From Solirubrobacter deserti (GTDB taxonomy: Bacteria > Actinomycetota > Thermoleophilia > Solirubrobacterales > Solirubrobacteraceae), in assembly GCF_027587175.1 (NCBI RefSeq), contig NZ_JAPCID010000017.1, positions 62,001 through 126,000 on the forward strand: a stretch of DNA of 64,000 nucleotides, read 5' to 3'. Shown piece after piece: positions 1 through 64,000 of the stretch. Each line of letters opens with the position of its first letter. Position 1 is the first letter of the stretch. The translations under genes and the position numbers were made by a program. Below the pieces are notes generated by a model that worked only from the letters and a program-made list of their open reading frames with translations, searched no databases and had not been told where the DNA came from.

Positions 1-535
1 CCCCGAGTGCCGCCTTCAGCGCATCACGCAAGGGCGCCGCCGTGTCGCGCGGCGCGTGCGCGACGTGCTCCCACAGGCGCGCGACCTCACGCGCGGCGGG
101 CAGGGCGACGTGGCCCGGCGTGAGGACGTTGGCCTCGAGCAGGACGAACGCCCCGTCCGGGCCGCGCGCGACGTCGAAGCCGACGACCGCGAGCGGTGGC
201 CCGGGCAGCTCGACGCCTTCGAGCAGGCGCTCGCGGTAGTGCGACGTGGCGGTCACGGGGTGCGCGCCCGGGCCGGCGAGCAGCAGCGCTTCCAGCAGGC
301 GCGCGCGCTGTTCCAGGCCGGCCGCGAGCGGCTCCCACTCGGCCGCGGTGAGGATGCGCGGAAGGCCGTCCACCGGAAGCGGGCGCGCCTGGGCACCGCC
401 GCCGATCGCGATGCTGGTGTCGTGCAGGCACGGGCCGTGCTCGGCGAACGCGTCCAGGGCGGGCGCGTAGGCGGCGCGAGGGGAGCCGTCGGGCGCGAAC
501 GCCTCGTCGTAGGCGGCGGTGGCGAGCGCGGTCAC
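1..535 (-). CDS. Circularly permuted ATP-grasp family protein, partial (C-terminus beyond window)
   Basis: Reading the minus strand from a GTG at 535 gives about 178 codons without a stop to the window edge. The start overlaps the stop of the preceding gene in a GTGA (4 bp). The N-terminus (VTALATAAYDEAFAPDGSPR), the later TAAEWEPLAAGLEQRARLLE stretch and FVLLEANVLTPGHVALPAAR match the layout of circularly permuted ATP-grasp proteins (DUF404/DUF407 type). In these, a Y-D-E...R-x-x-Y start and an AAEWxxxxxGLxQRxxxL motif precede the ATP-binding fold. Known members are putative amide or peptide ligases. It is the last gene of a five-gene minus-strand operon and is a paralogue of the next one. 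Its substrate cannot be told from the sequence. Confidence 0.75.
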   Translation of the reverse strand, partial: MTALATAAYDEAFAPDGSPRAAYAPALDAFAEHGPCLHDTSIAIGGGAQARPLPVDGLPRILTAAEWEPLAAGLEQRARLLEALLLAGPGAHPVTATSHYRERLLEGVELPGPPLAVVGFDVARGPDGAFVLLEANVLTPGHVALPAAREVARLWEHVAHAPRDTAAPLRDALKAALG

Positions 536-1812
536 GCCGGGACCCAGGTGTCCTTGCCGCCGCCGCCCTGGGAGGCGTTGACGATCAGGTTGTCGCGCTC
601 GAGCGCCACGCGCGTGAACGCGACCGGGAGGACGACGTGTCGCTCGCCGTCCCAGCAGGCGAACGGGCGCAGGTCGACGTGCCGCGGCTCCAGCCGCCCG
701 CCGACCACCGTGGGGTGCGTGGAAAGCGCGACCGGCTCCTGCGCGATCCACTCGCCGGGGTCGCGTTCGACCGCGGCGCGGACCTCGTCCAGCTGGTCGC
801 GCGTGGCGTGCGGGCCGATGCACACGCCGTAGCCGCCGGAGCCCGAACGCGGCTTGAGGACGAGCTCGTGCGCGCGCTCGAGCGTTGAGGCGGCGTCGAA
901 GGTCGGTACCGAGCGCAGCAGCGGCTCCTCGCACAGGAAGAAGCGGATCACGTCCTCGACGTAGGGGAAGACGCGCTTGTCGTCGGCGATGCCCGCGCCG
1001 AACGCGTTCACGACGGCGAGCGTCCCGGCTTCGATGGGACCCAGCAGCGCGCGGCCGAGCGCGTTGAGCTCGCCGGCGTCGTCGCGCAGGCGTTCCTCGG
1101 ACGTGCGCCGCCACAGCACGTCGATGGCCCGACCGTCGGGGCCGATCAGACGATCGCGTTCGGTGCGGACGTCGTCGAGCTCGAGCAGCGGGACGCCGAG
1201 CAGCTCGGCGGTCGCACGCAGCTCCCACCGCAGCGCGCTCCGGCCCAGGTCGCCGAGCACCGCGACGTTCGGATCCGGCGCGGGCGACGCCGCCCGCAGC
1301 ATCCGCCACAGCGTCTCGCGCACGCGGGTGGCGAGCGCCTGCGGGTCGGGGCCGCCGTCGACGTGGCGTGCGACGAGTCGCCGCAGCGCGAGCGCGAACA
1401 GCACCATCGTCGGTGTGCGCACGTTGTCCTCGAGCACGACGAGCCGTCCCTCGCCGTCGCGCACGACGTCCGGGCCGGCGAAGCCGATGTACCGGTGCGG
1501 GACGGGCAGCGCGGGCTCGAGATAGCGGCTCGTCGCCAGCACGTCCGCGGGCACCACGCCGGCGTGGACCGCGTGGCGCCCGCCGTGCGCGTCCGCCGCG
1601 AACGCCTCCAGCGCCCGGACGCGCTGGACCATGCCCCGGCTGAGCGTCTCCCACTCGTCCACGGCGAACGCGCGCGGGACCGGGTCGACGTGGAACAGGT
1701 GCTCGTCGGGGCCGGCGCCGTGCACGATTCGCTCGCGGGCGACGTCGGCGCGGAGCGCTGCCGCCGCGGCGAGTGCCCGCCGCGGCTCGACGGCCGAGGG
1801 CTCGGCGATCAC
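532..1812 (-). CDS. Circularly permuted ATP-grasp ligase-like protein
   Basis: This is a 426-residue protein. The start is the GTG at 1812, within a GTGA overlap with the upstream ATP-grasp gene, so the two are translationally coupled. Visible family motifs are WETLSRGMVQRVRALEAF near residue 60, then YIGFAGPDVVR and VVLEDNVRTPTMVLFALALR (the nucleotide/metal-binding E-D-N segment). C-terminal motifs are LVLKPRSGSGGYGVCIGP (glycine-rich loop) and the end NLIVNASQGGGGKDTWV. These are typical of the circularly permuted ATP-grasp group (CP_ATPgrasp_1). Such proteins are predicted to join a carboxylate to an amine with ATP hydrolysis. The usual partners of this family (alpha-E domain protein, transglutaminase) are not seen in the visible part of the cluster. 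Confidence 0.8.
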   Translation of the reverse strand: MIAEPSAVEPRRALAAAAALRADVARERIVHGAGPDEHLFHVDPVPRAFAVDEWETLSRGMVQRVRALEAFAADAHGGRHAVHAGVVPADVLATSRYLEPALPVPHRYIGFAGPDVVRDGEGRLVVLEDNVRTPTMVLFALALRRLVARHVDGGPDPQALATRVRETLWRMLRAASPAPDPNVAVLGDLGRSALRWELRATAELLGVPLLELDDVRTERDRLIGPDGRAIDVLWRRTSEERLRDDAGELNALGRALLGPIEAGTLAVVNAFGAGIADDKRVFPYVEDVIRFFLCEEPLLRSVPTFDAASTLERAHELVLKPRSGSGGYGVCIGPHATRDQLDEVRAAVERDPGEWIAQEPVALSTHPTVVGGRLEPRHVDLRPFACWDGERHVVLPVAFTRVALERDNLIVNASQGGGGKDTWVPA

Positions 1813-2660
1813 GCGGCGACGCGGGCTCGTCGCAGGGCCGCGGCGGCGACGAACTCGCCCTGGGCGGGATCGGTGACGTCGAACCCGAACGGCGCGTTGG
1901 CTTCCAGCGCGAGCAGCCGCCCGTCCTCGGCGATCAGCACGTCCACGCCCATCAGGCCGCCGCCGAGCGTCTCGACCATCCGCTGCGCCAGCGCGGCCAT
2001 CTCCACCGGTGGCTCGTACACGCGCGGATAGACCGTCCCGTGCGTGATCAGCGCACCCGGCTGCCGCGCCTTCTCGTATGCGAGCGAGGTCCGCTCCGGC
2101 GTGGCGAACAGCCGCACGCAGCGCGGCTCGGGCACCCACTCCTGCAGCAACGCCGTTCCGCGTCGCTCCCCGCCGCGCGCCTCGTCCTCGCGCCAGGCCC
2201 GCACGTGCGCGCGCGCCTCCTCGAAGGAGTGCACGAGCGCGATGTGGCGCGCCCCGTCGCACAGCGCGGGCTTGAGCACGAGCGGCCCGTCCGGCCACTC
2301 CGGCAGCTCGTCGAGCGCCCACGTCGCCGGCTGGGGCACGCCGTGCGCGGCCCAGATCGCGTGCGTGACCAGCTTGTCCGCTGACGCGACGATCGCCGCC
2401 ACCGGGTTGGTCAGCGGGACGCCGCACGCTTCCAGCAGCGTGGCCGCCGCGAGCGTCGGCGCGAACGCCGCGACCTCCTCGACCAGCACGTGCGCCACCG
2501 CGAGGTCGTACGCCGGCGGTCCGCTCATGCCCCATCCCGGCGGCACCTGAGCGACCCCCTCGACGCTCGCCCCGTGTTCTTCGAGCGCGCGCGTCCACGC
2601 CTCGGCGAACCCGGTGCCCGCGTAGAAGTCCGCGTCGGTCATGACGAGCGCTACACGCAC
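1809..2660 (-). CDS. RimK-like ATP-grasp ligase
   Basis: 283 residues from a GTG start at 2660 that overlaps the end of the GT4 gene by 10 bp. The central part shows ATP-grasp features: a lysine in LVTHAIWAAHGVPQPATW (DKLVTH region), then GPLVLKPALCDGARHI (loop over ATP), LLQEWVPEPRCVRLF and the metal-binding end MGVDVLIAEDGRLLALEANAPFGFD (E-A-N motif). Arrangement and length fit RimK/glutathione-synthetase-type carboxylate-amine ligases. The substrate is unknown. Position between glycosyltransferases and two further ATP-grasp genes suggests it adds an amino acid or similar group to a glycan or a small peptide (inference). Confidence 0.8.
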   Translation of the reverse strand: MRVALVMTDADFYAGTGFAEAWTRALEEHGASVEGVAQVPPGWGMSGPPAYDLAVAHVLVEEVAAFAPTLAAATLLEACGVPLTNPVAAIVASADKLVTHAIWAAHGVPQPATWALDELPEWPDGPLVLKPALCDGARHIALVHSFEEARAHVRAWREDEARGGERRGTALLQEWVPEPRCVRLFATPERTSLAYEKARQPGALITHGTVYPRVYEPPVEMAALAQRMVETLGGGLMGVDVLIAEDGRLLALEANAPFGFDVTDPAQGEFVAAAALRRARVAA

Positions 2661-3754
2661 GCCGGCTCCTCGACCACCGCGCGCGGGCGCGCGGCCGCTT
2701 CGAGCGCGGCCAGCACCGCCGCGTGCGACTTCGCCGCCGGGAACGCCGCGGCGGTCTTACGGCCCGCCGCCACGAGCGCGCGGCGCAGCGGCGCGTGCTC
2801 GGCCAGCGCGCGGACGGCGGCGGCGGTGGCGGCGACGTCGCCGGACGGGGCGAGCAGCGCGTTCTCGCCGTCGCGCAGGTACTCGGCCGAGCCGCCGCGG
2901 CCCGTGGCGACGACGGGGCGGCCGACGGCCATCGCTTCCAGCGGCACGAGGCCGAACGGCTCGTCCCAGCGGACCGGGAACAGGACGGCGTCGGCGGCGG
3001 CGTAGCGCTCGCGCAGGGCCTCGCGCGGCACGGACGCGGCGAACCTGACGCGGCCCGCCACTCCCGCCGCGCGGGCCAGCGCGCGCAGGTCGGCGAGGTA
3101 GTCCGGCGCGCCGTCGCCGACGATGTCGAGCCGCATCCCGGGGAGCTGCGCGAGCGCGCGGATCGCAACGTCGATGCCCTTCAGCGGCGAGACGCGGCCG
3201 GCGTAGAGCAGGCGGCCGTCCCACGCGCGCTCGTCGGCGGGCGCGAGCGGCTCGATGCCCGCGTGCACCACGCGCCCGTCGCCGCCGACCCGCGCGCGCA
3301 GGTGCTCGGAGACGAACAGCCAGCGGCTGCGGTGGAACGCGGGCGCGCGCCGCGTCATGCGGGCCCATGGATCGCGCTCGGGGCCGTCCAGCATCCAGCC
3401 GTCGCACACCACGCCGACGGTGGGCACGTCCGCGCGGCGCAACAGTGACATCGACAGCTCGCCGAGCCGCCACCAGCACACGACGTCCGGGCGCACCCGC
3501 TCCAGCTCGCGTTCGAAGGCGCGGGCGTTGTGCGCCTCGGCGCGCCAGGCCTCCTCGGGCGAGGTCGGCTGGGGGACGACGGGGAACCGCCGCAGCGTCC
3601 GTGCGACGTCGCCGTCGCGCTCGCCGCGCCCCGCGCACAGGACGCGCGCGACGTGGCCGTGCGCGCGGGCGTGTGCGGCGAACCCCGCGCACTGTAGCTC
3701 GTACCCGCCGCGCCGCTCGGGCGGGTAATCGGTCCCGACGCACAGGATCCGCAT
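2651..3754 (-). CDS. Glycosyltransferase family 4 (GT-B)
   Basis: 367 residues. The ATG at 3754 shares its A with the TGA of the upstream gene (TGATG), showing coupling. The N-terminal Rossmann domain begins MRILCVGTDYPPERRGGYEL. The second domain has LLYAGRVSPLKGIDVAIRAL, LDIVGDGAPDYLADL and the family donor-binding motif EPFGLVPLEAMAVGRPVVAT with the E-x7-E pair. This is a retaining GT4 enzyme acting at the cytoplasmic face on a nucleotide-sugar donor. The acceptor is unknown. The operon context (another GT4 upstream, three ATP-grasp genes downstream) points to assembly of a decorated surface glycan or glycoconjugate. Confidence 0.88.
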   Translation of the reverse strand: MRILCVGTDYPPERRGGYELQCAGFAAHARAHGHVARVLCAGRGERDGDVARTLRRFPVVPQPTSPEEAWRAEAHNARAFERELERVRPDVVCWWRLGELSMSLLRRADVPTVGVVCDGWMLDGPERDPWARMTRRAPAFHRSRWLFVSEHLRARVGGDGRVVHAGIEPLAPADERAWDGRLLYAGRVSPLKGIDVAIRALAQLPGMRLDIVGDGAPDYLADLRALARAAGVAGRVRFAASVPREALRERYAAADAVLFPVRWDEPFGLVPLEAMAVGRPVVATGRGGSAEYLRDGENALLAPSGDVAATAAAVRALAEHAPLRRALVAAGRKTAAAFPAAKSHAAVLAALEAAARPRAVVEEPACV

Positions 3755-4950
3755 CAGGCGACGGCCACCAGCTCGGCCGCGGTGGGCTCGAAGCCGAGCG
3801 CGGCGTCGTAGACCTCGAGCACGCGCTCGGCGAGCCCGTCCCAGCCGTAGGCCCGCGCGCGCTCGCGCGCCAGCGCGCCCAGGCGCTCGGCCTCGTCGCG
3901 ATCCTCGAGCACGCGGTTGACGCCCGCCGCGAACGCGACCGGATCGCCGGGCGCGACGAGCACGCCCGCGTCGCCGAGTGCGCCCGGGATGCCGCCCGTG
4001 TCGGACGCGACGATCGGGAGCCCGGCCTGCATGCCCTCGAGCACGACGGTCCCGAGCTCCTCGTACACCGACGGCACGACGAGCACGTCGGCGTGCCGCA
4101 TGATCGCGCCGATCGCGTGGTGCGGCCGGAAGCCGGCGAAGTACACGCGGTCTCCGATTCCCGCCGCGCGCACCGCGGCCTCGGCCGCCGCGCGCTCCGG
4201 TCCGTCGCCGACCACCACCAGCGGCCCGCGCAGCGCCGCAGCCGCCTGGATCAACGTCTCGATCCCCTTCTGCCGGTGCAGCCGTCCGACGAACAGCGCG
4301 CGCGGCCGCGGCACCTGCGGAAACGGGTCGGCCACGTCGCCGGCGAACTCGGCCGGAACGACCCCCGACGGGATCACCCGCACCCGCTCGGCCGCAACGC
4401 CGCCGTCGATCAGCCGCTCCGCCAAGCGCGGCGTGAGCCCGATCACCTGCGCGCAATGCCGCTCGGCCCAGTCCTCGATCCGCCCGCCGACGGCCTTCAG
4501 CGCCCGGGCCCGCAGCCCGGCGGCGACGAACGTGTGGTGCAGGCTCGTGTGGACCGTGATCACCAGCGGCGCGCCCGCGCGCTCGGCCGCCATCCGCGCG
4601 AGCGGCAGCACCGCGAGGTCCTCGCCGACGTGCGCATGCACCAGGTCGAGGCCTGGCGCGTGCCGCCACGCGGACCGCGCGGCACCCACGCAGTAGAGCT
4701 GCCGCGCGGCGCGCAGGCGCAGGCCGTGGCGCAGCACCACGACGCCCGGCGACGGCGCGTCGCGCCGCGGCGCCCCGGGCGGGCGGCCCGTCACGACGGT
4801 CTGCCGCACGCCGCGCGCCGCCAGCGCGCGGGTGAGCTGGCCCGTGTGGTTCTGCATCCCGCCGATGGGGTCGAAGCGCGCCCCGTGCGCGAGCACGGCG
4901 TCGGGCGGCTCGAACACCGAGCACAGTCGCAGGACGTGTGGACGCTTCAC
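3754..4950 (-). CDS. Glycosyltransferase family 4 (GT-B)
   Basis: 398 residues, first gene of the minus-strand operon, with start ATG at 4950. The N-terminal domain carries FDPIGGMQNHTGQLTRALAA (the GG-M-x-H acceptor-side motif). The C-terminal domain has ALFVGRLHRQKGIETLIQAA, LVVVGDGPERAAAEAAV, VYFAGF and VVPSVYEELGTVVLEGMQAG, the standard GT4 signature with the E-x7-E pair. A retaining sugar transfer from a nucleotide sugar is expected. The 100-bp gap at 4951-5050 to the divergent GT9 gene must hold both promoters. I found no convincing hexamers there. Confidence 0.88.
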   Translation of the reverse strand: MKRPHVLRLCSVFEPPDAVLAHGARFDPIGGMQNHTGQLTRALAARGVRQTVVTGRPPGAPRRDAPSPGVVVLRHGLRLRAARQLYCVGAARSAWRHAPGLDLVHAHVGEDLAVLPLARMAAERAGAPLVITVHTSLHHTFVAAGLRARALKAVGGRIEDWAERHCAQVIGLTPRLAERLIDGGVAAERVRVIPSGVVPAEFAGDVADPFPQVPRPRALFVGRLHRQKGIETLIQAAAALRGPLVVVGDGPERAAAEAAVRAAGIGDRVYFAGFRPHHAIGAIMRHADVLVVPSVYEELGTVVLEGMQAGLPIVASDTGGIPGALGDAGVLVAPGDPVAFAAGVNRVLEDRDEAERLGALARERARAYGWDGLAERVLEVYDAALGFEPTAAELVAVA

Positions 4951-5050
4951 CGCAACGCCTTACCCCCGCTGTCCGCGAGCCGGATTTCCGACCCGTCCGG
5001 GCTCTGACGGTTGCCTCCCCGCCGCCAGACCCGTGGGTAGGGGCGCAGCA

Positions 5051-6067
5051 ATGACGCCCCTGGGCACCGTCGAATCGGTCGCGATCCTGCGGGCTCGCAC
5101 CGGTCTCGGCGACCTGCTGTGCGGGGTTCCGGGGCTGCGCGCGCTGCGGGCGCGGCTGCCGCACGCGCACATCACGTTGATCACCTACGCCGAGATGGCG
5201 CCGGTCGTCGAGCGGATGCGCACCTACGTCGACGAGCTGCTGCCGTTCCCGGGCTGGCCGGGCATCCCGGAGCGTCCCGTGGACGAGCAGGCGCTGCCCG
5301 CGTACCTCGCGGACGCCCGCGCTCGCCGCTTCGACCTCGCGCTGCAGGCGTACGGCGCCAACCCCGCCGCCAACGAGGCCACGGCCGCGCTCGGCGCCCG
5401 CCGTACGGGCGGCTTCTTCATCACCGGCACGATCGAGCCCGACCTCGCCGTGCACCTGCCGTACCCCGAGCACCGGCACGAGATCGACCGCCACCTGGAC
5501 CTGATGGCGCACCTCGGCGCGCCGCCCGCGGGCCGCGCGCTGGAGTTCCCGCTCACGCCCGAGGACGAGGCGAGCGCCGCCGCGGTCAAGCCGGACGGGC
5601 CGTACGCGCTGGTGCACCCGGGCGCGACGTCGCCGAGCCGCCGCTGGCCGGCGGAGCGCTTCGCGCGCGTCGCGGACGAGCTGGCACGCCGCGGGCTGCA
5701 GGTCGGCATCACCGGCGTGCCGTCGGAGGCCGAGCTGGTCGCGGAGGTGCGCGGGCACATGCGCGCGCCGTCGCTGGACCTGTGCGGGCGCACGTCGCTC
5801 GGTGGCTTCGCGGCGCTGCTGCGCGACGCCGAGCTGATCGTCTCCAACGACACGGGCGCGGCGCACCTGGCGGCGGCGGTGGACACGCCGTCCGTGACGC
5901 TGTTCCTCGCCGGCGACCCCGTCCGCTGGGCCCACCCGCGGCCGCACGCGGTCGTGCGCGTGCAGGTCGAGTGCAACCCGTGCCGGCACCTCGTGTGCCC
6001 GATCGACCACCGCTGCGCGCAGCGCCTCGAGGTCGCGCACGTCCTCGCCGCCGTAGACGCGTTGTGA
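5051..6067 (+). CDS. Glycosyltransferase family 9 (heptosyltransferase-like)
   Basis: 338 residues with ATG at 5051. The N-terminus ILRARTGLGDLLCGVPGLRALRARLP is the G-x-G-D start of GT9 enzymes. The C-terminal domain has ALVHPGATSPSRRWPAERFA (HPG...R-W motif) and LIVSNDTGAAHLAAAV (N-D-T/S-G-x-x-H donor-binding motif). GT9 is best known for adding heptoses to lipopolysaccharide core, but GT9 genes are also common in actinobacterial glycan clusters, so LPS is not implied. Four cysteines near the end (CNPCRHLVCPIDHRC) resemble the C-terminal cysteine cluster of other GT9 proteins. The stop overlaps the next start by 4 bp. Confidence 0.88.
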   Translation: MTPLGTVESVAILRARTGLGDLLCGVPGLRALRARLPHAHITLITYAEMAPVVERMRTYVDELLPFPGWPGIPERPVDEQALPAYLADARARRFDLALQAYGANPAANEATAALGARRTGGFFITGTIEPDLAVHLPYPEHRHEIDRHLDLMAHLGAPPAGRALEFPLTPEDEASAAAVKPDGPYALVHPGATSPSRRWPAERFARVADELARRGLQVGITGVPSEAELVAEVRGHMRAPSLDLCGRTSLGGFAALLRDAELIVSNDTGAAHLAAAVDTPSVTLFLAGDPVRWAHPRPHAVVRVQVECNPCRHLVCPIDHRCAQRLEVAHVLAAVDAL

Positions 6068-7680
6068 TCTCGGTCCTCATGCCCGTGTACGCGCAGGCGG
6101 CGTTCCTGCCGCGGGCGCTCGCGTCGCTGCACGCGCAGGACCACACGGACTGGGAGCTGGTCGTGATCGACGACGGCTCGCCCGAGCCGGTCGACGTGGA
6201 CGGCGCACGGCTCATCCGCCACGTGGAGAACCGCGGGCTGGGCGCCGCGCTCAACACCGGCCTGGACGCGGCGCAGGGCGACGTCATCGCCTACCTCCCG
6301 GCCGACGACGTCTTCCACGCCCACCACCTCAGCACGCTGCTCGCGCTCCTCGACCGCGCCGCGCTCGCGCGGACCGGCGAAGGCCCGCTGCAGCTCGTCC
6401 AGGTCGCGCACCGGCGCACCGGGCACCGCTGGGTCGAGCGCGCGGAGCTCGAGAGCGACGACCTCGAGCGCCTGTTCTTCGCTCGCCTCCAGCCGCGTGC
6501 GAGCGACCCCGCGCCCACCTCCACCTGGACCGAGCACCCCGGTCAGCGCCACCGCGTCCTGCGGCCCTCGCAGGACGGCGGCCTGAACACCTTCCGCCGC
6601 CGCTATCGCGCCCGCGGCCCGCTCCACCTCGAGGCGGAGGGCAGGCTCGTGGCGGACGAGCGCCGCCGCTATGCGCCGTTCGCGCACCACGAGCCCGCGC
6701 CGCCGAAGCTGCGCGTCCTGCTCGCGGGCGAGCTCGGCTACAACCCCGAGCGCATCCTCGCGCTCGAGACGCGCGGCTGCGACCTCAGCGGCCTGTGGAT
6801 CGACGACCCGCTCGGCTTCATGGCCGTCGGCCCGCTCGCGTTCGGCAACGTCACCGACGTCGACGACTGGCGGGACGCGAAGCCGGATGTCATCTACGCG
6901 CTGCTCAACTGGCGCGCCGTCCCGCTCGCGCACCGGCTACTCGACAACGGCGTCCCGCTCGTCTTCCACTTCAAGGAGGCGCCGCAGCGCTGCCTCGCGC
7001 GCGGCGACTGGCCGCTGCTCGTCGACGTGCTGGCACGAGCGGACACCGTGATCCTCGCCAGCCCGGAGGAGCGCGACTGGCTGCTGGCCTCGCTGCCCCA
7101 GCTGGACCCGGCCCGCTTCCACGCGATGGACGGCGACCTGCCCAAGCGCGAGTGGCTGGACGCGACGCCCAGCACGCCAACCGGCGACGGCCTGGACACC
7201 GTCCTGCTCGGGCGCCCGTACGGCTTCGACGCCGCGCTCTACGAGGCGCTGGCCGCGCGCGGCATCCGCGTTCACCACGAGCAGACGCTCCAGCCCCACG
7301 AGTGGGTGAGCGCGCTCAGCCGCTACGACGCGGGCTGGCTGCACCCGGTCGCCCCGCGCAACGGCGGCGACCCGCACGCCGCCGCCTGGGACGACCTCAA
7401 CCTGCCCGCACGGCTGCCGACGCTCGTCGCCGCCGGCCTGCCGCTGATCGCACCCCGCGGCGGCCAGCACGAGATCTCCGCCGTCGGCCGGCTCGCCACC
7501 GAGCTCGGCTGCGGCGTCCTCTACGAGGACCTCGACGACCTCGCCGCGCAGCTGCGCGACACGACCGCCATGCAGGGGCGGGGCGCCGCCGCCTGGGGGG
7601 CGCGCGAGACGCAGACCTTCGACCACCACGCCGATCAGCTCGTGCGCTGGCTCCAGGCCGCGGCGGGACGGACCCCATGA
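6064..7680 (+). CDS. Two-domain glycosyltransferase (GT2 + GT-B fold)
   Basis: 538 residues. The GTG at 6064 overlaps the GT9 stop (GTGA). Residues 1 to about 100 are a GT2 (GT-A) domain: VISVLMPVYAQAAFLPRALA, LVVIDDGSPEPVDVDG and VIAYLPADDVFHAHHL (DxD-like). Residues about 215-538 look like a separate GT-B-type domain: LRVLLAGELGYNPERILALE at its start and LVAAGLPLIAPRGGQHEISAVGRLA near the end, similar to CgeB/GT4 C-termini. The stretch between (LQLVQVAHRRTGHRWVERAE) is unassigned. Two catalytic domains in one chain suggest that two sugars are added in succession. Which domain is active cannot be told from the sequence. Confidence 0.75.
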   Translation: MISVLMPVYAQAAFLPRALASLHAQDHTDWELVVIDDGSPEPVDVDGARLIRHVENRGLGAALNTGLDAAQGDVIAYLPADDVFHAHHLSTLLALLDRAALARTGEGPLQLVQVAHRRTGHRWVERAELESDDLERLFFARLQPRASDPAPTSTWTEHPGQRHRVLRPSQDGGLNTFRRRYRARGPLHLEAEGRLVADERRRYAPFAHHEPAPPKLRVLLAGELGYNPERILALETRGCDLSGLWIDDPLGFMAVGPLAFGNVTDVDDWRDAKPDVIYALLNWRAVPLAHRLLDNGVPLVFHFKEAPQRCLARGDWPLLVDVLARADTVILASPEERDWLLASLPQLDPARFHAMDGDLPKREWLDATPSTPTGDGLDTVLLGRPYGFDAALYEALAARGIRVHHEQTLQPHEWVSALSRYDAGWLHPVAPRNGGDPHAAAWDDLNLPARLPTLVAAGLPLIAPRGGQHEISAVGRLATELGCGVLYEDLDDLAAQLRDTTAMQGRGAAAWGARETQTFDHHADQLVRWLQAAAGRTP

Positions 7681-7685
7681 CGCGT

Positions 7686-7721
7686 GCGAGCGCCTCGGCG
7701 GGGGTTCGCCGAGGCGCTCGC
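7686..7721. terminator. Perfect 15-bp hairpin between convergent genes
   Basis: Arms 7686-7700 and 7707-7721 are perfect reverse complements (gcgagcgcctcggcg) around the loop ggggtt. It lies 6 bp after the GT2 fusion stop and 10 bp before the stop of the convergent GH78 gene. It could therefore end transcription from both sides. No T-tract follows, as is usual in high-GC actinobacteria. Confidence 0.8.
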
Positions 7722-7730
7722 GTGTGCGAC

Positions 7731-10700
7731 CTACGGTGTCGTCGTCGACAGCGTGAAGGTCAGCGTCTTGCTGTAGGTGCCCGTGCGCAGCGCCTGATTG
7801 GCGCCGATGCGCTGCTTGAAGCCGATCGTGACGGGATCGTTGGACACCGGGCCCGTCCAGGCCGACTTCGAGAACGCGATCTCCAGCGGCTCGCTGAGCA
7901 CGAACGCGCCGTTCGCGAGCCGGCCACCGTCGACCGACAGCGCGGCGTCACCCGCGGTCGAGGTCACCTTCGCGCCGGTGGTGGTCTCGTACGTGCGCTC
8001 CACGCCCGGGACGAACGGGGCGAACGGCTTCGGCGTCTCCAGCTGCAGCGACAGCGTCGCGGGGACCGTGCCGCCGACGGGGACGTCGACGGACGTGCCC
8101 TGCAGGAAGGTGACGTCACCCGGGGCGACGTCGTAGACCTGGTAGCCGTTCTCGTAGCGCAGGTGCTTCGCGTCACCGCTGCCGGTGGCGACGAAGGTCT
8201 GCGCCGCGCTGGTGGCGGGGACGTAGACGGTGGCGCGCGTGTTGGCCGGCACCGTCACGTCGTAGCGCGTGATGCCGGTCGCGTTGCGGCGCCATTCGCT
8301 GCGCGCCGTCCCCTGCGGGGTGGTGTAGTCGCCCTTGGCGCGGGTGAGCGTGCCGACCGGCGTCGGCTTGAACACCAGGTCGCGGTAGGCGATCGAGCTC
8401 GGCGCCTGCTTGATGCCGGCCACGCCGGTGTCGAACCACTCCTCGATCTGCAGCAGGATCACGTGGTTCTGGGAGTCGCCGAGCGTCCAGCGCTCGGGCA
8501 TGGTGGTCATGCCGTTCGGGTGCGCCGCGGTCGGCTGCAGCATGAAGCCGTAGCCCGGCCGCGTGTTCTCCTGCATCACGTCCCACAGCACGTCGGAGCG
8601 ACCGCCCTCCAGCAACGCCCGCACCACCGGGCCGAGGCCCACGTGACCGGCGCTGAAGTGCGGGCCGCCGCCGAACGGGGCGTAGGCGTAGATGTTGTCC
8701 ACCAGCGCCTGCAGGATGTACGGGCGCTCGCTCTCCGGCGCGAGGCCGGCGTCGAGCGCGAGCGCCTGCGCGGCCTGGGTCGCGCCGGTGGTGCCCGCGT
8801 TGCCGGCCGCGGTGTAGCGGCGCAGCGTGGTGTTGTAGAAGCGCGCGTTGAACGCGGTCTTGATGTTCGCGGCGAGCTCCGAGTAGGTGGCGGCGTCCGC
8901 GGTGCGGCCCATCAACGTCGCCATGTCGGCCATGTTCTTGGCCGAGACGTAGTAGCCCCAGGTGCCGAAGATCTGCTGCGAGGTCTGCTCGTTGGAGACC
9001 CAGTCGGCGAGCAGCGCGGTGACGATGTAGTCGGTCGCCTTGCGCCGCGCGACGAAGTCCATGTAGGTCTTCATCGCGTCCCAGTGCTCACGCATCGTCT
9101 GGGTGTCCCCGTAGAGCTTGTACAGCTGCCACGGCACCTGCACGATCGAGGAGCCCCAGTTGATCTCGTCGCCGAACTGGCCGCTGTAGCCCCAGTCGTA
9201 GACCGGCGTCTTGAGCGCGACGTTGCCGGCGTCCGGACCCTGCTTGGACTGGCCCTCGACGAGCTGGACCTCCATGTTGCGCAGGTAGGCCGCGAAGTCG
9301 TAGTTGACGTTCAGCGAGCCCATCGGCTGGACGTAGTCGGCGCCGTAGGGCAGCTTCTCGCGGCCCGGGCAGTCCGTGAAGACGCTCATCATGTTGCTCT
9401 CGAGCGAGTGGACGGACATGCGGTGCAGGCGGTTGATGCGCGCGTTGTCGGTCTCGATCCCGCCCGCCCGCGGCGTGTCGGCGAACACCTGCAGCCCGCG
9501 GATCATGTCCGTGGTCGGGGTCAAGCCCGCCGGCAGGCCGGTGACCTGCAGGTACTGCATGGCGAAGTAATTGAACTTCGGGTGCCACGTCTCGCCGCCG
9601 GCCGCGCCGCGCGTGGTGTAGGTGGCGAAGATGTCCGAGCCGCGGCCGCCGACGCCGATCGAGCTCTGGTTGACGGTGCCGTTGGCGTTCAGCGTCTCCG
9701 CCGGGAGCATCTTGATCACCGTGCCGGCGGGGAGCCCGTCCGGCACGCGCACTTCGGGCCAGCCCGCGAAGTTCTGGCCGAAGTCGAACACCCACACGCC
9801 CGGCTGCGGTTGCGTGAGCTTGACCGGCGTCCACGTCCGCTGGACCTTCACCGGCTCCGCGCGGCGCGCGGCGAGCTTGGTGGTGAGGTTCGGGGCGGGC
9901 GCGATGCCGGCGCTGCGCCACTGCATCGGGGACCCGTCGCGACGCGTCGCCGAGTCGCTCACGTCGCTCGCATCGGCGGGCTCGCGCCGCGCGTCATAGT
10001 CCGTGCCACCGAACCAGTGGTCGGTGACGTTCGCGCTGAACGCCGCCTTCCAGTCGCGGTTGGTGACGATCGTCTGGCTCGTACCGTCGGCGAAGCTGAT
10101 CTCCAACCGGCCGATCAGCCGGGGCGTGACCTGCGCGCCGGCGCTCGCGTCCAGCGCGGCGATCGGGTTGCCGGAGCCGGTGACCAGCGAGCCGGCGGCG
10201 TGCGCGTTCTCGAGCGCGGGGGTGAACGTGATGCCGGTGCCCGGCGTGGTGATCGCGGTGCCGGAGGCGTAGGCGCGGTCGAGCCCGGCCGAGACCGTGA
10301 CGCCCGAGCCCGAGTTGACCACCGTGGCGTTCTGCGCGTGGGCGGCGTCCAGCGCGGGGGTGAACGAGACGCCCGTGCCGTCGTAGCGCACCGCGGTGCC
10401 GCTGGCCGCTTCGGCCGCGAGCGGCTCGGCGAGCGTCAGGCCGGTCCCGTTGGCGCCCTGGGTGCCGACCGCCGTGATCCGGGCGGACTGCGAGCCGATC
10501 GTGATCGTGCTGTCGGGGACCAGGCCGGTGACGCTGGCGACGCGGACGTTCGTCGCGCCCGCGGCCGCCGCGGCGGCGAGCGTCGTGGCGCGGCTCTGCG
10601 TGCCCGCCTCGGTGACGGTGCGGGTCTCGCCGTCGACGATCAGCGTGTTGCCGGCCAGGATGCCGGTCACGGACGCGAGCTTGACGTTGGTGGCCCCCGC

Positions 10701-11837
10701 GGCCGCGGGCGCGAACAGCGTGGTCTGGGAGCGCGCGGTGCCGACCGCGGTCACGGTCGCGCTGCCGCCGCCGTCGAAGCGCAGCGTGTCTGCGACGCCC
10801 AGGCCGGCGACGCTGGTGACCTTGAGGTTGGTGTCGCCTGCGGCGGCGGGGAAGGCGAGCGCGGTGCTCGAGGGCGCGGTGCCGATCGAGGTGATCGTGC
10901 GTGACTCCAGGCGCTCGCCGCCGTCGCCGGTGTCGATGTTGATCGCGCCGCCGACGTAGTAGCTCGCGACGCTGGACACGCGCACGTTCGTGGCGCCGGC
11001 CGGCGCGGCGTCGAGCAGCGTGCCGCTGCCGACCGCCGAGCTGTTCCACCACGCGAACGAGTTGGTGCGGTTCACGCCGGGGGCCGGGTTGGCCATCTTG
11101 ACGTTGTGCGCGGTGCCCTGGCCGAGCTCGACGCCGATCGTGTTGGCGCCGCCGCGGAGCTTGTCGGTGACGTCGTAGGTGCGGTACTCGGCCGACAGCT
11201 GGTAGTTCGAGTAGCCCGGCGCGAGCACCTCGTCGGTGATCGGCGCGCCGTTGACCTTCGCGTCGAACAGGCCGAGGCCGCTGAGGTACAGGCGCGCGCT
11301 CTTGACCGGCTTGTCGAGCGAGAAGCCGCGGCCGAACATCGGCAGCGGCTGCGCGTTGGTGCGCCCGGCGAGCTCGATCCACTTGGCCGAGCCCCAGTCG
11401 GACTGCTCGAGCAGTCCGGTCTCGAACGCGGCGGGCGCGCTCCACGCCGACGCCTCGCCGCCGGCGTCCCACACGCGCACCTGCCACACGGCCGGCTGCC
11501 GCGACGGCAGAGGAGCGCCGCCGAAGACGACGTCATTCGACTTGTCGGACGCGACCTTGCCCGACTCCCACAGGTACGGCCCGGAGGCCAGGCGCGCCTC
11601 GGACTCGGCGACGCGGATCTCGTACGCCGACTGCTGCGCGGCCCGGCCCGCCCCGCTCAGCTTCCAGCTGAAGTCCGGCGTGCTGTCACCGATGCCGAGC
11701 GGCTGCGCCAGCGCGTTCGTCTTGAGGGCGCCCGGCGTGAGCGCTGGACTCGCGATGGCGGGAGGCGCCCACAGAGCCGCCGATGCTACGACAGCGAGCG
11801 CGATCCCGCGCCGCCGCCGGCGGTGCTTTACGACCAT
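7731..11837 (-). CDS. Secreted GH78 alpha-L-rhamnosidase with inserted repeat module
   Basis: 1368 residues, longer than typical GH78 enzymes (about 900-1100). The start ATG at 11837 follows an AGGAGGAGAGG ribosome site. A basic signal peptide runs to about ALWAPPAIAS. The N-terminal rhamnosidase domain (PLGIGDSTPDFSWKLSG...AVWQVRVWD) is typical, and the (alpha/alpha)6 catalytic domain includes FTDCPGREKLPYGADYVQP and FGDEINWGSSIVQVPWQLY. In most GH78 enzymes the first motif reads DCPQRERLGWTGD; here it is altered but the acidic residues remain. Residues of about 275-480 hold tandem beta-rich repeats (separate entry). The last 110 residues are a domain shared with two other secreted proteins here, ending TGTYSKTLTFTLSTTTP. 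It likely removes terminal rhamnose from plant or bacterial glycans outside the cell. Confidence 0.85.
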   Translation of the reverse strand: MVVKHRRRRRGIALAVVASAALWAPPAIASPALTPGALKTNALAQPLGIGDSTPDFSWKLSGAGRAAQQSAYEIRVAESEARLASGPYLWESGKVASDKSNDVVFGGAPLPSRQPAVWQVRVWDAGGEASAWSAPAAFETGLLEQSDWGSAKWIELAGRTNAQPLPMFGRGFSLDKPVKSARLYLSGLGLFDAKVNGAPITDEVLAPGYSNYQLSAEYRTYDVTDKLRGGANTIGVELGQGTAHNVKMANPAPGVNRTNSFAWWNSSAVGSGTLLDAAPAGATNVRVSSVASYYVGGAINIDTGDGGERLESRTITSIGTAPSSTALAFPAAAGDTNLKVTSVAGLGVADTLRFDGGGSATVTAVGTARSQTTLFAPAAAGATNVKLASVTGILAGNTLIVDGETRTVTEAGTQSRATTLAAAAAAGATNVRVASVTGLVPDSTITIGSQSARITAVGTQGANGTGLTLAEPLAAEAASGTAVRYDGTGVSFTPALDAAHAQNATVVNSGSGVTVSAGLDRAYASGTAITTPGTGITFTPALENAHAAGSLVTGSGNPIAALDASAGAQVTPRLIGRLEISFADGTSQTIVTNRDWKAAFSANVTDHWFGGTDYDARREPADASDVSDSATRRDGSPMQWRSAGIAPAPNLTTKLAARRAEPVKVQRTWTPVKLTQPQPGVWVFDFGQNFAGWPEVRVPDGLPAGTVIKMLPAETLNANGTVNQSSIGVGGRGSDIFATYTTRGAAGGETWHPKFNYFAMQYLQVTGLPAGLTPTTDMIRGLQVFADTPRAGGIETDNARINRLHRMSVHSLESNMMSVFTDCPGREKLPYGADYVQPMGSLNVNYDFAAYLRNMEVQLVEGQSKQGPDAGNVALKTPVYDWGYSGQFGDEINWGSSIVQVPWQLYKLYGDTQTMREHWDAMKTYMDFVARRKATDYIVTALLADWVSNEQTSQQIFGTWGYYVSAKNMADMATLMGRTADAATYSELAANIKTAFNARFYNTTLRRYTAAGNAGTTGATQAAQALALDAGLAPESERPYILQALVDNIYAYAPFGGGPHFSAGHVGLGPVVRALLEGGRSDVLWDVMQENTRPGYGFMLQPTAAHPNGMTTMPERWTLGDSQNHVILLQIEEWFDTGVAGIKQAPSSIAYRDLVFKPTPVGTLTRAKGDYTTPQGTARSEWRRNATGITRYDVTVPANTRATVYVPATSAAQTFVATGSGDAKHLRYENGYQVYDVAPGDVTFLQGTSVDVPVGGTVPATLSLQLETPKPFAPFVPGVERTYETTTGAKVTSTAGDAALSVDGGRLANGAFVLSEPLEIAFSKSAWTGPVSNDPVTIGFKQRIGANQALRTGTYSKTLTFTLSTTTP
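10380..11030 (-). repeat. Tandem ~46-residue repeats inside the GH78 protein
   Basis: About five degenerate protein repeats follow one another. Each has the form A-A-A-G-A-T-N-V-(R/K)-V-x-S-V-x-G-(7 residues)-T-(I/L)-x-I, ending with T-x-(V/I)-G-T. Examples are AAAAAGATNVRVASVTGLVP and APAAAGATNVKLASVTGILA. Two to three copies of the same unit occur at the matching place in the divergent gene at 12024-14909. I do not recognise the family. It is a beta-rich insert in the accessory region ahead of the catalytic domain. Confidence 0.75.
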
Positions 11838-11905
11838 TTCCTCTCCTCCTTATGACCAATGGATCGAGATCGATCACGGGCGACTCTACGGTCGGTCCTG
11901 GGAGG

Positions 11906-11962
11906 TTCGCGCCCGGGAAAAACCCTGGGAAGCTGAAACCTAGGGGTTTTCCCGGGCGCGAA
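11906..11962. promoter_or_regulatory. Long inverted repeat between divergent GH78 genes
   Basis: A 21-bp left arm (11906-11926) pairs with 11942-11962 with a single mismatch. The loop is 15 bp. Each arm contains a palindromic cccggg core followed by an A- or T-run (cgcccgggaaaaaccc). It sits midway in the 186-bp gap between the two divergent genes, just upstream of a possible minus-strand -10 (TAGAGT, 11888-11883). Candidate shared operator, possibly for the DeoR regulator two genes away. It could also act as an RNA hairpin. Confidence 0.6.
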
Positions 11963-12023
11963 GCCCGTGCTGCCTGCTCTAAACACCACACCCGAACACA
12001 AACGAGCAGGTGAGGAGAGGTTT

Positions 12024-14909
12024 GTGAGGAGAACACCTACGGCGTGGCTGTCGTTCGGGCTGGCCATGCTCGTCGCGGCTCCCGCCGCCGCGCAAGGACC
12101 CGTGGAGCTGTCGAGCGCGCCCGTCCCGGAGAACCAGGCGTGGAAGGGGCAGGTGCTCGGCACCGGCGAGGCCACCGCCTTCCCGGTCCGCATCAACGCG
12201 ACCATGGGCGACGTCACCAACGCCGAGGGCCTCGTCGACCCGTCGAAGGGCCCGGCGAAGCTCACGTACTCGGGCACCGGGCAGCCGCCGGTGATCATCC
12301 TCGACTACGGCCGCGAGGTCGGCGGCCTGCCGTTCTTCGTCGCGAGCGCGGTGCCCGCGAGCGGCGCGACGCTGCGCGCCGCCTACAGCGAGGCGCGCGA
12401 GTTCCTGTGGACGCCGGGCAACACCACCCTGTTCAGCCCGGCCGCCGCCGGCGACACCAACCTCAAGGTCGCCGCGGTCGGGAACTTCGTCGTCGGCGAC
12501 ACGCTGACCATCGCCGGCTCGGCGGTGAAGATCACGGCCGTGGGCACCCAGGGCCGCGCGACGACGCTCGCGGCCGCGGCCGACGCCGGCGCGACCAACC
12601 TCAAGGTCGCGAGCGTCACCGGCCTGGTCGCCGACAGCACCATCACGGTCGCCGGGCAGCCCGTGCAGATCGCGACGGTCGGCACGCAGGGCGCCAACGG
12701 CACCGGGATCACGCTTGCGGCACCGCTGCCGGAGGCCGCCGCCACCGGCGCCGCCGTGCGCTACGAGGGCACCGGCATCACGATCGACACGCCGTTGACC
12801 GCCGCGCAGGCCGCCGGCGTCAACGTCCGCAGCACGCCGGGCGCCATCACGGGCGACCGCGTCGGCTTCAACGGCGTCGGCATGTCCGGCAGCCGGGCCG
12901 AGAACCACACCTTCACGGCGCCGGGCCGCGTCGGCAACGCGCCGAACATGATGCAGGGCGGCCAGCGCTTCCAGACCGTGTCGCTCACGACGCCCGGCAC
13001 GCTCGAGCTCAGCCGCGTCGGCATCGACTTCCGCCACCCGAACTCGGGCGCGGAGGACTACCAGGGCTACTTCCTCTCCAGCGACAGCAAGCTCAACAAG
13101 GTCTGGTACCAGGGCGCCTACACCAACGACACGAACTCCGTGCCGATCGGCGCCGTCCCCGGCCAGACGATCCCGGTGATCCTCGACGGCGCCAAGCGCG
13201 ACCGCCGGCCGTGGAGCGGCGACCTCGATCTTCAGGGCCGCACCGCGTTCACGAGCCTCGGCCTCGGGGCGAAGGGCTCGGACTACATCAAGGGCACGCT
13301 GCACGCCTTCGGCGGCACCCAGCAGCCCGACGGCCGCATCTACGGCCACATCCAGAACTGGACGGTGTGGCCGCCCAGCGGCGGCTTCTACTCGACGAGC
13401 TACTCGATGTACCACGTGCTGAGCGTCGCCGGCCTCTACCACTACACGGCGGACCTCGAGTTCGTGCGCTCGCAGTACGAGATCATCAAGCGCCAGCTCG
13501 CATACAACAAGAGCCTGGTCGACCCGGTGAGCGGGTTCCTGATCACCAACGCCGGCGGCGACGGCCGGGACTGGGACTTCTACGACGGCGGCAAGCCCGG
13601 CGCCGTCACGGCGTACAACGCGATCTACTACAAGGCGCTCACCGACGCCGCGTATCTGGCCACCGAGCTCGGCAACAGCGCCGACGCGGCCACCTGGACC
13701 GCGGAGGCCGCGGCGCTCAAGACGCGCATCAACGCCGCCCTGTTCGACCCCGTCCGCGGCGTCTACAAGCTGGCCGACCGCAACAATGGCAACACGTCAG
13801 GCAATGCCGTCCCGCAGGACGCGAACGCCGAGGCGGTCATGTGGGACATCGCGCCCGACAGCGCGAAGCCCGGCATCCTGAGCTGGCTGCGCACGAACCT
13901 GTGGGGCACGTTCGGCCCGCAGCCGTACTCGCCGGAGGCCAACTACTCGACCGTCATCAGCCCGTTCATCACGGGCAAGGAGGTCGACGCCCGCTTCCAC
14001 GCGCGTGACACGCAGGGCGCGTTCGACCTGATCCACCTCATGTGGGACCAGATGGTCGATCCCGACGGCCCCTACTACACCGGCACGGTCTGGGAGAAGC
14101 TCAACCGCGACGGCACCGACGTGGACGCCAACGCCAGCCTCGCGCACGGCTGGGGCAGCGGTCCCGTCTCCAGCCTCAGCCACTACGTCGCGGGCGCGCG
14201 CCCGGTCACGGCGGGCTACAAGACGTGGATCGTCGACCCCCAGCCCGGCCCGCTGGAGTGGGCGCAGGCGACGCTTCCCACCCCGCACGGCGGCCTCGCC
14301 GCGCGCTGGGTCCGCGGCGAAGGCAACCGCTCGTTCAGGCTCACCGTCTCCGCGCCGCAGGGCACGTCCGGGACGGTCCGCATGCCGCTGCTCGGCCGCT
14401 CGCGCACGATCGCCATGGACGGCGCGGTCGTCTGGCAGGACGGCCGCGCGCTGGGCGGCGTCAGCGCCGTCGAGCGTGACGGCGCGGTCGAGTTCAGCGG
14501 CGTCACCGGGACGCACACGTTCGCGTTCGGGACCGTGACGAGCGAGACGCCCGGCACGGTCGGCGGCACGGTGCCGGCGACGCTGTCGCTGAGCTTCGAC
14601 GCTCCGGCGCGCTTCGACCCGTTCGTGCCCGGCGTGGAGCAGGTGTACGACGCGTCGACGACGGCGCACGTCATCTCGACGGCCGGGGAAGCCACGCTCT
14701 CGGTGAGCGACCCCGGGCACCTCACCAACGGTGCGTTCTCGCTGCCCGAGCCGCTCCAGGTCACGTTGTCGAAGTCGTCGTGGACCGCCCCGGTCTCCAA
14801 CGACCCGGTGACGATCGCGTTCAAGCAGAAGATCGGTGTGCGCGATCCGCTCCGCACCGGGACGTACGCGAAGACGCTGCCCTTCACCCTGTCCACCACG
14901 ACCCCGTAG
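12024..14909 (+). CDS. Secreted GH78-type (six-hairpin) rhamnosidase-like protein
   Basis: 961 residues from the GTG at 12024, chosen because GAGGAGAGG lies 4-12 bp upstream and a signal peptide (PTAWLSFGLAMLVAAPAAAQ) follows at once. The catalytic six-hairpin domain carries VILDGAKRDRRPWSGDLDLQ, the D-G-x-K-R-D-R-x-x-W-x-G-D motif of GH78-like enzymes. It continues through NAGGDGRDWDFYDGG and ASLAHGWGSGPVSSLSHYVA. Near residues 135-260 are copies of the repeat found in the divergent GH78 gene. The last 110 residues are the shared C-terminal domain (TVPATLSLSFDAPARFDPFV to STTTP). Probably an extracellular rhamnosidase of different specificity. The next gene starts 7 bp on, so it shares a transcript with the DeoR regulator. 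Confidence 0.82.
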   Translation: MRRTPTAWLSFGLAMLVAAPAAAQGPVELSSAPVPENQAWKGQVLGTGEATAFPVRINATMGDVTNAEGLVDPSKGPAKLTYSGTGQPPVIILDYGREVGGLPFFVASAVPASGATLRAAYSEAREFLWTPGNTTLFSPAAAGDTNLKVAAVGNFVVGDTLTIAGSAVKITAVGTQGRATTLAAAADAGATNLKVASVTGLVADSTITVAGQPVQIATVGTQGANGTGITLAAPLPEAAATGAAVRYEGTGITIDTPLTAAQAAGVNVRSTPGAITGDRVGFNGVGMSGSRAENHTFTAPGRVGNAPNMMQGGQRFQTVSLTTPGTLELSRVGIDFRHPNSGAEDYQGYFLSSDSKLNKVWYQGAYTNDTNSVPIGAVPGQTIPVILDGAKRDRRPWSGDLDLQGRTAFTSLGLGAKGSDYIKGTLHAFGGTQQPDGRIYGHIQNWTVWPPSGGFYSTSYSMYHVLSVAGLYHYTADLEFVRSQYEIIKRQLAYNKSLVDPVSGFLITNAGGDGRDWDFYDGGKPGAVTAYNAIYYKALTDAAYLATELGNSADAATWTAEAAALKTRINAALFDPVRGVYKLADRNNGNTSGNAVPQDANAEAVMWDIAPDSAKPGILSWLRTNLWGTFGPQPYSPEANYSTVISPFITGKEVDARFHARDTQGAFDLIHLMWDQMVDPDGPYYTGTVWEKLNRDGTDVDANASLAHGWGSGPVSSLSHYVAGARPVTAGYKTWIVDPQPGPLEWAQATLPTPHGGLAARWVRGEGNRSFRLTVSAPQGTSGTVRMPLLGRSRTIAMDGAVVWQDGRALGGVSAVERDGAVEFSGVTGTHTFAFGTVTSETPGTVGGTVPATLSLSFDAPARFDPFVPGVEQVYDASTTAHVISTAGEATLSVSDPGHLTNGAFSLPEPLQVTLSKSSWTAPVSNDPVTIAFKQKIGVRDPLRTGTYAKTLPFTLSTTTP

Positions 14910-14916
14910 GCCCGCC

Positions 14917-15669
14917 ATGATCGCCGAAGCGCGCAGGGAGCAGATCCGCGAGCTGTTGATGGCGACCGGTGAGGTCACCATCGGACAGCTCCAGGCGCGC
15001 TTCGGCGTGTCACCCATGACGGCGCGGCGGGACCTCGTCGTGCTCGAGGCGCAGGGCAGCGCGCGCCGCACGCACGGCGGCGCCGTCCTGCCCTCCAGCC
15101 ACGCGCCGGAGCACTCGTTCGCGCAGCGCGTCGAGGTGGCGGCCGCGGCCAAGCTCAGGCTCGCGGACGCGGCCCTCGAGCTGCTGCGCCCCGGCGAGAC
15201 GGTGCTGCTGGACTCGTCGTCGACCGCGTACTTCCTCGCGCGCCGGATCGCCGAGACCGGGCTCGCCGTGCGGGTGCTCACCAACAGCGCGCCGGTGATC
15301 CAGGCGCTGGTCGGCTCGCTCGAGCAGGTCGAGCTCTACCTGCTCGGCGGCCGGCACCGGCCGCTGAGCGGGTCGTTCGTGGGCCCGTCGACCGTGCGCA
15401 TGATCCGCGAGCACTTCGTCGACTGGCTGTTCTTCAGCGTCACCGGCGTCACGGCCGGGGGCGTGCTGACCGAGAGCGACGACCTCGAGGCGGCGGTCAA
15501 GCGCGCGATGCTCGAGCAGACCTACCAGTCCGTGCTGCTCGTGGACGCGTTCAAGCTGGGGACGCACGGGCGGCAGGCGATCGTGCCGCTGCGCGACGTG
15601 TCACTGGTGCTGGCCGAGGGCGACGATCCCCGGTTGCACGCGGACGGAGTGAACGTGCGGCTCGTCTGA
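14917..15669 (+). CDS. DeoR-family transcriptional regulator
   Basis: 250 residues with ATG at 14917, 7 bp after the GH78-like gene. The N-terminal helix-turn-helix reads IRELLMATGEVTIGQLQARFGVSPMTARRDLVVLEAQG, followed by ARRTHGGAV, the classic DeoR signature. The C-terminal DeoRC effector domain has VLLDSSSTAYFLARRI, VLTNSAPVIQAL, LYLLGG and VLLVDAFKLG. DeoR proteins usually sense a phosphorylated sugar and repress sugar-use genes. By position it probably controls the two rhamnosidase genes, perhaps through the inverted repeat at 11906-11962 (inference). Confidence 0.88.
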   Translation: MIAEARREQIRELLMATGEVTIGQLQARFGVSPMTARRDLVVLEAQGSARRTHGGAVLPSSHAPEHSFAQRVEVAAAAKLRLADAALELLRPGETVLLDSSSTAYFLARRIAETGLAVRVLTNSAPVIQALVGSLEQVELYLLGGRHRPLSGSFVGPSTVRMIREHFVDWLFFSVTGVTAGGVLTESDDLEAAVKRAMLEQTYQSVLLVDAFKLGTHGRQAIVPLRDVSLVLAEGDDPRLHADGVNVRLV

Positions 15670-15678
15670 GCTATCTGT

Positions 15679-18363
15679 TTGGCAGTGGAGACGACGCGGG
15701 CCTTCGTGAGCCGGGACGACGAGATGGCGGCGCTGAGCGAGGTGTTCGAGGAGGTGCTCGCGCAGTCCCCGCGCGCGCTGCTCGTCGAGGGAGAGGCGGG
15801 GATCGGCAAGACGACGCTGGTCGAGCGCTTTCTGGCCCGCCACCCGGACGCGCGCGTGCTGCGCGCCGCCGGCGACGAGTCCGAGGCGGACGTGCTGTTC
15901 GCGATCGCCGATCAGCTGCTGCGCTCGGCCGCGCCCGGCGAGGTCGACGTCCTGGGCGCCGACAGCCACCTGACGGTCGGGATGGAGCTGCTGGAGCGGC
16001 TGGGGTCCGCGGAACCGACGATCGTCGTCGTCGACGACGCGCACCTCGCGGACGCCGGCTCGCTGCGCGCGCTGCTGTTCTGCGCGCGCCGGTTGGCGGA
16101 GAGCGCCACGCTGCTGTTGATCGTCGTGCGCGGCACGGCGGAAGCCACGCTGCCCGAGGGCTGGCTCAAGCTCGCCGACGGCGCGGTGGTGTCCCTGCGG
16201 CCGCTGGGCGTCGAGGAGACGCGCGCGCTCGGCGCGCAGATGGGTACGCCGCTCACGGCCGCCGCCGCGGCCCAGCTGAGCGCGCACACCGGCGGCAACC
16301 CGCTGCACCTGCGCGCCGTGCTGCGCGAGCTGGCCGGGGCGGGAGGCTGGGTCGACGACACGCGGCCGCTGCCCGTGCCACGCCACTACGCGCAGATGGT
16401 CGAGGCGCGCTTCGCGCGCTGCGACGCCGAGGTCGCGTCGCTGCTGGCGGCCGCCGCGGTGCTCGGGACGCGCGTGCCGCTGCACGCCACGTCCCAGCTG
16501 GCGTCGCCCGCCGATCCGCTGGCGGCGGTCGACCGGGCCGTGGCCACCGGACTGATCCGGCTGGCCGACGCCGAAGACGGCACCTGGCTCGAGTTCACCC
16601 ACCCACTGACGCGCGCCGCCGTCTACGCCGCGCTTGCCCAGTCCCGCCGCTCGGAGCTGCACCTCGCGGCCGCCCGGCTCGCCTCGGGGCCGGACGCGGC
16701 GCTGCGCCACCGCGTCGCCGCGGCCGCGGTACCGGACGACGCGCTGCGCGAGGAGCTCGAGGCGGCCGCGCAGGCGCAGCTCGTGCGCGGCGGCTGGGCG
16801 GTCGCGGTGCGGCACCTGCTCGCCGCCAGCCGCATGACGAGCCGCGCGGGCGAGCGCGAGCGGCTGCTGCTCGACGCGATCGAGGCGCTGATGTACTCGG
16901 GTGACGGTGGCGCCGCGCGCCGGCTGGCCGAGCGCACGGACATCGCCGAAGGGCCGCGCCGCGACAGCGTGTGGGCATACCTGGCCATGTTCGCCGGCGA
17001 CGTCGCGACCGCCGAGCGCCTGCTGGAACGTGCGTGGCGGCATCCCGGCCTCGGTCCGCGGCTGGCTTCCACCGTCGCGCAGCGGCGCGCGTTCCTGGCC
17101 GCGTCGCGGCTGCGGGGCGCGGAGGCGATCGAGTGGGCCGAGCGCGCTACGCAGCTCGCGCCCGAGGACCGGACGACGGCGCTGCTGGCCGCTCCCTCGC
17201 TCGCGATCGGGCTCGGGCTGGAGGGCCGGATCGACGAGGCGCACGCGGCGCTCGACCGCTGGCTCGACGACCACAGCGGCTTCGTCCTGCTGGCGCTGAA
17301 GGCCAGGCTGCTGGAGGCACAGGGCGACACGGCCGGCGCGGCGGACCGTTTCCGCCGCTCGGCCGACGGCGCGCTCGCCGACAACCTGCTCGTCATCGCC
17401 GGACTGTCGCTGGCCGGGCTGGCCCGCACGCAGTATCGGGCGGGCGCGTGGGACGACGCGGTGGTGTCCGCCGAGCGCGCGGTCGCCGTCGCCACCGAGT
17501 CCGAGGACCGCTGGGTGCTCGCGCACGCGCTGTGGTCGGCCACGTTCGTCCCGAGCGCGCGCGGCGATCACGCCGGCGCCGCGCAGCTCGGCGCGCGGGT
17601 CGCGGCCGAGCCCGCCTCCTTCGAGCGCCACACCGCACTGGCGCACCTGGTCGCGGCGCAGCTCGCGGCGGCGCGCGAGCGCCCGGCGGAGGTGCTCGAG
17701 CACCTCGCGCCGGTCGCGGCGCTCGGCGCCGACTACACCGCGCTGCCGTGGCAGCACCTGCAGGCGCACGCCCTGGTGGACGCGGGCCGGTGGGAAGCCG
17801 CGGAGCGCTTCATCAGCGAGGCGAGCGCCCTCGCGCAGACGCGCCGGCACCGGCTGCTGGTCGTCCACCTGCACCACGCGCGGGCCCGGCTCGCGCTCGT
17901 CCGCCGGCACGTCGAGGCCGCGGCGGAGGCGTTCGAGCAGGCGCGGGCCGGCATCGAGCCGCTGGCGATGCCGTACGAGCAGGCGCTGCTCGAGCTCGAA
18001 CACGCGCAGCTGCTGCGCCGGGAGGGACGGCGGCGCGCGGCGTCGGAGCTGCTGCTGGACGCACGCGAGCGGTTCGCAGCGCTGGCGGCGCTGCCCGCGG
18101 TGCGGCGGTGTGAGCGTGAGCTGACCGCGTGCGGGCTGACGCCGACGGCGCGCTCGGTGCGCGATCACGCGCTGCTCACGCCGCAGGAGACGGCGGTGAC
18201 GCGGCTGGTCGTGGCCGGCATGAGCAACCGCGAGGTGGCCAAGGAGCTGATGCTGTCCACCAAGACCGTCGAGTTCCACCTCAGCAACATCTACCTCAAG
18301 GCCGGCGTGCGCTCGCGCGCGGAGCTGCGCACCCGCGCGCGGGCGGACGAGCTCGAGCTGTAG
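15679..18363 (+). CDS. LAL-type LuxR regulator (AAA ATPase + TPR-like + HTH)
   Basis: 894 residues if the TTG at 15679 is used; GTG at 15685 is an equally possible start and neither has a clear ribosome site. Residues 38-45 form a Walker A (GEAGIGKT) and TIVVVDDAHLAD a Walker B. A long alpha-helical middle of TPR-like repeats follows. The C-terminus is a LuxR HTH: LTPQETAVTRLVVAGMSNRE, then VAKELMLSTKTVEFHLSNIYLK. Such MalT-like regulators bind ATP and an inducer, then activate transcription. It starts 9 bp after the DeoR gene and so is likely in the same transcript. The target is not shown by the sequence; the GH78 genes or the RTX gene downstream are candidates. Confidence 0.88.
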   Translation: MAVETTRAFVSRDDEMAALSEVFEEVLAQSPRALLVEGEAGIGKTTLVERFLARHPDARVLRAAGDESEADVLFAIADQLLRSAAPGEVDVLGADSHLTVGMELLERLGSAEPTIVVVDDAHLADAGSLRALLFCARRLAESATLLLIVVRGTAEATLPEGWLKLADGAVVSLRPLGVEETRALGAQMGTPLTAAAAAQLSAHTGGNPLHLRAVLRELAGAGGWVDDTRPLPVPRHYAQMVEARFARCDAEVASLLAAAAVLGTRVPLHATSQLASPADPLAAVDRAVATGLIRLADAEDGTWLEFTHPLTRAAVYAALAQSRRSELHLAAARLASGPDAALRHRVAAAAVPDDALREELEAAAQAQLVRGGWAVAVRHLLAASRMTSRAGERERLLLDAIEALMYSGDGGAARRLAERTDIAEGPRRDSVWAYLAMFAGDVATAERLLERAWRHPGLGPRLASTVAQRRAFLAASRLRGAEAIEWAERATQLAPEDRTTALLAAPSLAIGLGLEGRIDEAHAALDRWLDDHSGFVLLALKARLLEAQGDTAGAADRFRRSADGALADNLLVIAGLSLAGLARTQYRAGAWDDAVVSAERAVAVATESEDRWVLAHALWSATFVPSARGDHAGAAQLGARVAAEPASFERHTALAHLVAAQLAAARERPAEVLEHLAPVAALGADYTALPWQHLQAHALVDAGRWEAAERFISEASALAQTRRHRLLVVHLHHARARLALVRRHVEAAAEAFEQARAGIEPLAMPYEQALLELEHAQLLRREGRRRAASELLLDARERFAALAALPAVRRCERELTACGLTPTARSVRDHALLTPQETAVTRLVVAGMSNREVAKELMLSTKTVEFHLSNIYLKAGVRSRAELRTRARADELEL

Positions 18364-18386
18364 CCGGCGGGCGCGTGAGCGCCGGC
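18363..18386 (+). terminator. Short GC hairpin after the LuxR gene
   Basis: gccggcg (18363-18369) pairs with cgccggc (18380-18386) around a 10-nt loop, directly at the LuxR stop codon. A weak terminator candidate. Confidence 0.4.
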
Positions 18387-18387
18387 C

Positions 18388-18418
18388 GTCAGCGGAAGGT
18401 CAGCGGATCGTCAGCGGG
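18388..18418. promoter_or_regulatory. Three 11-bp-spaced direct repeats upstream of the RTX gene
   Basis: The octamer gtcagcgg begins at 18388, 18399 and 18410, exactly 11 bp apart, on one DNA face. This spacing is typical of binding sites for OmpR/PhoP-type response regulators. It ends 48 bp before the RTX start, where an activator bound at -35 would sit. Confidence 0.45.
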
Positions 18419-18465
18419 TGCTGGTCGTATCGCACCGACCACTCCCCTCCCGGAGGACCCGCTGC

Positions 18466-20181
18466 ATGATTTTCTCGCATCGCCGCCCACAGGCGCACCA
18501 CCGGTCACGCTGGACGTGTCCGCTGCTCGTCTCGTCCCTGCTGTTCGCCTCCGCGCTCGTCGCGGGACCGGCGAGCGCGGCCGAGCCTGACCGCTCGCGC
18601 CTGCGGCCCGCGACGCCGAAGCAGGCGAAGAGCGTGGCCGCCCAGCGCGTGCAGGCGTTCGACGCCGCGGTGGCCGGGACGCCGCGCGGCTACCCCGGGG
18701 TCTCCATCGGCGCGGACCCCGGCAACGTCTTCGGCTACATCCCGCTCACCGCGTTTGGTAGCAACACGGTCCTGCCCGTGGGCGACGAGCAGACGGTCAA
18801 CATCGACACGCCCGCGTTCGTCTACAACGGCGAGACCTTCACGCGGCTCGGCATCAACAGCAACGGCTACCTGATCCCGGGCGGCGGTGAGGCCGAGGAC
18901 AACCGCTCCGACCCCGCGTTCGGCACGGCGCGCCCGAACGGCGTGCTCGCACCGTTCTGGACCGACCTCGACGGCACCGGGAAGCCCGGCGTCCTCGTCA
19001 ATGTCCTCACGGACGGCGTGTCGTCCTGGTTGGTGGTCGAATGGCAGGTCGACGTCGCCGGCACCGACAGCGAGCGGGTGTTCCAGGCCTGGATCGGCGT
19101 CAACGGAGCGCAGGACGTCCAGTACGCCTACCGGTTCGACACGATCGCCGAGAGCGGGCTGGACCTGCTCGTCGGCGCGGAGAACCTCGACGGGACGCTC
19201 TCCGCCGGCCTGCCCCGCAACGCCCTGCCGACCACCGACCTGCGGGTCTGGAGCGCCGAGCCCACTCCCAACCAGGTGCCCGTCGCGCACGCGGACGCGT
19301 ACACCACGGCCGAGGACACCGCCCTCTCGGTGCCCGCGCCCGGCGCCCTTGGCAACGACACCGACGGCGAGAGCGACGCCCTGACCGCCGAGCTCGTCAG
19401 CGAGCCCGAGCACGGGACCGTGTCGCTCGACGCCGACGGCGCGTTCACCTATGCGCCCGACGCCGACTACAACGGCCCGGACTCGTTCACCTACCTCGCC
19501 CGGGACCCGTTCGACCCGTCCGAGCCCGTCACCGTCACGCTCGACGTCACGCCGGTCGACGAGCTGCCGCCGGCCATCGCCATCACCGGCGGGGTCGGCT
19601 GCGGCAGCGACGACCGGTCCGGCACCTTCCGGCTGCGGCTGACCGACGGCGACACCCCGGCGACGGCGTTGATCCTGAGCGCGCAGTCGAGCAACCCCGC
19701 GCTCGTGCCGGTCGCCGACGTCGCGTTCGCGGACGGCACCGCGCGCATCACCGCGCAGGCCGGCCGCACCGGCAGCGCGACCGTGACGCTCACGGTGTCC
19801 GACGGCACCGCGACCGCCTCCGTGCCCGTCACCGTGCGGGTGGGCGGAGGCGGCTCCGACCTGTTCGCCGGCACCGCCGGCTCGGACCTGCAGATCGGGC
19901 AGGGCGGGCTCGACAGCCTCAACGGGCTGGGCGGCGTCGACGTCCTGTGCGGCGGCTCGGCGAGTGACGTGCTGACCGGCGGCAACGGCGACGATTTGCT
20001 CGACGGCGGAGCGGGCCACGACCTGCTGTTCGGCGGGGCCGGCGACGACGTGCTGCACGGCGGCACCGACAACGACGCGCTGCTGGGCGAGGCGGGCGAC
20101 GACGCGCTCGACGGCGCCGGCGGCCTCGACGCCTGCGGGCAGGGCTCGGGCAGCGGCCCGCGGACGGGCTGCGAGGTGTGA
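18466..20181 (+). CDS. Secreted RTX-repeat protein with nidogen-like and cadherin-like domains
   Basis: 571 residues from ATG 18466, preceded by CGGAGGAC at about 18451. The signal peptide ends near LVAGPASAAE. Residues about 75-260 form a beta domain (YNGETFTRLGINSNGYLIPG, NGVLAPFWTDLDG) similar to domains found with secreted subtilases. An Ig/cadherin-like tandem domain (AHADAYTTAEDTALSVPAPG...DADYNGPDSFTYLARD) comes next, then a second beta domain (VGCGSDDRSGTFRLRLTDGD). The end carries about six hemolysin-type calcium-binding nonapeptides (GGNGDDLLDGGAGHDLLFGG). No catalytic motif is visible. It is probably an extracellular adhesive or structural protein folded by calcium. Confidence 0.85.
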   Translation: MIFSHRRPQAHHRSRWTCPLLVSSLLFASALVAGPASAAEPDRSRLRPATPKQAKSVAAQRVQAFDAAVAGTPRGYPGVSIGADPGNVFGYIPLTAFGSNTVLPVGDEQTVNIDTPAFVYNGETFTRLGINSNGYLIPGGGEAEDNRSDPAFGTARPNGVLAPFWTDLDGTGKPGVLVNVLTDGVSSWLVVEWQVDVAGTDSERVFQAWIGVNGAQDVQYAYRFDTIAESGLDLLVGAENLDGTLSAGLPRNALPTTDLRVWSAEPTPNQVPVAHADAYTTAEDTALSVPAPGALGNDTDGESDALTAELVSEPEHGTVSLDADGAFTYAPDADYNGPDSFTYLARDPFDPSEPVTVTLDVTPVDELPPAIAITGGVGCGSDDRSGTFRLRLTDGDTPATALILSAQSSNPALVPVADVAFADGTARITAQAGRTGSATVTLTVSDGTATASVPVTVRVGGGGSDLFAGTAGSDLQIGQGGLDSLNGLGGVDVLCGGSASDVLTGGNGDDLLDGGAGHDLLFGGAGDDVLHGGTDNDALLGEAGDDALDGAGGLDACGQGSGSGPRTGCEV

Positions 20182-20187
20182 TCGGAC

Positions 20188-20223
20188 GAGGGCGCGCCCG
20201 ACGATCTCGTCCGGCGCGCCCTC
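20188..20223 (+). terminator. Hairpin after the RTX gene
   Basis: gagggcgcgcc (20188-20198) pairs perfectly with ggcgcgccctc (20213-20223), 7 bp after the stop codon, with a 14-nt loop. Strong terminator candidate. Confidence 0.7.
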
Positions 20224-20235
20224 ACCCGACGGTGC

Positions 20236-20370
20236 TCAGTCCGCGGCCGCGCTCGGCAAGCTCGCCTCGACGTGGCGGCGCATCAGGTCGGCTGCGCCGG
20301 CGCGGTCGCCGGCGAGGATCAGGTCCCTGAGCTGGAAGTGCTGCTGGAAGTCGGCCGTGCGGATGGCGCC
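20236..20370 (-). pseudogene. Remnant of a GntR/FCD-family regulator (C-terminal tail)
   Basis: The minus strand reads GAIRTADFQQHFQLRDLILA, then GDRAGAADLMRRHVEASLPS, then a stop. This matches the end of FCD-domain GntR regulators, where a conserved H-x-x-L-x-x-A-I-x-x-x-D-x-x-x-A-x-x-x-M-x-x-H-(V/L) helix closes the domain. Only about 44 residues survive. Upstream of 20370 the frame carries no FCD or HTH similarity, and the 423-bp palindrome begins at 20528. The rest was probably lost by deletion or by insertion of that element. Confidence 0.55.
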
Positions 20371-20527
20371 GGTGCCGCGGATCCTGCCCTGTACGGAGCG
20401 GCGAACTGAGCTCCATCCCGCTCTGCTGGGCGCCCGGCCTCTTCGGGTCGCCTCGGCGAGAGCCGCGACGCGGTCCTGGAAGCACGCGCCGAGCGGAGGC
20501 GAGGCAGGCGCCCCACAACGGCTCACC

Positions 20528-20950
20528 GAGGGGGGAGGTAGCTGGCGTTTCGCTGACCGGGCGGGGAGAACGGCGCCTTCCAGGCTCCGCGCGGCGGGGA
20601 ACATCGCCGTGCTGGCGTACCGACAGTTACGGGCTACGGAGACAGCGTGGAGCGCCGCCTTCTCCGCCGGCCTCCTGCGGATCTCGCGAAAACGAACACG
20701 CGACTGCAGAGGGTGATGTACAAACGACGCCCCTGGGGACTCGTTTGTTCATCACCCCTCGTGCGTGGTGCGCGATTGGGCACGGACGTGGTTGTTTCTC
20801 GTCCGGAGCTGGCCGAAGCAACCACTTCCGCCTCACGTGACTTCCGTAGCCCGTAACTTGACGGTACGGAGCACGGCAGAGTTCTTGCCGCGCGGAGCTC
20901 GGAGGCGCTGAGCTCGAGCGCGCGGCGGAAACGCCGCTCCTTCCCCCCTC
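20528..20950. repeat. 423-bp imperfect palindrome (MITE- or hairpin-like element)
   Basis: The two halves of this stretch are reverse complements in register. Outer arms: gaggggggagg at 20528 against cccccctc ending at 20950. Then gctccgcgcgg (20584-20594) pairs with ccgcgcggagc (20888-20898). A perfect 16-bp pair lies at 20625-20640 and 20843-20858 (agttacgggctacgga). A central pair lies at 20709-20727 and 20741-20760 (gggtgatg, acaaacga). Short open frames on both strands mirror each other and are by-products of the symmetry. It has no transposase. Candidates are a non-autonomous transposon, a BIME-like repeat or a structured RNA. Confidence 0.75.
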
Positions 20951-20966
20951 GATGCGGGTGTAACCG

Positions 20967-21933
20967 CTACGAGCCCAGCGCGGGCCGCGGAGAGAGCTCC
21001 CGCAACTCCTCCGGCAGGAACGGCAGGTCCGGCAGGCTCAGCTTCACCTGGTTGCGCCGCTGGTAGCGGTCGCTGTCGAGCCGCACGACCTGCCCCGCCC
21101 CCGGCGACAGGCGCACGTCCAAGGCCCCGCCCGCACTCGCCTCTCCGACGACGAGCCCGTCGACCTCCACGGCCGCAGCCCCGCTCTCCGGAAGCAGCTC
21201 GAGCCGGATCGGCTCGTCGGCAGAGACCACCATCGGACGGCTGATGCCCGCCATCGGCGCCAGCGGCGCGACGATCAGCGCGTCCAGCTTCGGAGAGACG
21301 ACCGGGCCGCCGGCCGCGTCGGCGTAGGCGGTGGAGCCGATCGCGGTCGAGACGACCAGCCCGTCGCGGCGGTAGCGGCCCATCGGCTGCCCGCCGACGG
21401 AGAGCACCGCTTGGACGGCCCCGTTGCCCGGGACGCGGACGATCGCAACGTCGTTGAAGCCGACCGACTCGTCGTCGCCGATGCCGACGAGCAGCGCGCT
21501 GTGCGGCTCGACGGTGAACTGCTCGGCCTCGAGGCGGTCGAGGGCCTCAGGGAGCTCGTCCGGGTGGATCTCGACCAGGAAGCCGAGGTGGCCGAGGTTG
21601 ACGCCGAGCACGGGGACGGGGGGCGGTGGGCGACGAGCCGCAGGGCGCCGAGCATGGTCCCGTCGCCGCCGAGGCTCACGAGCGCGTCGACCTGCGTCTC
21701 GAACTCGTCGTCGGACACCGGCTCGACGCCCGGCGGACAGCGCCCGGCATCCCGCTCGCGCACGAGCACGCGGCAGGCGCGCGAGGCCGTCCAGCGCACG
21801 CGAAGGCCGTAAGGCATTCGCGTGCGAGGTGGAGGGTGACGGCGTTAGCCGTCACCCGGAGCAGTGTCTCCGTGACGGCGTGGTCGTCACGGGACGGGTG
21901 CGGCACGAGTCCGATCACCTTGGCGGTGCCCAC
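20967..21933 (-). pseudogene. nadK: NAD kinase gene broken into three frames
   Basis: NAD kinase phosphorylates NAD to NADP. The N-terminal piece VIGLVPHPSRDDHAVTETLL (start GTG about 21933) lies in one frame. The middle piece RACRVLVRERDAG...VDALVSLGGDGTMLGALRLVA, with the ATP-site GGDGT, is in a second. The C-terminal piece VLGVNLGHLGFLVEI...VSTAIGSTAYADAAGGPVVSP is in a third and complete to the stop at 20967. The first break coincides with a two-hairpin insertion of about 59 bp (21797-21855). The second is a one-base loss in a run of six C/G near 21625. Removing both restores a product of about 302 residues, a normal NAD kinase length. Either the gene is dead and another copy exists, or one or both breaks are sequencing errors. 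Confidence 0.8.
21797..21855. repeat. Two-hairpin insertion inside nadK
   Basis: On the minus strand gtgacggc-taac-gccgtcac (21855-21836) and cacgcgaa...ttcgcgtg (21824-21797) form two perfect 8-bp stems separated by 11 bp. NAD-kinase reading resumes exactly after the second stem if these 59 bp are skipped (codons LLR joined to RWTASRACRV). The form resembles a REP-type palindromic unit. Confidence 0.55.
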
Positions 21934-21965
21934 GCCGCTGACCTTACTCGCGCGACCCGTCCCGG

Positions 21966-23132
21966 CTACGCGGCGATGCCGTTCTGGATCGCGCGGTCCA
22001 CAGCCTCGGGCGACAGGATGTGCTCGATGACCATGATCCCGGCTCCGATCGCGCCCGCGCGGTCGCCCAGGCGGGAAGGGACGATCCGCAGGTCGCCCGT
22101 GGCGAGCGGCAGCGAGCGCTGGAAGATCACTTCGCGCACACCCGCGAGCAGCTGCTGATGGGCTTCGGCGATGTCGCCGCCGATCACGATCGCGCCCGGG
22201 TTGAAGAAGTTCACGCAACCCGCGAGAACCTCGCCGAGGCAGCGGCCCGCGTCGCGGACGGCCTGGATCGCCTGCGGCTCCCCCGCGCGCACGAGCGCGA
22301 CGACCTCGCGCGAGGACTCGGCCTCCAGGCCGAGCGCCGTGAGCTTCGAGGCCAGCGCGCGTCCGCCGGCGACGGCTTCGAGGCAGCCCGTGTTGCCGCA
22401 GCGGCAGACGGTGTCGTCGTGCCCCGCCAACCGGACGTGGCCGATGTCGCCCGCCGCGCCTTGCGAGCCGCGGTGGATGCGCCCGCCGGCGACGATCCCG
22501 CAGCCGATGCCGGTGCCGATCTTCACGTACAGCAGGTGCTCGTTCTGCCGCCAGTGCGTCCAGTGCTCGCCGAGCGCCATGATGTTGACGTCGTTGTCGA
22601 CCAGCACCGGGCCGGCGTAGTGGCGCGCGAACCAGTCCGGGATCGAGAAGCCGTCCCAGCCGGGCATGATCGGCGGCGCGACCGGCTCGCCGCGCGTGAA
22701 CGCGACCGGCCCGGGCACGCCGACGCCGATTCCGCGCACGTCCTCCGGCCGGCGTCCGATCTCACTCAGCAGCGCCTCGAAGCACTCGTGCACGGTGGCG
22801 AGCACGGCCTCGGGGCCCTCGCCGATCTCCATGTCGAACTTCGTCTCCGCCAGCGGGGCGCCGGCCAGGTCGGACACGACCAGGCGCGAGTGCGTGGCAC
22901 CGAGGTCCGCGACCAGGACGACCCCCGCGCCCTGGTTGAACATCAGCACCGTCGGCGGACGCCCGCCTGTCGAGGTCGTGCCGCCGGCCTCATAGACGAG
23001 CTGATGGGCCCGCAACGCCTCCAGTCGCTGCGCCACCGTCGAGCGCGCGAGGCCCGTGCGCCGCACCAGGTCGGCGCGCGTCACCGCCTCGCCGCTCCGG
23101 ATCAGCCGCAGCAGTGATCCCGCCCCCGTCAC
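21966..23132 (-). CDS. ROK-family transcriptional regulator 1
   Basis: 388 residues. GTG 23132 was chosen because GAAGG lies about 10 bp upstream. The N-terminal winged HTH is LLRLIRSGEAVTRADLVRRTGLARSTVAQRLEAL. The ROK sugar-kinase-like part follows: VADLGATHSRLVV (phosphate loop), VLVDNDVNIMALGEH (catalytic-type Asp kept) and the zinc motif CRCGNTGCLEAVAGG. This is the NagC/XylR/Mlc type, which binds a sugar and releases DNA. It is the third of three tandem paralogues and lies 32 bp from the broken nadK start. It likely controls the sugar operon at 25920 with its paralogues. A conserved tctggtta motif and a perfect 16-bp palindrome lie upstream. Confidence 0.9.
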   Translation of the reverse strand: MTGAGSLLRLIRSGEAVTRADLVRRTGLARSTVAQRLEALRAHQLVYEAGGTTSTGGRPPTVLMFNQGAGVVLVADLGATHSRLVVSDLAGAPLAETKFDMEIGEGPEAVLATVHECFEALLSEIGRRPEDVRGIGVGVPGPVAFTRGEPVAPPIMPGWDGFSIPDWFARHYAGPVLVDNDVNIMALGEHWTHWRQNEHLLYVKIGTGIGCGIVAGGRIHRGSQGAAGDIGHVRLAGHDDTVCRCGNTGCLEAVAGGRALASKLTALGLEAESSREVVALVRAGEPQAIQAVRDAGRCLGEVLAGCVNFFNPGAIVIGGDIAEAHQQLLAGVREVIFQRSLPLATGDLRIVPSRLGDRAGAIGAGIMVIEHILSPEAVDRAIQNGIAA

Positions 23133-23152
23133 GACCGCAATTCCTTCGCCTC

Positions 23153-23200
23153 TGCCCGCATGCGGGCATCTAACCAGAGCGGTGCGCGAAATGCGCACCG
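23153..23200 (-). promoter_or_regulatory. Palindromes and TCTGGTTA motif upstream of ROK regulator 1
   Basis: tgcccgcatgcgggca (23153-23168) is a perfect 16-bp palindrome, 21-36 bp ahead of the start. taaccaga (23171-23178) is the motif seen before the other two ROK genes. cggtgcgc-gaaat-gcgcaccg (23180-23200) is an 8-bp-arm inverted repeat. Together these look like a promoter with overlapping operators. Confidence 0.55.
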
Positions 23201-23271
23201 TTTGGGACCAAAGTACGCCCGCATTCGACACTCGGGCCTTCCAATCTGCACAAAGTGCGAGATATCCGCCC

Positions 23272-24501
23272 TCATACGACCGTGTGGGCGCGGGCGTTCG
23301 ACGCCGGGAGCTCGCTCTGCACGGCACGGTCGATGACCGCCGGGTCGAGCACGTGCTCGAGCACCATGATCGCCGCGCCGACGACGCCCGCGCGCTCGCC
23401 GAGCTGCGAGTGGCCGAGCCGCAGGTCACGCGTCGCCATCGGCAGCGAACGGCCGAACGACATCTCGCGCATGCCCGCGAGCAGCTGCTGGTGGACCTCG
23501 GACAGGTCACCGCCGATGATCACGCAGCCGGGGTTGAAGAAGTTGATGCACTCGGCCAGGACCTCACCGATGCAGCGCCCGGCGTCGCGCACGGTCTGCG
23601 CCGCCTCCGGATGTCCCGCGCGCACGAGCGCGACCACGTCGCGCGTGTTGCGCGCGTCCAGCCCCGCCTTGCTGAGCTTGGCGGCGAGCGCCCGCCCGCC
23701 GGCGACCGCCTCGAGGCAACCCGTGTTGCCGCAGCGGCACACGACGTCCTGGTGGCCCGCGAGCCGGACGTGCCCGATGTCCCCGGCCGCGCCCTGCGCG
23801 CCCCGGTGGATCCGGTTGCCGGAGATGATCCCGCAGCCGATGCCCGTGCCGACCTTGACGTAGAGCAGGTGCTCGCAGTCGCGCCAGTACGCGTGGTGCT
23901 CACCCAGCGCCATGATGTTCACGTCGTTGTCGACGAGCACCGGCACGTCGTAGTGCTGCGCGAACCAGCCCGGGATCGAGAAGCCGTCCCAACCGGGCAT
24001 CATCGGCGGCGCGACCGCCTCGCCGCGCGAGAACGCGACCGGGGCGGGGATGCCGACGCCGATCCCGCGCACGTCCTCGTGGGAGCGGTCGACCTCGCTC
24101 AGCAGCTCCTCGAAGCGCTCGTTGACCCAGAACAGGATCTGTTCTGGAAGGCGCGCGATGTCGGTGTCGTACCCGTGCTCGGCCAGCGGCTCGCCGGCGA
24201 GGTCGGTGACGGCGAGGCGGGCGTGCGTGGCGCCGAGCGCGGCGACCAGCACGACGCCGGCGGCCTTGTTGAACGCCAGCACGGTCGGCGGGCGCCCGCC
24301 CGTCGAGGCGGTGCCGCCCGCCTCGTAGACGAATCGGTGCGCCATGAGGGCCTCCACCCTCTGGGCCACCGTCGAGCGGGCTAGACCGGTGCGCCGTGCG
24401 ATGTCTGCGCGAGTGACCGCCTCCCCGTCCCGGATCAGCCCCAGCACACGACCGGCTCCCACCGGTGCGCCGGGGCTTTGACTCTCTCCTGCGGTCAGCA
24501 T
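23272..24501 (-). CDS. ROK-family transcriptional regulator 2
   Basis: 409 residues with ATG at 24501 and no ribosome site. The HTH is VLGLIRDGEAVTRADIARRTGLARSTVAQRVEAL. The ROK domain has VLVDNDVNIMALGEH and CRCGNTGCLEAVAGG. The first phosphate-loop Asp is replaced (VAALGATHARLAV where regulator 1 has VADLGATHSRLVV), so kinase activity is unlikely and sugar sensing is the probable role. It is highly similar to regulator 1 over its length, indicating local duplication. A conserved 15-bp motif lies 4-18 bp ahead of the start. Confidence 0.9.
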   Translation of the reverse strand: MLTAGESQSPGAPVGAGRVLGLIRDGEAVTRADIARRTGLARSTVAQRVEALMAHRFVYEAGGTASTGGRPPTVLAFNKAAGVVLVAALGATHARLAVTDLAGEPLAEHGYDTDIARLPEQILFWVNERFEELLSEVDRSHEDVRGIGVGIPAPVAFSRGEAVAPPMMPGWDGFSIPGWFAQHYDVPVLVDNDVNIMALGEHHAYWRDCEHLLYVKVGTGIGCGIISGNRIHRGAQGAAGDIGHVRLAGHQDVVCRCGNTGCLEAVAGGRALAAKLSKAGLDARNTRDVVALVRAGHPEAAQTVRDAGRCIGEVLAECINFFNPGCVIIGGDLSEVHQQLLAGMREMSFGRSLPMATRDLRLGHSQLGERAGVVGAAIMVLEHVLDPAVIDRAVQSELPASNARAHTVV

Positions 24502-24504
24502 GAG

Positions 24505-24519
24505 CGCGAGTTAACCAGA
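24505..24519 (-). promoter_or_regulatory. Conserved TCTGGTTAACTCGCG motif before ROK regulator 2
   Basis: On the minus strand this 15-mer ends 3 bp before the ATG. The identical 15-mer precedes ROK regulator 3. TTAACT ends 7 bp before the start codon, fitting a -10 of a leaderless transcript. It may also be an autoregulatory operator. Confidence 0.55.
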
Positions 24520-24675
24520 GTCGCGACACAAAATCGACACAACTCTGGAGCGAGTCAGGTAGAAGAAGACGGGTCGTCGAACTTAGGTTGCGATCTTTTG
24601 CCTGACAGGCGGGGAAAAGCGTCGATTCGGCCGGGCCGCCCCCGAATTTCGCGCAGGTTCCGGTGCTGACACGTT

Positions 24676-25782
24676 TCAGCCACCATTATCGCGATGCGCG
24701 GCGCGGTCGACGTACTCCTCCGCCAGCACGTGCTCGATGGCCATGACGGCGGCCCCGATCGTGCCCGCGTCGGCACCCAGCCGCGCCGGCCCGACGACGA
24801 GGTCGCGCGTGGCCATCGGGAGCGAGCGGGCGAACGCGGTCTCGCGCAGCCCCGCCAGCAGGTGGTGCGAGGCCTCGGCCAGTTCGCCGCCCAGCACGAT
24901 CGCGCCCGGGTTGTAGAAGTTGATGCACTCGGCGAGCACCTCGCCGACCGACCGTCCGGCGCCGCGCACGGCCTGCACCGCGGCCGGGACGCCTCCGCGC
25001 GCCAACGCGGCGACGTCCGCGGCGGTCTGCGCCTGCAGGCCGGCCGCGCGCAGCTGCTCGGCGAGCGCGCGCCCGCCCACGACGGCCTCCAGGCAGCTCG
25101 TGTTGCCGCACGGGCACAGCACGTCTTCGTGACCACGCACGCGGATGTGGCCGATCCCACCCGCCGCCCCGCGGGCGCCGTGGTGCACGCGCCCGCACGA
25201 GACGATGCCGGAGCCGATGGTCTCGCCGACCGACACGTAGAGCAGGTGCTCGACCGAACGCCAGTGGGTCCACTGCTCCGCGAGCGCGAGCAGGTTCACG
25301 TGCCGGTCGACGAGCACCGGCGCGCCGGTGAAGACCGTCGGGTCGGGCGGATCGACGTCCTCGTCGTACCCGATCCCGACGGCCCACACCTGCTCGGTCG
25401 GCACCGCCGCGCGCTCGAGCGCGAGCGCGAGCCGGGAGCGCAGGGCGCCGGTGTCAAAGCTCTCATCCTCGACCGCGAAGCTGTGCTCGCTGAGGGCGAC
25501 CGTGGCCAGGTCGCGGATCGTCACTCGACAGATGGTCGACGACACAGCCGCCGCGAGAACGACTCCGACGCTAGGGTTGAACTCCAAGGTGGCCGGAGGG
25601 CGGCCACCGGTCGACGCGCCATTGGCCTCGTTCACGAGGCCGAGGCTCAGCAAGGACTGGACCCGTTCCGCCAGGGTGGAGCGGGACAGGCCCGTTTGCA
25701 GGGTCAGTTGGCTTCGCGTCGTCGCGCGCCCGTCGCGGATGAGCCGCAGAACGGCGCCTGCGCCGGGGGAGCCCTCGACCAT
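24676..25782 (-). CDS. ROK-family regulator 3, degenerate sugar-kinase site
   Basis: 368 residues with ATG at 25782. The HTH is VLRLIRDGRATTRSQLTLQTGLSRSTLAERVQSL. The zinc motif is kept as CPCGNTSCLEAVVGG. The phosphate loop is lost (AAAVSSTICRVTIRD). The catalytic D-N-D-V-N is D-R-H-V-N (residues 159-163), so phosphorylation is not expected. It is more divergent than regulators 1 and 2 but keeps the same end (ECINFYNPGAIVLGGELAEA). Divergent from the sugar ABC operon at 25920 and separated from it by 137 bp, it is the best candidate for that operon's direct regulator. Confidence 0.88.
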   Translation of the reverse strand: MVEGSPGAGAVLRLIRDGRATTRSQLTLQTGLSRSTLAERVQSLLSLGLVNEANGASTGGRPPATLEFNPSVGVVLAAAVSSTICRVTIRDLATVALSEHSFAVEDESFDTGALRSRLALALERAAVPTEQVWAVGIGYDEDVDPPDPTVFTGAPVLVDRHVNLLALAEQWTHWRSVEHLLYVSVGETIGSGIVSCGRVHHGARGAAGGIGHIRVRGHEDVLCPCGNTSCLEAVVGGRALAEQLRAAGLQAQTAADVAALARGGVPAAVQAVRGAGRSVGEVLAECINFYNPGAIVLGGELAEASHHLLAGLRETAFARSLPMATRDLVVGPARLGADAGTIGAAVMAIEHVLAEEYVDRAAHRDNGG

Positions 25783-25785
25783 GTC

Positions 25786-25800
25786 CGCGAGTTAACCAGA
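25786..25800 (-). promoter_or_regulatory. Conserved TCTGGTTAACTCGCG motif before ROK regulator 3
   Basis: Identical to the 15-mer at 24505-24519 and placed 3 bp from the ATG, as there. The flanks differ (gtctgg...ggac against ctctgg...gctc), so the core appears selected. Confidence 0.55.
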
Positions 25801-25882
25801 CTTGCGTCGGTTACGGGCGGAAGTAGCCAGGTTGAGTTCGTGTTTACTCGATGTCCTCGGACAGAAAGCGTCACCCTTTTGC

Positions 25883-25911
25883 TTGACATTCGGGCGAAGC
25901 CGAACTAGCGT
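25883..25911 (+). promoter_or_regulatory. Sigma-70-type promoter of the sugar operon, leaderless
   Basis: TTGACA (25883-25888), a 17-bp spacer and TAGCGT (25906-25911). The ATG at 25920 begins 8 bp after the -10, where transcription should start, so the mRNA is probably leaderless. Confidence 0.75.
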
Positions 25912-25919
25912 GCGGCTCC

Positions 25920-27026
25920 ATGCTCGGAGGAGAAGTTCGCGTCGCCATTGCGGGGACGGGGTTCATGGGTGCTGTCCACGCTCGATCGGCGCGGCTCGCC
26001 GGTGCACGCTTGGTCGGCGTCGCCGGGTCCTCGCCTGAGAAAAGCTCGCGCGCTGCCGCGGACTTCGGCGCCGAACGCCCCTTCGCCACCGCAGAGGAAC
26101 TGGTCGAGTCGCCAGACGTCGACGTCGTCCACGTCTGCACGCCCAACCACCTGCACCGGCCGCTGGCCGAAGCCGCGCTTGCCGCCGGCAAGCACGTGAT
26201 CTGTGAGAAGCCGCTGGCGGTCGACGACCGCGGCGCCGAGGAGATGCTCGACGCGGCGATCGCGTCCGGCAAGGTCCACGCGGTGCCGTTCGTCTACCGC
26301 TACCACCCGATGGTCCGCGAGGCGCGCGAGCGCGTGCGCAGCGGCACGTCCGGCGCCATCCGCCTCATTCACGGCGGGTACCTGCAGGACTGGCTGCTGA
26401 AGGCCACCGACGACAACTGGCGCGTCGACGAGACGCTGGGCGGCGCCTCCCGCGCGTTCGCCGACATCGGCTCGCACTGGTGCGACCTGGCCGAGTTCGT
26501 CTCGGGTCACCGGATCACGCGCGTGTCCGCGCGCACGTACGGGTCCTTCCCGGAGCGGCCCACCGAGGACGCCGTGATCATGCAGTTCGAGACCGACAAG
26601 GGCGCGGTCGGCAGCACGGTCATCAGCCAGATCTCGGCCGGCCGCAAGAACATGCTCACGCTGGAGATCGACGCCGCCGACGAGGCCCTGCACTTCAACC
26701 AGGAAGAGCCGGAGAGCCTCTGGGTCGGCAAGCGCGAAGCCGTCACGCTGCTCAAGCGCGACCCGGGCCTGCTGTCGCCGGCCGCCGCGCGCTTCGCGAC
26801 CGTCCCCGCGGGCCACCCGCAGGGCTACCCGGACGCGTTCAACGCCTTCATCGCGGACGCCTACGCCGCGACGTTGTCGGGCGAGGCCCCCGATGGGCTG
26901 CCCGATTTCCGCGACGGGCTCCGCGCCGCGCGCATCACCGCGGCCGTGCTCGCGTCCGCGGAGACCGAGACCTGGGTCGACGTGCCGAGCGCGGCGGCCC
27001 TGACCGCGGAGACCGCCGATGTCTGA
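25920..27026 (+). CDS. Gfo/Idh/MocA-family sugar oxidoreductase
   Basis: 368 residues. The N-terminal Rossmann fold is VRVAIAGTGFMGAVHARSAR (G-x-G-x-x-G), followed by VDVVHVCTPNHLHRPLAEAAL and HVICEKPLAVD, the conserved E-K-P motif. The C-terminal alpha/beta domain holds GGASRAFADIGSHWCDLAEF, with the Asp and His (D-x-G-x-H) expected for catalysis. It oxidises or reduces a sugar or cyclitol with NAD(P). ThuB-like members oxidise sugars at C3. First gene of the sugar operon, overlapping the ABC ATPase by 8 bp. ATG 25920 fits a leaderless start. GGAGGAG lies inside the first codons but no in-frame start codon follows it closely. Confidence 0.9.
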   Translation: MLGGEVRVAIAGTGFMGAVHARSARLAGARLVGVAGSSPEKSSRAAADFGAERPFATAEELVESPDVDVVHVCTPNHLHRPLAEAALAAGKHVICEKPLAVDDRGAEEMLDAAIASGKVHAVPFVYRYHPMVREARERVRSGTSGAIRLIHGGYLQDWLLKATDDNWRVDETLGGASRAFADIGSHWCDLAEFVSGHRITRVSARTYGSFPERPTEDAVIMQFETDKGAVGSTVISQISAGRKNMLTLEIDAADEALHFNQEEPESLWVGKREAVTLLKRDPGLLSPAAARFATVPAGHPQGYPDAFNAFIADAYAATLSGEAPDGLPDFRDGLRAARITAAVLASAETETWVDVPSAAALTAETADV

Positions 27027-28524
27027 TCAGCTGCTCCTGCAGATGCAGGGCATCAAGAAGTCGTTCGTCGGCGTGGAGGTCCTCCACGGCGTCGACCTGG
27101 ACCTGCGCGCCGGGGAGATCCACGCGATCGTGGGCGAGAACGGCGCCGGCAAGTCCACCCTGATGAAGACGCTCGCGGGCGTGCACATGCCCACCGAGGG
27201 CAAGATCCTCATCAACGGTGAGGAGCAGACCTTCCACCACCCCGCCGCGGCTCAGGCGGCCGGCGTCGGCATCGTCTACCAGGAGTTCAACCTCCTGCCC
27301 GAGCGCAATGTCGCCGAGAACATCTTCATCGGCCGCGAGCCGCGCAAGGGCCTGATCGTCGACGCCAAGCGCATGGAGCGTGAGACGCAGGCGCTGCTCG
27401 ACGAGGTCGGCGAGGACAGCTTCGGCCCGCGCACGCCGGTGCGCTGGCTGTCGGTCGCCCAGCAGCAGGTGGTCGAGATCATCAAGGCGCGCTCGCTGAA
27501 CGCGAAGATCCTCGTGCTCGACGAGCCCACCGCGGCGCTGGCCGAGGGCGAGGTCGAGCTGCTGTTCAAGCTCGTCCGCCGTCTGCAGGAGCTCGGCGTC
27601 GGAATCCTGTACATCTCGCACCGCCTGCGCGAGGTGTTCGCCCTCTCGCAGCGGATCACGGTCATCAAGGACGGCGGCGTCGTCAAGACGCTCAACACCG
27701 CCGAGACCAACCAGCGCGAGCTCGTGAACGCGATGGTCGGCCGCGAGTTGGACGGGTACTTCCCGGAGAAGGGCCTCAAGGAGGACCTCGGCGACGTGCG
27801 GCTCGCCGTCAAGAACCTCACCACTCCGCTGCTCAAGGACGTCACCTTCGACGTGCGCGCGGGCGAGATCGTCGGCCTCGCGGGTCTGCAGGGCTCGGGC
27901 CGCACGGAGATCGCGCGTGCCATCTTCGGTGCCGACCCGATCACGTCGGGCACGGTGGAGATCGACGGCAAGGAGCGGCGCTTCAAGCACCCGCGCCAGG
28001 CGATCCGCGCCGGCATCGGCTTCATCACCGAGGACCGCAAGGCCGAGGGTCTCGCGCTTGCGCAGTCGATCCGCGACAACATGCTGCTCGCCGTCCGGAC
28101 GGTCATCCCTGCGCGCAAGCGCCGGTCGATGGACGGCCTGATGGGCGTCAAGGAGCTCGCGCGGGTCACCGAGCTCAAGGCGCAGGGCCCCGAGCAGGAA
28201 GTGCGCTTCCTCTCGGGCGGCAACCAGCAGAAGGTCGTGCTCTCGAAGTGGCTGGAGACGCAGCCGAACGTCATGATCTTCGACGAGCCCACGCGCGGCA
28301 TCGACGTCGGCGCCAAGGCCGGCATCCACGACCTGATCCGCAAGCTCGCCAAGGACGGCAAGGCCGTCCTGATGATCTCGTCGGAGCTGCCGGAGCTGAT
28401 CGGCATGAGCGACCGCATCCTCGTCATGCACGAGGGCAAGCTCGCCGGTGAGCTGCCCGCCGGCGCGAGCGAGCCGGAGATCATGGAATACGCGACGGGT
28501 TCGCACGAGGAGGTGGCGGCGTGA
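27019..28524 (+). CDS. Sugar ABC transporter ATP-binding protein (RbsA/MglA type)
   Basis: 501 residues with two nucleotide-binding domains, the usual length for this family. Domain 1: GENGAGKSTLMKTL (Walker A), RWLSVAQQQVVEIIKA (signature), ILVLDEPTAAL (Walker B). Domain 2: GLQGSGRTEIARAIF (the normally altered second Walker A), FLSGGNQQKVVLSKWL and MIFDEPTRGIDVG. It powers import of a monosaccharide with the two permeases downstream. It overlaps the dehydrogenase gene by 8 bp and the next gene by 4 bp. Confidence 0.93.
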   Translation: MSDQLLLQMQGIKKSFVGVEVLHGVDLDLRAGEIHAIVGENGAGKSTLMKTLAGVHMPTEGKILINGEEQTFHHPAAAQAAGVGIVYQEFNLLPERNVAENIFIGREPRKGLIVDAKRMERETQALLDEVGEDSFGPRTPVRWLSVAQQQVVEIIKARSLNAKILVLDEPTAALAEGEVELLFKLVRRLQELGVGILYISHRLREVFALSQRITVIKDGGVVKTLNTAETNQRELVNAMVGRELDGYFPEKGLKEDLGDVRLAVKNLTTPLLKDVTFDVRAGEIVGLAGLQGSGRTEIARAIFGADPITSGTVEIDGKERRFKHPRQAIRAGIGFITEDRKAEGLALAQSIRDNMLLAVRTVIPARKRRSMDGLMGVKELARVTELKAQGPEQEVRFLSGGNQQKVVLSKWLETQPNVMIFDEPTRGIDVGAKAGIHDLIRKLAKDGKAVLMISSELPELIGMSDRILVMHEGKLAGELPAGASEPEIMEYATGSHEEVAA

Positions 28525-29546
28525 GCGTCGTCGATTCGCCGGGTCAGTCGCCCGGCGCGCGCGCGGCCGCGCGCAGGGAACGGGTCGCCGGCTGGCGCGT
28601 GGGCGTGCTCGCCTCCCCCGCCGCGCCCGTCTACGGCGCGCTGATCGGCATCGTGATCCTGTCCTGGATCATCGTGACGATCGACGGTGGCAACTTCTTG
28701 ACCACCGGCAACATCGTGAACATGCTGCAGCGCTCGGTGGCGCTGGGCATCGTGTCGCTCGGCCAGACCATCGTGATCCTGCTGGGCTCGCTGGACCTCT
28801 CGGTCGCGGCGCTGATCTCGCTGTCGTCGCTGGTCACCGCGCAGCAGATGCAGGACGGCTCCGTGGTCTCGGCGATCGTGATCGTGCTGCTGATGGGTGC
28901 CGGCATCGGCCTCGCCAACGGCCTGATCATCACCAAGCTGCGCGTGAACGCGTTCATCGCGACGCTCGGCATGGCGCTGCTCCTCGGCGGCCTCATCCAG
29001 AACGGCTGGACCGGCCCGCAGGGCGGCGTCACCGACAGCTTCTCCGAGAACCTCGGCTACACGCGCTTCGGCGTCATCCCGATGTCGTTCATCCTGTTCG
29101 CGGTCGTCGCGGTGATCATCTGGTTCGTCCTGCGGCACACGCGCTTCGGCTACCGCGTGTACGCGGTCGGCGGCTCCGAGGACGTCTCCAAGCTCTCGGG
29201 CCTGCGCACCCACCGCACGATCATCGTCGCGCACGTCCTCTGCTCGCTGACCGCCGTCATCACCGGCATCTTCCTGGCCGCGCGACTGAAGGCCGGCACC
29301 CCGACCGTCGGCAGCGACGGCGGCTACGACCTCGAGTCGATCGCCGCCGTGGTGCTTGGCGGCACCGCCCTGACCGGTGGCCGCGGCGGCGTGATCGGCA
29401 CCATCGGCGGCGTCTTCATCCTCGCCGTCCTGGACAACGTCTTCAACCAGCTCGAGTTCAACTCGTTCCTGCGTGACGTCGTGCGAGGCGTCATCATCAT
29501 CGCGGCCGTCGCCGTCTACGCGCGACGCACGGAGAAGAAGGCATGA
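28521..29546 (+). CDS. Sugar ABC transporter permease (RbsC type) 1
   Basis: 341 residues with GTG at 28521 (GTGA overlap). About ten hydrophobic segments follow a basic cytoplasmic N-terminus. Family signatures are GQTIVILLGSLDLSVAALIS and LRVNAFIATLGMALLLGGLI, then AVVLGGTALTGGRGGVIGTI near the C-terminus. Forms the membrane channel, probably as a heterodimer with the next gene, since a ribose-type transporter usually needs only one permease gene. Confidence 0.92.
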   Translation: MSVVDSPGQSPGARAAARRERVAGWRVGVLASPAAPVYGALIGIVILSWIIVTIDGGNFLTTGNIVNMLQRSVALGIVSLGQTIVILLGSLDLSVAALISLSSLVTAQQMQDGSVVSAIVIVLLMGAGIGLANGLIITKLRVNAFIATLGMALLLGGLIQNGWTGPQGGVTDSFSENLGYTRFGVIPMSFILFAVVAVIIWFVLRHTRFGYRVYAVGGSEDVSKLSGLRTHRTIIVAHVLCSLTAVITGIFLAARLKAGTPTVGSDGGYDLESIAAVVLGGTALTGGRGGVIGTIGGVFILAVLDNVFNQLEFNSFLRDVVRGVIIIAAVAVYARRTEKKA

Positions 29547-30553
29547 GCACCGAGAACGCCACCGTGTCGGGCTTCGGCGTGGCCTCGGGCGGCCGAGGTG
29601 GCCGCTTCCTGAAGGCGCTGTTGAGCACCGGGACGATCTTCGTCCTGCTCATCGCGCTGTGGGTCTGGATCGCGATCATCAACCCGACCTTCGCCGAGCC
29701 GGGCCCGTTCCTGGCCTACCTGAAGCGCTCGGCCCCCCTGGTCATCCTCGCCGCGGGCGCGTACTTCGTGCTCATCAGCGGCAACTTCGACCTGTCGGTC
29801 GGCTCGCTGGTGACCGTGATGGTCGTCTTCGCGGCGAAGATGATCGACGGCGAAGACAGCCGGATGTGGCCGATCATCGCCCTGATGCTGCTGATCGGCG
29901 TCTTCGTCGGCTTCGTCAACGGCTTCATCTCGACGGTCCTGCGGGTGCCGTCCTTCATCACGACCTTGGGAACGCTGCTCATCCTGAACGGAGCGGTGTT
30001 CCTGTGGACGGGCGGCGCCCCGACGGGTGCGCTGTCCGAGAACTTCCGCTCGATCGGACGTCAAGGGATCGACGGGATCCCGTGGATCGAGCAGCTCCCG
30101 TGGTCGGTGATCATCATGGTCGTCATCGGCGTCGGATCAGTGCTGCTGATGCGTGCCGACTTCGGCCGTCAGCTGCTCGCCACGGGTGACAACGAACGAG
30201 CCGCCCGCCTCTCGGGCGTGCGCGTGGACCGCGTGCGGATCCTGGCCTTCGTCCTGTCGGGCGTCCTGGCCGCCGTCGCGGGCATTCTGCTCGCAGGCTT
30301 CGGCGGGGTTTCGGCCCAGGCCGGTCAGGGCCTCGAGTTCGACGCGATCACCGCCTGCGTGCTGGGCGGGGTCGTGCTCGGAGGCGGCCGCGGGTCGGTC
30401 GTCGCCGCGATGGCCGGCGCCCTCACCCTGGAGGCGCTGTTCACGTGGCTCAACCTGCAGGGCGTCTCGGGCGCGCTCGAGGACACCGTGCAGGGCGTGA
30501 TCATCATCGCCGCCGTCGGCTTCGCCGCGTACCGGCTCCGGGGCGCGCGATGA
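29543..30553 (+). CDS. Sugar ABC transporter permease (RbsC type) 2
   Basis: 336 residues with ATG at 29543 (ATGA overlap). Same family marks as the preceding gene: VLISGNFDLSVGSLVTVMVV, RVPSFITTLGTLLILNGAVF and TACVLGGVVLGGGRGSVVAA. Two different permeases in one operon are seen in some xylose-, fructose- and rare-sugar transporters of this class. Confidence 0.92.
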   Translation: MSTENATVSGFGVASGGRGGRFLKALLSTGTIFVLLIALWVWIAIINPTFAEPGPFLAYLKRSAPLVILAAGAYFVLISGNFDLSVGSLVTVMVVFAAKMIDGEDSRMWPIIALMLLIGVFVGFVNGFISTVLRVPSFITTLGTLLILNGAVFLWTGGAPTGALSENFRSIGRQGIDGIPWIEQLPWSVIIMVVIGVGSVLLMRADFGRQLLATGDNERAARLSGVRVDRVRILAFVLSGVLAAVAGILLAGFGGVSAQAGQGLEFDAITACVLGGVVLGGGRGSVVAAMAGALTLEALFTWLNLQGVSGALEDTVQGVIIIAAVGFAAYRLRGAR

Positions 30554-30582
30554 GCGCTAAGCAACACCAACGAGGAGGAAGC

Positions 30583-31803
30583 ATGATCTGGAGGAGACTG
30601 GCTGGCGGTGTCGCCATGCTGGCCTGCTGTGCCACCGTTGCCGCGTGCGGCAGCAGCGATGACCCCGAGACGACCGGCAGCAGCGAGACGCCCGTCGCCA
30701 CGGAGACCACCGACGCCCCCAAGAAGAGCCTGGGTGAGGACTCGGAGTTCTTCAATCAGGAAGAGATGGACAAGCAGCTCGCGCAGCGCTCGGCGACCCC
30801 CGAGGGGCCCGCCGACAAGCCGTGGCTGCAGATGATCGAGCCGGAGATGAAGGACACCTCCGAGTTCAAGTCCGACAAGAGCTCGGGTTGGAACGTCTGC
30901 TTCTCGAACGCCGCGTCCGACAACCCGTGGCGCCAGAACGGCTTCAAGACGATGAAGGCCGAGGCGGACAACACCAAGGAGATCGCCAAGTTCACGGTCG
31001 TGGACGCCGAGGCGAAGGACGACAAGCAGATCTCCGACATCGAGGCGTTCGTCTCCGGTGGCGAGTGCGACGCGCTGATCGTGTCGCCGAACACCACCGC
31101 GACCCTGACGCCGGCCGTCGAGAAGGCCTGCGAGTCCGACATCCCGGTCATCGTGTTCGACCGTGGTGTCACCACGGACTGCCCCGTCACGTTCGTGGCC
31201 CCGATCGGCGGCTACGCCTACGGCGCTGACGGCGCGGAGTTCCTCCGCGACAACGTCAAGGAAGGCGGCAAGATCCTCGCCCTCCGCATCCTGCCGGGCG
31301 TCGACGTCCTGGAGACCCGCTGGTCGGGCGCCAAGGGCATCTTCGAGGAGGCCGGCCTGAACGTCGTCGGCGTCGAGTTCACCGACGGTGACCCGGCCAA
31401 GACGAAGTCCATCGTCTCCGACTACCTGCAGCGCGAGGGCAGCCTCGACGGCGTCTGGATGGACGCCGGCGCGACCGCCGTCGCCGCGGTTGAGGCGTTC
31501 GAGGACGCCGGCCAGGAAGTGCCTTTCATCACGGGTGAGGACCAGAACGACTTCCTCACCAAGTGGAAGGAAGATGGTCTGAAGGCCATCGCCCCGACCT
31601 ACTCCAACTTCCAGTGGCGCACCGCCGTCATCGCGGCCGTCAAGGTCCTCAAGGGCGAGGAAGTCCCGAGCCCGTGGGTCCTGCCGCAGCCGAAGGTGAC
31701 GCAGGAGACGCTGGACCAGTACGTCAAGCCGGACATGGGCCCGCTCTACTACGCGCTGTGCGGCTGCGAGGACCTGCCGGGCTTCCCGGAGAAGTGGCAG
31801 TAG
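30583..31803 (+). CDS. Sugar-binding lipoprotein of the ABC transporter
   Basis: 406 residues. ATG 30583 follows CGAGGAGGAAGC. The signal carries a lipobox (VAAC), so the protein is anchored outside the membrane. A Ser/Thr/Glu-rich linker (about residues 23-90) precedes the periplasmic-binding fold (Peripla_BP_4 type): WNVCFSNAASDNPWRQNGFK, CDALIVSPNTTATLTPAVEKA and PVIVFDRGVTTDCPVTFVAP. The final segment has cysteines (YYALCGCEDLPGFPEKW). The linker and the preceding GEDSEFFNQEEMDKQL stretch are longer than in ribose-binding proteins. The ligand is unknown; neighbours suggest a ketose or an oxidised sugar. Confidence 0.9.
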   Translation: MIWRRLAGGVAMLACCATVAACGSSDDPETTGSSETPVATETTDAPKKSLGEDSEFFNQEEMDKQLAQRSATPEGPADKPWLQMIEPEMKDTSEFKSDKSSGWNVCFSNAASDNPWRQNGFKTMKAEADNTKEIAKFTVVDAEAKDDKQISDIEAFVSGGECDALIVSPNTTATLTPAVEKACESDIPVIVFDRGVTTDCPVTFVAPIGGYAYGADGAEFLRDNVKEGGKILALRILPGVDVLETRWSGAKGIFEEAGLNVVGVEFTDGDPAKTKSIVSDYLQREGSLDGVWMDAGATAVAAVEAFEDAGQEVPFITGEDQNDFLTKWKEDGLKAIAPTYSNFQWRTAVIAAVKVLKGEEVPSPWVLPQPKVTQETLDQYVKPDMGPLYYALCGCEDLPGFPEKWQ

Positions 31804-31813
31804 GCCAAGCGCG

Positions 31814-32659
31814 ATGAAGCTTGGCGCCAACACATGGATCTGGGTCTCCCCGCTCACCGATGAGCGGCTGACCCAGCTCGCGCCGCGGGTGCGCGACATG
31901 GGGTTCGACGTGGTCGAGCTCCCGGTCGAGCAGCTAGGGGACTGGAGTCCAGAGCACGCCGCTGAGGTGCTGGCCGAGCACGGGCTCGGCGCCTCGATCG
32001 CGGTGGCGATGGCTCCGGGGCGTGAGTTGTGTGGCGCCGACGCTGACACGGTCGCGACGACCCAGGCCTTCCTGCGGGAATGCCTGGACGTCGCGGCCAC
32101 GGTTGGGGCCGGCGCCATCGCCGGCCCCATCTACACCTCGACCGGCCGGACGTGGAGGATCACGCCGGACGAGCGGGTGAAGCTGTACGCGGAGCTGCGG
32201 GAGAAGCTCGCGCCCGTGGCCGAGTACGCCGGCGAGGTCGGCGTCAAGATCGGCATCGAGCCGCTCGTCCGCTACGAGACGAGCCTCATCAACACCGTCG
32301 AGCAGGCGCTGGAGGCCATCGACCCGCTCCCCGAGTCGGTCGGCCTGCTGCTGGACACCTACCACGCCAACGTGGAGGAAAAAGACTTCGCCGGTTCCTT
32401 CCGGATGGGCGGTCCGCGGCTCGTGCACGTGCACGCGTCCGCGAACGACCGTGGCGCCCCGGGCGCCGACCACATCGACTGGACCGGCTTCCGCGACGCG
32501 ATCCGTGACACGGGCTACGACGGTCCGGTCGTGATCGAGTCGTTCACCGCCGAGAACGAGACCATCGCCACCGCGGCTTCCGTGTGGCGACCCTTGGCGG
32601 CCTCGCAGGACGCGATCGCGACCGAAGGCGTCAAGTTCCTGCGCGAGCTGTTCGCTTAG
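31814..32659 (+). CDS. Ketose 3-epimerase-like TIM-barrel enzyme (allulose/tagatose 3-epimerase family)
   Basis: 281 residues with ATG at 31814, 10 bp after the binding-protein stop. The order of metal ligands matches the D-tagatose/D-allulose 3-epimerase family: Glu in KIGIEPLVRYETSLINT, Asp in GLLLDTYHANVEEKDF, His in LVHVHASANDRGAPGADH and Glu in VVIESFTAEN. AIAGPIYTSTGRTW also fits. Family members exchange configuration at C3 of free ketoses with Mn or Co. Related AP-endonuclease-fold proteins act on 3-keto sugars next to Gfo/Idh enzymes, so a keto-sugar role in this operon is a fair alternative. It is the operon's last gene. Confidence 0.82.
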   Translation: MKLGANTWIWVSPLTDERLTQLAPRVRDMGFDVVELPVEQLGDWSPEHAAEVLAEHGLGASIAVAMAPGRELCGADADTVATTQAFLRECLDVAATVGAGAIAGPIYTSTGRTWRITPDERVKLYAELREKLAPVAEYAGEVGVKIGIEPLVRYETSLINTVEQALEAIDPLPESVGLLLDTYHANVEEKDFAGSFRMGGPRLVHVHASANDRGAPGADHIDWTGFRDAIRDTGYDGPVVIESFTAENETIATAASVWRPLAASQDAIATEGVKFLRELFA

Positions 32660-32680
32660 CCGGTCAGCGTTTCCCCCATA

Positions 32681-32700
32681 TGGGCGCATTCTGTCGCCCA
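32681..32700 (+). terminator. Short hairpin after the sugar operon
   Basis: tgggcg (32681-32686) pairs with cgccca (32695-32700), 21 bp after the epimerase stop and 15 bp before the next promoter. Confidence 0.45.
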
Positions 32701-32715
32701 AGCCGACAAAAGTCC

Positions 32716-32756
32716 TTGACACGGCCGCAGAAACCTGGGTAGGTTGCTGCGGCCGT
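32716..32756 (+). promoter_or_regulatory. Promoter of ThuA/GSDH gene 1 with overlapping inverted repeat
   Basis: TTGACA (32716-32721), an 18-bp spacer and TAGGTT (32740-32745). acggccgcag (32721-32730) is repeated inverted as ctgcggccgt (32747-32756), and aacct/aggtt pairs inside. A protein bound to the repeat would cover the -10. The promoter of ThuA/GSDH gene 2 has the same layout and shares the preceding acaaaag...cc. Confidence 0.7.
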
Positions 32757-32822
32757 TTCACGTTTGAGAGTGCAACGAACGCGTATCCGGGGTCTGAGGG
32801 GGCCTCGGGGGAGGAGAAATCA

Positions 32823-35800
32823 GTGGTAAGAGGGTTGGGTATCGGCGCGCCCGGACGGCGCGTCTTCCTGCTCGGCATGACGATGGCCCTGTTGCTGGGT
32901 CTCGTGCTGCCGGGCCTGGCCGCGGCACAGGGCGAAGGCAAGCGGATCATGCTCTACACGGGCACGACGGGCTTCCGCCACACCGACGGCATCAACGGCG
33001 GCGTCCCCACGCTGACGTCCAAGCTGCAGGCGCTGGGTTACACGGTCGACCGTGAGGACTGCGTCGACAACGGCGGGGCGACCGCCGTCGCGACGAACTG
33101 CGACCACGCCGACAAGAACCCGCGCATCTTCACGGACGCGAACCTCGCCCGGTATGACGCGGTCGTGTTCCTGAACATGTCGTGGTCGTGGGCGGGCGGC
33201 AACAAACCGGGCCCGCTGCTCGATGACGCGCAGAAGGCCGCGATCATCAAGTACACGCAGAACGGCGGCGGCATCGCGGCCATCCACAACGCCACCGACG
33301 CGGCCGCCGGCCGCTCGGCGTGGGACTGGTGGGACGGCGGCCCGAACTCGATGGTCGGCTCGACCATGCCGGGTCACTCCGCCAACAACATCGTCGCCAC
33401 CGTCCAGACGGCCGACAAGAACCACCTGTCCACGAAGGACCTGCCCGACACGTGGACGCTGTCGGACGAGCACTACAACTTCCTGCGCAACGTCCGCGGC
33501 ACGCACCACGTGCTCGCGACGTTCGACGAGCGCACCTACAACCCGGGCCCGAACGCCAAGGGCCAGGATCACCCGATCACGTGGTGCAAGCTCTACGACG
33601 GCCGCGGCATCAACGACGGCACGTCGACACCGAAGGACTACACCGACGGCCGCACGTGGGTCACCGGCATGGGCCACAACGGCGCCCGCTACACCGAGAA
33701 CGGTGGCGACGGCCCGATGGTCAAGATGATGCTCGGCGGCATCCGCTGGGTCGCCGGCGAGGGCAAGAAGACCGACTGCTCCGGCACGGTCTGGTCGAGC
33801 TTCCGCCGCACGGTCCTGGTCGCCAACGCGAACCAGCCGATCGGCATCGACATCGCGAAGGACGGCAAGGTCTACTGGACCGAGATGGGCCTGATCGGCA
33901 ACGCGAACAGCTCGTGGAACTCCGAGGGCTCGATCGTCATGCACGATCAGAAGGGCGCCCCCGGCAACAAGACCACGGTCGTCACGATCCCGACCCGCGC
34001 CGACCACGGCAACTCCGAGGACGGCGTGATGGGCTTCACGCTCCAGCCGGGCTTCGACCTCGCCGACCCGAACAAGCGGCACGTGTTCGCGTACTACTCG
34101 CCGCGCCCCCAGGTCGGTGACAACTGGCCGATGTCCAACGCGGACGCCCGCATCGCGGTCGGTTACAACGTCGTCTCCCGCTGGACGCTGACCGCGGACG
34201 GCAAGTCGGTCGAGCCCAACTCCGAGCGCATCATCCTCCGGGTCCCGAAGGCGAAGATCGGTGGCAACCCCGCCGGCTTCCCGGGCGGTCCGACGGACGG
34301 CGGCCCGGGCCACGTGGGTGGCGCCGGCCTCGACTTCGACTCCGAGGGCAACCTGTACCTCGGCGTCGGCGACGACGTGTCCCCGAACGCTCCGGGTCAC
34401 GACCGCTACATCCCGATGGACTACCGCGCCTCCGAGCGCTGGGACGCGCGCAAGACGTCGGCCAACACGGGCGACCTGCGCGGCAAGGTGCTGCGCATCA
34501 AGCCGTCGCTGGCCGACATCCCGTCGTCCGCGTCGCCGGGCGTCGACTCGACGTACTCCATCCCGGCGGGGAACCTGTTCCCGGTCGGCACGGAGAAGAC
34601 CCGTCCCGAGATCTACGCGATGGGCTTCCGTCAGCCGTTCACGCTCCACACCGACGCCAAGAACCCGGGCCTGATCGGCGTGGGCGAGTTCTGCCACGAC
34701 AACAACACCGACCGTGCGCAGCGCGCCCCGGCCGGCGTGTGCGAGTGGAACCTGGTCGGCAAGGCCCAGAACGCGGGTTGGCCGTTCTGCGTGGGCGACA
34801 ACTCGCCGGCGAACACCGCGTGGCGCTGGAAGTACACGGGCACGGCCGCGGCTCCGAGCACCGGCGTCCCGACGGGCGAGCAGTACGACTGCTCCAAGGA
34901 GCAGATCCCGTCCGACATCAACTGGGCGCCGGAGGGCGAGACCGCCGCTCCGCCGACGTTCCCGGGCCTGGACATGATTCCCAAGCCCGAGCCCGCCACG
35001 ATCTGGAAGAAGTACCCGACCGTGGGCAACCAGGGCATGCAGCGCGTCGCCGACTTCGGTGATCTGCAGGCCGGCGGCATGCAGCCGCTCGCCGGGCCGA
35101 TCTTCCGCTACAACTCGGCCACGGCCAGCAGCGGCGGCTTCCCGGCCTACTACGACGGCTCGTGGTTCATCAACAACCGCGGCTCGACGGACGGCTTCTG
35201 GAAGGAAGTCAAGCTCCGCAGCGACAACAACCAGATGCTGCGGGTCAACGACTGGCTCCCGTACAACCACGCGGGCAACGCCGCCAACCAGCTCAACGGC
35301 TTCGTCATCGGCACCCAGTTCGGCGACGACGGCGCGCTGTACATGGCCCGTTACCCGGTCGGCTGCTGCCGCACGGGCACCAGCGCCAACTCGCAGGTCC
35401 AGATCGTCAAGATCTCCTTCGAGGTCTACGACGAGACGACGGCGCCGGAGGTCACGGCGACCCTCGACCCGGCCACGCCGGGCGCGGGCCGCACCTACAC
35501 GGGCCCGGTCACGGTCAACTTCTCGGCGACCGACCCGGCCAACCCGGACCCGAGCCAGCCGCACGCCGGCATGGACTACATCGAGTACCGCCAGGTTCTC
35601 AACGGCGTCGCGGGCCAGTGGGTCCGCACCAGCGCGGGCAACCTGCAGGCCTCGCTGACGGCCGCGGGCACGTTCACCGAGCAGGGCTCGTACACGATCG
35701 AGTACCGCGCCGCCGACAAGGGCGGCAACATGGGCGCGGCCAAGTCCGTCTCCTTCTGGATCAACACCCCGGTCACGGCCGAGGGCACGGTCAAGGCGGC

Positions 35801-36197
35801 GGTCCCGGCTTCGCTCGGGCTCTCGATCGGTGAGATCCGGTTCGACCCGTTCGCCCCGGGCGTGACCGCGACCTACCAGGGCCGCGGCACCGCGACCGTG
35901 ACGAGCTCCTGGCCGGCCACGCGCCTCGCCGTCCATGACGCGAGCGCCACCAACACCGGCCGCCTGGTCAACGGCACGTCCGTGATCGGCCGCAACATGC
36001 AGGTCGCGGACTGGTTCGGCAACTACCAGGACGTCAGCAACGCCACCAACGCCCGCGTCGTCGCCCTCTGGTCGGCGCCGCTCGCGAGCGCCGCGGTGCC
36101 GCTCAACTTCCGTCAGTCGGTCCTGAACACGGACGCGCTGTCGGCGGGCGAGTACACCAAGACGCTCACGTTCACGCTGTCCAGCCCGACGCCGTAG
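32823..36197 (+). CDS. Secreted ThuA + glucose/sorbosone-dehydrogenase-like protein 1
   Basis: 1124 residues. GTG 32823 follows GGGGGAGGAG. The signal peptide ends near VLPGLAAAQG. Residues about 40-320 form a ThuA-like domain: RIMLYTGTTGFRHTDGING, NGGGIAAIHNATDA, SDEHYNFLRNVRGTHHVLA and QDHPITWCKLYDG. Residues about 338-865 form a GSDH-type beta-propeller: PIGIDIAKDGKVYWTE, GHVGGAGLDFDSEGNLYLGV and IYAMGFRQPFTLH. An Ig-like domain (about 875-985) follows, then the C-terminal domain shared with the two GH78 proteins. ThuA proteins are linked to 3-keto-disaccharide metabolism; GSDH-type propellers may use PQQ. Activity is not proven by the sequence. It lacks the LamG, cupredoxin and PKD parts of its two larger paralogues. 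Confidence 0.85.
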   Translation: MVRGLGIGAPGRRVFLLGMTMALLLGLVLPGLAAAQGEGKRIMLYTGTTGFRHTDGINGGVPTLTSKLQALGYTVDREDCVDNGGATAVATNCDHADKNPRIFTDANLARYDAVVFLNMSWSWAGGNKPGPLLDDAQKAAIIKYTQNGGGIAAIHNATDAAAGRSAWDWWDGGPNSMVGSTMPGHSANNIVATVQTADKNHLSTKDLPDTWTLSDEHYNFLRNVRGTHHVLATFDERTYNPGPNAKGQDHPITWCKLYDGRGINDGTSTPKDYTDGRTWVTGMGHNGARYTENGGDGPMVKMMLGGIRWVAGEGKKTDCSGTVWSSFRRTVLVANANQPIGIDIAKDGKVYWTEMGLIGNANSSWNSEGSIVMHDQKGAPGNKTTVVTIPTRADHGNSEDGVMGFTLQPGFDLADPNKRHVFAYYSPRPQVGDNWPMSNADARIAVGYNVVSRWTLTADGKSVEPNSERIILRVPKAKIGGNPAGFPGGPTDGGPGHVGGAGLDFDSEGNLYLGVGDDVSPNAPGHDRYIPMDYRASERWDARKTSANTGDLRGKVLRIKPSLADIPSSASPGVDSTYSIPAGNLFPVGTEKTRPEIYAMGFRQPFTLHTDAKNPGLIGVGEFCHDNNTDRAQRAPAGVCEWNLVGKAQNAGWPFCVGDNSPANTAWRWKYTGTAAAPSTGVPTGEQYDCSKEQIPSDINWAPEGETAAPPTFPGLDMIPKPEPATIWKKYPTVGNQGMQRVADFGDLQAGGMQPLAGPIFRYNSATASSGGFPAYYDGSWFINNRGSTDGFWKEVKLRSDNNQMLRVNDWLPYNHAGNAANQLNGFVIGTQFGDDGALYMARYPVGCCRTGTSANSQVQIVKISFEVYDETTAPEVTATLDPATPGAGRTYTGPVTVNFSATDPANPDPSQPHAGMDYIEYRQVLNGVAGQWVRTSAGNLQASLTAAGTFTEQGSYTIEYRAADKGGNMGAAKSVSFWINTPVTAEGTVKAAVPASLGLSIGEIRFDPFAPGVTATYQGRGTATVTSSWPATRLAVHDASATNTGRLVNGTSVIGRNMQVADWFGNYQDVSNATNARVVALWSAPLASAAVPLNFRQSVLNTDALSAGEYTKTLTFTLSSPTP

Positions 36198-36221
36198 TCG
36201 ACGTCGAGCTGATCTGAGACA

Positions 36222-36253
36222 AAGCGCGTCGCCACGGTCGTGGCGGCGCGCTT
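36222..36253. terminator. Hairpin between convergent ThuA gene 1 and cupredoxin operon
   Basis: aagcgcgtcgccac (36222-36235) pairs with gtggcggcgcgctt (36240-36253) with one mismatch and a 4-nt loop. It is placed between the convergent stops at 36197 and 36299. Confidence 0.75.
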
Positions 36254-36298
36254 CGTCGTTGAGGGGGCGTCCGCCGCGCCGGCGCCGCTCGGACTCAG

Positions 36299-37012
36299 CT
36301 AGCGGCGGACGGTGACGCGGGCGCGCGACGCGGCCTTGGCCGCGTTGCCCGCGAGGTCCTTCGCGCTGACCTGCACGCGGTAGCTGCCGGCCTTCAGGCC
36401 GCGCAGGCTGAGCGACCCGGTGCCCTTGGCGACCTCGACGGTGCGGGTCCTGACGACGCGCTTGCCGCGGGTGAGCTTGACCGTGACCTTGCCGGCCTCG
36501 GACAGGCGGAACCGCACGCGCACGCCGCGATCGACGCGGGTGGCCTTGACGCGGTCGAGGGTCGGGACGACGGTGTCGCGGACCTCGACGCTCGTGAGCG
36601 GCGGGGTGTCGTTGGCGAACGGCTGCTCGCTCAGGGGCGGCGGCGGAGGCGGAGGCGGTGGGGCGCCGGTCTCGTCGGAGACGAAGACGTCGCCGAACAT
36701 CGTGCTCTCGTGCAGGAAGCAGATGTAGCGGTAGGTGCCCGGCTGCTGGAAGGTGAAGGAGCGGTCAGGGCCGGCGACGGCGACCTCGGACTTGAACGTG
36801 TCCCACGCGGCGGGCGTCTTGCCCTGGACGTTGTGGGGCGTCGCGGTGCCGGCGAAGGACCAGGTGACGGTCTCACCGACCTTGATGCGGACCTCGGTCT
36901 GCGACCAGACGTTGGTGCCGTCGACGGCCTGGACCTTGACCTCGGCGACCGCGACCGCGGGAAACGCGAGGGCGGTGGCGGCAAGCGCCACGGCCGACAG
37001 CGGCGCGCGCAT
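36299..37012 (-). CDS. Secreted cupredoxin with C-terminal Ig-like domain
   Basis: 237 residues. The ATG at 37012 shares its A with the multicopper-oxidase stop (TGATG). The signal peptide ends near FPAVAVAE. Residues 25-115 are plastocyanin-like with copper ligands H60 (ATPHNVQG), C98, H101 and M105 (YICFLHESTMFG). A poly-proline linker follows, then an Ig-like domain (residues about 150-237: VRVRFRLSEAGKVTVKL, LSLRGLKAGSYRVQVSAKDL). A one-electron copper carrier outside the cell, probable partner of the coupled oxidase. Confidence 0.88.
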   Translation of the reverse strand: MRAPLSAVALAATALAFPAVAVAEVKVQAVDGTNVWSQTEVRIKVGETVTWSFAGTATPHNVQGKTPAAWDTFKSEVAVAGPDRSFTFQQPGTYRYICFLHESTMFGDVFVSDETGAPPPPPPPPPLSEQPFANDTPPLTSVEVRDTVVPTLDRVKATRVDRGVRVRFRLSEAGKVTVKLTRGKRVVRTRTVEVAKGTGSLSLRGLKAGSYRVQVSAKDLAGNAAKAASRARVTVRR

Positions 37013-38493
37013 CAGACGATCTCCATCTGCAGCATCATGGCCTTGTCGGCGTGCTCGAGCGCGTGGCAGTGGAACACGTACTTGCCCTTGTAGGGGGCGA
37101 ACCACGCGAGCACGGTGACCGTCTCGTTGGGCAGCACTCCGACGGTGTCCTTCCAGCCGAGCCGGTCGGCGAGCTCGACGGGCCCGCTGGTGCGCTCGAG
37201 CACGCGGAACAGGAACCCGTGCAGGTGCATCGGGTGCACGCGGCCTGAGTTGTTGACGAACGTCCAGACCTCGGTGCTGCCGAGCCGCGGCCGCACGTCG
37301 ATGCGGTTCGGGTCCCAGGACAGGCCGTTGATCTGCCAGGCGGCGCTGCCGAGGGCGAGGTCCCAGCGGCGGCGAACGGTCGGCGCGGGGAGCGGCTCGG
37401 GGTCGCGCAGGCGCGTGGGAACGCGGAAGTCCTCGCTGGCTTTCCCGCCCTGGATGTCGAAGCGCATGATCGGGGTGGTGCCGCCACCGGCTTCGGTGTC
37501 GACGTTGTAGAGGGTCAGCTCCTCCCCGGGCCCGTACTGGGAGAAGTCGATCACGACCTCGACGCGCTCAGCGGGGTGCAGCGGGATGTTGGTGCGCGGG
37601 ACGGGGCGCGAGAGCAGGCCGCCGTCGCCGGCGATCTGCACCATCGCGCGCGCGTTGCCCAGGCGCAGGGCGTAGGAGCGGGCGTTGGACGCGTTCAGGA
37701 AGCGCAGCCGGTACCGGCGGCGCTGCACGGCCATGCGCGGGGAGATCGCGCCGTTGACCAGCAGCGTGTCGCCGCGGAAGCCGATGTCGACGTTCTCGGC
37801 GTACCGGAACGAGCCGTCCTTGTTGAACGCGTGGTCGGCCAGCACGAGCGGGACGTCGAACTCGCCCTGCGGAAGCCCCAGCTCGGTCTCCAGCTCGTCC
37901 TCGAGCAGGTACATCGAGACCAGCCCGTAATAGAGCGTCTTGGACGTGCGGCCGTGCGCGTGGTCGTGGTACCAGAGCGTCGCCGCGTCCTGCTCGTTGG
38001 GGTAGTGGTAGTCGAACGAGCCGCCGGCCGCGATGACGTCCATCGGGTGCCCGTCGTGCGCGGCGGGCACGTAGCCGCCGTGCAGGTGCACGTTGGTGTC
38101 GAACGGCAGCGCGTTGGTCTGGCGGACGACGACCTCGCGCCCCTTCTTGGCCCGGATCAGCGGGCCGGGGTAGACGCCGTCGTAGCCGTAGATCGGCGTC
38201 TGGAACCCGGGCAGCACCTCGGCCAGGCCCTCGCGCACGGTCATCGCGTACGTGTCCCGCGTGCGCGTGCTGATGTTCGGCACCAGCTCCGGGATCCGCG
38301 GCAGGTCACGCTGGAACGGCGCGAACGGCGACTTGGCCTGCGAGCGGATCGCGGCCGAGGTCACCGTCGCCTTGCGCGGACGCAGCACGTCCGGCGCGGC
38401 GATCGTGCACAGCAGCGCGATCGAGCTGAAGCCGTTGACCATGAAGTCCCGACGCGAAGACCCGGCGTCGGCAGGCGCTCGAAACCCCGTCAT
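37012..38493 (-). CDS. Multicopper oxidase (CotA/laccase-like)
   Basis: 493 residues from the ATG at 38493 (TGATG with the upstream gene); a GTG 3 bp earlier is also possible. The N-terminus SSRRDFMVNGFSSIALL looks like a twin-arginine signal. All four copper motifs are present: NVHLHGG, LWYHDHAHGRTS, HPMHLHGFLF and HCHALEHADKAM. The last includes the type-1 Cys and an axial Met. Such oxidases take electrons from phenols, metals or cupredoxins and reduce oxygen to water. Translational coupling to cupredoxins on both sides suggests protein electron donors (inference). Confidence 0.92.
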   Translation of the reverse strand: MTGFRAPADAGSSRRDFMVNGFSSIALLCTIAAPDVLRPRKATVTSAAIRSQAKSPFAPFQRDLPRIPELVPNISTRTRDTYAMTVREGLAEVLPGFQTPIYGYDGVYPGPLIRAKKGREVVVRQTNALPFDTNVHLHGGYVPAAHDGHPMDVIAAGGSFDYHYPNEQDAATLWYHDHAHGRTSKTLYYGLVSMYLLEDELETELGLPQGEFDVPLVLADHAFNKDGSFRYAENVDIGFRGDTLLVNGAISPRMAVQRRRYRLRFLNASNARSYALRLGNARAMVQIAGDGGLLSRPVPRTNIPLHPAERVEVVIDFSQYGPGEELTLYNVDTEAGGGTTPIMRFDIQGGKASEDFRVPTRLRDPEPLPAPTVRRRWDLALGSAAWQINGLSWDPNRIDVRPRLGSTEVWTFVNNSGRVHPMHLHGFLFRVLERTSGPVELADRLGWKDTVGVLPNETVTVLAWFAPYKGKYVFHCHALEHADKAMMLQMEIV

Positions 38494-39398
38494 CACTTCA
38501 CCTTCAGCGTCGTCGTGCCCGCGAGGCTCTTGTTGGCCATCGCGTCGACGGCGCGGTACTCGATCGTGTACGTGCCCTTCGCGCGCAGGCTCTTGCTGCG
38601 CAGGACCACCGAGCGGGTGCCGAGGCCGACATGCAACGTCGCCGTCGTGAGCGTGCGCTTGGAGCCCTTGCGCCGCGCGCTGACCTGCAGCGTCGCGGGC
38701 TCGGAGATCCAGAAGTTGAGCTTGGCGCCCTCACGGACGGTCTTCGCGCGCAGCTGCTGGAAGCGCGGCGCGGTCGTGTCGGCCTTGGCGACCTTCCCGG
38801 GCGCCGGCGTGTTGAGGTGATCGTCCGGCGAGGCGGTCGCGCGGGGCGAGGGTGACGGCGTGGCCGAGAACGTCGGCGTCTCCTCCGGCTCCTCGGTCGG
38901 CGTCTCCTCGGGCTCCTCGGTCGGGGTCGGCTCGGGCGTCTCCACCGGCTCACCCTCGACCGTGATCGTGCCCACCATGGTCGGGTGGACGGAGCAGAAG
39001 AACTGGTACTCGCCCTCTTCGCCGAACGTCCACGACGTCGTCCCGCCCGCCTGGATGTCGGTGATGCCGTCCTTCTTCGGTCCCCGCTCGTTCCAGGCCT
39101 TGTTCGCGGGCGTCGAGCTCTTCGACGCCGCGTTGTGCGGCATGCCGTTCGCGTTCTTGAAGTTCCAGACGACCGTGTCGCCCGTGCGGATCGTCAGATC
39201 GGCGCGCTCACCGGTCTCACACGTCGTCTTCTCGGTGTTCGAGAAGCACTTGTCCTTGATGCCGTTCTCGACCGAGAAGATCGTGCGGTTCTCTCTCGCT
39301 CCGGCGACGCCGACGCCGCCGATGATCCCGGCGACCGCGAGTGCAGCGACCGCGGCAGCCATGCCAGGCCGGCGTAGCCGGCTCCGATCCGTCCTCAT
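38493..39398 (-). CDS. Secreted cupredoxin with linker and C-terminal Ig-like domain
   Basis: 301 residues. ATG 39398 was chosen because GAGGAG lies 9 bp upstream; a GTG two codons earlier is less well spaced. A signal peptide or membrane anchor (MAAAVAALAVAGIIGGVGVA) comes first. Cupredoxin ligands are H88 (GMPHNAAS), C135, H138 and M141 (FFCSVHPTM). A P-T-E-E repeat linker (about residues 150-190) follows, then an Ig-like domain (LNFWISEPATLQVSARRKG...LRAKGTYTIEYRAVDAMAN). First gene of the copper operon. Confidence 0.88.
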   Translation of the reverse strand: MRTDRSRLRRPGMAAAVAALAVAGIIGGVGVAGARENRTIFSVENGIKDKCFSNTEKTTCETGERADLTIRTGDTVVWNFKNANGMPHNAASKSSTPANKAWNERGPKKDGITDIQAGGTTSWTFGEEGEYQFFCSVHPTMVGTITVEGEPVETPEPTPTEEPEETPTEEPEETPTFSATPSPSPRATASPDDHLNTPAPGKVAKADTTAPRFQQLRAKTVREGAKLNFWISEPATLQVSARRKGSKRTLTTATLHVGLGTRSVVLRSKSLRAKGTYTIEYRAVDAMANKSLAGTTTLKVK

Positions 39399-39439
39399 TG
39401 ACACGTTCTCCTCAACGCTCCACGACCGAGAAACGAGGT

Positions 39440-39464
39440 TTCGGTCGATCGGTGACCGAAGCTA
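39440..39464 (-). promoter_or_regulatory. Possible -10 and operator of the copper operon
   Basis: On the minus strand TAGCTT (39464-39459) resembles a -10. ttcggtc/gaccgaa (39440-39446 and 39454-39460) form an inverted repeat over the expected start site, and a further partial copy (cgaccga) lies at 39423-39429. No clear -35 was seen, so an activator may be needed. Confidence 0.45.
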
Positions 39465-39539
39465 GCACGGTTCTGCACAACGATCGAGCAAACCCACCAT
39501 TCCTCGACGAAAGTGTGAGGACCCAGCGTTCAGAAGTCA

Positions 39540-39568
39540 TTGTCATCACCGCGCGTGCTTGCTAGCTT
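39540..39568 (+). promoter_or_regulatory. Leaderless promoter of the small I78-like gene
   Basis: TTGTCA (39540-39545), a 17-bp spacer and TAGCTT (39563-39568). The GTG start codon at 39576 lies 8 bp after the -10, fitting a leaderless mRNA. Confidence 0.65.
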
Positions 39569-39575
39569 CGGACCC

Positions 39576-39971
39576 GTGAGGAAGAGGTGGTTGCTCGCCC
39601 TCGCCTGCGTTGCCGTGCTCGCTGCCGTGAGCATCGTCATCGCGGCGCGAGGCGGCGAGGAGGAGACGACTACGAAGCAGGGGACCAACCTGAGCGCCAT
39701 CAGGTGCCCCCTGGAGCCGACGGGCAAGACCGACGCGAGCGGTCAACCGGAATTGAAGCCCGCCAAGGACGCGTTCGACACCGCCGAGTTGGTAGGGATG
39801 CCGCTCGCCGACGCTCAACAAAAGGCTGGGCAGAGCGGGTGCGAGATCGTCGTGTCCATCCAGGACGGCGTCGGCCAGCCGGTCCCGATCGAGCTCAACC
39901 CGAAGCTCATCTACGTCTACACGGAGAAGGGCCGCGTCACCCAGATCGAAGGCGTCGGCGGCGGCATCTAA
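39576..39971 (+). CDS. Small secreted or anchored protein, possibly peptidase inhibitor I78-like
   Basis: 131 residues from the GTG at 39576. The start is supported by the -10 placed 8 bp upstream. A signal or anchor segment (LLALACVAVLAAVSIVIAA) is followed by a small domain: LVGMPLADAQQKAGQSGCEI, then PVPIELNPKLIYVYTEKGRV and TQIEGVGGG. The pattern of a small N-terminal helix, then beta strands with L-N-P-x-(R/K)-(L/I)-x-V-x-x-x-x-G-x-(V/I)-x-x-I resembles I78 inhibitors, but the match is loose. It ends 3 bp before the MMPL gene and is probably co-transcribed with it. Confidence 0.6.
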   Translation: MRKRWLLALACVAVLAAVSIVIAARGGEEETTTKQGTNLSAIRCPLEPTGKTDASGQPELKPAKDAFDTAELVGMPLADAQQKAGQSGCEIVVSIQDGVGQPVPIELNPKLIYVYTEKGRVTQIEGVGGGI

Positions 39972-39974
39972 CCG

Positions 39975-42092
39975 ATGCCCCGCTGGGCCGTAATCGGCGC
40001 CTGGCTGCTGCTTGCCCTCGCGATGGTCCCGCTGCAGGGGCCGCTGCAGACCCGCGCCGCGGACGAGAGCGACACCTTCCTCGCCCGCGGGTCGGAGTCG
40101 GCCGGGGCCAAGCGGGTCATCGACGAGCGCTTCCGCGCGGGCAGCGAGAGCGTCGCCGTCATCGCCTACCTCCGCGAGGGCGGGATCACGAGCGCCGATC
40201 GCCAGCGCATCGTCGACGACGGCGCGCGCATCTGCTCCGCCGGGACGATCCCGAGCCTGAAGCTGGTCGGCTCGGCCTACGGCCTCTCGTGCGGTGACGA
40301 GGACCCGCTCGACCTGAGCCCGGGCGGCCCGGGCCTGCTCACCTCGTCGGACGCATCGGTCGCGCTCGCGAGCGTGGCGCTGACCGACGACAGCACGCCG
40401 GTCGCCGAGCTCGCGGTCAAGACCATCCGCGACATCGTCCCGCCGCCCGCCGGCGACGAGACGGGCCTGCGCGCGTGGGTGACGGGCGAGGTCGGCTTCG
40501 AGGCCGACCGCAGCGAGGCGGTCAAGACGATCGACGAGACGCTGCTGATCGTCACCTGCGTCGTGTTGATCGTCCTGCTGCTGCTGATCTACCGCTCGCC
40601 GCTGATGGCGCTGGTGCCGATCTTCGTCGTCGGCGTCGCCTACATCATCGCCGGCGGGCTGACGTATCTGCTGGTGCGCGCGGGCGTGACCACGGCCAGC
40701 GGCCAGAGCACCGCGATCCTGATCGTGCTGATGTTCGGCGCGGGCACGGACTACTGCCTGCTGCTCGTCGCGCGCTACCGGGACGAGCTGCGCCGGACGG
40801 CGGATCCCGACGAGGCGATCCGGCGCGCGAGCGAGCGCACCGCCCCGGCGATCCTGTCGGCCGGCGCGATCGTGATCGCCGCGATGCTCGTTCTGGTCCT
40901 CGCCGACTTCAACGCCACGCGCGAGATGGGCCCGATCCTGGCGCTCGGGATCGCGGTGATGGTCGTCGCCGGCCTGACGCTGCTGCCCGCGCTGCTGGGC
41001 GCGTTGGGCCGGCGCGCGTTCTGGCCCGCCGTCCCGCGCGTGGAGGCGACGCCGCGCCCCGTCGCCCCGCTGTGGGCAAAGGTCGGCCGGTTGGTCGACC
41101 GGCGCCCCGGCATCATCGCCGCCGCCGTCACGCTGCTGCTGTTGGCCGGCGCGCTCGGCGCCGTGGGCGGCCGCGAGCCGATGGACTTCTCGGAGGCCTT
41201 CCGGACGCCGCCCGAGTCGGTGGGCGGCGAGCAGATCATCAGCGAGCGCTTCATCCCGGGCCGCGCCGCGCCGGTCGAGTTCGTCATGGACTACGACGAC
41301 CGCGAGGCCGTGATCGCCCGTCTGACGGAGGGGATGGCCACGCCGATCGAGGAGATGTACCTCTCCGCGGCGTCGGTCCCGACCAATGGCCAGGACTCAG
41401 AGCTTGCGGTCGCGCAGGCCTATCTCAAAATGGATCCGTTCTCGGATGCGGCGACCGACTCGATTCCCGAACTACGACGTGCCGCCAACGCGGCGGCGAG
41501 CGGCTCCGTGCTGCTCGGTGGCGAGGTCCCCGAGGCCTACGACACCCGCCAGGCCATGGCGCGCGACACGTGGCTCATCCTGCCGATCGGCCTGGCGCTC
41601 ATCCTGCTCATCCTCGGCGTGCTGCTGCGCGCCGTCGTCATGCCGCTGTACGTGATCGCGACCGTGATCCTGTCCTTCGGCTTCGCGCTCGGCGTCAGCT
41701 CGCTCGTGTTCACGCACGTGATGGGCCAGCCTGCAAGCGACCGCACCCTCGAGCAGTTCGCGTTCATCTTCCTGGTTGCGCTCGGGGTCGACTACAACGT
41801 CTTCCTGCTCGCGCGCATCCGGGAGGAACGCGCCCGCGCGGGCACCACCACGCGCCAGGCCGTCATCACGGCCCTGGAGCGGACCGGCGGCGTGATCACG
41901 AGCGCCGGCCTGGTGCTCGCGGCCACGTTCAGCGTGCTGATGGCGCTGCCGCTCGAGTCGCTGTTCCAAGTGGGATTCGTCGTGGCGCTCGGCCTATTGG
42001 TCGACACGTTCCTCGTCCGAGCCCTGCTCGTGCCGTCCGTCGCCGTAATTCTCGGCGAGCGGAACTGGTGGCCCTCCAAGATGAGCACTTAG
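39975..42092 (+). CDS. MMPL-family RND transporter
   Basis: 705 residues with ATG at 39975, 3 bp after the preceding stop. Two repeats are present, each an extracytoplasmic loop followed by a five- to six-helix bundle. The first bundle includes LMFGAGTDYCLLLVARYRDE and the second FLVALGVDYNVFLLARIREE. These are the G-x-D-Y motifs of MmpL proteins, whose Asp-Tyr pairs carry the proton flow. Actinobacterial MmpL proteins export lipids, glycolipids or small molecules. The cargo is unknown. Confidence 0.88.
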   Translation: MPRWAVIGAWLLLALAMVPLQGPLQTRAADESDTFLARGSESAGAKRVIDERFRAGSESVAVIAYLREGGITSADRQRIVDDGARICSAGTIPSLKLVGSAYGLSCGDEDPLDLSPGGPGLLTSSDASVALASVALTDDSTPVAELAVKTIRDIVPPPAGDETGLRAWVTGEVGFEADRSEAVKTIDETLLIVTCVVLIVLLLLIYRSPLMALVPIFVVGVAYIIAGGLTYLLVRAGVTTASGQSTAILIVLMFGAGTDYCLLLVARYRDELRRTADPDEAIRRASERTAPAILSAGAIVIAAMLVLVLADFNATREMGPILALGIAVMVVAGLTLLPALLGALGRRAFWPAVPRVEATPRPVAPLWAKVGRLVDRRPGIIAAAVTLLLLAGALGAVGGREPMDFSEAFRTPPESVGGEQIISERFIPGRAAPVEFVMDYDDREAVIARLTEGMATPIEEMYLSAASVPTNGQDSELAVAQAYLKMDPFSDAATDSIPELRRAANAAASGSVLLGGEVPEAYDTRQAMARDTWLILPIGLALILLILGVLLRAVVMPLYVIATVILSFGFALGVSSLVFTHVMGQPASDRTLEQFAFIFLVALGVDYNVFLLARIREERARAGTTTRQAVITALERTGGVITSAGLVLAATFSVLMALPLESLFQVGFVVALGLLVDTFLVRALLVPSVAVILGERNWWPSKMST

Positions 42093-42114
42093 GTCGGCCG
42101 CTACTACAAAAGCC

Positions 42115-42148
42115 TTGACAGCGAAGATTGAAGTGGAGTAGCTTCGCT
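42115..42148 (+). promoter_or_regulatory. Promoter of ThuA/GSDH gene 2 with overlapping inverted repeat
   Basis: TTGACA (42115-42120), an 18-bp spacer and TAGCTT (42139-42144). agcgaag (42120-42126) is inverted as cttcgct (42142-42148), covering the -10. It matches the ThuA gene 1 promoter in layout and in the upstream acaaaag-ccttgaca. A 112-bp leader follows. Confidence 0.7.
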
Positions 42149-42260
42149 CAAGGGTCTGTGCCGAACTCAGGAAGAGTCCGCCGCAGAAGGCGTAAAGCAA
42201 GAAAGCCAGCGACACAGTCCGGGGGAGAGGAATAGGCCCCGGGGAGGAGGAGTTCGAGGG

Positions 42261-45200
42261 ATGATCCACCGAGGTCACCTGGGCGTGCCCGGACGGCGCG
42301 CCGTCTTGTGGTGCGCCACGCTCGCGGCACTGCTCGCGACGATGCTGCTGCCGGCGCTCGCCGGCGCGCAGGAAAGCAAGCGCGTACTGCTCTACACCGG
42401 CACGACCGGCTTCCGCCACACGGACGCCATCGACAACGGTCGCCAGCCGGTCCAGAACGCGATCCAGGCCGCCGGCTACACGGTGGACTGGGAGAACTGC
42501 GTCGGCAACGGCGGCGCCGCGAACAACTGCGACAACCCGGACAAGAACCCCCGCATCTTCACGGACGAGAACCTCGCCAAGTACGACGCGATCGTTCTAT
42601 TGAACTCCTCGGCCGGGCCTCCCGGCCCGTTGTGGTCGGACGCCCAGAAGGCGGCGATCATCAAGTACGTCCAGAACGGCGGCGGCATCGCCGGCGTCCA
42701 CAACGCCACCGACATGGGCACCACGGTCGAGACGTGGGACTGGTGGGACGGCAACAACGGCAACTCCGTCGTCGGCGCCACGATGCGCGGCCACGCGATC
42801 ACCGACCGCAACAACGTCGGCCAGATCCAGGTCGCCGACAAGAACCACCTCGCCACGCGTGATCTTCCCGACACCTACGGGTTCGGCGACGAGCACTACA
42901 ACTTCCGCCGCAACGTGCGCGGCTCGCACCACGTGCTCACGACGATCGACGAGAGCACCTACACGCCGGGCGGCAACGGCATGGGCCAGGACCACCCGCT
43001 GACGTGGTGCAAGCTCTACGACGGCGACGCGATCAACGACAACACCACCATCCCGGGCTCCAACCCGCCGCAGCCAAACCTGAAGGCCTACAACGACGGC
43101 CGCACGTGGGTCACGTCGATGGGTCACTTCGGCGCCTCCTACACGGAGAACGGCGGCAACAACAACCTCATCAAGACGATCGTCGGCGGCGTCCGCTGGG
43201 TCGCGGGTGAAGGCAAGAAGTCCGACTGCGCCGGCACCGTCTGGTCGTCGTACACGCGCGAGGTCGTCGTCGCCGACGCCAACAACCCGATCGGCATCGA
43301 CGTCGCCAAGGACGGCAAGGTCTACTGGTCCGAGATCGGCAACCCGATCGGCATGGAGTCGACGGGTTACATCAAGATGCACGACCCGACCAAGCCGGCC
43401 AACAACAAGACGACGGTCGCCTCGATCCCCACGCGCGCCGATCACGGCAACTCCGAGGACGGCGTCCTCGGCATGGCGCTGCAGCCGGGCTTCGACCTCT
43501 CAGACCCGAACAAGCGCCACCTCTTCGTCTACTACTCGCCGCGCAACGCGGCGTGGCCGACGTCCGGCAACGCGATGGTCGTGGGCTACAACCAGATCAG
43601 CCGCTTCACGCTGACCGAGGACGGCACGGCCGTCGTCCCGGGCTCCGAGCGCAAGATCCTCGAGGTCCCGAAGGCCAAGATCTCCGGCTCGCCGGCCGGC
43701 TTCCCCGGCGGTCCGTCCGACTCCGGCCCCGGTCACGTCGGCGGCGCCGGCATGGACTTCGACTCCGCGGGCAACCTCTACCTCGGCATCGGCGACGACG
43801 TGTCCCCGAACGCCGGCGGCCACGACCGCTACGCGCCGATGGACTTCCGCGCCAAGGAGCGCTGGGACGCGCGCAAGACGTCGCAGAACTCGGCCGACCT
43901 GCGCGGCAAGATCATCCGCATCGCGCCCAAGCTCGGCGACATCCCCGTCGACGCGACGCCGGGCGTGGACACGACCTACGGCATCCCGACGGGCAACCTG
44001 TTCCCGGTCGGCACCGCGAAGGCCCGCCCCGAGATCTACGCGATGGGCTTCCGCCAGCCGTTCACCCTGCACACCGACCCGAAGAACCCGGGCATCGTGG
44101 GCACGGGCGAGTACTGCCACGACAACGGCACCCCCAACGCCACCCGCTCTCCGGCGGGCACGTGCGAGTGGAACCTCCTCAACAAGGCGGGTAACCACGG
44201 CTGGCCGCTGTGCGTGGGCGACAACTCGGCCGCGAACTCGATGTTCAAGTGGAACTACGCCACGAGCACCTCGACCGGCGAGCGCTACGACTGCAACGGG
44301 TCGACCGTCTCGTCCGACATCCGCTGGGCGCCCACGGGCCAGACGCCGGTGGAGCCGACGTTCGACGGCCTCGACACGCTGCCCGGTCCGGTCGAGAAGG
44401 CGACCGTGTGGAAGAACTACCCCGGCACGCAGCCGGCTGCCTTCGGCAACCTGGCCTCCGGCGGCATGCAGCCCGTCGCCGGTCCGATCTACCGCTACGA
44501 CGCCGCCACGGCGGGCCAGGGCGCGTTCCCGGCCTACTACGACGGCTCGTGGTTCATCAACAACCGCGGCGACTCCGGCTTCTGGAAGGAAGTCAAGATG
44601 CGCGCGGACAACAACCAGATGCTGCGCGTGCAGGACTGGCTGCCGTGGAACGGCGGCGTGAACCCGAACAACGCCAACTCGGGCTTCGTCATCGGGACGC
44701 AGTTCGGCCCTGACGGCAACCTGTACATGGCGCGCTACTCGGTCGGCTGCTGCCGCTCGGAGACGAACGCGGCCCAGCAGAACCAGATCGTCAAGATCTC
44801 GTTCAACGTCCAGGACGAGTGCCTGACCGACACCAACGCGCCGAACACGTCGGCGACGGTGACCGGGCAGGCCTATCCGGACCGCCCGAACACCTACGTC
44901 AACTCGGCCAAGCTGCGCCTGGCCGCGACCGACTCCGGGTGCGCCGGCGTCAAGAACATCGAGTACCGCGAGGTCGGCGCCAGCGAGTGGCAGCCGTACT
45001 CGAACGAGGTCACGTTCGAAGAGGGCAAGACCTACAACATCGAGTTCCGCGCGACCGACCGCAAGGACAACGTCGCCACGGTCAAGACGACCACGTTCGA
45101 GATCCTCAAGATCAACGACACGACGGCTCCGGTCGTCACGGCGGCCACGGCCGGCAACAAGGACCAGCGCGACTTCTTCGTCGGCTCGGCCACGCTCACG

Positions 45201-48200
45201 CTCACGGCGACCGACAACGAGGTCGGCGGCTCCGGCGTCCAGACGGTCGAGTACCGCACCAACGGCGGCGCCTGGACGGCCTACACCGCGCCGGTCGCGT
45301 TCAACGCCGCGGGCAACTACACCGTCGACTACCGCGCGACGGACAAGGTCAACAACACGTCCGAGGTCAAGTCGGCCACGTTCCGCATCCTCGCGGGCGC
45401 GGGCTGCACGCCGGGCCGCTCGGACGAGTTCGACGGCAGCGCGCTCAGCTCCCAGTGGCTGCGCCACACGCGCAACGGCGGCACGCCCGAGACGGGCGCG
45501 TTCGCTCCGACGCTCGCCAACGGCAAGCTGACGCTGCCGACGCACAACTTCGAGCTCGACTCGAACTCCACGACGACGGCCGTCGGACCGGTGAACTTCA
45601 TCGGCCAGGACCTCGCGTCGCTCGGCACCAACTGGACCGTGGAGACCCAGCTCACGGTGCAGTTCACCGGCGGCTGGCAGCACACGGGCCTGATCGTGCA
45701 CAACGGGGACAACAACTTCTTCCGCGCCACGATCACGCACGACCTCAACCAGGGCCGCTCGTTCGTCGAGCAGTCCAAGGACAACCCGAGCAGCACGGAG
45801 GGCGCGCGCGTCCAGGCCGGCGGCTCGGTGGGCATCGTCACCGACCAGTCGCAGCCGGTCACGATCCGCATGCGTTACATGCGCGTGGACGGCTCCAACA
45901 CGGTCCAGGCCCACTACCGCGTGATCGCTCCGGCGAGCGCCGCGAACCCGGACTGGGTCGCGTTCCCGGGTGCGGCCACGTTCAACGACCTCAACCCGAC
46001 GTCCGGCGCTCGCCGTGACGCCGCGGGGTCGCGCATCGGCATCATCGCCGGCGGGAACTTCCCGGGCACGGCCGGCACGCACCCGTACAACGGCACCCCG
46101 GCGAACGTGGTCGTGGACTACTTCCGCGTCAGCCCGGACCCGGTGACGTGCGAGACGGCGGCGCCGGTCACCACCGCCACGCTCGACCCGGCCGCTCCGG
46201 CGACCGGCGACACCTACGACCGCGCGGTCAAGGTCAACTTCTCGGCGGCCGACTCCGGCGCGAGCGCGTCCGGCGTCGAGAAGACCGAGTACCGCTTGAT
46301 CACCAACGGCGTGGCCGGCCAGTGGACGACGAAGGAGAACTCGGGCTCCGAGAACCCCTTCGCGAACCAGCTCACGGTCTCCAGCAGCGGCACCAACGTC
46401 GTCGAGTTCCGCTCGACCGACAAGGCGGCCAACACCGAGGAGACCAAGTCCGTCACGTTCAAGGTCCAGTTGCCGGTCTGCGACCGCTCGGACGAGTTCG
46501 ACGGCACGGAGATCCTGCCCCGCTGGATCCGTCACACGCGCAACGGCGGCACGCCCACCACGGGCCCGCTCGCGCCGACGGTCTCCGACGGCCAGCTCCA
46601 CCTGCCGACGAACGACCTCGAGATCGACAACTCCACGAACCCGACGTCGTTCGGCCCGATCAACTTCCTCGGCCAGGACCTGCCCTCCCTGGGCACCGAC
46701 TGGTCGGTGGAGACGCAGTTCACCGCGCAGTACCGCGGTGGCTGGCAGAACATCGGCCTGGCGGTGTGGAACGGTGACAACAACTTCATCCGCTCCACGC
46801 TGACCCACAGCCTCAGCAACAGCTCGATCTACGTCGAGAGCTCGAAGGACAACCCGGCCGCTTCCAACGGCACGCCTTCGCCCGAGGGCGTGCGCGCCAC
46901 GGCCGGTGGCAACCGCAACATCCTGGCCACCAACACCGGCCCGGTCACGATCAAGATGCGCTTCCGGCGCGTGGACGGGGCCAACACGATCCAGGCCCAC
47001 TACCAGGTCGTGGCGCCCGCCAGCGCCGCGAACGCCGACTGGGTCGCCTTCCCGGGCAACGCGTCCTTCTGGGACCTGAACCCGGCCAACGGCCCGCGCC
47101 GTGACGCCACCGGCTCGCGGATCGGCCTGATCGCGCAGGACAACTGGCCCGCGGGCGGCACGTTCCCGTCCAACGGCCAGCCGGCGATCGCGCACGTCGA
47201 CTACTTCCGGGTCACCCCGGACAACTGCCCGACGGGCGCGGACACCACGGCTCCGACGACGACCGCCACGGCGGCGCCGGCGGCTCCGAACGGCTCGGCC
47301 GGCTGGTACACCTCGGACGTCAACGTCACCCTCGCGGGCAACGACGGCGCCAACGGCTCCGGCATCGAGCGCACCGAGTACAAGGTCAACGGCGGCGCCT
47401 TCGCGCCGTACACCGCGCCGATCGCCCTCACGACGACCGGTACGCACACGATCGAGTTCCGCTCGATCGACAAGAACAACAACACCGAGGCCACCAAGAC
47501 GGCCACCTACAAGGTCGACAAGGCGGCCCCGACCTCGACGGCGACGCTGCAGCCGGCCACGACCCCGTCGACGGGTCCGGTCACGCTCACGCTCGCCGGT
47601 GAGGACCAGGCCGCGGGCTCGGGGCTGGCGAAGCTCGAGTTCCAGGTCAACAACGCCAGCGTCTTCGGCGCCCTGACGGCCTCGGCCGAGTGGGTGACCT
47701 ACGACGCCGCCAACAAGCCGACGTTCTCGGCTCCGGGCCTCTACAGCGTCGACTACCGCGCGACGGACGCGGCGGGCAACGTGGAGGCGGCCAAGACGAT
47801 CGCGTTCACGATCACCGCGCCCAACAACGACAAGACCGCTCCGGTCACGTCGCAGTCGCTGGACCCGGCTCAGCCGGGCGCCGGCAAGACCTACAGCGGT
47901 CCCGTCACGGTCAAGTTCTCGGCGCTGGACCCGCTTCCCGCGGGGCCGGCCGGCAAGACCGTCGCGGTGACCGCCGCGGGCGACCGCTGGGCGCCGGACG
48001 CGATCAGCCTCGTCTCGGGCGACACCGTGCGCTGGGACTTCCCGGCCGACGGCCACTTCCCGCACGACGTGTGGCTGGTGGCGCCGGGCGGCGACTGGGC
48101 CAACCCGACGAAGGAGTCGGAGTGGGTCAACCCGGGCGGCCCGTCCGTCACCAAGACGCTGAACACGGTCGGCACCTACACGTTCATCTGCAAGGTGCAC

Positions 48201-49964
48201 GCGTTCCCGGACCCGAACGAGGGTCGCTGGATCGGCATGGTCGGCACGGCCACGGTGACGGCGGCTCCGGCGGGCGAGCAGCCCTCCGGTGTCGACTACA
48301 CCGAGTACCGCGTCAAGACGGGCGAGACGCAGGGCGACTGGGTCAGGGCCAACAACACCGGCACGGCGAACCCGTTCGCCTCGCAGGTCACGGTCGAGGC
48401 CGAAGGCCAGCACACGGTCGAGTTCCGCTCGGTCGACAAGGCGGGCAACGCCGAGACGGCCAAGTCGGTCGCGTTCGGCATCGACATCCCCGAGCCCGGC
48501 ACGCCGGTGATCGAGGCGTTCGCCGATCCGACCTCGGGCAAGGCCCCGCTCGTGTCCCGCTTCTCCGCCTCGGGCTATGACCCCGACGGCGGCGAGCTGA
48601 GCTACAAGTGGGAGTTCACCGACGGCCCGACGGTCCTGGGCCCGATCGTGACCCGCACGTTCACGCAGGCGGGCACGTACACGGTCAAGGTCACCGCCAC
48701 CGACGACGAGGGCGACAAGAGCTCGAAGGAGCTCACCGTCACCGTCAGCGGCACGGGCGGCAACCCGCCGACGGTCGACGCCACGGCCGACCGCACCACC
48801 GCGGTCGCGCCGGCGCTGGTCGCGTTCACGGCCACGGGCACGGGCGAAGGCCTGCGCTACTCGTGGGAGTTCGGTGACGGCGAGCGCTCGGTGAACCCGA
48901 CGCCGGAGCACGTCTACCTGGAGCCGGGCGACTACACCGCCCGCGTCACGGTGACCGACAAGTACGGCGCCACCGCCACGAAGACCGTGACCATCAAGAT
49001 CACGGCCCCGGCGGCCAACCTGGCGCCGGCGTGGACGACGGACGGCACCCCGGTGGGCCATGTCGGCTTCAACGGCGACCCGATGCAGGTGCAGTTCACG
49101 GCCGAAGCCAAGGACCCCAACAAGGACACGGTCAGCTACGAGTGGGACTTCGACGACGACTCCGCCAAGTCGACCAAGCAGTCCCCGGTGCACACCTACA
49201 CCCAGCCGGGCACGTACGACGTGACGGTCAAGGTCACCGACGGCAAGGGCGGCGAGCTCACCAAGACCATCCAGGTCACGGTCGCGCGCAAGGCCAACAC
49301 GCTGCCCGAGGTCACGATCGAGGCCGATCCGAAGCAGGGCCCCGGCCCGCTGACGGTGCGCTTCAGCTCGCAGATCAGCGACGCTGACGGCGACGGCTGG
49401 AAGTCCGCGTGGAACTTCGGCGACGGCTCCGGCTCCGCCGAGGACCACCCGACGCACGTCTACAACGCGCCGGGCGTCTACACGGCGACGCTGACGATCA
49501 CGGACGCGCAGGGCGGCGTGACCACCAAGTCGGTCCAGATCACGGTCACGGCGGTCCAGGGTGGCGGCACGCAGTCCGCGCCCAAGACCAACGCGGCCGC
49601 CCCGGCGCCCGAGCAGGCGGCGTGGTTCGGCGTCGGCGAGCCGGTCAGGACCTCGGTCAGCGCCTTCGCCAAGAGCGGCCTGTCGGTCAAGGTCACGGCC
49701 ACGGAGGCGATGAGCGGCACCGCCAAGCTCGTCGTCACCAAGAAGGTCGCCAAGGCCCTCGGCCTGAAGTCGACCACGCTCGCGAGCGCGAAGGTGTCCT
49801 TCACGGGCGCCGGCAGCAAGGCCGTGAAGTTCACGGCGAGCAAGGCCGTCAAGCGGGCCCTGGCCAAGGCCAAGGGCTCCGTGAAGGTCACCCTCTCCGT
49901 GAGCCTGAAGGCCAGCGGCGAGGCGGCGAAGAACTCGTCGCGCTCGGTGACGCTGACGAAGTAG
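42261..49964 (+). CDS. Giant secreted ThuA/GSDH protein 2 with nested cupredoxin and PKD domains
   Basis: 2567 residues. ATG 42261 follows GGAGGAGGAG and the signal peptide ends near LPALAGAQE. Domains in order: ThuA-like (about 40-320; VLLYTGTTGFRHTDAIDNG, DEHYNFRRNVRGSHHV); GSDH beta-propeller (335-853); two Ig-like (853-1046); LamG-like (1054-1297, starting SDEFDGSALSSQW); Ig-like; second LamG-like (1410-1654, SDEFDGTEILPRW); two Ig-like. Next is an Ig-like domain split by a cupredoxin (about 1899-2002) with ligands H1935, C1977, H1980 and M1993. Four PKD domains follow (2082-2432), then a C-terminal domain of about 115 residues shared only with the next protein. No sortase signal. Probably a surface or secreted carbohydrate-binding oxidoreductase; the catalytic role is inferred from family. 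Confidence 0.87.
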   Translation: MIHRGHLGVPGRRAVLWCATLAALLATMLLPALAGAQESKRVLLYTGTTGFRHTDAIDNGRQPVQNAIQAAGYTVDWENCVGNGGAANNCDNPDKNPRIFTDENLAKYDAIVLLNSSAGPPGPLWSDAQKAAIIKYVQNGGGIAGVHNATDMGTTVETWDWWDGNNGNSVVGATMRGHAITDRNNVGQIQVADKNHLATRDLPDTYGFGDEHYNFRRNVRGSHHVLTTIDESTYTPGGNGMGQDHPLTWCKLYDGDAINDNTTIPGSNPPQPNLKAYNDGRTWVTSMGHFGASYTENGGNNNLIKTIVGGVRWVAGEGKKSDCAGTVWSSYTREVVVADANNPIGIDVAKDGKVYWSEIGNPIGMESTGYIKMHDPTKPANNKTTVASIPTRADHGNSEDGVLGMALQPGFDLSDPNKRHLFVYYSPRNAAWPTSGNAMVVGYNQISRFTLTEDGTAVVPGSERKILEVPKAKISGSPAGFPGGPSDSGPGHVGGAGMDFDSAGNLYLGIGDDVSPNAGGHDRYAPMDFRAKERWDARKTSQNSADLRGKIIRIAPKLGDIPVDATPGVDTTYGIPTGNLFPVGTAKARPEIYAMGFRQPFTLHTDPKNPGIVGTGEYCHDNGTPNATRSPAGTCEWNLLNKAGNHGWPLCVGDNSAANSMFKWNYATSTSTGERYDCNGSTVSSDIRWAPTGQTPVEPTFDGLDTLPGPVEKATVWKNYPGTQPAAFGNLASGGMQPVAGPIYRYDAATAGQGAFPAYYDGSWFINNRGDSGFWKEVKMRADNNQMLRVQDWLPWNGGVNPNNANSGFVIGTQFGPDGNLYMARYSVGCCRSETNAAQQNQIVKISFNVQDECLTDTNAPNTSATVTGQAYPDRPNTYVNSAKLRLAATDSGCAGVKNIEYREVGASEWQPYSNEVTFEEGKTYNIEFRATDRKDNVATVKTTTFEILKINDTTAPVVTAATAGNKDQRDFFVGSATLTLTATDNEVGGSGVQTVEYRTNGGAWTAYTAPVAFNAAGNYTVDYRATDKVNNTSEVKSATFRILAGAGCTPGRSDEFDGSALSSQWLRHTRNGGTPETGAFAPTLANGKLTLPTHNFELDSNSTTTAVGPVNFIGQDLASLGTNWTVETQLTVQFTGGWQHTGLIVHNGDNNFFRATITHDLNQGRSFVEQSKDNPSSTEGARVQAGGSVGIVTDQSQPVTIRMRYMRVDGSNTVQAHYRVIAPASAANPDWVAFPGAATFNDLNPTSGARRDAAGSRIGIIAGGNFPGTAGTHPYNGTPANVVVDYFRVSPDPVTCETAAPVTTATLDPAAPATGDTYDRAVKVNFSAADSGASASGVEKTEYRLITNGVAGQWTTKENSGSENPFANQLTVSSSGTNVVEFRSTDKAANTEETKSVTFKVQLPVCDRSDEFDGTEILPRWIRHTRNGGTPTTGPLAPTVSDGQLHLPTNDLEIDNSTNPTSFGPINFLGQDLPSLGTDWSVETQFTAQYRGGWQNIGLAVWNGDNNFIRSTLTHSLSNSSIYVESSKDNPAASNGTPSPEGVRATAGGNRNILATNTGPVTIKMRFRRVDGANTIQAHYQVVAPASAANADWVAFPGNASFWDLNPANGPRRDATGSRIGLIAQDNWPAGGTFPSNGQPAIAHVDYFRVTPDNCPTGADTTAPTTTATAAPAAPNGSAGWYTSDVNVTLAGNDGANGSGIERTEYKVNGGAFAPYTAPIALTTTGTHTIEFRSIDKNNNTEATKTATYKVDKAAPTSTATLQPATTPSTGPVTLTLAGEDQAAGSGLAKLEFQVNNASVFGALTASAEWVTYDAANKPTFSAPGLYSVDYRATDAAGNVEAAKTIAFTITAPNNDKTAPVTSQSLDPAQPGAGKTYSGPVTVKFSALDPLPAGPAGKTVAVTAAGDRWAPDAISLVSGDTVRWDFPADGHFPHDVWLVAPGGDWANPTKESEWVNPGGPSVTKTLNTVGTYTFICKVHAFPDPNEGRWIGMVGTATVTAAPAGEQPSGVDYTEYRVKTGETQGDWVRANNTGTANPFASQVTVEAEGQHTVEFRSVDKAGNAETAKSVAFGIDIPEPGTPVIEAFADPTSGKAPLVSRFSASGYDPDGGELSYKWEFTDGPTVLGPIVTRTFTQAGTYTVKVTATDDEGDKSSKELTVTVSGTGGNPPTVDATADRTTAVAPALVAFTATGTGEGLRYSWEFGDGERSVNPTPEHVYLEPGDYTARVTVTDKYGATATKTVTIKITAPAANLAPAWTTDGTPVGHVGFNGDPMQVQFTAEAKDPNKDTVSYEWDFDDDSAKSTKQSPVHTYTQPGTYDVTVKVTDGKGGELTKTIQVTVARKANTLPEVTIEADPKQGPGPLTVRFSSQISDADGDGWKSAWNFGDGSGSAEDHPTHVYNAPGVYTATLTITDAQGGVTTKSVQITVTAVQGGGTQSAPKTNAAAPAPEQAAWFGVGEPVRTSVSAFAKSGLSVKVTATEAMSGTAKLVVTKKVAKALGLKSTTLASAKVSFTGAGSKAVKFTASKAVKRALAKAKGSVKVTLSVSLKASGEAAKNSSRSVTLTK

Positions 49965-49990
49965 CAAGACCGCAGTGCCCGAGTGATCAC

Positions 49991-50023
49991 AAGGCGGCCG
50001 CCCCTGGTCAGGGCGGCCGCCTT
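49991..50023 (+). terminator. Perfect 13-bp hairpin between the two giant genes
   Basis: aaggcggccgccc (49991-50003) pairs exactly with gggcggccgcctt (50011-50023), with a 7-nt loop, 27 bp after the stop. No obvious promoter hexamers were found between it and the next start, so some read-through is possible. Confidence 0.75.
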
Positions 50024-50072
50024 CGGGCGTCTCAGACCATCAGCACCACAGGCGTTGTGCGAGGGGAGAGGG

Positions 50073-53000
50073 ATGGCACGGAAGTGGATCGGGCTGGTCG
50101 TAGCGCTGCTGACGCTGGGAGCGATGGCTCCAGCGGCGGCGTCGGCGCAGGACACGGCCAAAGTCCTCATCTATTCGGGGACGACGGGCTACAGACACGC
50201 CGGAAGCAGCGAGGCGATCCAGCCCGCGGTGGTGGAGCTGATCCAGGCCAAGCTGCAGGCCGCCGGCGTCGCGAGCGACTACCGCACCTGCAGCGGGCAC
50301 GGCACCGGGAGCGGGACACTGCCCGGCTGCCGCAACACGACCGTCGGCAACCCGGCCATCTTCACCCCCGCGAACCTCGCGCAGTACGACGCGATCTTCT
50401 TCTGGCAGGCGTCGTCGCTGAACCGCGGCGACACGACCAGCCCGCAGCTGTTCACGGTGCCCGAACAGCAGGCGATCGAGGCCTTCGCCCGCGCGGGCGG
50501 CGGCATCGCCGCGATGCACGCCTCGGTGACCATGGGCGCCGGCGCGGTCACGTGGCCGTGGTGGGACGGGCCGGGTGACAGCGCGATCGGCGCGCTGATG
50601 CCGGGCCACTCGGCGACCGACTCCAGCAACATCGCGACCGTCGAGGTCTCCGACCGCCACCACCCGTCGACCAAGGACCTGCCCGACTCCTACCGCTTCG
50701 GCGACGAGCACTACACGTTCTCCTCCAACGTGCGCGGCACGCACCACGTGCTGATGACGCTCGACGAGGAGAGCTACAACGTCGGCAACGGCGTCACCCG
50801 CATGGGCGCGGACCACCCGATCGCGTGGTGCCGCATGTACGAGGGCGCGCGCATCTGGTCCTCGAGCCTCGGCCACTTCTCCGCCGCCTACCTCGAGAAC
50901 GGCGGCGACAACAACCTGCTCAAGCACCTGGTCGGCGGCGTGCGCTACGTCGCGGGCCTGGCGGGCAAGGACTCCGACTGCGGCGCCACGGTGTGGACGA
51001 ACTTCTCGCGCACCGTGCTCGCCGACGACCTGCGCGGCGCGATCGGCATGGACATCGCGCGCGACGGCAAGGTCTACTGGACCGAGATCGGCAACCAGGC
51101 GATCAACTCCGAGGGCCGGCTGCGGATGTGGAACCCGCAGACCAAGGCGACGAGCACGCTGCTGACGCTGCCCACGCGCGCCGACCACGAGTCCTCCAAC
51201 GACGGCGTGCTGGGCATGGCGCTCGACCCCGACTTCGCCACCAACCGGCGCCTGTACATCTACTACTCGCCGCGCCAGGACCCGGGCTGCAACAGCTGCC
51301 TCGTGGTCGGCCACAACGTGATCAGCCGCTTCACGCTCAACGCGGAGGGCACCGGCGTGGTGGCGGGCTCCGAGCAGGAGATCCTGCGGGTCCCCAAGGT
51401 CAAGGTCGGCAACGACAACGAGGACGGCATCGCCGGCCAGAACACCTACAGCGCGCACGTCGGCGGCGGCAGCCTGAGCTTCGACTCGGAGGGCAACCTC
51501 TACATCGGCACGGGCGACGACGTCGACCCGTTCGGCGCGGGTGGAAACGGCTACGCGCCGATGGACCAGCGCTACCCCGAGCGCTACGACGCGCGCAACA
51601 CGTCGGCCAACACGAACGACCTGCGCGGCAAGATCCTGCGCGTCAAGCCGCTCGCGAACGCGGCCGGCGCCGCGGGCGCGGGCACGACGTACGCCATCCC
51701 GGCGGGCAACATGTTCCCGGTTGGGACGGCCAAGACCAAGCCCGAGATCTTCGCCATGGGCTTCCGCAACCCGTTCACGGTCGCGGCCGACCCGGCGCAC
51801 CCGGGCACGGTCGTGGTCGGCGACTACGGCCCGGACGCGGCGACCAACAGCACCACGCGCGGCCCGGCCGGGATCATCGAGTGGAACCGCGTCACCAAGC
51901 CCGGCTTCTACGGCTGGCCGTTGTGCGCGGGCGACAACTCGACCGCGAACACCTACAACCGCTACACGTTCCCGAACGGGCCGAGCGGCGAGCGCTTCAA
52001 CTGCGGCGCCGCGACGATCCCGAACGAGTCGCCCAACCAGAGCGGCCTGACCGAGCTCCCCGGGCCGGCGATCGGCGCCGACGTCTGGCACAAGCGCACG
52101 GGCGACCACCCGGCGCGCTTCGGCATCCCCGCGCGGACGAGCCCGCAGGAGTCGATCACGGGCCCGATCTACAAGTACGACGCGTCCAACCCGTCCGACA
52201 CTAAGTGGCCGGCGTACTTCGACGGCGCGTGGCTGATGCTCGACCGCGCCCAGAACTGGTGGCGTGAGGCGCGCGTGCGCGACAACGGCTCGAGCCTGCT
52301 GCGCGTGAACGGCCTGTTCGGCTCCAGCCAGTTCGGCTCCCCTAGCCACTCGTATCCGATCCCGGTCAAGTTCGGCCCGGACGGCTCGCTGTACCTGGCG
52401 ACTTGGGACCACGACTGCTGCCGCGCCCAGCTGCCGTCCAGCCAGCCGGGCCGCCTGATGCGGATCGACTTCATCGGCGACCAGGTCGACACGACTGCGC
52501 CGGTGCTCACTCCGACGCTCACGGGCGGTCAGAACCCGAGCGGCGCCTACCTGGGCCGCGCGACGCTCACGCTCAACGCGACCGACCAGTCCGGCATCTC
52601 CCGCATCGAGTACTCGCTGGACGGGACGGAGTGGACGCGCTACACGGCGCCGGTCGGCTTCACCGACCGCGGTTCCTACACCGTGCGCGTACGGGCGGTG
52701 GACCGGGCGAACAACACGTCCGAGGTCCAGCAGGTCACCTTCACGGTGGTCGCGGGTGCGGCCTGCACGCCGGCACGCTCGGACGAGTTCGACGGCACGC
52801 TCAACACGACGCTGTGGAGCTACCGCCACGCGACGACGCCGGCCACCGGCACGCGCGCGCCGAGCGTCTCCGGCGGCAACCTCGTGCTGCCGCTCGGCGC
52901 GTTCTCGGTGGACCTCACCCGGCCGGGCCCGATCGGCTTCCTCGGCCAGCCGCTCCCGACCGGGGACTTCACGATGGTCGCGAAGCTCTCCGCGCCGGGC

Positions 53001-56000
53001 CTGAACGCCGACAACAGCGGCGAGGGCAGCAAGTACGCCCAGGCGGGCGTGAAGATCTTCCAGGGCAACGACAACTGGATCAAGCTCGCGCACAACCGCA
53101 ACGCGGACGGCAACCCGACCGGCGCGGCGGGCACGTACTTCGAGCTCTCGCAGGAGGTCAACGGCACCCGGACGCTCGGGACCCGGACCGGCCTCGGCAC
53201 CGGCAACCTGCCGACGTGGTGGGTGCGGCTCGTGCGGACCGGCGATCAGGTCGCGGGCGCCTACTCGCTGACCGACCCGGAGAGCGCCGGCGGCGCGAAC
53301 TGGGTCGCGCTCGGCAGCGCGAACCTCAACACGGTGCTCCCCGAGGCCGGCGGGCCGCGCTACATCGGCGTCTACGGCGGCAACGGCTCCGTGAACCTGT
53401 CCGCGGACTACGTGCGCTTCACGCCGGACTCGCCGAAGGACCTCGCGCCGCCGGTGAGCTCGCACACGGTCCCGGCGGCCGACGGCCTCGAGGGCTGGCA
53501 CCGCACGCCGGTCAACGTGACCGTCTCGGCGGCCGACGACGGCGAGTGCGTCTCGGGCATCGACACGACCGAGTACCGCGTCGGCGGCGGCGCGTTCGCG
53601 GCCTACACGGCCCCGATCGCGCTCACGGCGGACGGCACGCACACGGTCGAGTACCGCTCCACCGACAAGGCCGGCAACGCGGAGACGGCGAAGTCGGTCA
53701 CGGTCAAGCTCGACGCCACGGCGCCGGCGACCACGGCGTCGACGAACCCGACCGGCGCCGGACCGCATCCCGCTCCGGTCACGCTGACGCTGGACGCGGC
53801 CGACGCCGCCTCCGGCGTCAAGCTCACCGAGTACCGCGTCAACCATGGCGGCGCGTTCGCCGGCGTGGCCCCCAAGGCGCTGTCGGCCGCGGCGGACTGG
53901 CTGCCCTACAGCGCGGCCGGCAAGCCCGCGTTCACGGCCAACGGGACCTACTCGATCGAGTACCGCTCGACGGACGTCGCCGGCAACGTCGAGGCGACCA
54001 AGACCGTGACGTTCACGGTCGGCACGCCCACGGGCGACGCGACCGCGCCGGTCACGAGCGCCGCGCTCGATCCGGCGTCGCCCGGCCCCGGCCGGGTCTA
54101 CCCGGGCCCGGTCACGGTCAAGTTCTCGGCGCTCGACCTCGCGCCGGCGGAGAACAAGAACGTCGACGCCAACGGCACCGTGTGGACGCCGGCGGCGATC
54201 AGCCTCAACGCGGGTGACACGGTCACCTGGCGCTTCGGCGCGACCGCGGGCAGCGCGCACGACGTGTGGCTCGTCCCGCCGGGCGGCAACCCGTCCCCGG
54301 ACGGTCCGGACATCATCAAGGCGTCCGAGATCGTGTTCCCGGGTGGGGCGCCGGTCACCCGGGCGCTGACACAGACCGGCACCTGGCGGTTCATCTGCCG
54401 CCTGCACGCCGGGTTCACCGACGGCGCCTGGACCGGCATGGTCGGCACGGCGACGGTCGGCGCGGGCGCCGGCAGCGGCGTCGACTTCACCGAGTACCGC
54501 GTCAACGGCGGCGCGTGGACGAGGGCGGCCAACACGGCCGGCGCGAGCCCGTTCGCGTCGCAGGCGCTCGTGTCCGCCGAGGGCGAGCACACGGTCGAGT
54601 TCCGCTCCGGCGACAAGGCCGGCAACCTGGAGGCGGCCAAGTCGATCGCGTTCGGCATCGACGTGCCGGATCCGGGCTTCCCGCAGATCGAGGCGTTCGC
54701 CGACCCGAACGTGGGTGCGGCGCCGCTGCCGGTGCGCTTCTCGGCGTCCGGCTTCGATCCCGACGGCAGCGCGCTGAGCTACCGCTGGCAGTTCCCGGGC
54801 GGCGCCACCGTGCACGGCCGGACCGTCGAGCGCACGTTCACCCAGCCGGGCACGTACACGGTGAAGGTCACGGCGACCGACGCGCAGGACGAGCAGACCT
54901 CCCGCGAGGTCACGGTCTCGGTCACCGCGCCGGGCGTGCTGCCGCCGACGGTGGAGGCCACCTCCAGCGTCACGGGCGGCGCGGCGCGGCTTCCGGTCAC
55001 CTTCACGGCGACCGGCGCCGACCCCGACGGGGACCCGGCGCAGCTCAAGTACGCGTGGGACTTCGGGGACGGCGGCAAGTCGCTGAACCCGAACCCGACC
55101 CACGTGTACGGCGCGCCGGGCGTGTTCGACGCGACCGTGACGGTCACCGACCCGAGCGGGGCCACGGCCACCAAGACGATCAAGATCACGGTGACCGACG
55201 CCCCGGGCAACGGCGCGCCGACCGTCGAGGAGGCGTACGGCGCGGCCGGGTTCGACGGTGACCCGATGGCGGTGCAGTTCAGCGCCCGCGCGACCGATCC
55301 GGATGGCGACAAGCTCACGCTCGAGTGGGACTTCGACGACGGGACGGCGAAGGGCTCCGGCACGTCGGTCAAGCACACCTACACGACGCCGGGCACCTAC
55401 GACGCGACGGTCACGGCTTCCGACGGCACGCGCACGTCGCAGGCGTTCACCGTGCGCGTGACGGTGGCGCGCGGTGCCAACCGGTTGCCGCAGGTCACCA
55501 TCGAGGCCGATCCGACCACGGGTCCCGGCCCGCTCACGGTCCGCTTCAGCTCGGACGTGGTCGAGCCGGACGGCGAGGGCTACAGCCGCGCGTGGGCGTT
55601 CGGTGACGGCGGGAACTCGGCCGAGGCGCACCCTGCGCATGAGTACAAGGCCGCGGGCACCTACACGGCGACGCTGACGGTCACCGACGAGCGCGGTGGC
55701 GTCACGACGAAGTCGGTCCAGGTGACGGTCACGGCGGTCCAGGCCGCCCCGCCGGCGGCGCCGAAGACCGCCGACGCGGCGCCCGCGCCCGAGCCGGCGC
55801 CGTGGTTCGGCGTCAGCGAGCCGGTGCGGACGTCCGTGAGCGGCTTCGCCAAGCGCGGGCTCGCGGTGCGCGTCACCTGCACGCAGGCGATGCGCGGCAC
55901 GGCGAAGCTGACCTTGGCTGCGTCGATGGCCAAGCGGCTGGGCCTCAAGCGCACGACGCTCGCCTCCGCGCCGGTGAAGTGCGCCGGCGCCGGCAGCCAG

Positions 56001-56132
56001 ATCGTCACGCTCAGGCCGTCGGCGGCCACCCGGCGCGCGCTCGGCAAGGCCAAGGGCGCCGTCAAGCTCAAGCTCGGCGTGTCCCTGTCGGGCCGGCAGG
56101 CCTCGCGGACAGTCACGCTGACGCGCGGCTAG
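50073..56132 (+). CDS. Giant secreted ThuA/GSDH protein 3 with nested cupredoxin and PKD domains
   Basis: 2019 residues. ATG 50073 follows GAGGGGAGAGGG; the signal peptide ends near APAAASAQD. ThuA-like (about 28-310: VLIYSGTTGYRHAGSSEAI, GDEHYTFSSNVRGTHHVLM, SLGHFSAAYLENGG); GSDH propeller (about 320-820: AIGMDIARDGKVYWTEIG, IFAMGFRNPFTV); Ig-like; one LamG-like (897-1118, ARSDEFDGTLNTTLW); two Ig-like. Then an Ig-like domain split by a cupredoxin with H1396, C1442, H1445 and M1456; four PKD domains (1537-1890); and the C-terminal domain shared with the preceding protein. It is a diverged paralogue of protein 2 with one LamG-like domain fewer. Predicted surface sugar-oxidising protein; substrate unknown. 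Confidence 0.87.
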   Translation: MARKWIGLVVALLTLGAMAPAAASAQDTAKVLIYSGTTGYRHAGSSEAIQPAVVELIQAKLQAAGVASDYRTCSGHGTGSGTLPGCRNTTVGNPAIFTPANLAQYDAIFFWQASSLNRGDTTSPQLFTVPEQQAIEAFARAGGGIAAMHASVTMGAGAVTWPWWDGPGDSAIGALMPGHSATDSSNIATVEVSDRHHPSTKDLPDSYRFGDEHYTFSSNVRGTHHVLMTLDEESYNVGNGVTRMGADHPIAWCRMYEGARIWSSSLGHFSAAYLENGGDNNLLKHLVGGVRYVAGLAGKDSDCGATVWTNFSRTVLADDLRGAIGMDIARDGKVYWTEIGNQAINSEGRLRMWNPQTKATSTLLTLPTRADHESSNDGVLGMALDPDFATNRRLYIYYSPRQDPGCNSCLVVGHNVISRFTLNAEGTGVVAGSEQEILRVPKVKVGNDNEDGIAGQNTYSAHVGGGSLSFDSEGNLYIGTGDDVDPFGAGGNGYAPMDQRYPERYDARNTSANTNDLRGKILRVKPLANAAGAAGAGTTYAIPAGNMFPVGTAKTKPEIFAMGFRNPFTVAADPAHPGTVVVGDYGPDAATNSTTRGPAGIIEWNRVTKPGFYGWPLCAGDNSTANTYNRYTFPNGPSGERFNCGAATIPNESPNQSGLTELPGPAIGADVWHKRTGDHPARFGIPARTSPQESITGPIYKYDASNPSDTKWPAYFDGAWLMLDRAQNWWREARVRDNGSSLLRVNGLFGSSQFGSPSHSYPIPVKFGPDGSLYLATWDHDCCRAQLPSSQPGRLMRIDFIGDQVDTTAPVLTPTLTGGQNPSGAYLGRATLTLNATDQSGISRIEYSLDGTEWTRYTAPVGFTDRGSYTVRVRAVDRANNTSEVQQVTFTVVAGAACTPARSDEFDGTLNTTLWSYRHATTPATGTRAPSVSGGNLVLPLGAFSVDLTRPGPIGFLGQPLPTGDFTMVAKLSAPGLNADNSGEGSKYAQAGVKIFQGNDNWIKLAHNRNADGNPTGAAGTYFELSQEVNGTRTLGTRTGLGTGNLPTWWVRLVRTGDQVAGAYSLTDPESAGGANWVALGSANLNTVLPEAGGPRYIGVYGGNGSVNLSADYVRFTPDSPKDLAPPVSSHTVPAADGLEGWHRTPVNVTVSAADDGECVSGIDTTEYRVGGGAFAAYTAPIALTADGTHTVEYRSTDKAGNAETAKSVTVKLDATAPATTASTNPTGAGPHPAPVTLTLDAADAASGVKLTEYRVNHGGAFAGVAPKALSAAADWLPYSAAGKPAFTANGTYSIEYRSTDVAGNVEATKTVTFTVGTPTGDATAPVTSAALDPASPGPGRVYPGPVTVKFSALDLAPAENKNVDANGTVWTPAAISLNAGDTVTWRFGATAGSAHDVWLVPPGGNPSPDGPDIIKASEIVFPGGAPVTRALTQTGTWRFICRLHAGFTDGAWTGMVGTATVGAGAGSGVDFTEYRVNGGAWTRAANTAGASPFASQALVSAEGEHTVEFRSGDKAGNLEAAKSIAFGIDVPDPGFPQIEAFADPNVGAAPLPVRFSASGFDPDGSALSYRWQFPGGATVHGRTVERTFTQPGTYTVKVTATDAQDEQTSREVTVSVTAPGVLPPTVEATSSVTGGAARLPVTFTATGADPDGDPAQLKYAWDFGDGGKSLNPNPTHVYGAPGVFDATVTVTDPSGATATKTIKITVTDAPGNGAPTVEEAYGAAGFDGDPMAVQFSARATDPDGDKLTLEWDFDDGTAKGSGTSVKHTYTTPGTYDATVTASDGTRTSQAFTVRVTVARGANRLPQVTIEADPTTGPGPLTVRFSSDVVEPDGEGYSRAWAFGDGGNSAEAHPAHEYKAAGTYTATLTVTDERGGVTTKSVQVTVTAVQAAPPAAPKTADAAPAPEPAPWFGVSEPVRTSVSGFAKRGLAVRVTCTQAMRGTAKLTLAASMAKRLGLKRTTLASAPVKCAGAGSQIVTLRPSAATRRALGKAKGAVKLKLGVSLSGRQASRTVTLTRG

Positions 56133-56142
56133 GGACTCGACG

Positions 56143-56171
56143 TGGGGGTGATGACCAGGTCATCACCCCCA
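56143..56171 (+). terminator. 29-nt near-perfect palindrome after giant gene 3
   Basis: tgggggtgatgacc (56143-56156) and ggtcatcaccccca (56158-56171) are exact reverse complements around a single base, 10 bp after the stop. Strong terminator candidate. Confidence 0.75.
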
Positions 56172-56211
56172 ACGCGAGCCAACAATCTCGCGACGTGCCT
56201 AGACTTGCGTC

Positions 56212-57003
56212 GTGAGCGTTCTCGCCCGCAACAACGTGCGCGTCGGCGGGCAGCCGGACGGGCGGCCGATGCTCTTCGCTCACGGCTTCGGCTGCGATCA
56301 GAACATGTGGCGGTTCGTGGCGCCGGAGTTCGAAGCCGACCATCGCGTGGTCCTCTTCGACCACGTCGGCGCCGGCGCTTCCGATCTCGCGGCGTACGAC
56401 GAACGGCGCCACGGGACGCTCGCGGGCTACGCCGACGACGTCGTCGAGATCTGTCGCGAGCTCGAGCTCGAGGATGCGGTCTTCGTCGGCCATTCGGTGA
56501 GCGCGATGATCGGCGTGCTCGTCGCCGCGCGTGCGCCGGAGACGATCGGCGCGTTGGTGCTGGTCGGCCCCTCGCCGCGCTACATCGACGATCACGGGTA
56601 CGTCGGCGGGTTCGCCCCGGAGGACATCGACGAGCTGCTGGAGTCGATGAACAGCAACTTCCTCGGGTGGTCGAGCGCCATGGCGCCGGCGATCATGGGC
56701 AACAGCGACCGGCCGGAGCTGGGCGAGGAGCTCACCGCGAGCTTCTGCCGGACCGATCCCGAGATCGCCGCGCGCTTCGCGCGCGTGACGTTCCTCTCAG
56801 ACAACCGCGCGGACCTCGCCTCGGTCGACGTGCCGACGCTGGTGTTGCAGTGCAGCGACGATGTCATCGCGCCGGCGGCGGTCGGCGAGTACGTGCATCG
56901 CCAGATCCCGGGTTCCGTGCTGGTGCGGATGACGGCGACGGGACATTGTCCGAACCTGAGCGCTCCGCAAGAGACGATCGATGCGATCCGCGCGTTCCTC
57001 TGA
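56212..57003 (+). CDS. rsbQ: RsbQ-like alpha/beta hydrolase
   Basis: 263 residues from GTG 56212. Alpha/beta-hydrolase motifs: LFAHGFGCDQNMWRFVAPEF (oxyanion region), VFVGHSVSAMIG with nucleophile S95, QCSDDVIAP (Asp) and ATGHCPNLS (H245). The GFGCDQNMWR and HSVSAMIG stretches are characteristic of RsbQ, which in Bacillus subtilis is needed by the phosphatase RsbP for the energy-stress response. The next gene is an RsbP-like PAS-phosphatase, overlapping by 23 bp, which strongly supports the call. Its natural small-molecule substrate is unknown. KAI2-type karrikin/strigolactone receptors belong to the same family. Confidence 0.9.
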   Translation: MSVLARNNVRVGGQPDGRPMLFAHGFGCDQNMWRFVAPEFEADHRVVLFDHVGAGASDLAAYDERRHGTLAGYADDVVEICRELELEDAVFVGHSVSAMIGVLVAARAPETIGALVLVGPSPRYIDDHGYVGGFAPEDIDELLESMNSNFLGWSSAMAPAIMGNSDRPELGEELTASFCRTDPEIAARFARVTFLSDNRADLASVDVPTLVLQCSDDVIAPAAVGEYVHRQIPGSVLVRMTATGHCPNLSAPQETIDAIRAFL

Positions 57004-58165
57004 CCCATCGGGACGCGTCACGGACCTGAGCGCCGAAGAGCTCTACGAACAGGCGCCGTGTGGCTACCTGTCCTCCACGCCGGACGGCACGATCGTACGC
57101 GTCAACGAGACCTTCCTGCGCTGGACCGGCTACCGCCGCCAAGACCTCGTCGCGGTCAAACGCTTCCAGGACCTCCTGAGCCCCGGCGGCCGCATCTACC
57201 ACGAGACCCACTACGCGCCGCTGCTGCGGATGCAGGGCAGCGTCAGAGAGATCGCCGTCGACATCCTCACCGCTGACCGCCGCCGGCTTCCCGTGCTCGT
57301 GAACTCGGCGCTCGTGACGGACGAGGCCGGCGAACCGGAACTGGTGCGCACGACGCTTTTCGATGCCCGCGAGCGCAAAGCCTACGAGCGCGAGCTGCTG
57401 GCCGCGCGCGACCGCGAGCGGCAGGCGCGCGAAGCCGTCGAGCGACTGCACGCGCAGTCGCAGGCCACCTCGCACGCGCTGCAGCAGAGCCTGCTGGCGA
57501 GCGAAGCGCCGCGCGACCCGCGCTTCGACATCGTCACGCTCTACCAGCCGGCAGTCGAGGATCTCGAAGTGGGCGGCGACTGGCACGACGCGTTCGTCCT
57601 GCCCGACGGTCGACTCGGGCTGGTCGTCGGCGACGTCGTCGGGCGCGGCCTCATCGCCGCCACCGCGATGGGCCAGCTGCGCAGCGCGGTGCGCGCGCTG
57701 GCCATCGCCGGCCTCGGACCGGTCGAGCTGATCCGCGCGCTCGACGCGTTCGTCGCCGGTGTCGACGCAGCGAAGTTCGCCACGCTCGTCTACGCGGAGG
57801 TCGAGCCGGACCTCGGCACCGCCACCATCGCATCGGCCGGCCATCTCCCGCCCGTGCTCGTCACCGCGGCCGGCGAAGCTCGCCTGTGGTTCGGCGGCCG
57901 CTCCACGCCCGTGGGCATCCAGACCCCCGCGTTGCCTCGCGCCGAGGCCGAGCTCGCGCTGAACCCGGGCGACACCCTGGTGCTCTACACCGACGGGCTC
58001 ATCGAACGCCGCACCGAGAGCATCGACACGGGCCTCGCCCGATTGCTCGCTGCCGCCGCCGACGACCCCCATCCCGACGCGCTACGCCGCAACCTCATCG
58101 CGCAGGGGCCCGACAAGGACGACGTCTGCGTGCTGGCTTTCACCCGCACCCACGCCGCCGAGTAA
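56981..58165 (+). CDS. rsbP: RsbP-like PAS / PP2C (SpoIIE) serine phosphatase
   Basis: 394 residues with ATG at 56981, overlapping rsbQ by 23 bp. Residues about 20-125 are a PAS domain (EQAPCGYLSSTPDGTIVRVN, FLRWTGYRRQDL). A helical linker about 130-165 (RERQAREAVERLHAQ) probably dimerises. Residues about 175-390 are a SpoIIE-type PP2C phosphatase with VGGDWHDAFVLPDGRLGLVV, GDVVGRGLIAATAMGQLR, ASAGHLPPVL and LVLYTDGLIERR, including the metal-binding Asp residues. It would dephosphorylate an anti-anti-sigma factor under stress. No sigma factor or anti-sigma gene is adjacent, so its target lies elsewhere. Confidence 0.88.
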   Translation: MRSARSSDPSGRVTDLSAEELYEQAPCGYLSSTPDGTIVRVNETFLRWTGYRRQDLVAVKRFQDLLSPGGRIYHETHYAPLLRMQGSVREIAVDILTADRRRLPVLVNSALVTDEAGEPELVRTTLFDARERKAYERELLAARDRERQAREAVERLHAQSQATSHALQQSLLASEAPRDPRFDIVTLYQPAVEDLEVGGDWHDAFVLPDGRLGLVVGDVVGRGLIAATAMGQLRSAVRALAIAGLGPVELIRALDAFVAGVDAAKFATLVYAEVEPDLGTATIASAGHLPPVLVTAAGEARLWFGGRSTPVGIQTPALPRAEAELALNPGDTLVLYTDGLIERRTESIDTGLARLLAAAADDPHPDALRRNLIAQGPDKDDVCVLAFTRTHAAE

Positions 58166-58473
58166 CCGAGACGCCGTTCACGGTTGCCGGCGCGCCTGCA
58201 TGCCGATCGCCAGCGTCGCCGCCAGTCGGCGAGCATGGGTTCGAAGTCGAAGACCATGCGAGCCAGAAGCTCTTCGGCGGCTCTCGCCGCGAGCAGCGCC
58301 TCGGGAGGGCGGTTGTGCGTCCACATCTCGGAGGCGATCAGCCACACCGCCATCGAGTAGCGCAGCGCTTCTTGGCCGTCGAGCTCCTGGGCACCGCGGA
58401 CGAGATTGCGCGGCCGTCGTCGACCCGCGGACTACGCCGGAATGCGGCGCCCCGCCCGGACGTCCCGCTTGAC
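58166..58473. other. 308-bp stretch without a confident gene; possible minus-strand remnant
   Basis: The minus strand is open from about 58431 and reads protein-like text: RNLVRGAQELDGQEALRYSM, AVWLIASEMWTHNRPPEALL, then AARAAEELLARMVFDFEPML. The first start (ATG 58353) is internal, and the frame runs on as antisense to rsbP to 57985. A TAG blocks extension above 58434. It may be the decayed end of a lost gene. I do not recognise the family. Confidence 0.3.
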
Positions 58474-59030
58474 ATGAGCAAGACACAGACCGCCGCCCGC
58501 CGGCGAATCGTGAACCCCGTGCAAGGCGACGCCGTCACCTTCCTGGAGACGAGCGCCGAGTCAGGCGGTGAGCGCTCACTGGCCGAGCTCGAGGTGGCGC
58601 CCGGCGGCAGCGTCACGCCGCACTACCACCTCAGCTACACCGAGCGCTTCATGATCCTCCGCGGCCGGCTGAACCTCGTGATCGACGGGGAACAGCTGAC
58701 CCTCGGGCCCGGCGAGGAGGCCACGGTGCCGATCGGCGCGCTGCACGCGTGGTCCAACGAGAGCGCGGAACCGGCCGTGGCGCACGTCGAACTGCGACCC
58801 GGTCAACCTGGGTTCGAGACCTCGCTGCGCGTCGCCTACGGCTTGGCCGCGGACGGCCGCGTCCTCAAGAACGGCATGCCCCGCAACCCGCTGCACGCCG
58901 CCCTGCTGCTCGAATGGGGGACGGCCGGCTGCCCGGCGCGTACGCCCTGCTCGAACGCGGCTTGCGGCTCCTGGCCCGCCTCGCGCGCGCCCGCGGCATC
59001 GATCGGCGGCTGCAGCAGCGATACGGGTAG
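58474..59030 (+). pseudogene. Cupin-domain protein with a frameshift near its end
   Basis: From ATG 58474 a single cupin barrel is read: GGSVTPHYHLSYTERFMILRGR (metal-type H-x-H...E), LTLGPGEEATVPIGALHAWSN and PAVAHVELRPG. After NPLHAALLLEWG the zero frame becomes atypical (TAGCPARTPCSN) and ends at 59076. The +1 frame reads DGRLPGAYALLERGLRLLAR, then LARARGIDRRLQQRYG and stops at 59030, a natural end for this kind of small cupin protein. The switch lies in a run of five G at about 58915-58920, so one G appears to be missing. Either a real mutation or a homopolymer sequencing error. No ribosome site before the ATG. Confidence 0.65.
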
Positions 59031-59071
59031 CGCGTGGAGCTCGATCGCGGGGAACCCGCGGGCCGTGGCAC

Positions 59072-59275
59072 GCTGAAGGACCCGAGCCGGTGGTGGTCCG
59101 CGCTGACGGACTCGCCCGCGGGCCTGGCGGCCTGGATCGGCGAGAGGCTCGACTGGTCCGATCCCCGCACGCCCGTCCCGAGGACCGCATCCTCGACACC
59201 CTCACGGTCTACTGGCTCACGCGCTCGGGCGCCTCCTCGGCGCGGCTCTACTCGCGCCGGCCGGCGCCCATCATC
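59072..59275 (+). pseudogene. Remnant of an epoxide-hydrolase-type alpha/beta hydrolase
   Basis: One frame reads LKDPSRWWSALTDSPAGLAA, then WIGERLDWSDPRTPVP. The next frame continues PEDRILDTLTVYWLTRSGAS, then SARLYSRRPAPI. Together these match the late part of epoxide hydrolase N-terminal-family proteins, which have the pattern S-P-x-G-L-A-A-W-(I)-x-E-(K/R) and later L-x-N/D-x-x-x-Y-W-x-T-x-(S)-x-x-S-x-R-x-Y. Only about 65 residues remain. The nucleophile, the start and the final His are absent, and there is a frameshift in the middle. Confidence 0.6.
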
Positions 59276-59347
59276 GAGGCCGGGCTCCTGACACCCGCCA
59301 CGCAGAGACGCGGCGCGACTTCGTCGAGCCTTCACGGCCGCAAGACG

Positions 59348-59515
59348 TCAGTCGCCGCCGCCGCCGTCGCCGTCGGCGGAGAACCACCCGCCGCCGCTCC
59401 GATCTCCGCCGCGCTTGGCGTCGTACCACCACCACAGGCACAGCGGGACGAACACGATGGCGAGAGCGGCGATGCCTTGGAGGGTCTCGCCGACGGACGC
59501 GAACAGCGCTGTCAT
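59348..59515 (-). CDS. Small single-pass membrane protein, 55 residues
   Basis: On the minus strand ATG 59515 opens a 55-codon frame ending at TGA 59348. The first 30 residues (MTALFASVGETLQGIAALAI, then VFVPLCLWWW) form one transmembrane helix. YDAKRGGDRSGGGWFS and a Gly/Asp-rich tail (DGDGGGGD) follow. A hydrophobic helix ending in a tryptophan triplet and then a charged tail is a believable small membrane protein. No ribosome site is obvious and I know no family. It lies in an otherwise decayed region. Confidence 0.55.
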   Translation of the reverse strand: MTALFASVGETLQGIAALAIVFVPLCLWWWYDAKRGGDRSGGGWFSADGDGGGGD

Positions 59516-59691
59516 GCGTTGAACGTATCGTCTGGCGCGAGCGCGACCGCGGGTCGCTCACGCCGGCGGCGAGCGAAGCGACGCGCTCAAGCAGGCGGTC
59601 AGGAGGTCATCGAAGTCCAGTCTGCCGGCACTTCGACGACGACCGAAACTAGCGCTCGTGTGGAGAGGCGCACGCGCGCGTGGTCGGCGCT

Positions 59692-59741
59692 TTGCGTTAT
59701 GACGCACAAGTGGCTACAGTGCGTCGTGGCAAACGCTTTCC
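59692..59741 (+). promoter_or_regulatory. Promoter with LacI-type operator
   Basis: TTGCGT (59692-59697), a 17-bp spacer and TACAGT (59715-59720). Directly over the expected start lies ggcaaacgctttcc (59728-59741), with the AAACG-CTTT core of LacI/CcpA-family operators. The LacI-family gene at 62988-63953 is the likely binder. The 175 bp upstream hold nothing I can name. Confidence 0.72.
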
Positions 59742-59753
59742 GTGAGGAGAAAA

Positions 59754-60905
59754 GTGGGTCAGCGCGTCGTCGGCATCATCATGAACGGGGTCACCGGCCG
59801 GATGGGGATGAACCAGCACCTCATCCGCTCCATCCTGGCCATCCGCGAGCAGGGCGGCCTGCCCATCGGGGACGGTGAGGTCATCTGGCCTGAACCGCTG
59901 CTGCTCGGGCGCAGCGAGGCCAAGCTCGCCGCGCTGGCGGCGCAGCACGGGCTCGAGCGCTGGTCGACGGACCTGGACGCGGCGCTCGCCGATCCGTTCT
60001 ACGAAATTTACTTCGACGCGCAGCTGACGTCCGCGCGTCCGGCGGCCGTGGGGAAGGCGATCGCCGCGGGCAAGCACGTCTACTGCGAGAAGCCGGTCAC
60101 GCCGGACGTCGAGACCGCGCTCGCGCTCGGCCGCGCGGCGCGTGACGCCGGCGTGAAGGCCGGCGTCGTGCAGGACAAGCTGTTCCTGCCCGGCCTGCTC
60201 AAGCTGCAGCGGCTCGTGCGCTCGGGCTACTTCGGGCGCATCATCGCCGCGCGCGGCGAGTTCGGCTACTGGGTCTATCCCGGGCCGGAGCCGGAGCCGC
60301 AGCGCCCGTCGTGGAACTACCGACGCGAGGACGGCGGCGGCATCATCAGCGACATGTTCGCCCACTGGCGCTACGTGCTCGACAACGTGTTCGGGCCGGT
60401 GCGCTCCGTGCTCGCGACGGGCTCGATCCACATCCCGGAGCGGATCGGCGAGGACGGCAAGCCGTACGAGGCGACGGCCGAGGACGCCGCCTACGCGATC
60501 TTCGAGTTCGACGGCGGGGTCGTCGTGCAGCTGAACTCGTCCTGGGCCGTGCGCGTGAACCGCGACGAGCTGTTCGAGCTGCAGGTGGACGGCACGGAAG
60601 GGTCCGCGGTCGCGGGCCTGCGCGACTGCAAGATCCAGCCCGCGGCGGCGACGCCGAAGTCGGTCTGGAACCCGGACCTGCCCGATCCCGTCGCGCATCG
60701 CGACGCGTGGATCGAGGTGCCGGCCACCGAGCCGCCCGAGAACGGTTTCAAGCTGCAGTGGGAGGCGTTCCTGCGCCACGTCGTGCTCGACGAGCCGTTC
60801 CCGTGGGACTTCGTCGAGGGCGCGCGCGGCGTGCAGCTCTACGAGCTCGCCGAGCAGTCCTGGCGCGAGCGTCGCTGGATCGACGTGCCGGAGCTGACCC
60901 TGTGA
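59754..60905 (+). CDS. Gfo/Idh/MocA-family oxidoreductase
   Basis: 383 residues from GTG 59754, placed just after GAGGAGAAAA; the GTG at 59742 lies inside the ribosome site and is less likely. The N-terminus VVGIIMNGVTGRMGMNQHLI has a G-x-x-G-x-M-G turn rather than the usual G-x-G-x-x-G. YEIYFDAQLTSARPAAVGKAI and HVYCEKPVTPDVETAL keep the E-K-P motif. GGGIISDMFAHWRYVLDNVF and VVVQLNSSWAVRVNRDELFE follow. An NAD(P)-dependent sugar or cyclitol oxidoreductase, first gene of a three-gene operon; the stop overlaps the next start by 3 bp. Confidence 0.88.
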   Translation: MGQRVVGIIMNGVTGRMGMNQHLIRSILAIREQGGLPIGDGEVIWPEPLLLGRSEAKLAALAAQHGLERWSTDLDAALADPFYEIYFDAQLTSARPAAVGKAIAAGKHVYCEKPVTPDVETALALGRAARDAGVKAGVVQDKLFLPGLLKLQRLVRSGYFGRIIAARGEFGYWVYPGPEPEPQRPSWNYRREDGGGIISDMFAHWRYVLDNVFGPVRSVLATGSIHIPERIGEDGKPYEATAEDAAYAIFEFDGGVVVQLNSSWAVRVNRDELFELQVDGTEGSAVAGLRDCKIQPAAATPKSVWNPDLPDPVAHRDAWIEVPATEPPENGFKLQWEAFLRHVVLDEPFPWDFVEGARGVQLYELAEQSWRERRWIDVPELTL

Positions 60906-62041
60906 CGACGCTGACCCTGCCGCGCGCCGACGGCACGGTGGAGCCGTACACGGTCGAGCTGCGGGAGCCGCTGCCGGTGCTGGGCGCCGAGCCGCGCTCG
61001 CGCGTGTGTTACGCGGCGGCCCACGTGGTCGCCGACCCGCTCGCGGGCGGCGACCCGACGGGCCCTGCGCAGCTGGACTGGGAGGCGACGCTGGCCTTCC
61101 GGCGCCACCTGTGGGCGCACGGCCTGCGCATCGCCGAGGCGATGGACACCGCCCAGCGCGGCATGGGGCTCGACTGGGCGGCGACCCAGGAGCTGATCCG
61201 GCGCTCGGTCGCGGAGGCCAAGGCCGAAGGCGGGCAATTGGCGTGCGGCGCCGGCACCGACCAGCTCGTGGGCGGGACGCTGGATGAGGTCCGCGCGGCC
61301 TACGAGGAGCAACTCGCGTTCATCGAGGGCGAGGGCGCGCCGGTGATCCTGATGGCGTCGCGCGCGCTGTGCGCCGCGGCGTCCGGACCCGACGACTACC
61401 GCGAGGTGTACGGCCAGCTGCTGCAGCAGGCCTCCTCGCCGGTGATCCTGCACTGGCTGGGCGACATGTTCGACCCGCTGCTGCGCGGATACTGGGGCAC
61501 GCCTGACCTGTCCGAAGCCGCGGACGTCGTGCTCGACATCATCGCCGCCAACGTGGACAAGGTCGACGGCATCAAGATCTCGCTGCTGGACGCCGACAAG
61601 GAGATCGCGCTGCGCGAGCGCCTGCCCGAGGGCGTGCGCATGTATACGGGCGACGACTTCAACTATCCGGACCTGATCCGGTCCGGGAGCCACGCGCTGC
61701 TGGGCATCTTCGACGCGATCGCGCCCGCGGCGGCCGCGGCGATGCAGGCGCTCGACGAGGGGGACCTGGAGCGCTACGACGAGCTGCTCGCGCCCACGGT
61801 CCCGCTCTCGCGCCACATCTTCGCCGCGCCCACGCAGTACTACAAGACGGGCGTCGTCTTCCTCGCCTACCTCAACGGCCACCAGGAGCACTTCCGGATG
61901 GTCGGCGGGCTGGAGAGCGGGCGCTCGGTCCGGCATCTCGCCGAGCTGTTCGTGCTCGCCGACCAGGCCGGGCTGCTGCGCGAGCCGGACCTGGCGACCG
62001 CCCGCATGCGGCTCGTGCTCGATCTCGCGGGGGTCTGTTGA
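60902..62041 (+). CDS. DUF993 family protein (dihydrodipicolinate-synthase-like TIM barrel)
   Basis: 379 residues with GTG at 60902 overlapping the previous stop. Length and text match the DUF993 family: HGLRIAEAMDTAQRGMGLDW, QLACGAGTDQLVGGTLDEVR, SSPVILHWLGDMFDPLLRGY, VDGIKISLLDADKEIALRER and VRMYTGDDFNYPDLI. The family is related to dihydrodipicolinate synthase/aldolase barrels; the Lys in GIKIS is where the Schiff-base lysine sits in that superfamily. The function of DUF993 is not established. Fixed company with Gfo/Idh and TIM-barrel isomerase genes suggests retro-aldol cleavage of an oxidised sugar or cyclitol (inference). Confidence 0.82.
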   Translation: MTTLTLPRADGTVEPYTVELREPLPVLGAEPRSRVCYAAAHVVADPLAGGDPTGPAQLDWEATLAFRRHLWAHGLRIAEAMDTAQRGMGLDWAATQELIRRSVAEAKAEGGQLACGAGTDQLVGGTLDEVRAAYEEQLAFIEGEGAPVILMASRALCAAASGPDDYREVYGQLLQQASSPVILHWLGDMFDPLLRGYWGTPDLSEAADVVLDIIAANVDKVDGIKISLLDADKEIALRERLPEGVRMYTGDDFNYPDLIRSGSHALLGIFDAIAPAAAAAMQALDEGDLERYDELLAPTVPLSRHIFAAPTQYYKTGVVFLAYLNGHQEHFRMVGGLESGRSVRHLAELFVLADQAGLLREPDLATARMRLVLDLAGVC

Positions 62042-62826
62042 GCCGCCTGTCGCTGAACTCGATGACCGCCGACCGGTGGTCGCTGGTCGAGGTGATCGAC
62101 GCGTGCGCCGAGTTCGGGATCGAGTGGATCGGGCCGTGGCGCCACAAGCTGGCGGAGATCGGCGTGGAGGAGGCGCGGCGCCGGATCGACGACGCCGGGC
62201 TGCGCGTGTCGAGCTTGTGCCGGGGCGGATTCTTCGCGGCCGGAGGGGCCGAGGAGGACAACCGGCGCGCGGTCGAGGAGGCCGCCGCGCTGGGAACGGA
62301 TGCCCTGGTCCTCGTCTGCGGGCCGCCGTCGGGCAAGGACCTGGCGGCGGCTCGCGACGTGATCGAGGCGGGCATCGAGCGGTTGCTCCCGTACGCCAAC
62401 GAGCACGGCGTGCGGCTGGGGATCGAGCCGCTGCACCCGATGATGATCGGCGAGCGGTCGGCGATCAACACGCTCGGCAACGCGCTGGACATCTGCGAGC
62501 GCCTGGACGATCCGGGCGTCGGCGTCGTGATCGACGTCTACCACACCTTCTGGGACCCGGCCCTCGGCGACCAGATCGCGCGCGCCTCCGGCCGCATCGT
62601 CGGCTACCACGTCAACGACTGGCTCGCCGCCACGCGCGACACGGTGTGGGAGCGCGCGATGATGGGCGACGGCATCATCGACCTGCCGGCCTTCACGCGC
62701 ATGATCGACGCGGCCGGCTACGACGGCCCGATCGAGGTCGAGATCCTCAACCCCGCGATCTGGGACCTGCCGCGCGAGGAGCTGATGCGCACGACCGTCG
62801 AGCGCTTCGAGCGATGCGTCTTCTAG
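62038..62826 (+). CDS. Sugar phosphate isomerase/epimerase-type TIM barrel (AP-endonuclease-2 fold)
   Basis: 262 residues from TTG 62038 (TTGA overlap with the DUF993 stop). Metal-ligand motifs in family order: VRLGIEPLHPMMIGERSAIN (Glu), VGVVIDVYHTFWDPAL (Asp, His), IVGYHVNDWL (His) and YDGPIEVEILNPAIWD (Glu). Xylose-isomerase-like barrels of this sort isomerise, epimerise or dehydrate sugars, including 3-keto sugars made by Gfo/Idh enzymes. Last gene of the operon. Its TAG stop is part of the 169-bp palindrome. Confidence 0.85.
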   Translation: MSRLSLNSMTADRWSLVEVIDACAEFGIEWIGPWRHKLAEIGVEEARRRIDDAGLRVSSLCRGGFFAAGGAEEDNRRAVEEAAALGTDALVLVCGPPSGKDLAAARDVIEAGIERLLPYANEHGVRLGIEPLHPMMIGERSAINTLGNALDICERLDDPGVGVVIDVYHTFWDPALGDQIARASGRIVGYHVNDWLAATRDTVWERAMMGDGIIDLPAFTRMIDAAGYDGPIEVEILNPAIWDLPREELMRTTVERFERCVF

Positions 62827-62991
62827 GGGTGCGTGGGAGCATGATCGGTGCGCCTGATGTGGTGCAGCCGCCAGTGCCTCGGGCCGCACGCGACAGTGAT
62901 GCGTGCCTCTGGCACGTGAGCGTCGTGGGTGGCGCGAGGTGCCGCGGATGTGCCGCAGCAGGTGTGCCGGGATGCTCCCACGTGCCCCTAG
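62823..62991. repeat. 169-bp imperfect palindrome joining two convergent stop codons
   Basis: ctagggg (62823-62829) and cccctag (62985-62991) are the ends of a long inverted repeat whose centre is gtgcc-tct-ggcac (62903-62915). The outer 17 bp of the arms (ending gtgggagcat) agree at 15 positions, and similarity continues inward with small gaps. The TAG stops of the plus-strand isomerase and the minus-strand LacI gene lie within its two ends. Probably a bidirectional terminator; no gene fits here. Confidence 0.75.
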
Positions 62992-63953
62992 CGGGTGGTG
63001 TTGCGGATCGCGAGCGCGTGCGGGAGCACGACGTCCTGCGCGCCGTTCTCGAGCACTGCCTGCGCCGCACGGCGGCCCATCTCGTGCAGCGGGACGGAGA
63101 CCGTCGTCAGGCCGACGAAGTGCGCGGGGCGCAGATCGTCGATGCCGGCGACGGACACGTCCTCGGGCACCTTGACCCCGGCGTCGCGCAGGCGCGTGAG
63201 CACGCCGATCGCGACCTCGTCGTTGGCGGCGACGATCGCGTCGGGGAGCGTCCCGCTCGCGAGCAGCTGATTGGCCGCCGCGCAGCCGTCCTCGTAGGCG
63301 AAGCCGCCCGGAATCGTGTCGGTGCCGCCGGCGCGCAGGAAGCCGTTGCGGCGCTGGGCGCTCGTGTGCAGGCCCGCGGGGCCCTCGACGAACGTGATGC
63401 GATCGTGCCCGCGGTCGCGCAGGTGCGCCGTGATGTCGTGCGCGGCGGCTTCGTTGTCGAACAGGATCGTGGGCGCCTCGAAGTCACGTTGGGCGAGCGC
63501 GAGCACCACCGAGCCGCGGTTGCGCGCGTCCTCGACGGCCGTCGCGAGCGCCTCGGCGCTCGGGTCGTCCACGCGCCCGCTGCCCGCGAAGACGATCCCC
63601 GCCGCGTGGTAGTCGCGCAGCTGTCGCAGGTGGCCGAGCTCCGCCTCGCTGCCGAGCTCGGCGCTGCAGACCATCGTCAGGTAGCCGAGCTCCGCGCCGA
63701 CGGCCTCAACGCCGCGCGCGATCTCGGCGAAGTAGGGATCGACGATGTCGCCGACGATCACGCCGATGATGCGCGAGCTGCGGGTGACCAGCGCGCGGGC
63801 GAGCGCGGAAGGCGCGTACCCGAGCTCCTCGGCGGCTTTCAGCACGCGCCGCCGTGTAGCTTCGGAGACCGGATGCGCGGAGCCGTTGAGGACGCGCGAG
63901 CACGTGGCGATGGACACGCCCGCGTGACGGCTGATGTCGCTGAGCGACGCCAC
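62988..63953 (-). CDS. LacI-family transcriptional regulator
   Basis: 321 residues from GTG 63953. The N-terminal HTH and hinge are SLSDISRHAGVSIATCSRVL, then NGSAHPVSEATRRRVLKAAEELGYAPSALARAL, standard for LacI. The effector domain has IIGVIVGDIVDPYFAEIARG, GHDRITFVEGPAGLHTSAQR, AIVAANDEVAIGVL and VSVAGIDDLRPAHFVGLTTV. It is convergent with the Gfo/Idh-DUF993-isomerase operon and probably represses it at 59728-59741. TAACGT ends 8 bp before the GTG and no ribosome site is present, so the transcript may be leaderless. Confidence 0.9.
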   Translation of the reverse strand: MASLSDISRHAGVSIATCSRVLNGSAHPVSEATRRRVLKAAEELGYAPSALARALVTRSSRIIGVIVGDIVDPYFAEIARGVEAVGAELGYLTMVCSAELGSEAELGHLRQLRDYHAAGIVFAGSGRVDDPSAEALATAVEDARNRGSVVLALAQRDFEAPTILFDNEAAAHDITAHLRDRGHDRITFVEGPAGLHTSAQRRNGFLRAGGTDTIPGGFAYEDGCAAANQLLASGTLPDAIVAANDEVAIGVLTRLRDAGVKVPEDVSVAGIDDLRPAHFVGLTTVSVPLHEMGRRAAQAVLENGAQDVVLPHALAIRNTTR

Positions 63954-63984
63954 GGTAGGACACGTTACGGAGGAGAGTGCGGGA

Positions 63985-64000
63985 ATGGAGCATGACGTCC
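63985..64000 (+). CDS. Start of a divergent gene, cut by the window edge
   Basis: ATG at 63985 (M-E-H-D-V) follows GGAGGAGA at 63969-63976 with 8-bp spacing. It is divergent from the LacI gene. Only five codons are visible, so no function can be given. Confidence 0.45.

What the first reader, a model, noticed from the sequence alone, without database searches (positions are those of the whole stretch)
32823..56132. Candidate extracellular copper-wired sugar-oxidation system
Seen: three secreted ThuA + GSDH-propeller proteins lie within 24 kb. Two carry a complete copper-ligand set (H, C, H, M) in an embedded cupredoxin. Between them is a translationally coupled cupredoxin / multicopper oxidase / cupredoxin operon. 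Known: GSDH-type propellers are sugar dehydrogenases that often use PQQ; cupredoxins carry single electrons; multicopper oxidases reduce oxygen. Inference: electrons from sugar oxidation pass through the tethered cupredoxins and soluble cupredoxins to the oxidase. I know of no described system of this make-up.
Basis: partly seen in the sequence, partly recalled or inferred. Interest (0 to 1): 0.88.

Follow-up and report, generated by a model that had tools for sequence, protein, structure and literature searches.

The report
Copper-protein sugar-oxidation gene cassette in Solirubrobacter
Soil bacteria of the genus Solirubrobacter keep very large secreted sugar-dehydrogenase-like proteins together with copper electron carriers and a copper oxidase, which points to an undescribed outside-the-cell electron route to oxygen, but the sugar-oxidising step is unproven and looks damaged in some copies.

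Summary
Three ThuA-GSDH proteins, two with a complete type 1 copper ligand set, flank a translationally coupled cupredoxin/multicopper-oxidase/cupredoxin operon. The linkage is stronger than one window shows. In six Solirubrobacter genomes, all 17 loci of this oxidase clade carry a ThuA-GSDH gene nearby and a cupredoxin gene beside the oxidase; 0 of 68 homologues outside the genus do. In four loci ThuA-GSDH, triple cupredoxin, oxidase and cupredoxin form one coupled operon. Haloarchaea fuse the same propeller family to cupredoxin, and Runella fuses it to cytochrome c. A 3-keto-sugar-type uptake operon adjoins the locus and is syntenic in relatives. The chemistry is the weak part. The catalytic His and Arg of soluble glucose dehydrogenase are kept here, but the PQQ-carboxylate anchors are not. 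Five of six genomes, including this one, lack PqqC and a true PqqE. Four type C loci have lost both His and Arg. One relative has the two giant proteins without the adjacent oxidase. Functional linkage is very likely, copper wiring to the oxidase probable, PQQ-dependent sugar oxidation open. It is a new variant of quinoprotein-to-cupredoxin electron transfer; no description was found in the open-access literature searched.

The parts
32823..36197 (+). P1: secreted ThuA-GSDH protein, 1124 aa, no cupredoxin; C-terminal domain shared with the CUP-Ig giant of the type C locus
   Evidence: GSDH motifs GHVGG (His144 eq.) and FRQP (Arg228 eq.).
36299..37012 (-). Cupredoxin A, secreted, 237 aa, ligands PHN / CFLH / M
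   Evidence: Copper-bind 39.4 bits; start overlaps oxidase stop by 1 base.
37012..38496 (-). Three-domain multicopper oxidase with a twin-Arg-like signal (SSRRDFM), laccase/CueO/bilirubin-oxidase type
   Evidence: HLH, HDH, HPMHLH, HCH..EH....M invariant in 17.
38493..39404 (-). Cupredoxin B, secreted, 303 aa, ligands PHN / CSVH / M, C-terminal Ig-like part
   Evidence: 46 bits; stop overlaps oxidase start.
39540..39971 (+). Small protein with N-terminal hydrophobic anchor; syntenic partner of the MMPL gene
   Evidence: no Pfam hit.
39975..42092 (+). MMPL (RND-superfamily) membrane transporter; also inside type C loci L036, L040 and beside type B L030
   Evidence: (384 bits).
42261..49964 (+). 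P2: secreted ThuA-GSDH giant, 2567 aa, with Ig/OmpL47 repeats, ConA-like domains, inserted cupredoxin, PKD repeats
47946..48275 (+). Cupredoxin inserted in an Ig-like repeat of P2 (H, C, H, M)
49983..56132 (+). P3: secreted ThuA-GSDH giant, 2049 aa, inserted cupredoxin, PKD repeats
   Evidence: GSDH model matches soluble glucose dehydrogenase.
54147..54482 (+). Cupredoxin inserted in an Ig-like repeat of P3
23272..24501 (-). ROK-family regulator at the left end of the sugar operon
25920..27026 (+). Gfo/Idh/MocA dehydrogenase, nearest curated model levoglucosan (3-)dehydrogenase, below its cut-off
27019..30553 (+). Sugar ABC transporter: ATPase and two permeases
30445..31803 (+). Periplasmic-type sugar-binding lipoprotein (true start lies inside this ORF)
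   Evidence: sequence with lipoprotein-type signal and conservation in L049-L051; also in L174.
31814..32659 (+). Xylose-isomerase-like TIM barrel (sugar epimerase/eliminase type), 164 bp before P1

Best explanation
A secreted sugar-oxidation module in which copper proteins carry the electrons. Very large ThuA-GSDH proteins, held on or near the cell surface by Ig/PKD repeats, bind and oxidise a sugar or glycoside at the six-bladed propeller. Electrons leave singly through the cupredoxin tethered in the same chain and through soluble cupredoxins A and B to the type 1 copper of the multicopper oxidase, which reduces oxygen. The oxidised sugar is imported by the adjacent ABC transporter and handled by the Gfo/Idh/MocA dehydrogenase and TIM-barrel epimerase/eliminase. 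Shown: the parts, their copper ligands, the operon coupling, the genus-wide linkage and the sugar-operon synteny. Inferred: all electron flow, its direction, the substrate and the cofactor (PQQ, which would have to be scavenged from neighbours, or another quinone-like cofactor).
For: 17 of 17 oxidase loci in six genomes have ThuA-GSDH and cupredoxin neighbours; 12 of 12 Solirubrobacter against 0 of 68 others. Type C loci L037, L038, L039, L041: ThuA-GSDH / 3x cupredoxin / oxidase / cupredoxin joined by -4 to 0 base overlaps; L035: ThuA-GSDH-cupredoxin fusion 61 bp before the oxidase. Propeller family fused to cupredoxin in Haladaptatus (two proteins) and Halocatena and to cytochrome c in Runella; Halocatena's lies beside a sugar ABC transporter and a Gfo/Idh/MocA gene. 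His144 and Arg228 equivalents conserved in the window proteins and in most relatives; model of P3 GSDH best matches PQQ glucose dehydrogenase. Sugar uptake operon syntenic in S. taibaiensis, S. phytolaccae, S. soli and G012. No AA10 LPMO in the genus as an alternative acceptor.
Against: No PqqC, and no PqqE over the cut-off, in five of six genomes including this one. Lys377, Arg406 and Arg408 equivalents absent; Asn229 is Gln in P1 and P2. His to Arg and Arg to Ser in four type C loci that still keep cupredoxins and oxidase. G012 keeps P2 and P3 but lacks both P1 and the cupredoxin/oxidase operon at this locus, though it has type B and C oxidases. The fold search also hits HHIP, a non-catalytic member of the fold. 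The oxidase clade has a single origin, so the loci are not independent trials.
Confidence: 0.42

Rival explanations
1. A surface phenol/metal-oxidising system: the oxidase acts on aromatic compounds or metal ions as a laccase, the cupredoxins feed or collect its electrons or supply copper, and the ThuA-GSDH propeller is a carbohydrate-binding scaffold without redox activity that holds the system on plant polymer or the cell wall.
For: Closest solved relatives of the oxidase are bilirubin oxidase, CotA laccase and CueO. Propeller active site lost in four type C loci while the copper parts stay. PQQ synthesis absent in five genomes. HHIP shows the fold can be non-catalytic. Lignin carbon enters Solirubrobacteraceae in SIP work, with two-domain small laccases of another type (PMC9296663).
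Against: His and Arg are kept in the window proteins and most of the family; the propeller is repeatedly fused to one-electron carriers in distant taxa, which a mere binding scaffold would not need; a sugar uptake operon adjoins the locus.
Confidence: 0.28
2. Copper homeostasis: cupredoxins buffer extracellular copper, the oxidase is a CueO-like Cu(I) oxidase, MMPL is an exporter, and the ThuA-GSDH genes are bystanders.
For: CueO is the best NCBIfam match of the oxidase, below its cut-off; an MMPL gene is present in type A loci and in L030, L036 and L040.
Against: No CopA, CopZ or copper sensor was found among the genes scanned at the locus. ThuA-GSDH is coupled or fused to the copper genes. 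In G012 MMPL stays with P2 where the cupredoxin/oxidase operon is absent. The cupredoxins carry type 1 ligand sets typical of electron carriers.
Confidence: 0.1
3. Reverse coupling: the oxidase makes quinones or radicals from phenols, and the ThuA-GSDH dehydrogenase reduces them again with sugar electrons, as proposed for fungal cellobiose dehydrogenase and laccase.
For: Same parts as the best explanation; quinoprotein dehydrogenases often reduce quinones (general knowledge, not tested here).
Against: Does not need the conserved cupredoxin genes and their tight coupling to the oxidase.
Confidence: 0.1
4. Coincidental neighbourhood in a genome rich in ThuA-GSDH genes.
For: At least 23 ThuA matches per genome in five of six genomes of the genus (capped).
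Against: Roughly 7% chance per locus of a ThuA-GSDH gene within 8 kb, against 17 of 17 seen; overlapping genes and a fusion; absence beside all 68 homologues outside the genus. The loci share one origin, so the product of probabilities is not to be taken literally.
Confidence: 0.02

Closest known systems
Methylamine dehydrogenase / amicyanin (quinoprotein beta-propeller to cupredoxin)
   Same: A quinoprotein propeller dehydrogenase hands single electrons to a type 1 copper protein; the solved complex 1mda is among the fold matches of the inserted cupredoxin.
   Different: There the propeller is seven-bladed with built-in TTQ, acts on amines, the cupredoxin is a separate protein, and electrons go to cytochrome c (general knowledge). 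Here the propeller is GSDH type, the cupredoxin is also tethered, and the neighbour is a multicopper oxidase.
Soluble PQQ glucose dehydrogenase / aldose sugar dehydrogenase and AA12 pyranose dehydrogenase (CcPDH with AA8 cytochrome b)
   Same: Fold and the catalytic His and Arg (PMC6881810, PMC6881789); CcPDH also tethers an electron-carrier domain.
   Different: PQQ-carboxylate anchors differ; fused to ThuA; the carrier is a cupredoxin; most hosts here cannot make PQQ.
CotA / CueO / bilirubin-oxidase type three-domain multicopper oxidases
   Same: Sequence, all copper ligands, secretion.
   Different: Always set beside cupredoxin genes and near ThuA-GSDH genes, which none of the 68 homologues outside the genus shows.
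Levoglucosan-type 3-keto-sugar operons (lgdA/B/C; PMC7676230, PMC10066097)
   Same: ROK regulator, Gfo/Idh/MocA dehydrogenase, PF01261 TIM barrel, sugar ABC transporter.
   Different: Dehydrogenase and barrel are far below the curated cut-offs; secreted copper proteins are not reported in the passages read.

Membership tests
PQQ-dependent soluble glucose dehydrogenase (sGDH/GSDH) | Six-bladed GSDH propeller | tested here: met
   Foldseek best hits 8re0, 1cru, 1c9u, E about 1e-15; model pLDDT 66, pTM 0.77.
PQQ-dependent soluble glucose dehydrogenase (sGDH/GSDH) | Catalytic base His144 and Arg228 | tested here: met
   H and R in P1, P2, P3; lost in type C L037, L038, L039, L041.
PQQ-dependent soluble glucose dehydrogenase (sGDH/GSDH) | PQQ-carboxylate anchors Lys377, Arg406, Arg408 | tested here: not met
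   No equivalent basic residue aligned; but AA12 enzymes also lack Lys377 (PMC6881789).
PQQ-dependent soluble glucose dehydrogenase (sGDH/GSDH) | Binds PQQ and oxidises sugar | not testable with these tools
   PQQ synthesis genes absent in host; apo-enzymes loaded from outside are known in general (own knowledge).
Type 1 cupredoxin (plastocyanin/amicyanin/halocyanin type) | His, Cys, His, Met ligand set in a cupredoxin fold | tested here: met
   57 of 64 domains complete; H70, C112, H115, M128 invariant; fold match plastocyanin.
Three-domain multicopper oxidase | Type 1, 2 and 3 copper ligands | tested here: met
   Invariant in 17 sequences; Cu-oxidase, Cu-oxidase_2, Cu-oxidase_3.
CueO copper-efflux oxidase | Curated NCBIfam cut-off for CueO | tested here: not met
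   293 bits against cut-off 525.
Methylamine dehydrogenase/amicyanin system | TTQ-bearing seven-bladed heavy/light chain dehydrogenase | tested here: not met
   The dehydrogenase-like domain is a GSDH propeller; it may work like this system but is not a member.
Levoglucosan (lgd) pathway | LgdA at the curated cut-off | tested here: not met
   173.8 bits against 650.

The most novel reading that the evidence does not exclude
A self-contained extracellular respiratory chain made only of copper proteins: sugar-oxidising ThuA-GSDH giants with built-in cupredoxin wires deliver electrons through further cupredoxins to a multicopper oxidase that acts as terminal oxygen reductase outside the membrane, possibly with a cofactor other than PQQ.
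Probability: 0.3. Interest if true: 0.85.

Novelty: new variant of a known kind. Interest (0 to 1): 0.64.

Why it matters
If right, bacteria have a route by which sugars are oxidised outside the cell and the electrons pass through covalently tethered copper proteins to a laccase-type enzyme. It would give a physiological electron donor to a class of 'laccase-like' oxidases of unknown purpose, name a role for the abundant ThuA-GSDH giants of this genus, and offer ready-made dehydrogenase-cupredoxin fusions for bioelectrodes. The same propeller fused to cupredoxin in haloarchaea and to cytochrome c in Runella suggests a general design.

Tried and rejected
LPMO (AA10) as electron acceptor: none in the genus. 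PQQ made by the host: rejected for five of six genomes. Literature searches for ThuA with sorbosone dehydrogenase, ThuA domain with PQQ-dependent in Actinobacteria, Solirubrobacter with ThuA, and sugar dehydrogenase with cupredoxin, oxidase and PQQ gave no papers; the ThuA/trehalose 3-keto paper looked for by DOI is not held. A first regular expression undercounted cupredoxin ligands and was corrected. Treating the 17 loci as independent was rejected after the tree showed one origin of the oxidase clade (quick tree only). The Pfam GSDH score of P1 is below the cut-off, but 69% identity to P2 over ThuA-GSDH settles its family.
Full report
WHAT IS THERE. The window lies in a 7.55 Mb genome (C378:62009-126008) of the genus Solirubrobacter: the nearest oxidase homologues, 75-89% identical, come from S. 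taibaiensis, S. phytolaccae, S. soli and Ca. S. pratensis. The operon overlaps are TGATG at both joints. The oxidase has every type 1, 2 and 3 copper ligand. The cupredoxins of P2 and P3 are inserted in the loop of an Ig/OmpL47-type repeat; the modelled insert is plastocyanin-like (pLDDT above 90 across most of it).

LINKAGE. I searched 120 genomes of the family for the oxidase and for ThuA, fetched up to 20 kb around each strong hit, and scanned for the parts. The oxidase exists in three forms in the genus, A (75-100% identity to the window's), B (64-67%) and C (51-54%), 17 loci in six genomes. All 17 carry a ThuA-GSDH gene within about 8 kb and a cupredoxin gene beside the oxidase. More distant oxidases in the same family (48% or less; L042-L045) have neither. 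An independent scan of 84,980 species genomes gave 12 Solirubrobacter loci, all with the parts, and 68 loci from other bacteria (Micromonospora, Streptomyces, Parafrankia and others), none with ThuA, cupredoxin or convincing GSDH within 10 kb. The oxidase tree makes the Solirubrobacter set one clade, SH-aLRT 98 (quick tree), so the association arose once and was kept through duplication; the chance estimate of about 7% per locus must not be multiplied over 17 loci.

OPERONS AND FUSIONS. In type C loci L037, L038, L039 and L041 the order is ThuA-GSDH, a protein with three cupredoxin domains, oxidase, cupredoxin, on one strand, with gene overlaps of -4 to 0 bases. In L036 and L040 an MMPL gene stands between ThuA-GSDH and the cupredoxin gene. 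In L035 a ThuA-GSDH protein that itself carries a cupredoxin ends 61 bases before the oxidase, taking the place of cupredoxin B. These arrangements make an accidental neighbourhood untenable.

WHO ELSE FUSES THE PROPELLER TO A CARRIER. Haladaptatus has ThuA-GSDH-malectin-cupredoxin and a GSDH-cupredoxin protein side by side, and Halocatena has a cupredoxin-GSDH protein between a sugar ABC transporter and a Gfo/Idh/MocA gene. Runella has GSDH-PKD-cytochrome c-CBM6. Other members (Nonomuraea, Embleya, Paenibacillus, Natronococcus) showed no carrier domain. Replacement of cytochrome c by cupredoxin at the same partner is what one expects if the propeller passes single electrons to it. The sample is small.

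THE PROPELLER. The P3 domain folds like soluble PQQ glucose dehydrogenase. Aligned to that enzyme, whose sequence was verified against the PDB, His144 and Arg228, the catalytic pair (PMC6881810), are kept in P1, P2 and P3; Asn229 is kept in P3 and is Gln in P1 and P2; Lys377, Arg406 and Arg408 are not kept. AA12 enzymes also lack Lys377 and use PQQ (PMC6881789), so this is not decisive. In type C, L037, L038, L039 and L041 have Arg for His and Ser for Arg, whereas L036 and L040 keep both. In G012 and G047 the next gene upstream of the degenerate one is another ThuA-GSDH-cupredoxin giant that keeps both. PqqC and a PqqE over the cut-off were found only in Ca. S. pratensis. PQQ dependence therefore needs scavenged cofactor, or the cofactor is another one, or the propeller is not a dehydrogenase.

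A NATURAL COUNTER-EXAMPLE. In G012 the syntenic block runs sugar operon, small protein, MMPL, P2, P3, with P1 and the whole cupredoxin/oxidase operon missing. P2 and P3 can therefore exist without the adjacent oxidase, though that genome has type B and C oxidase loci elsewhere. In S. phytolaccae P1 is missing here but the oxidase operon stays beside the sugar operon.

MECHANISM. I commit to extracellular sugar oxidation with copper-protein electron transfer to the oxidase at 0.42. The judgement behind this figure: functional linkage of the parts about 0.9; electrons exchanged between cupredoxins and oxidase about 0.65; the propeller as the sugar-oxidising electron source about 0.45; PQQ as its cofactor about 0.3. 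These part-figures are estimates, not calculations. The closest working analogue is methylamine dehydrogenase to amicyanin, a propeller quinoprotein feeding a cupredoxin. The sugar side fits 3-keto-sugar catabolism, since the neighbouring genes have the make-up of levoglucosan operons, but none reaches a curated cut-off, so the sugar is unknown. The chief rival is a laccase-like system for phenols or metals with the propeller as a scaffold.

NOVELTY. No paper in the open-access library described this combination; subscription journals are mostly not covered. The parts are known kinds; the combination, the tethering inside an Ig repeat and the operon with an oxidase are new to my knowledge.

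Noticed in passing
39540-42092: Small anchored protein and MMPL transporter stay with P2 in every type A locus, even where the cupredoxin/oxidase operon is absent (L174); MMPL also sits inside type C loci L036 and L040 and beside type B L030. Role unknown.
   Followed up: partly
L037:7751-9784 and equivalents in L038, L039, L040, L041: Triple-cupredoxin protein whose first domain has lost the Cys and Met ligands in five genomes while domains 2 and 3 keep all.
   Followed up: partly
L180:12496-18195: Secreted protein with two N-terminal cupredoxins and many Ig-like repeats upstream of the type C operon; its C-terminal domain recurs at the end of P1.
   Followed up: partly
G071:C1:106515-108506 (L046, L048): PqqE and PqqC occur only in Ca. 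Solirubrobacter pratensis among six genomes of the genus.
   Followed up: yes
whole genus: At least 23 ThuA domains per genome in five of six Solirubrobacter genomes (the listing is capped at 23), many in proteins of 1400-3000 aa; an unexplained expansion.
   Followed up: no
NZ_CP096020.1 (L186) and NZ_CP085305.1 (L172): Haloarchaeal plasmids carry cupredoxin-GSDH and ThuA-GSDH-cupredoxin fusions; in L186 next to a sugar transporter and a Gfo/Idh/MocA gene.
   Followed up: partly
57886-60905: A cupin gene (57886-59076) and a second Gfo/Idh/MocA gene (59742-60905) to the right of P3.
   Followed up: no
18418-20181: Protein with cadherin-like and RTX calcium-binding repeats.
   Followed up: no
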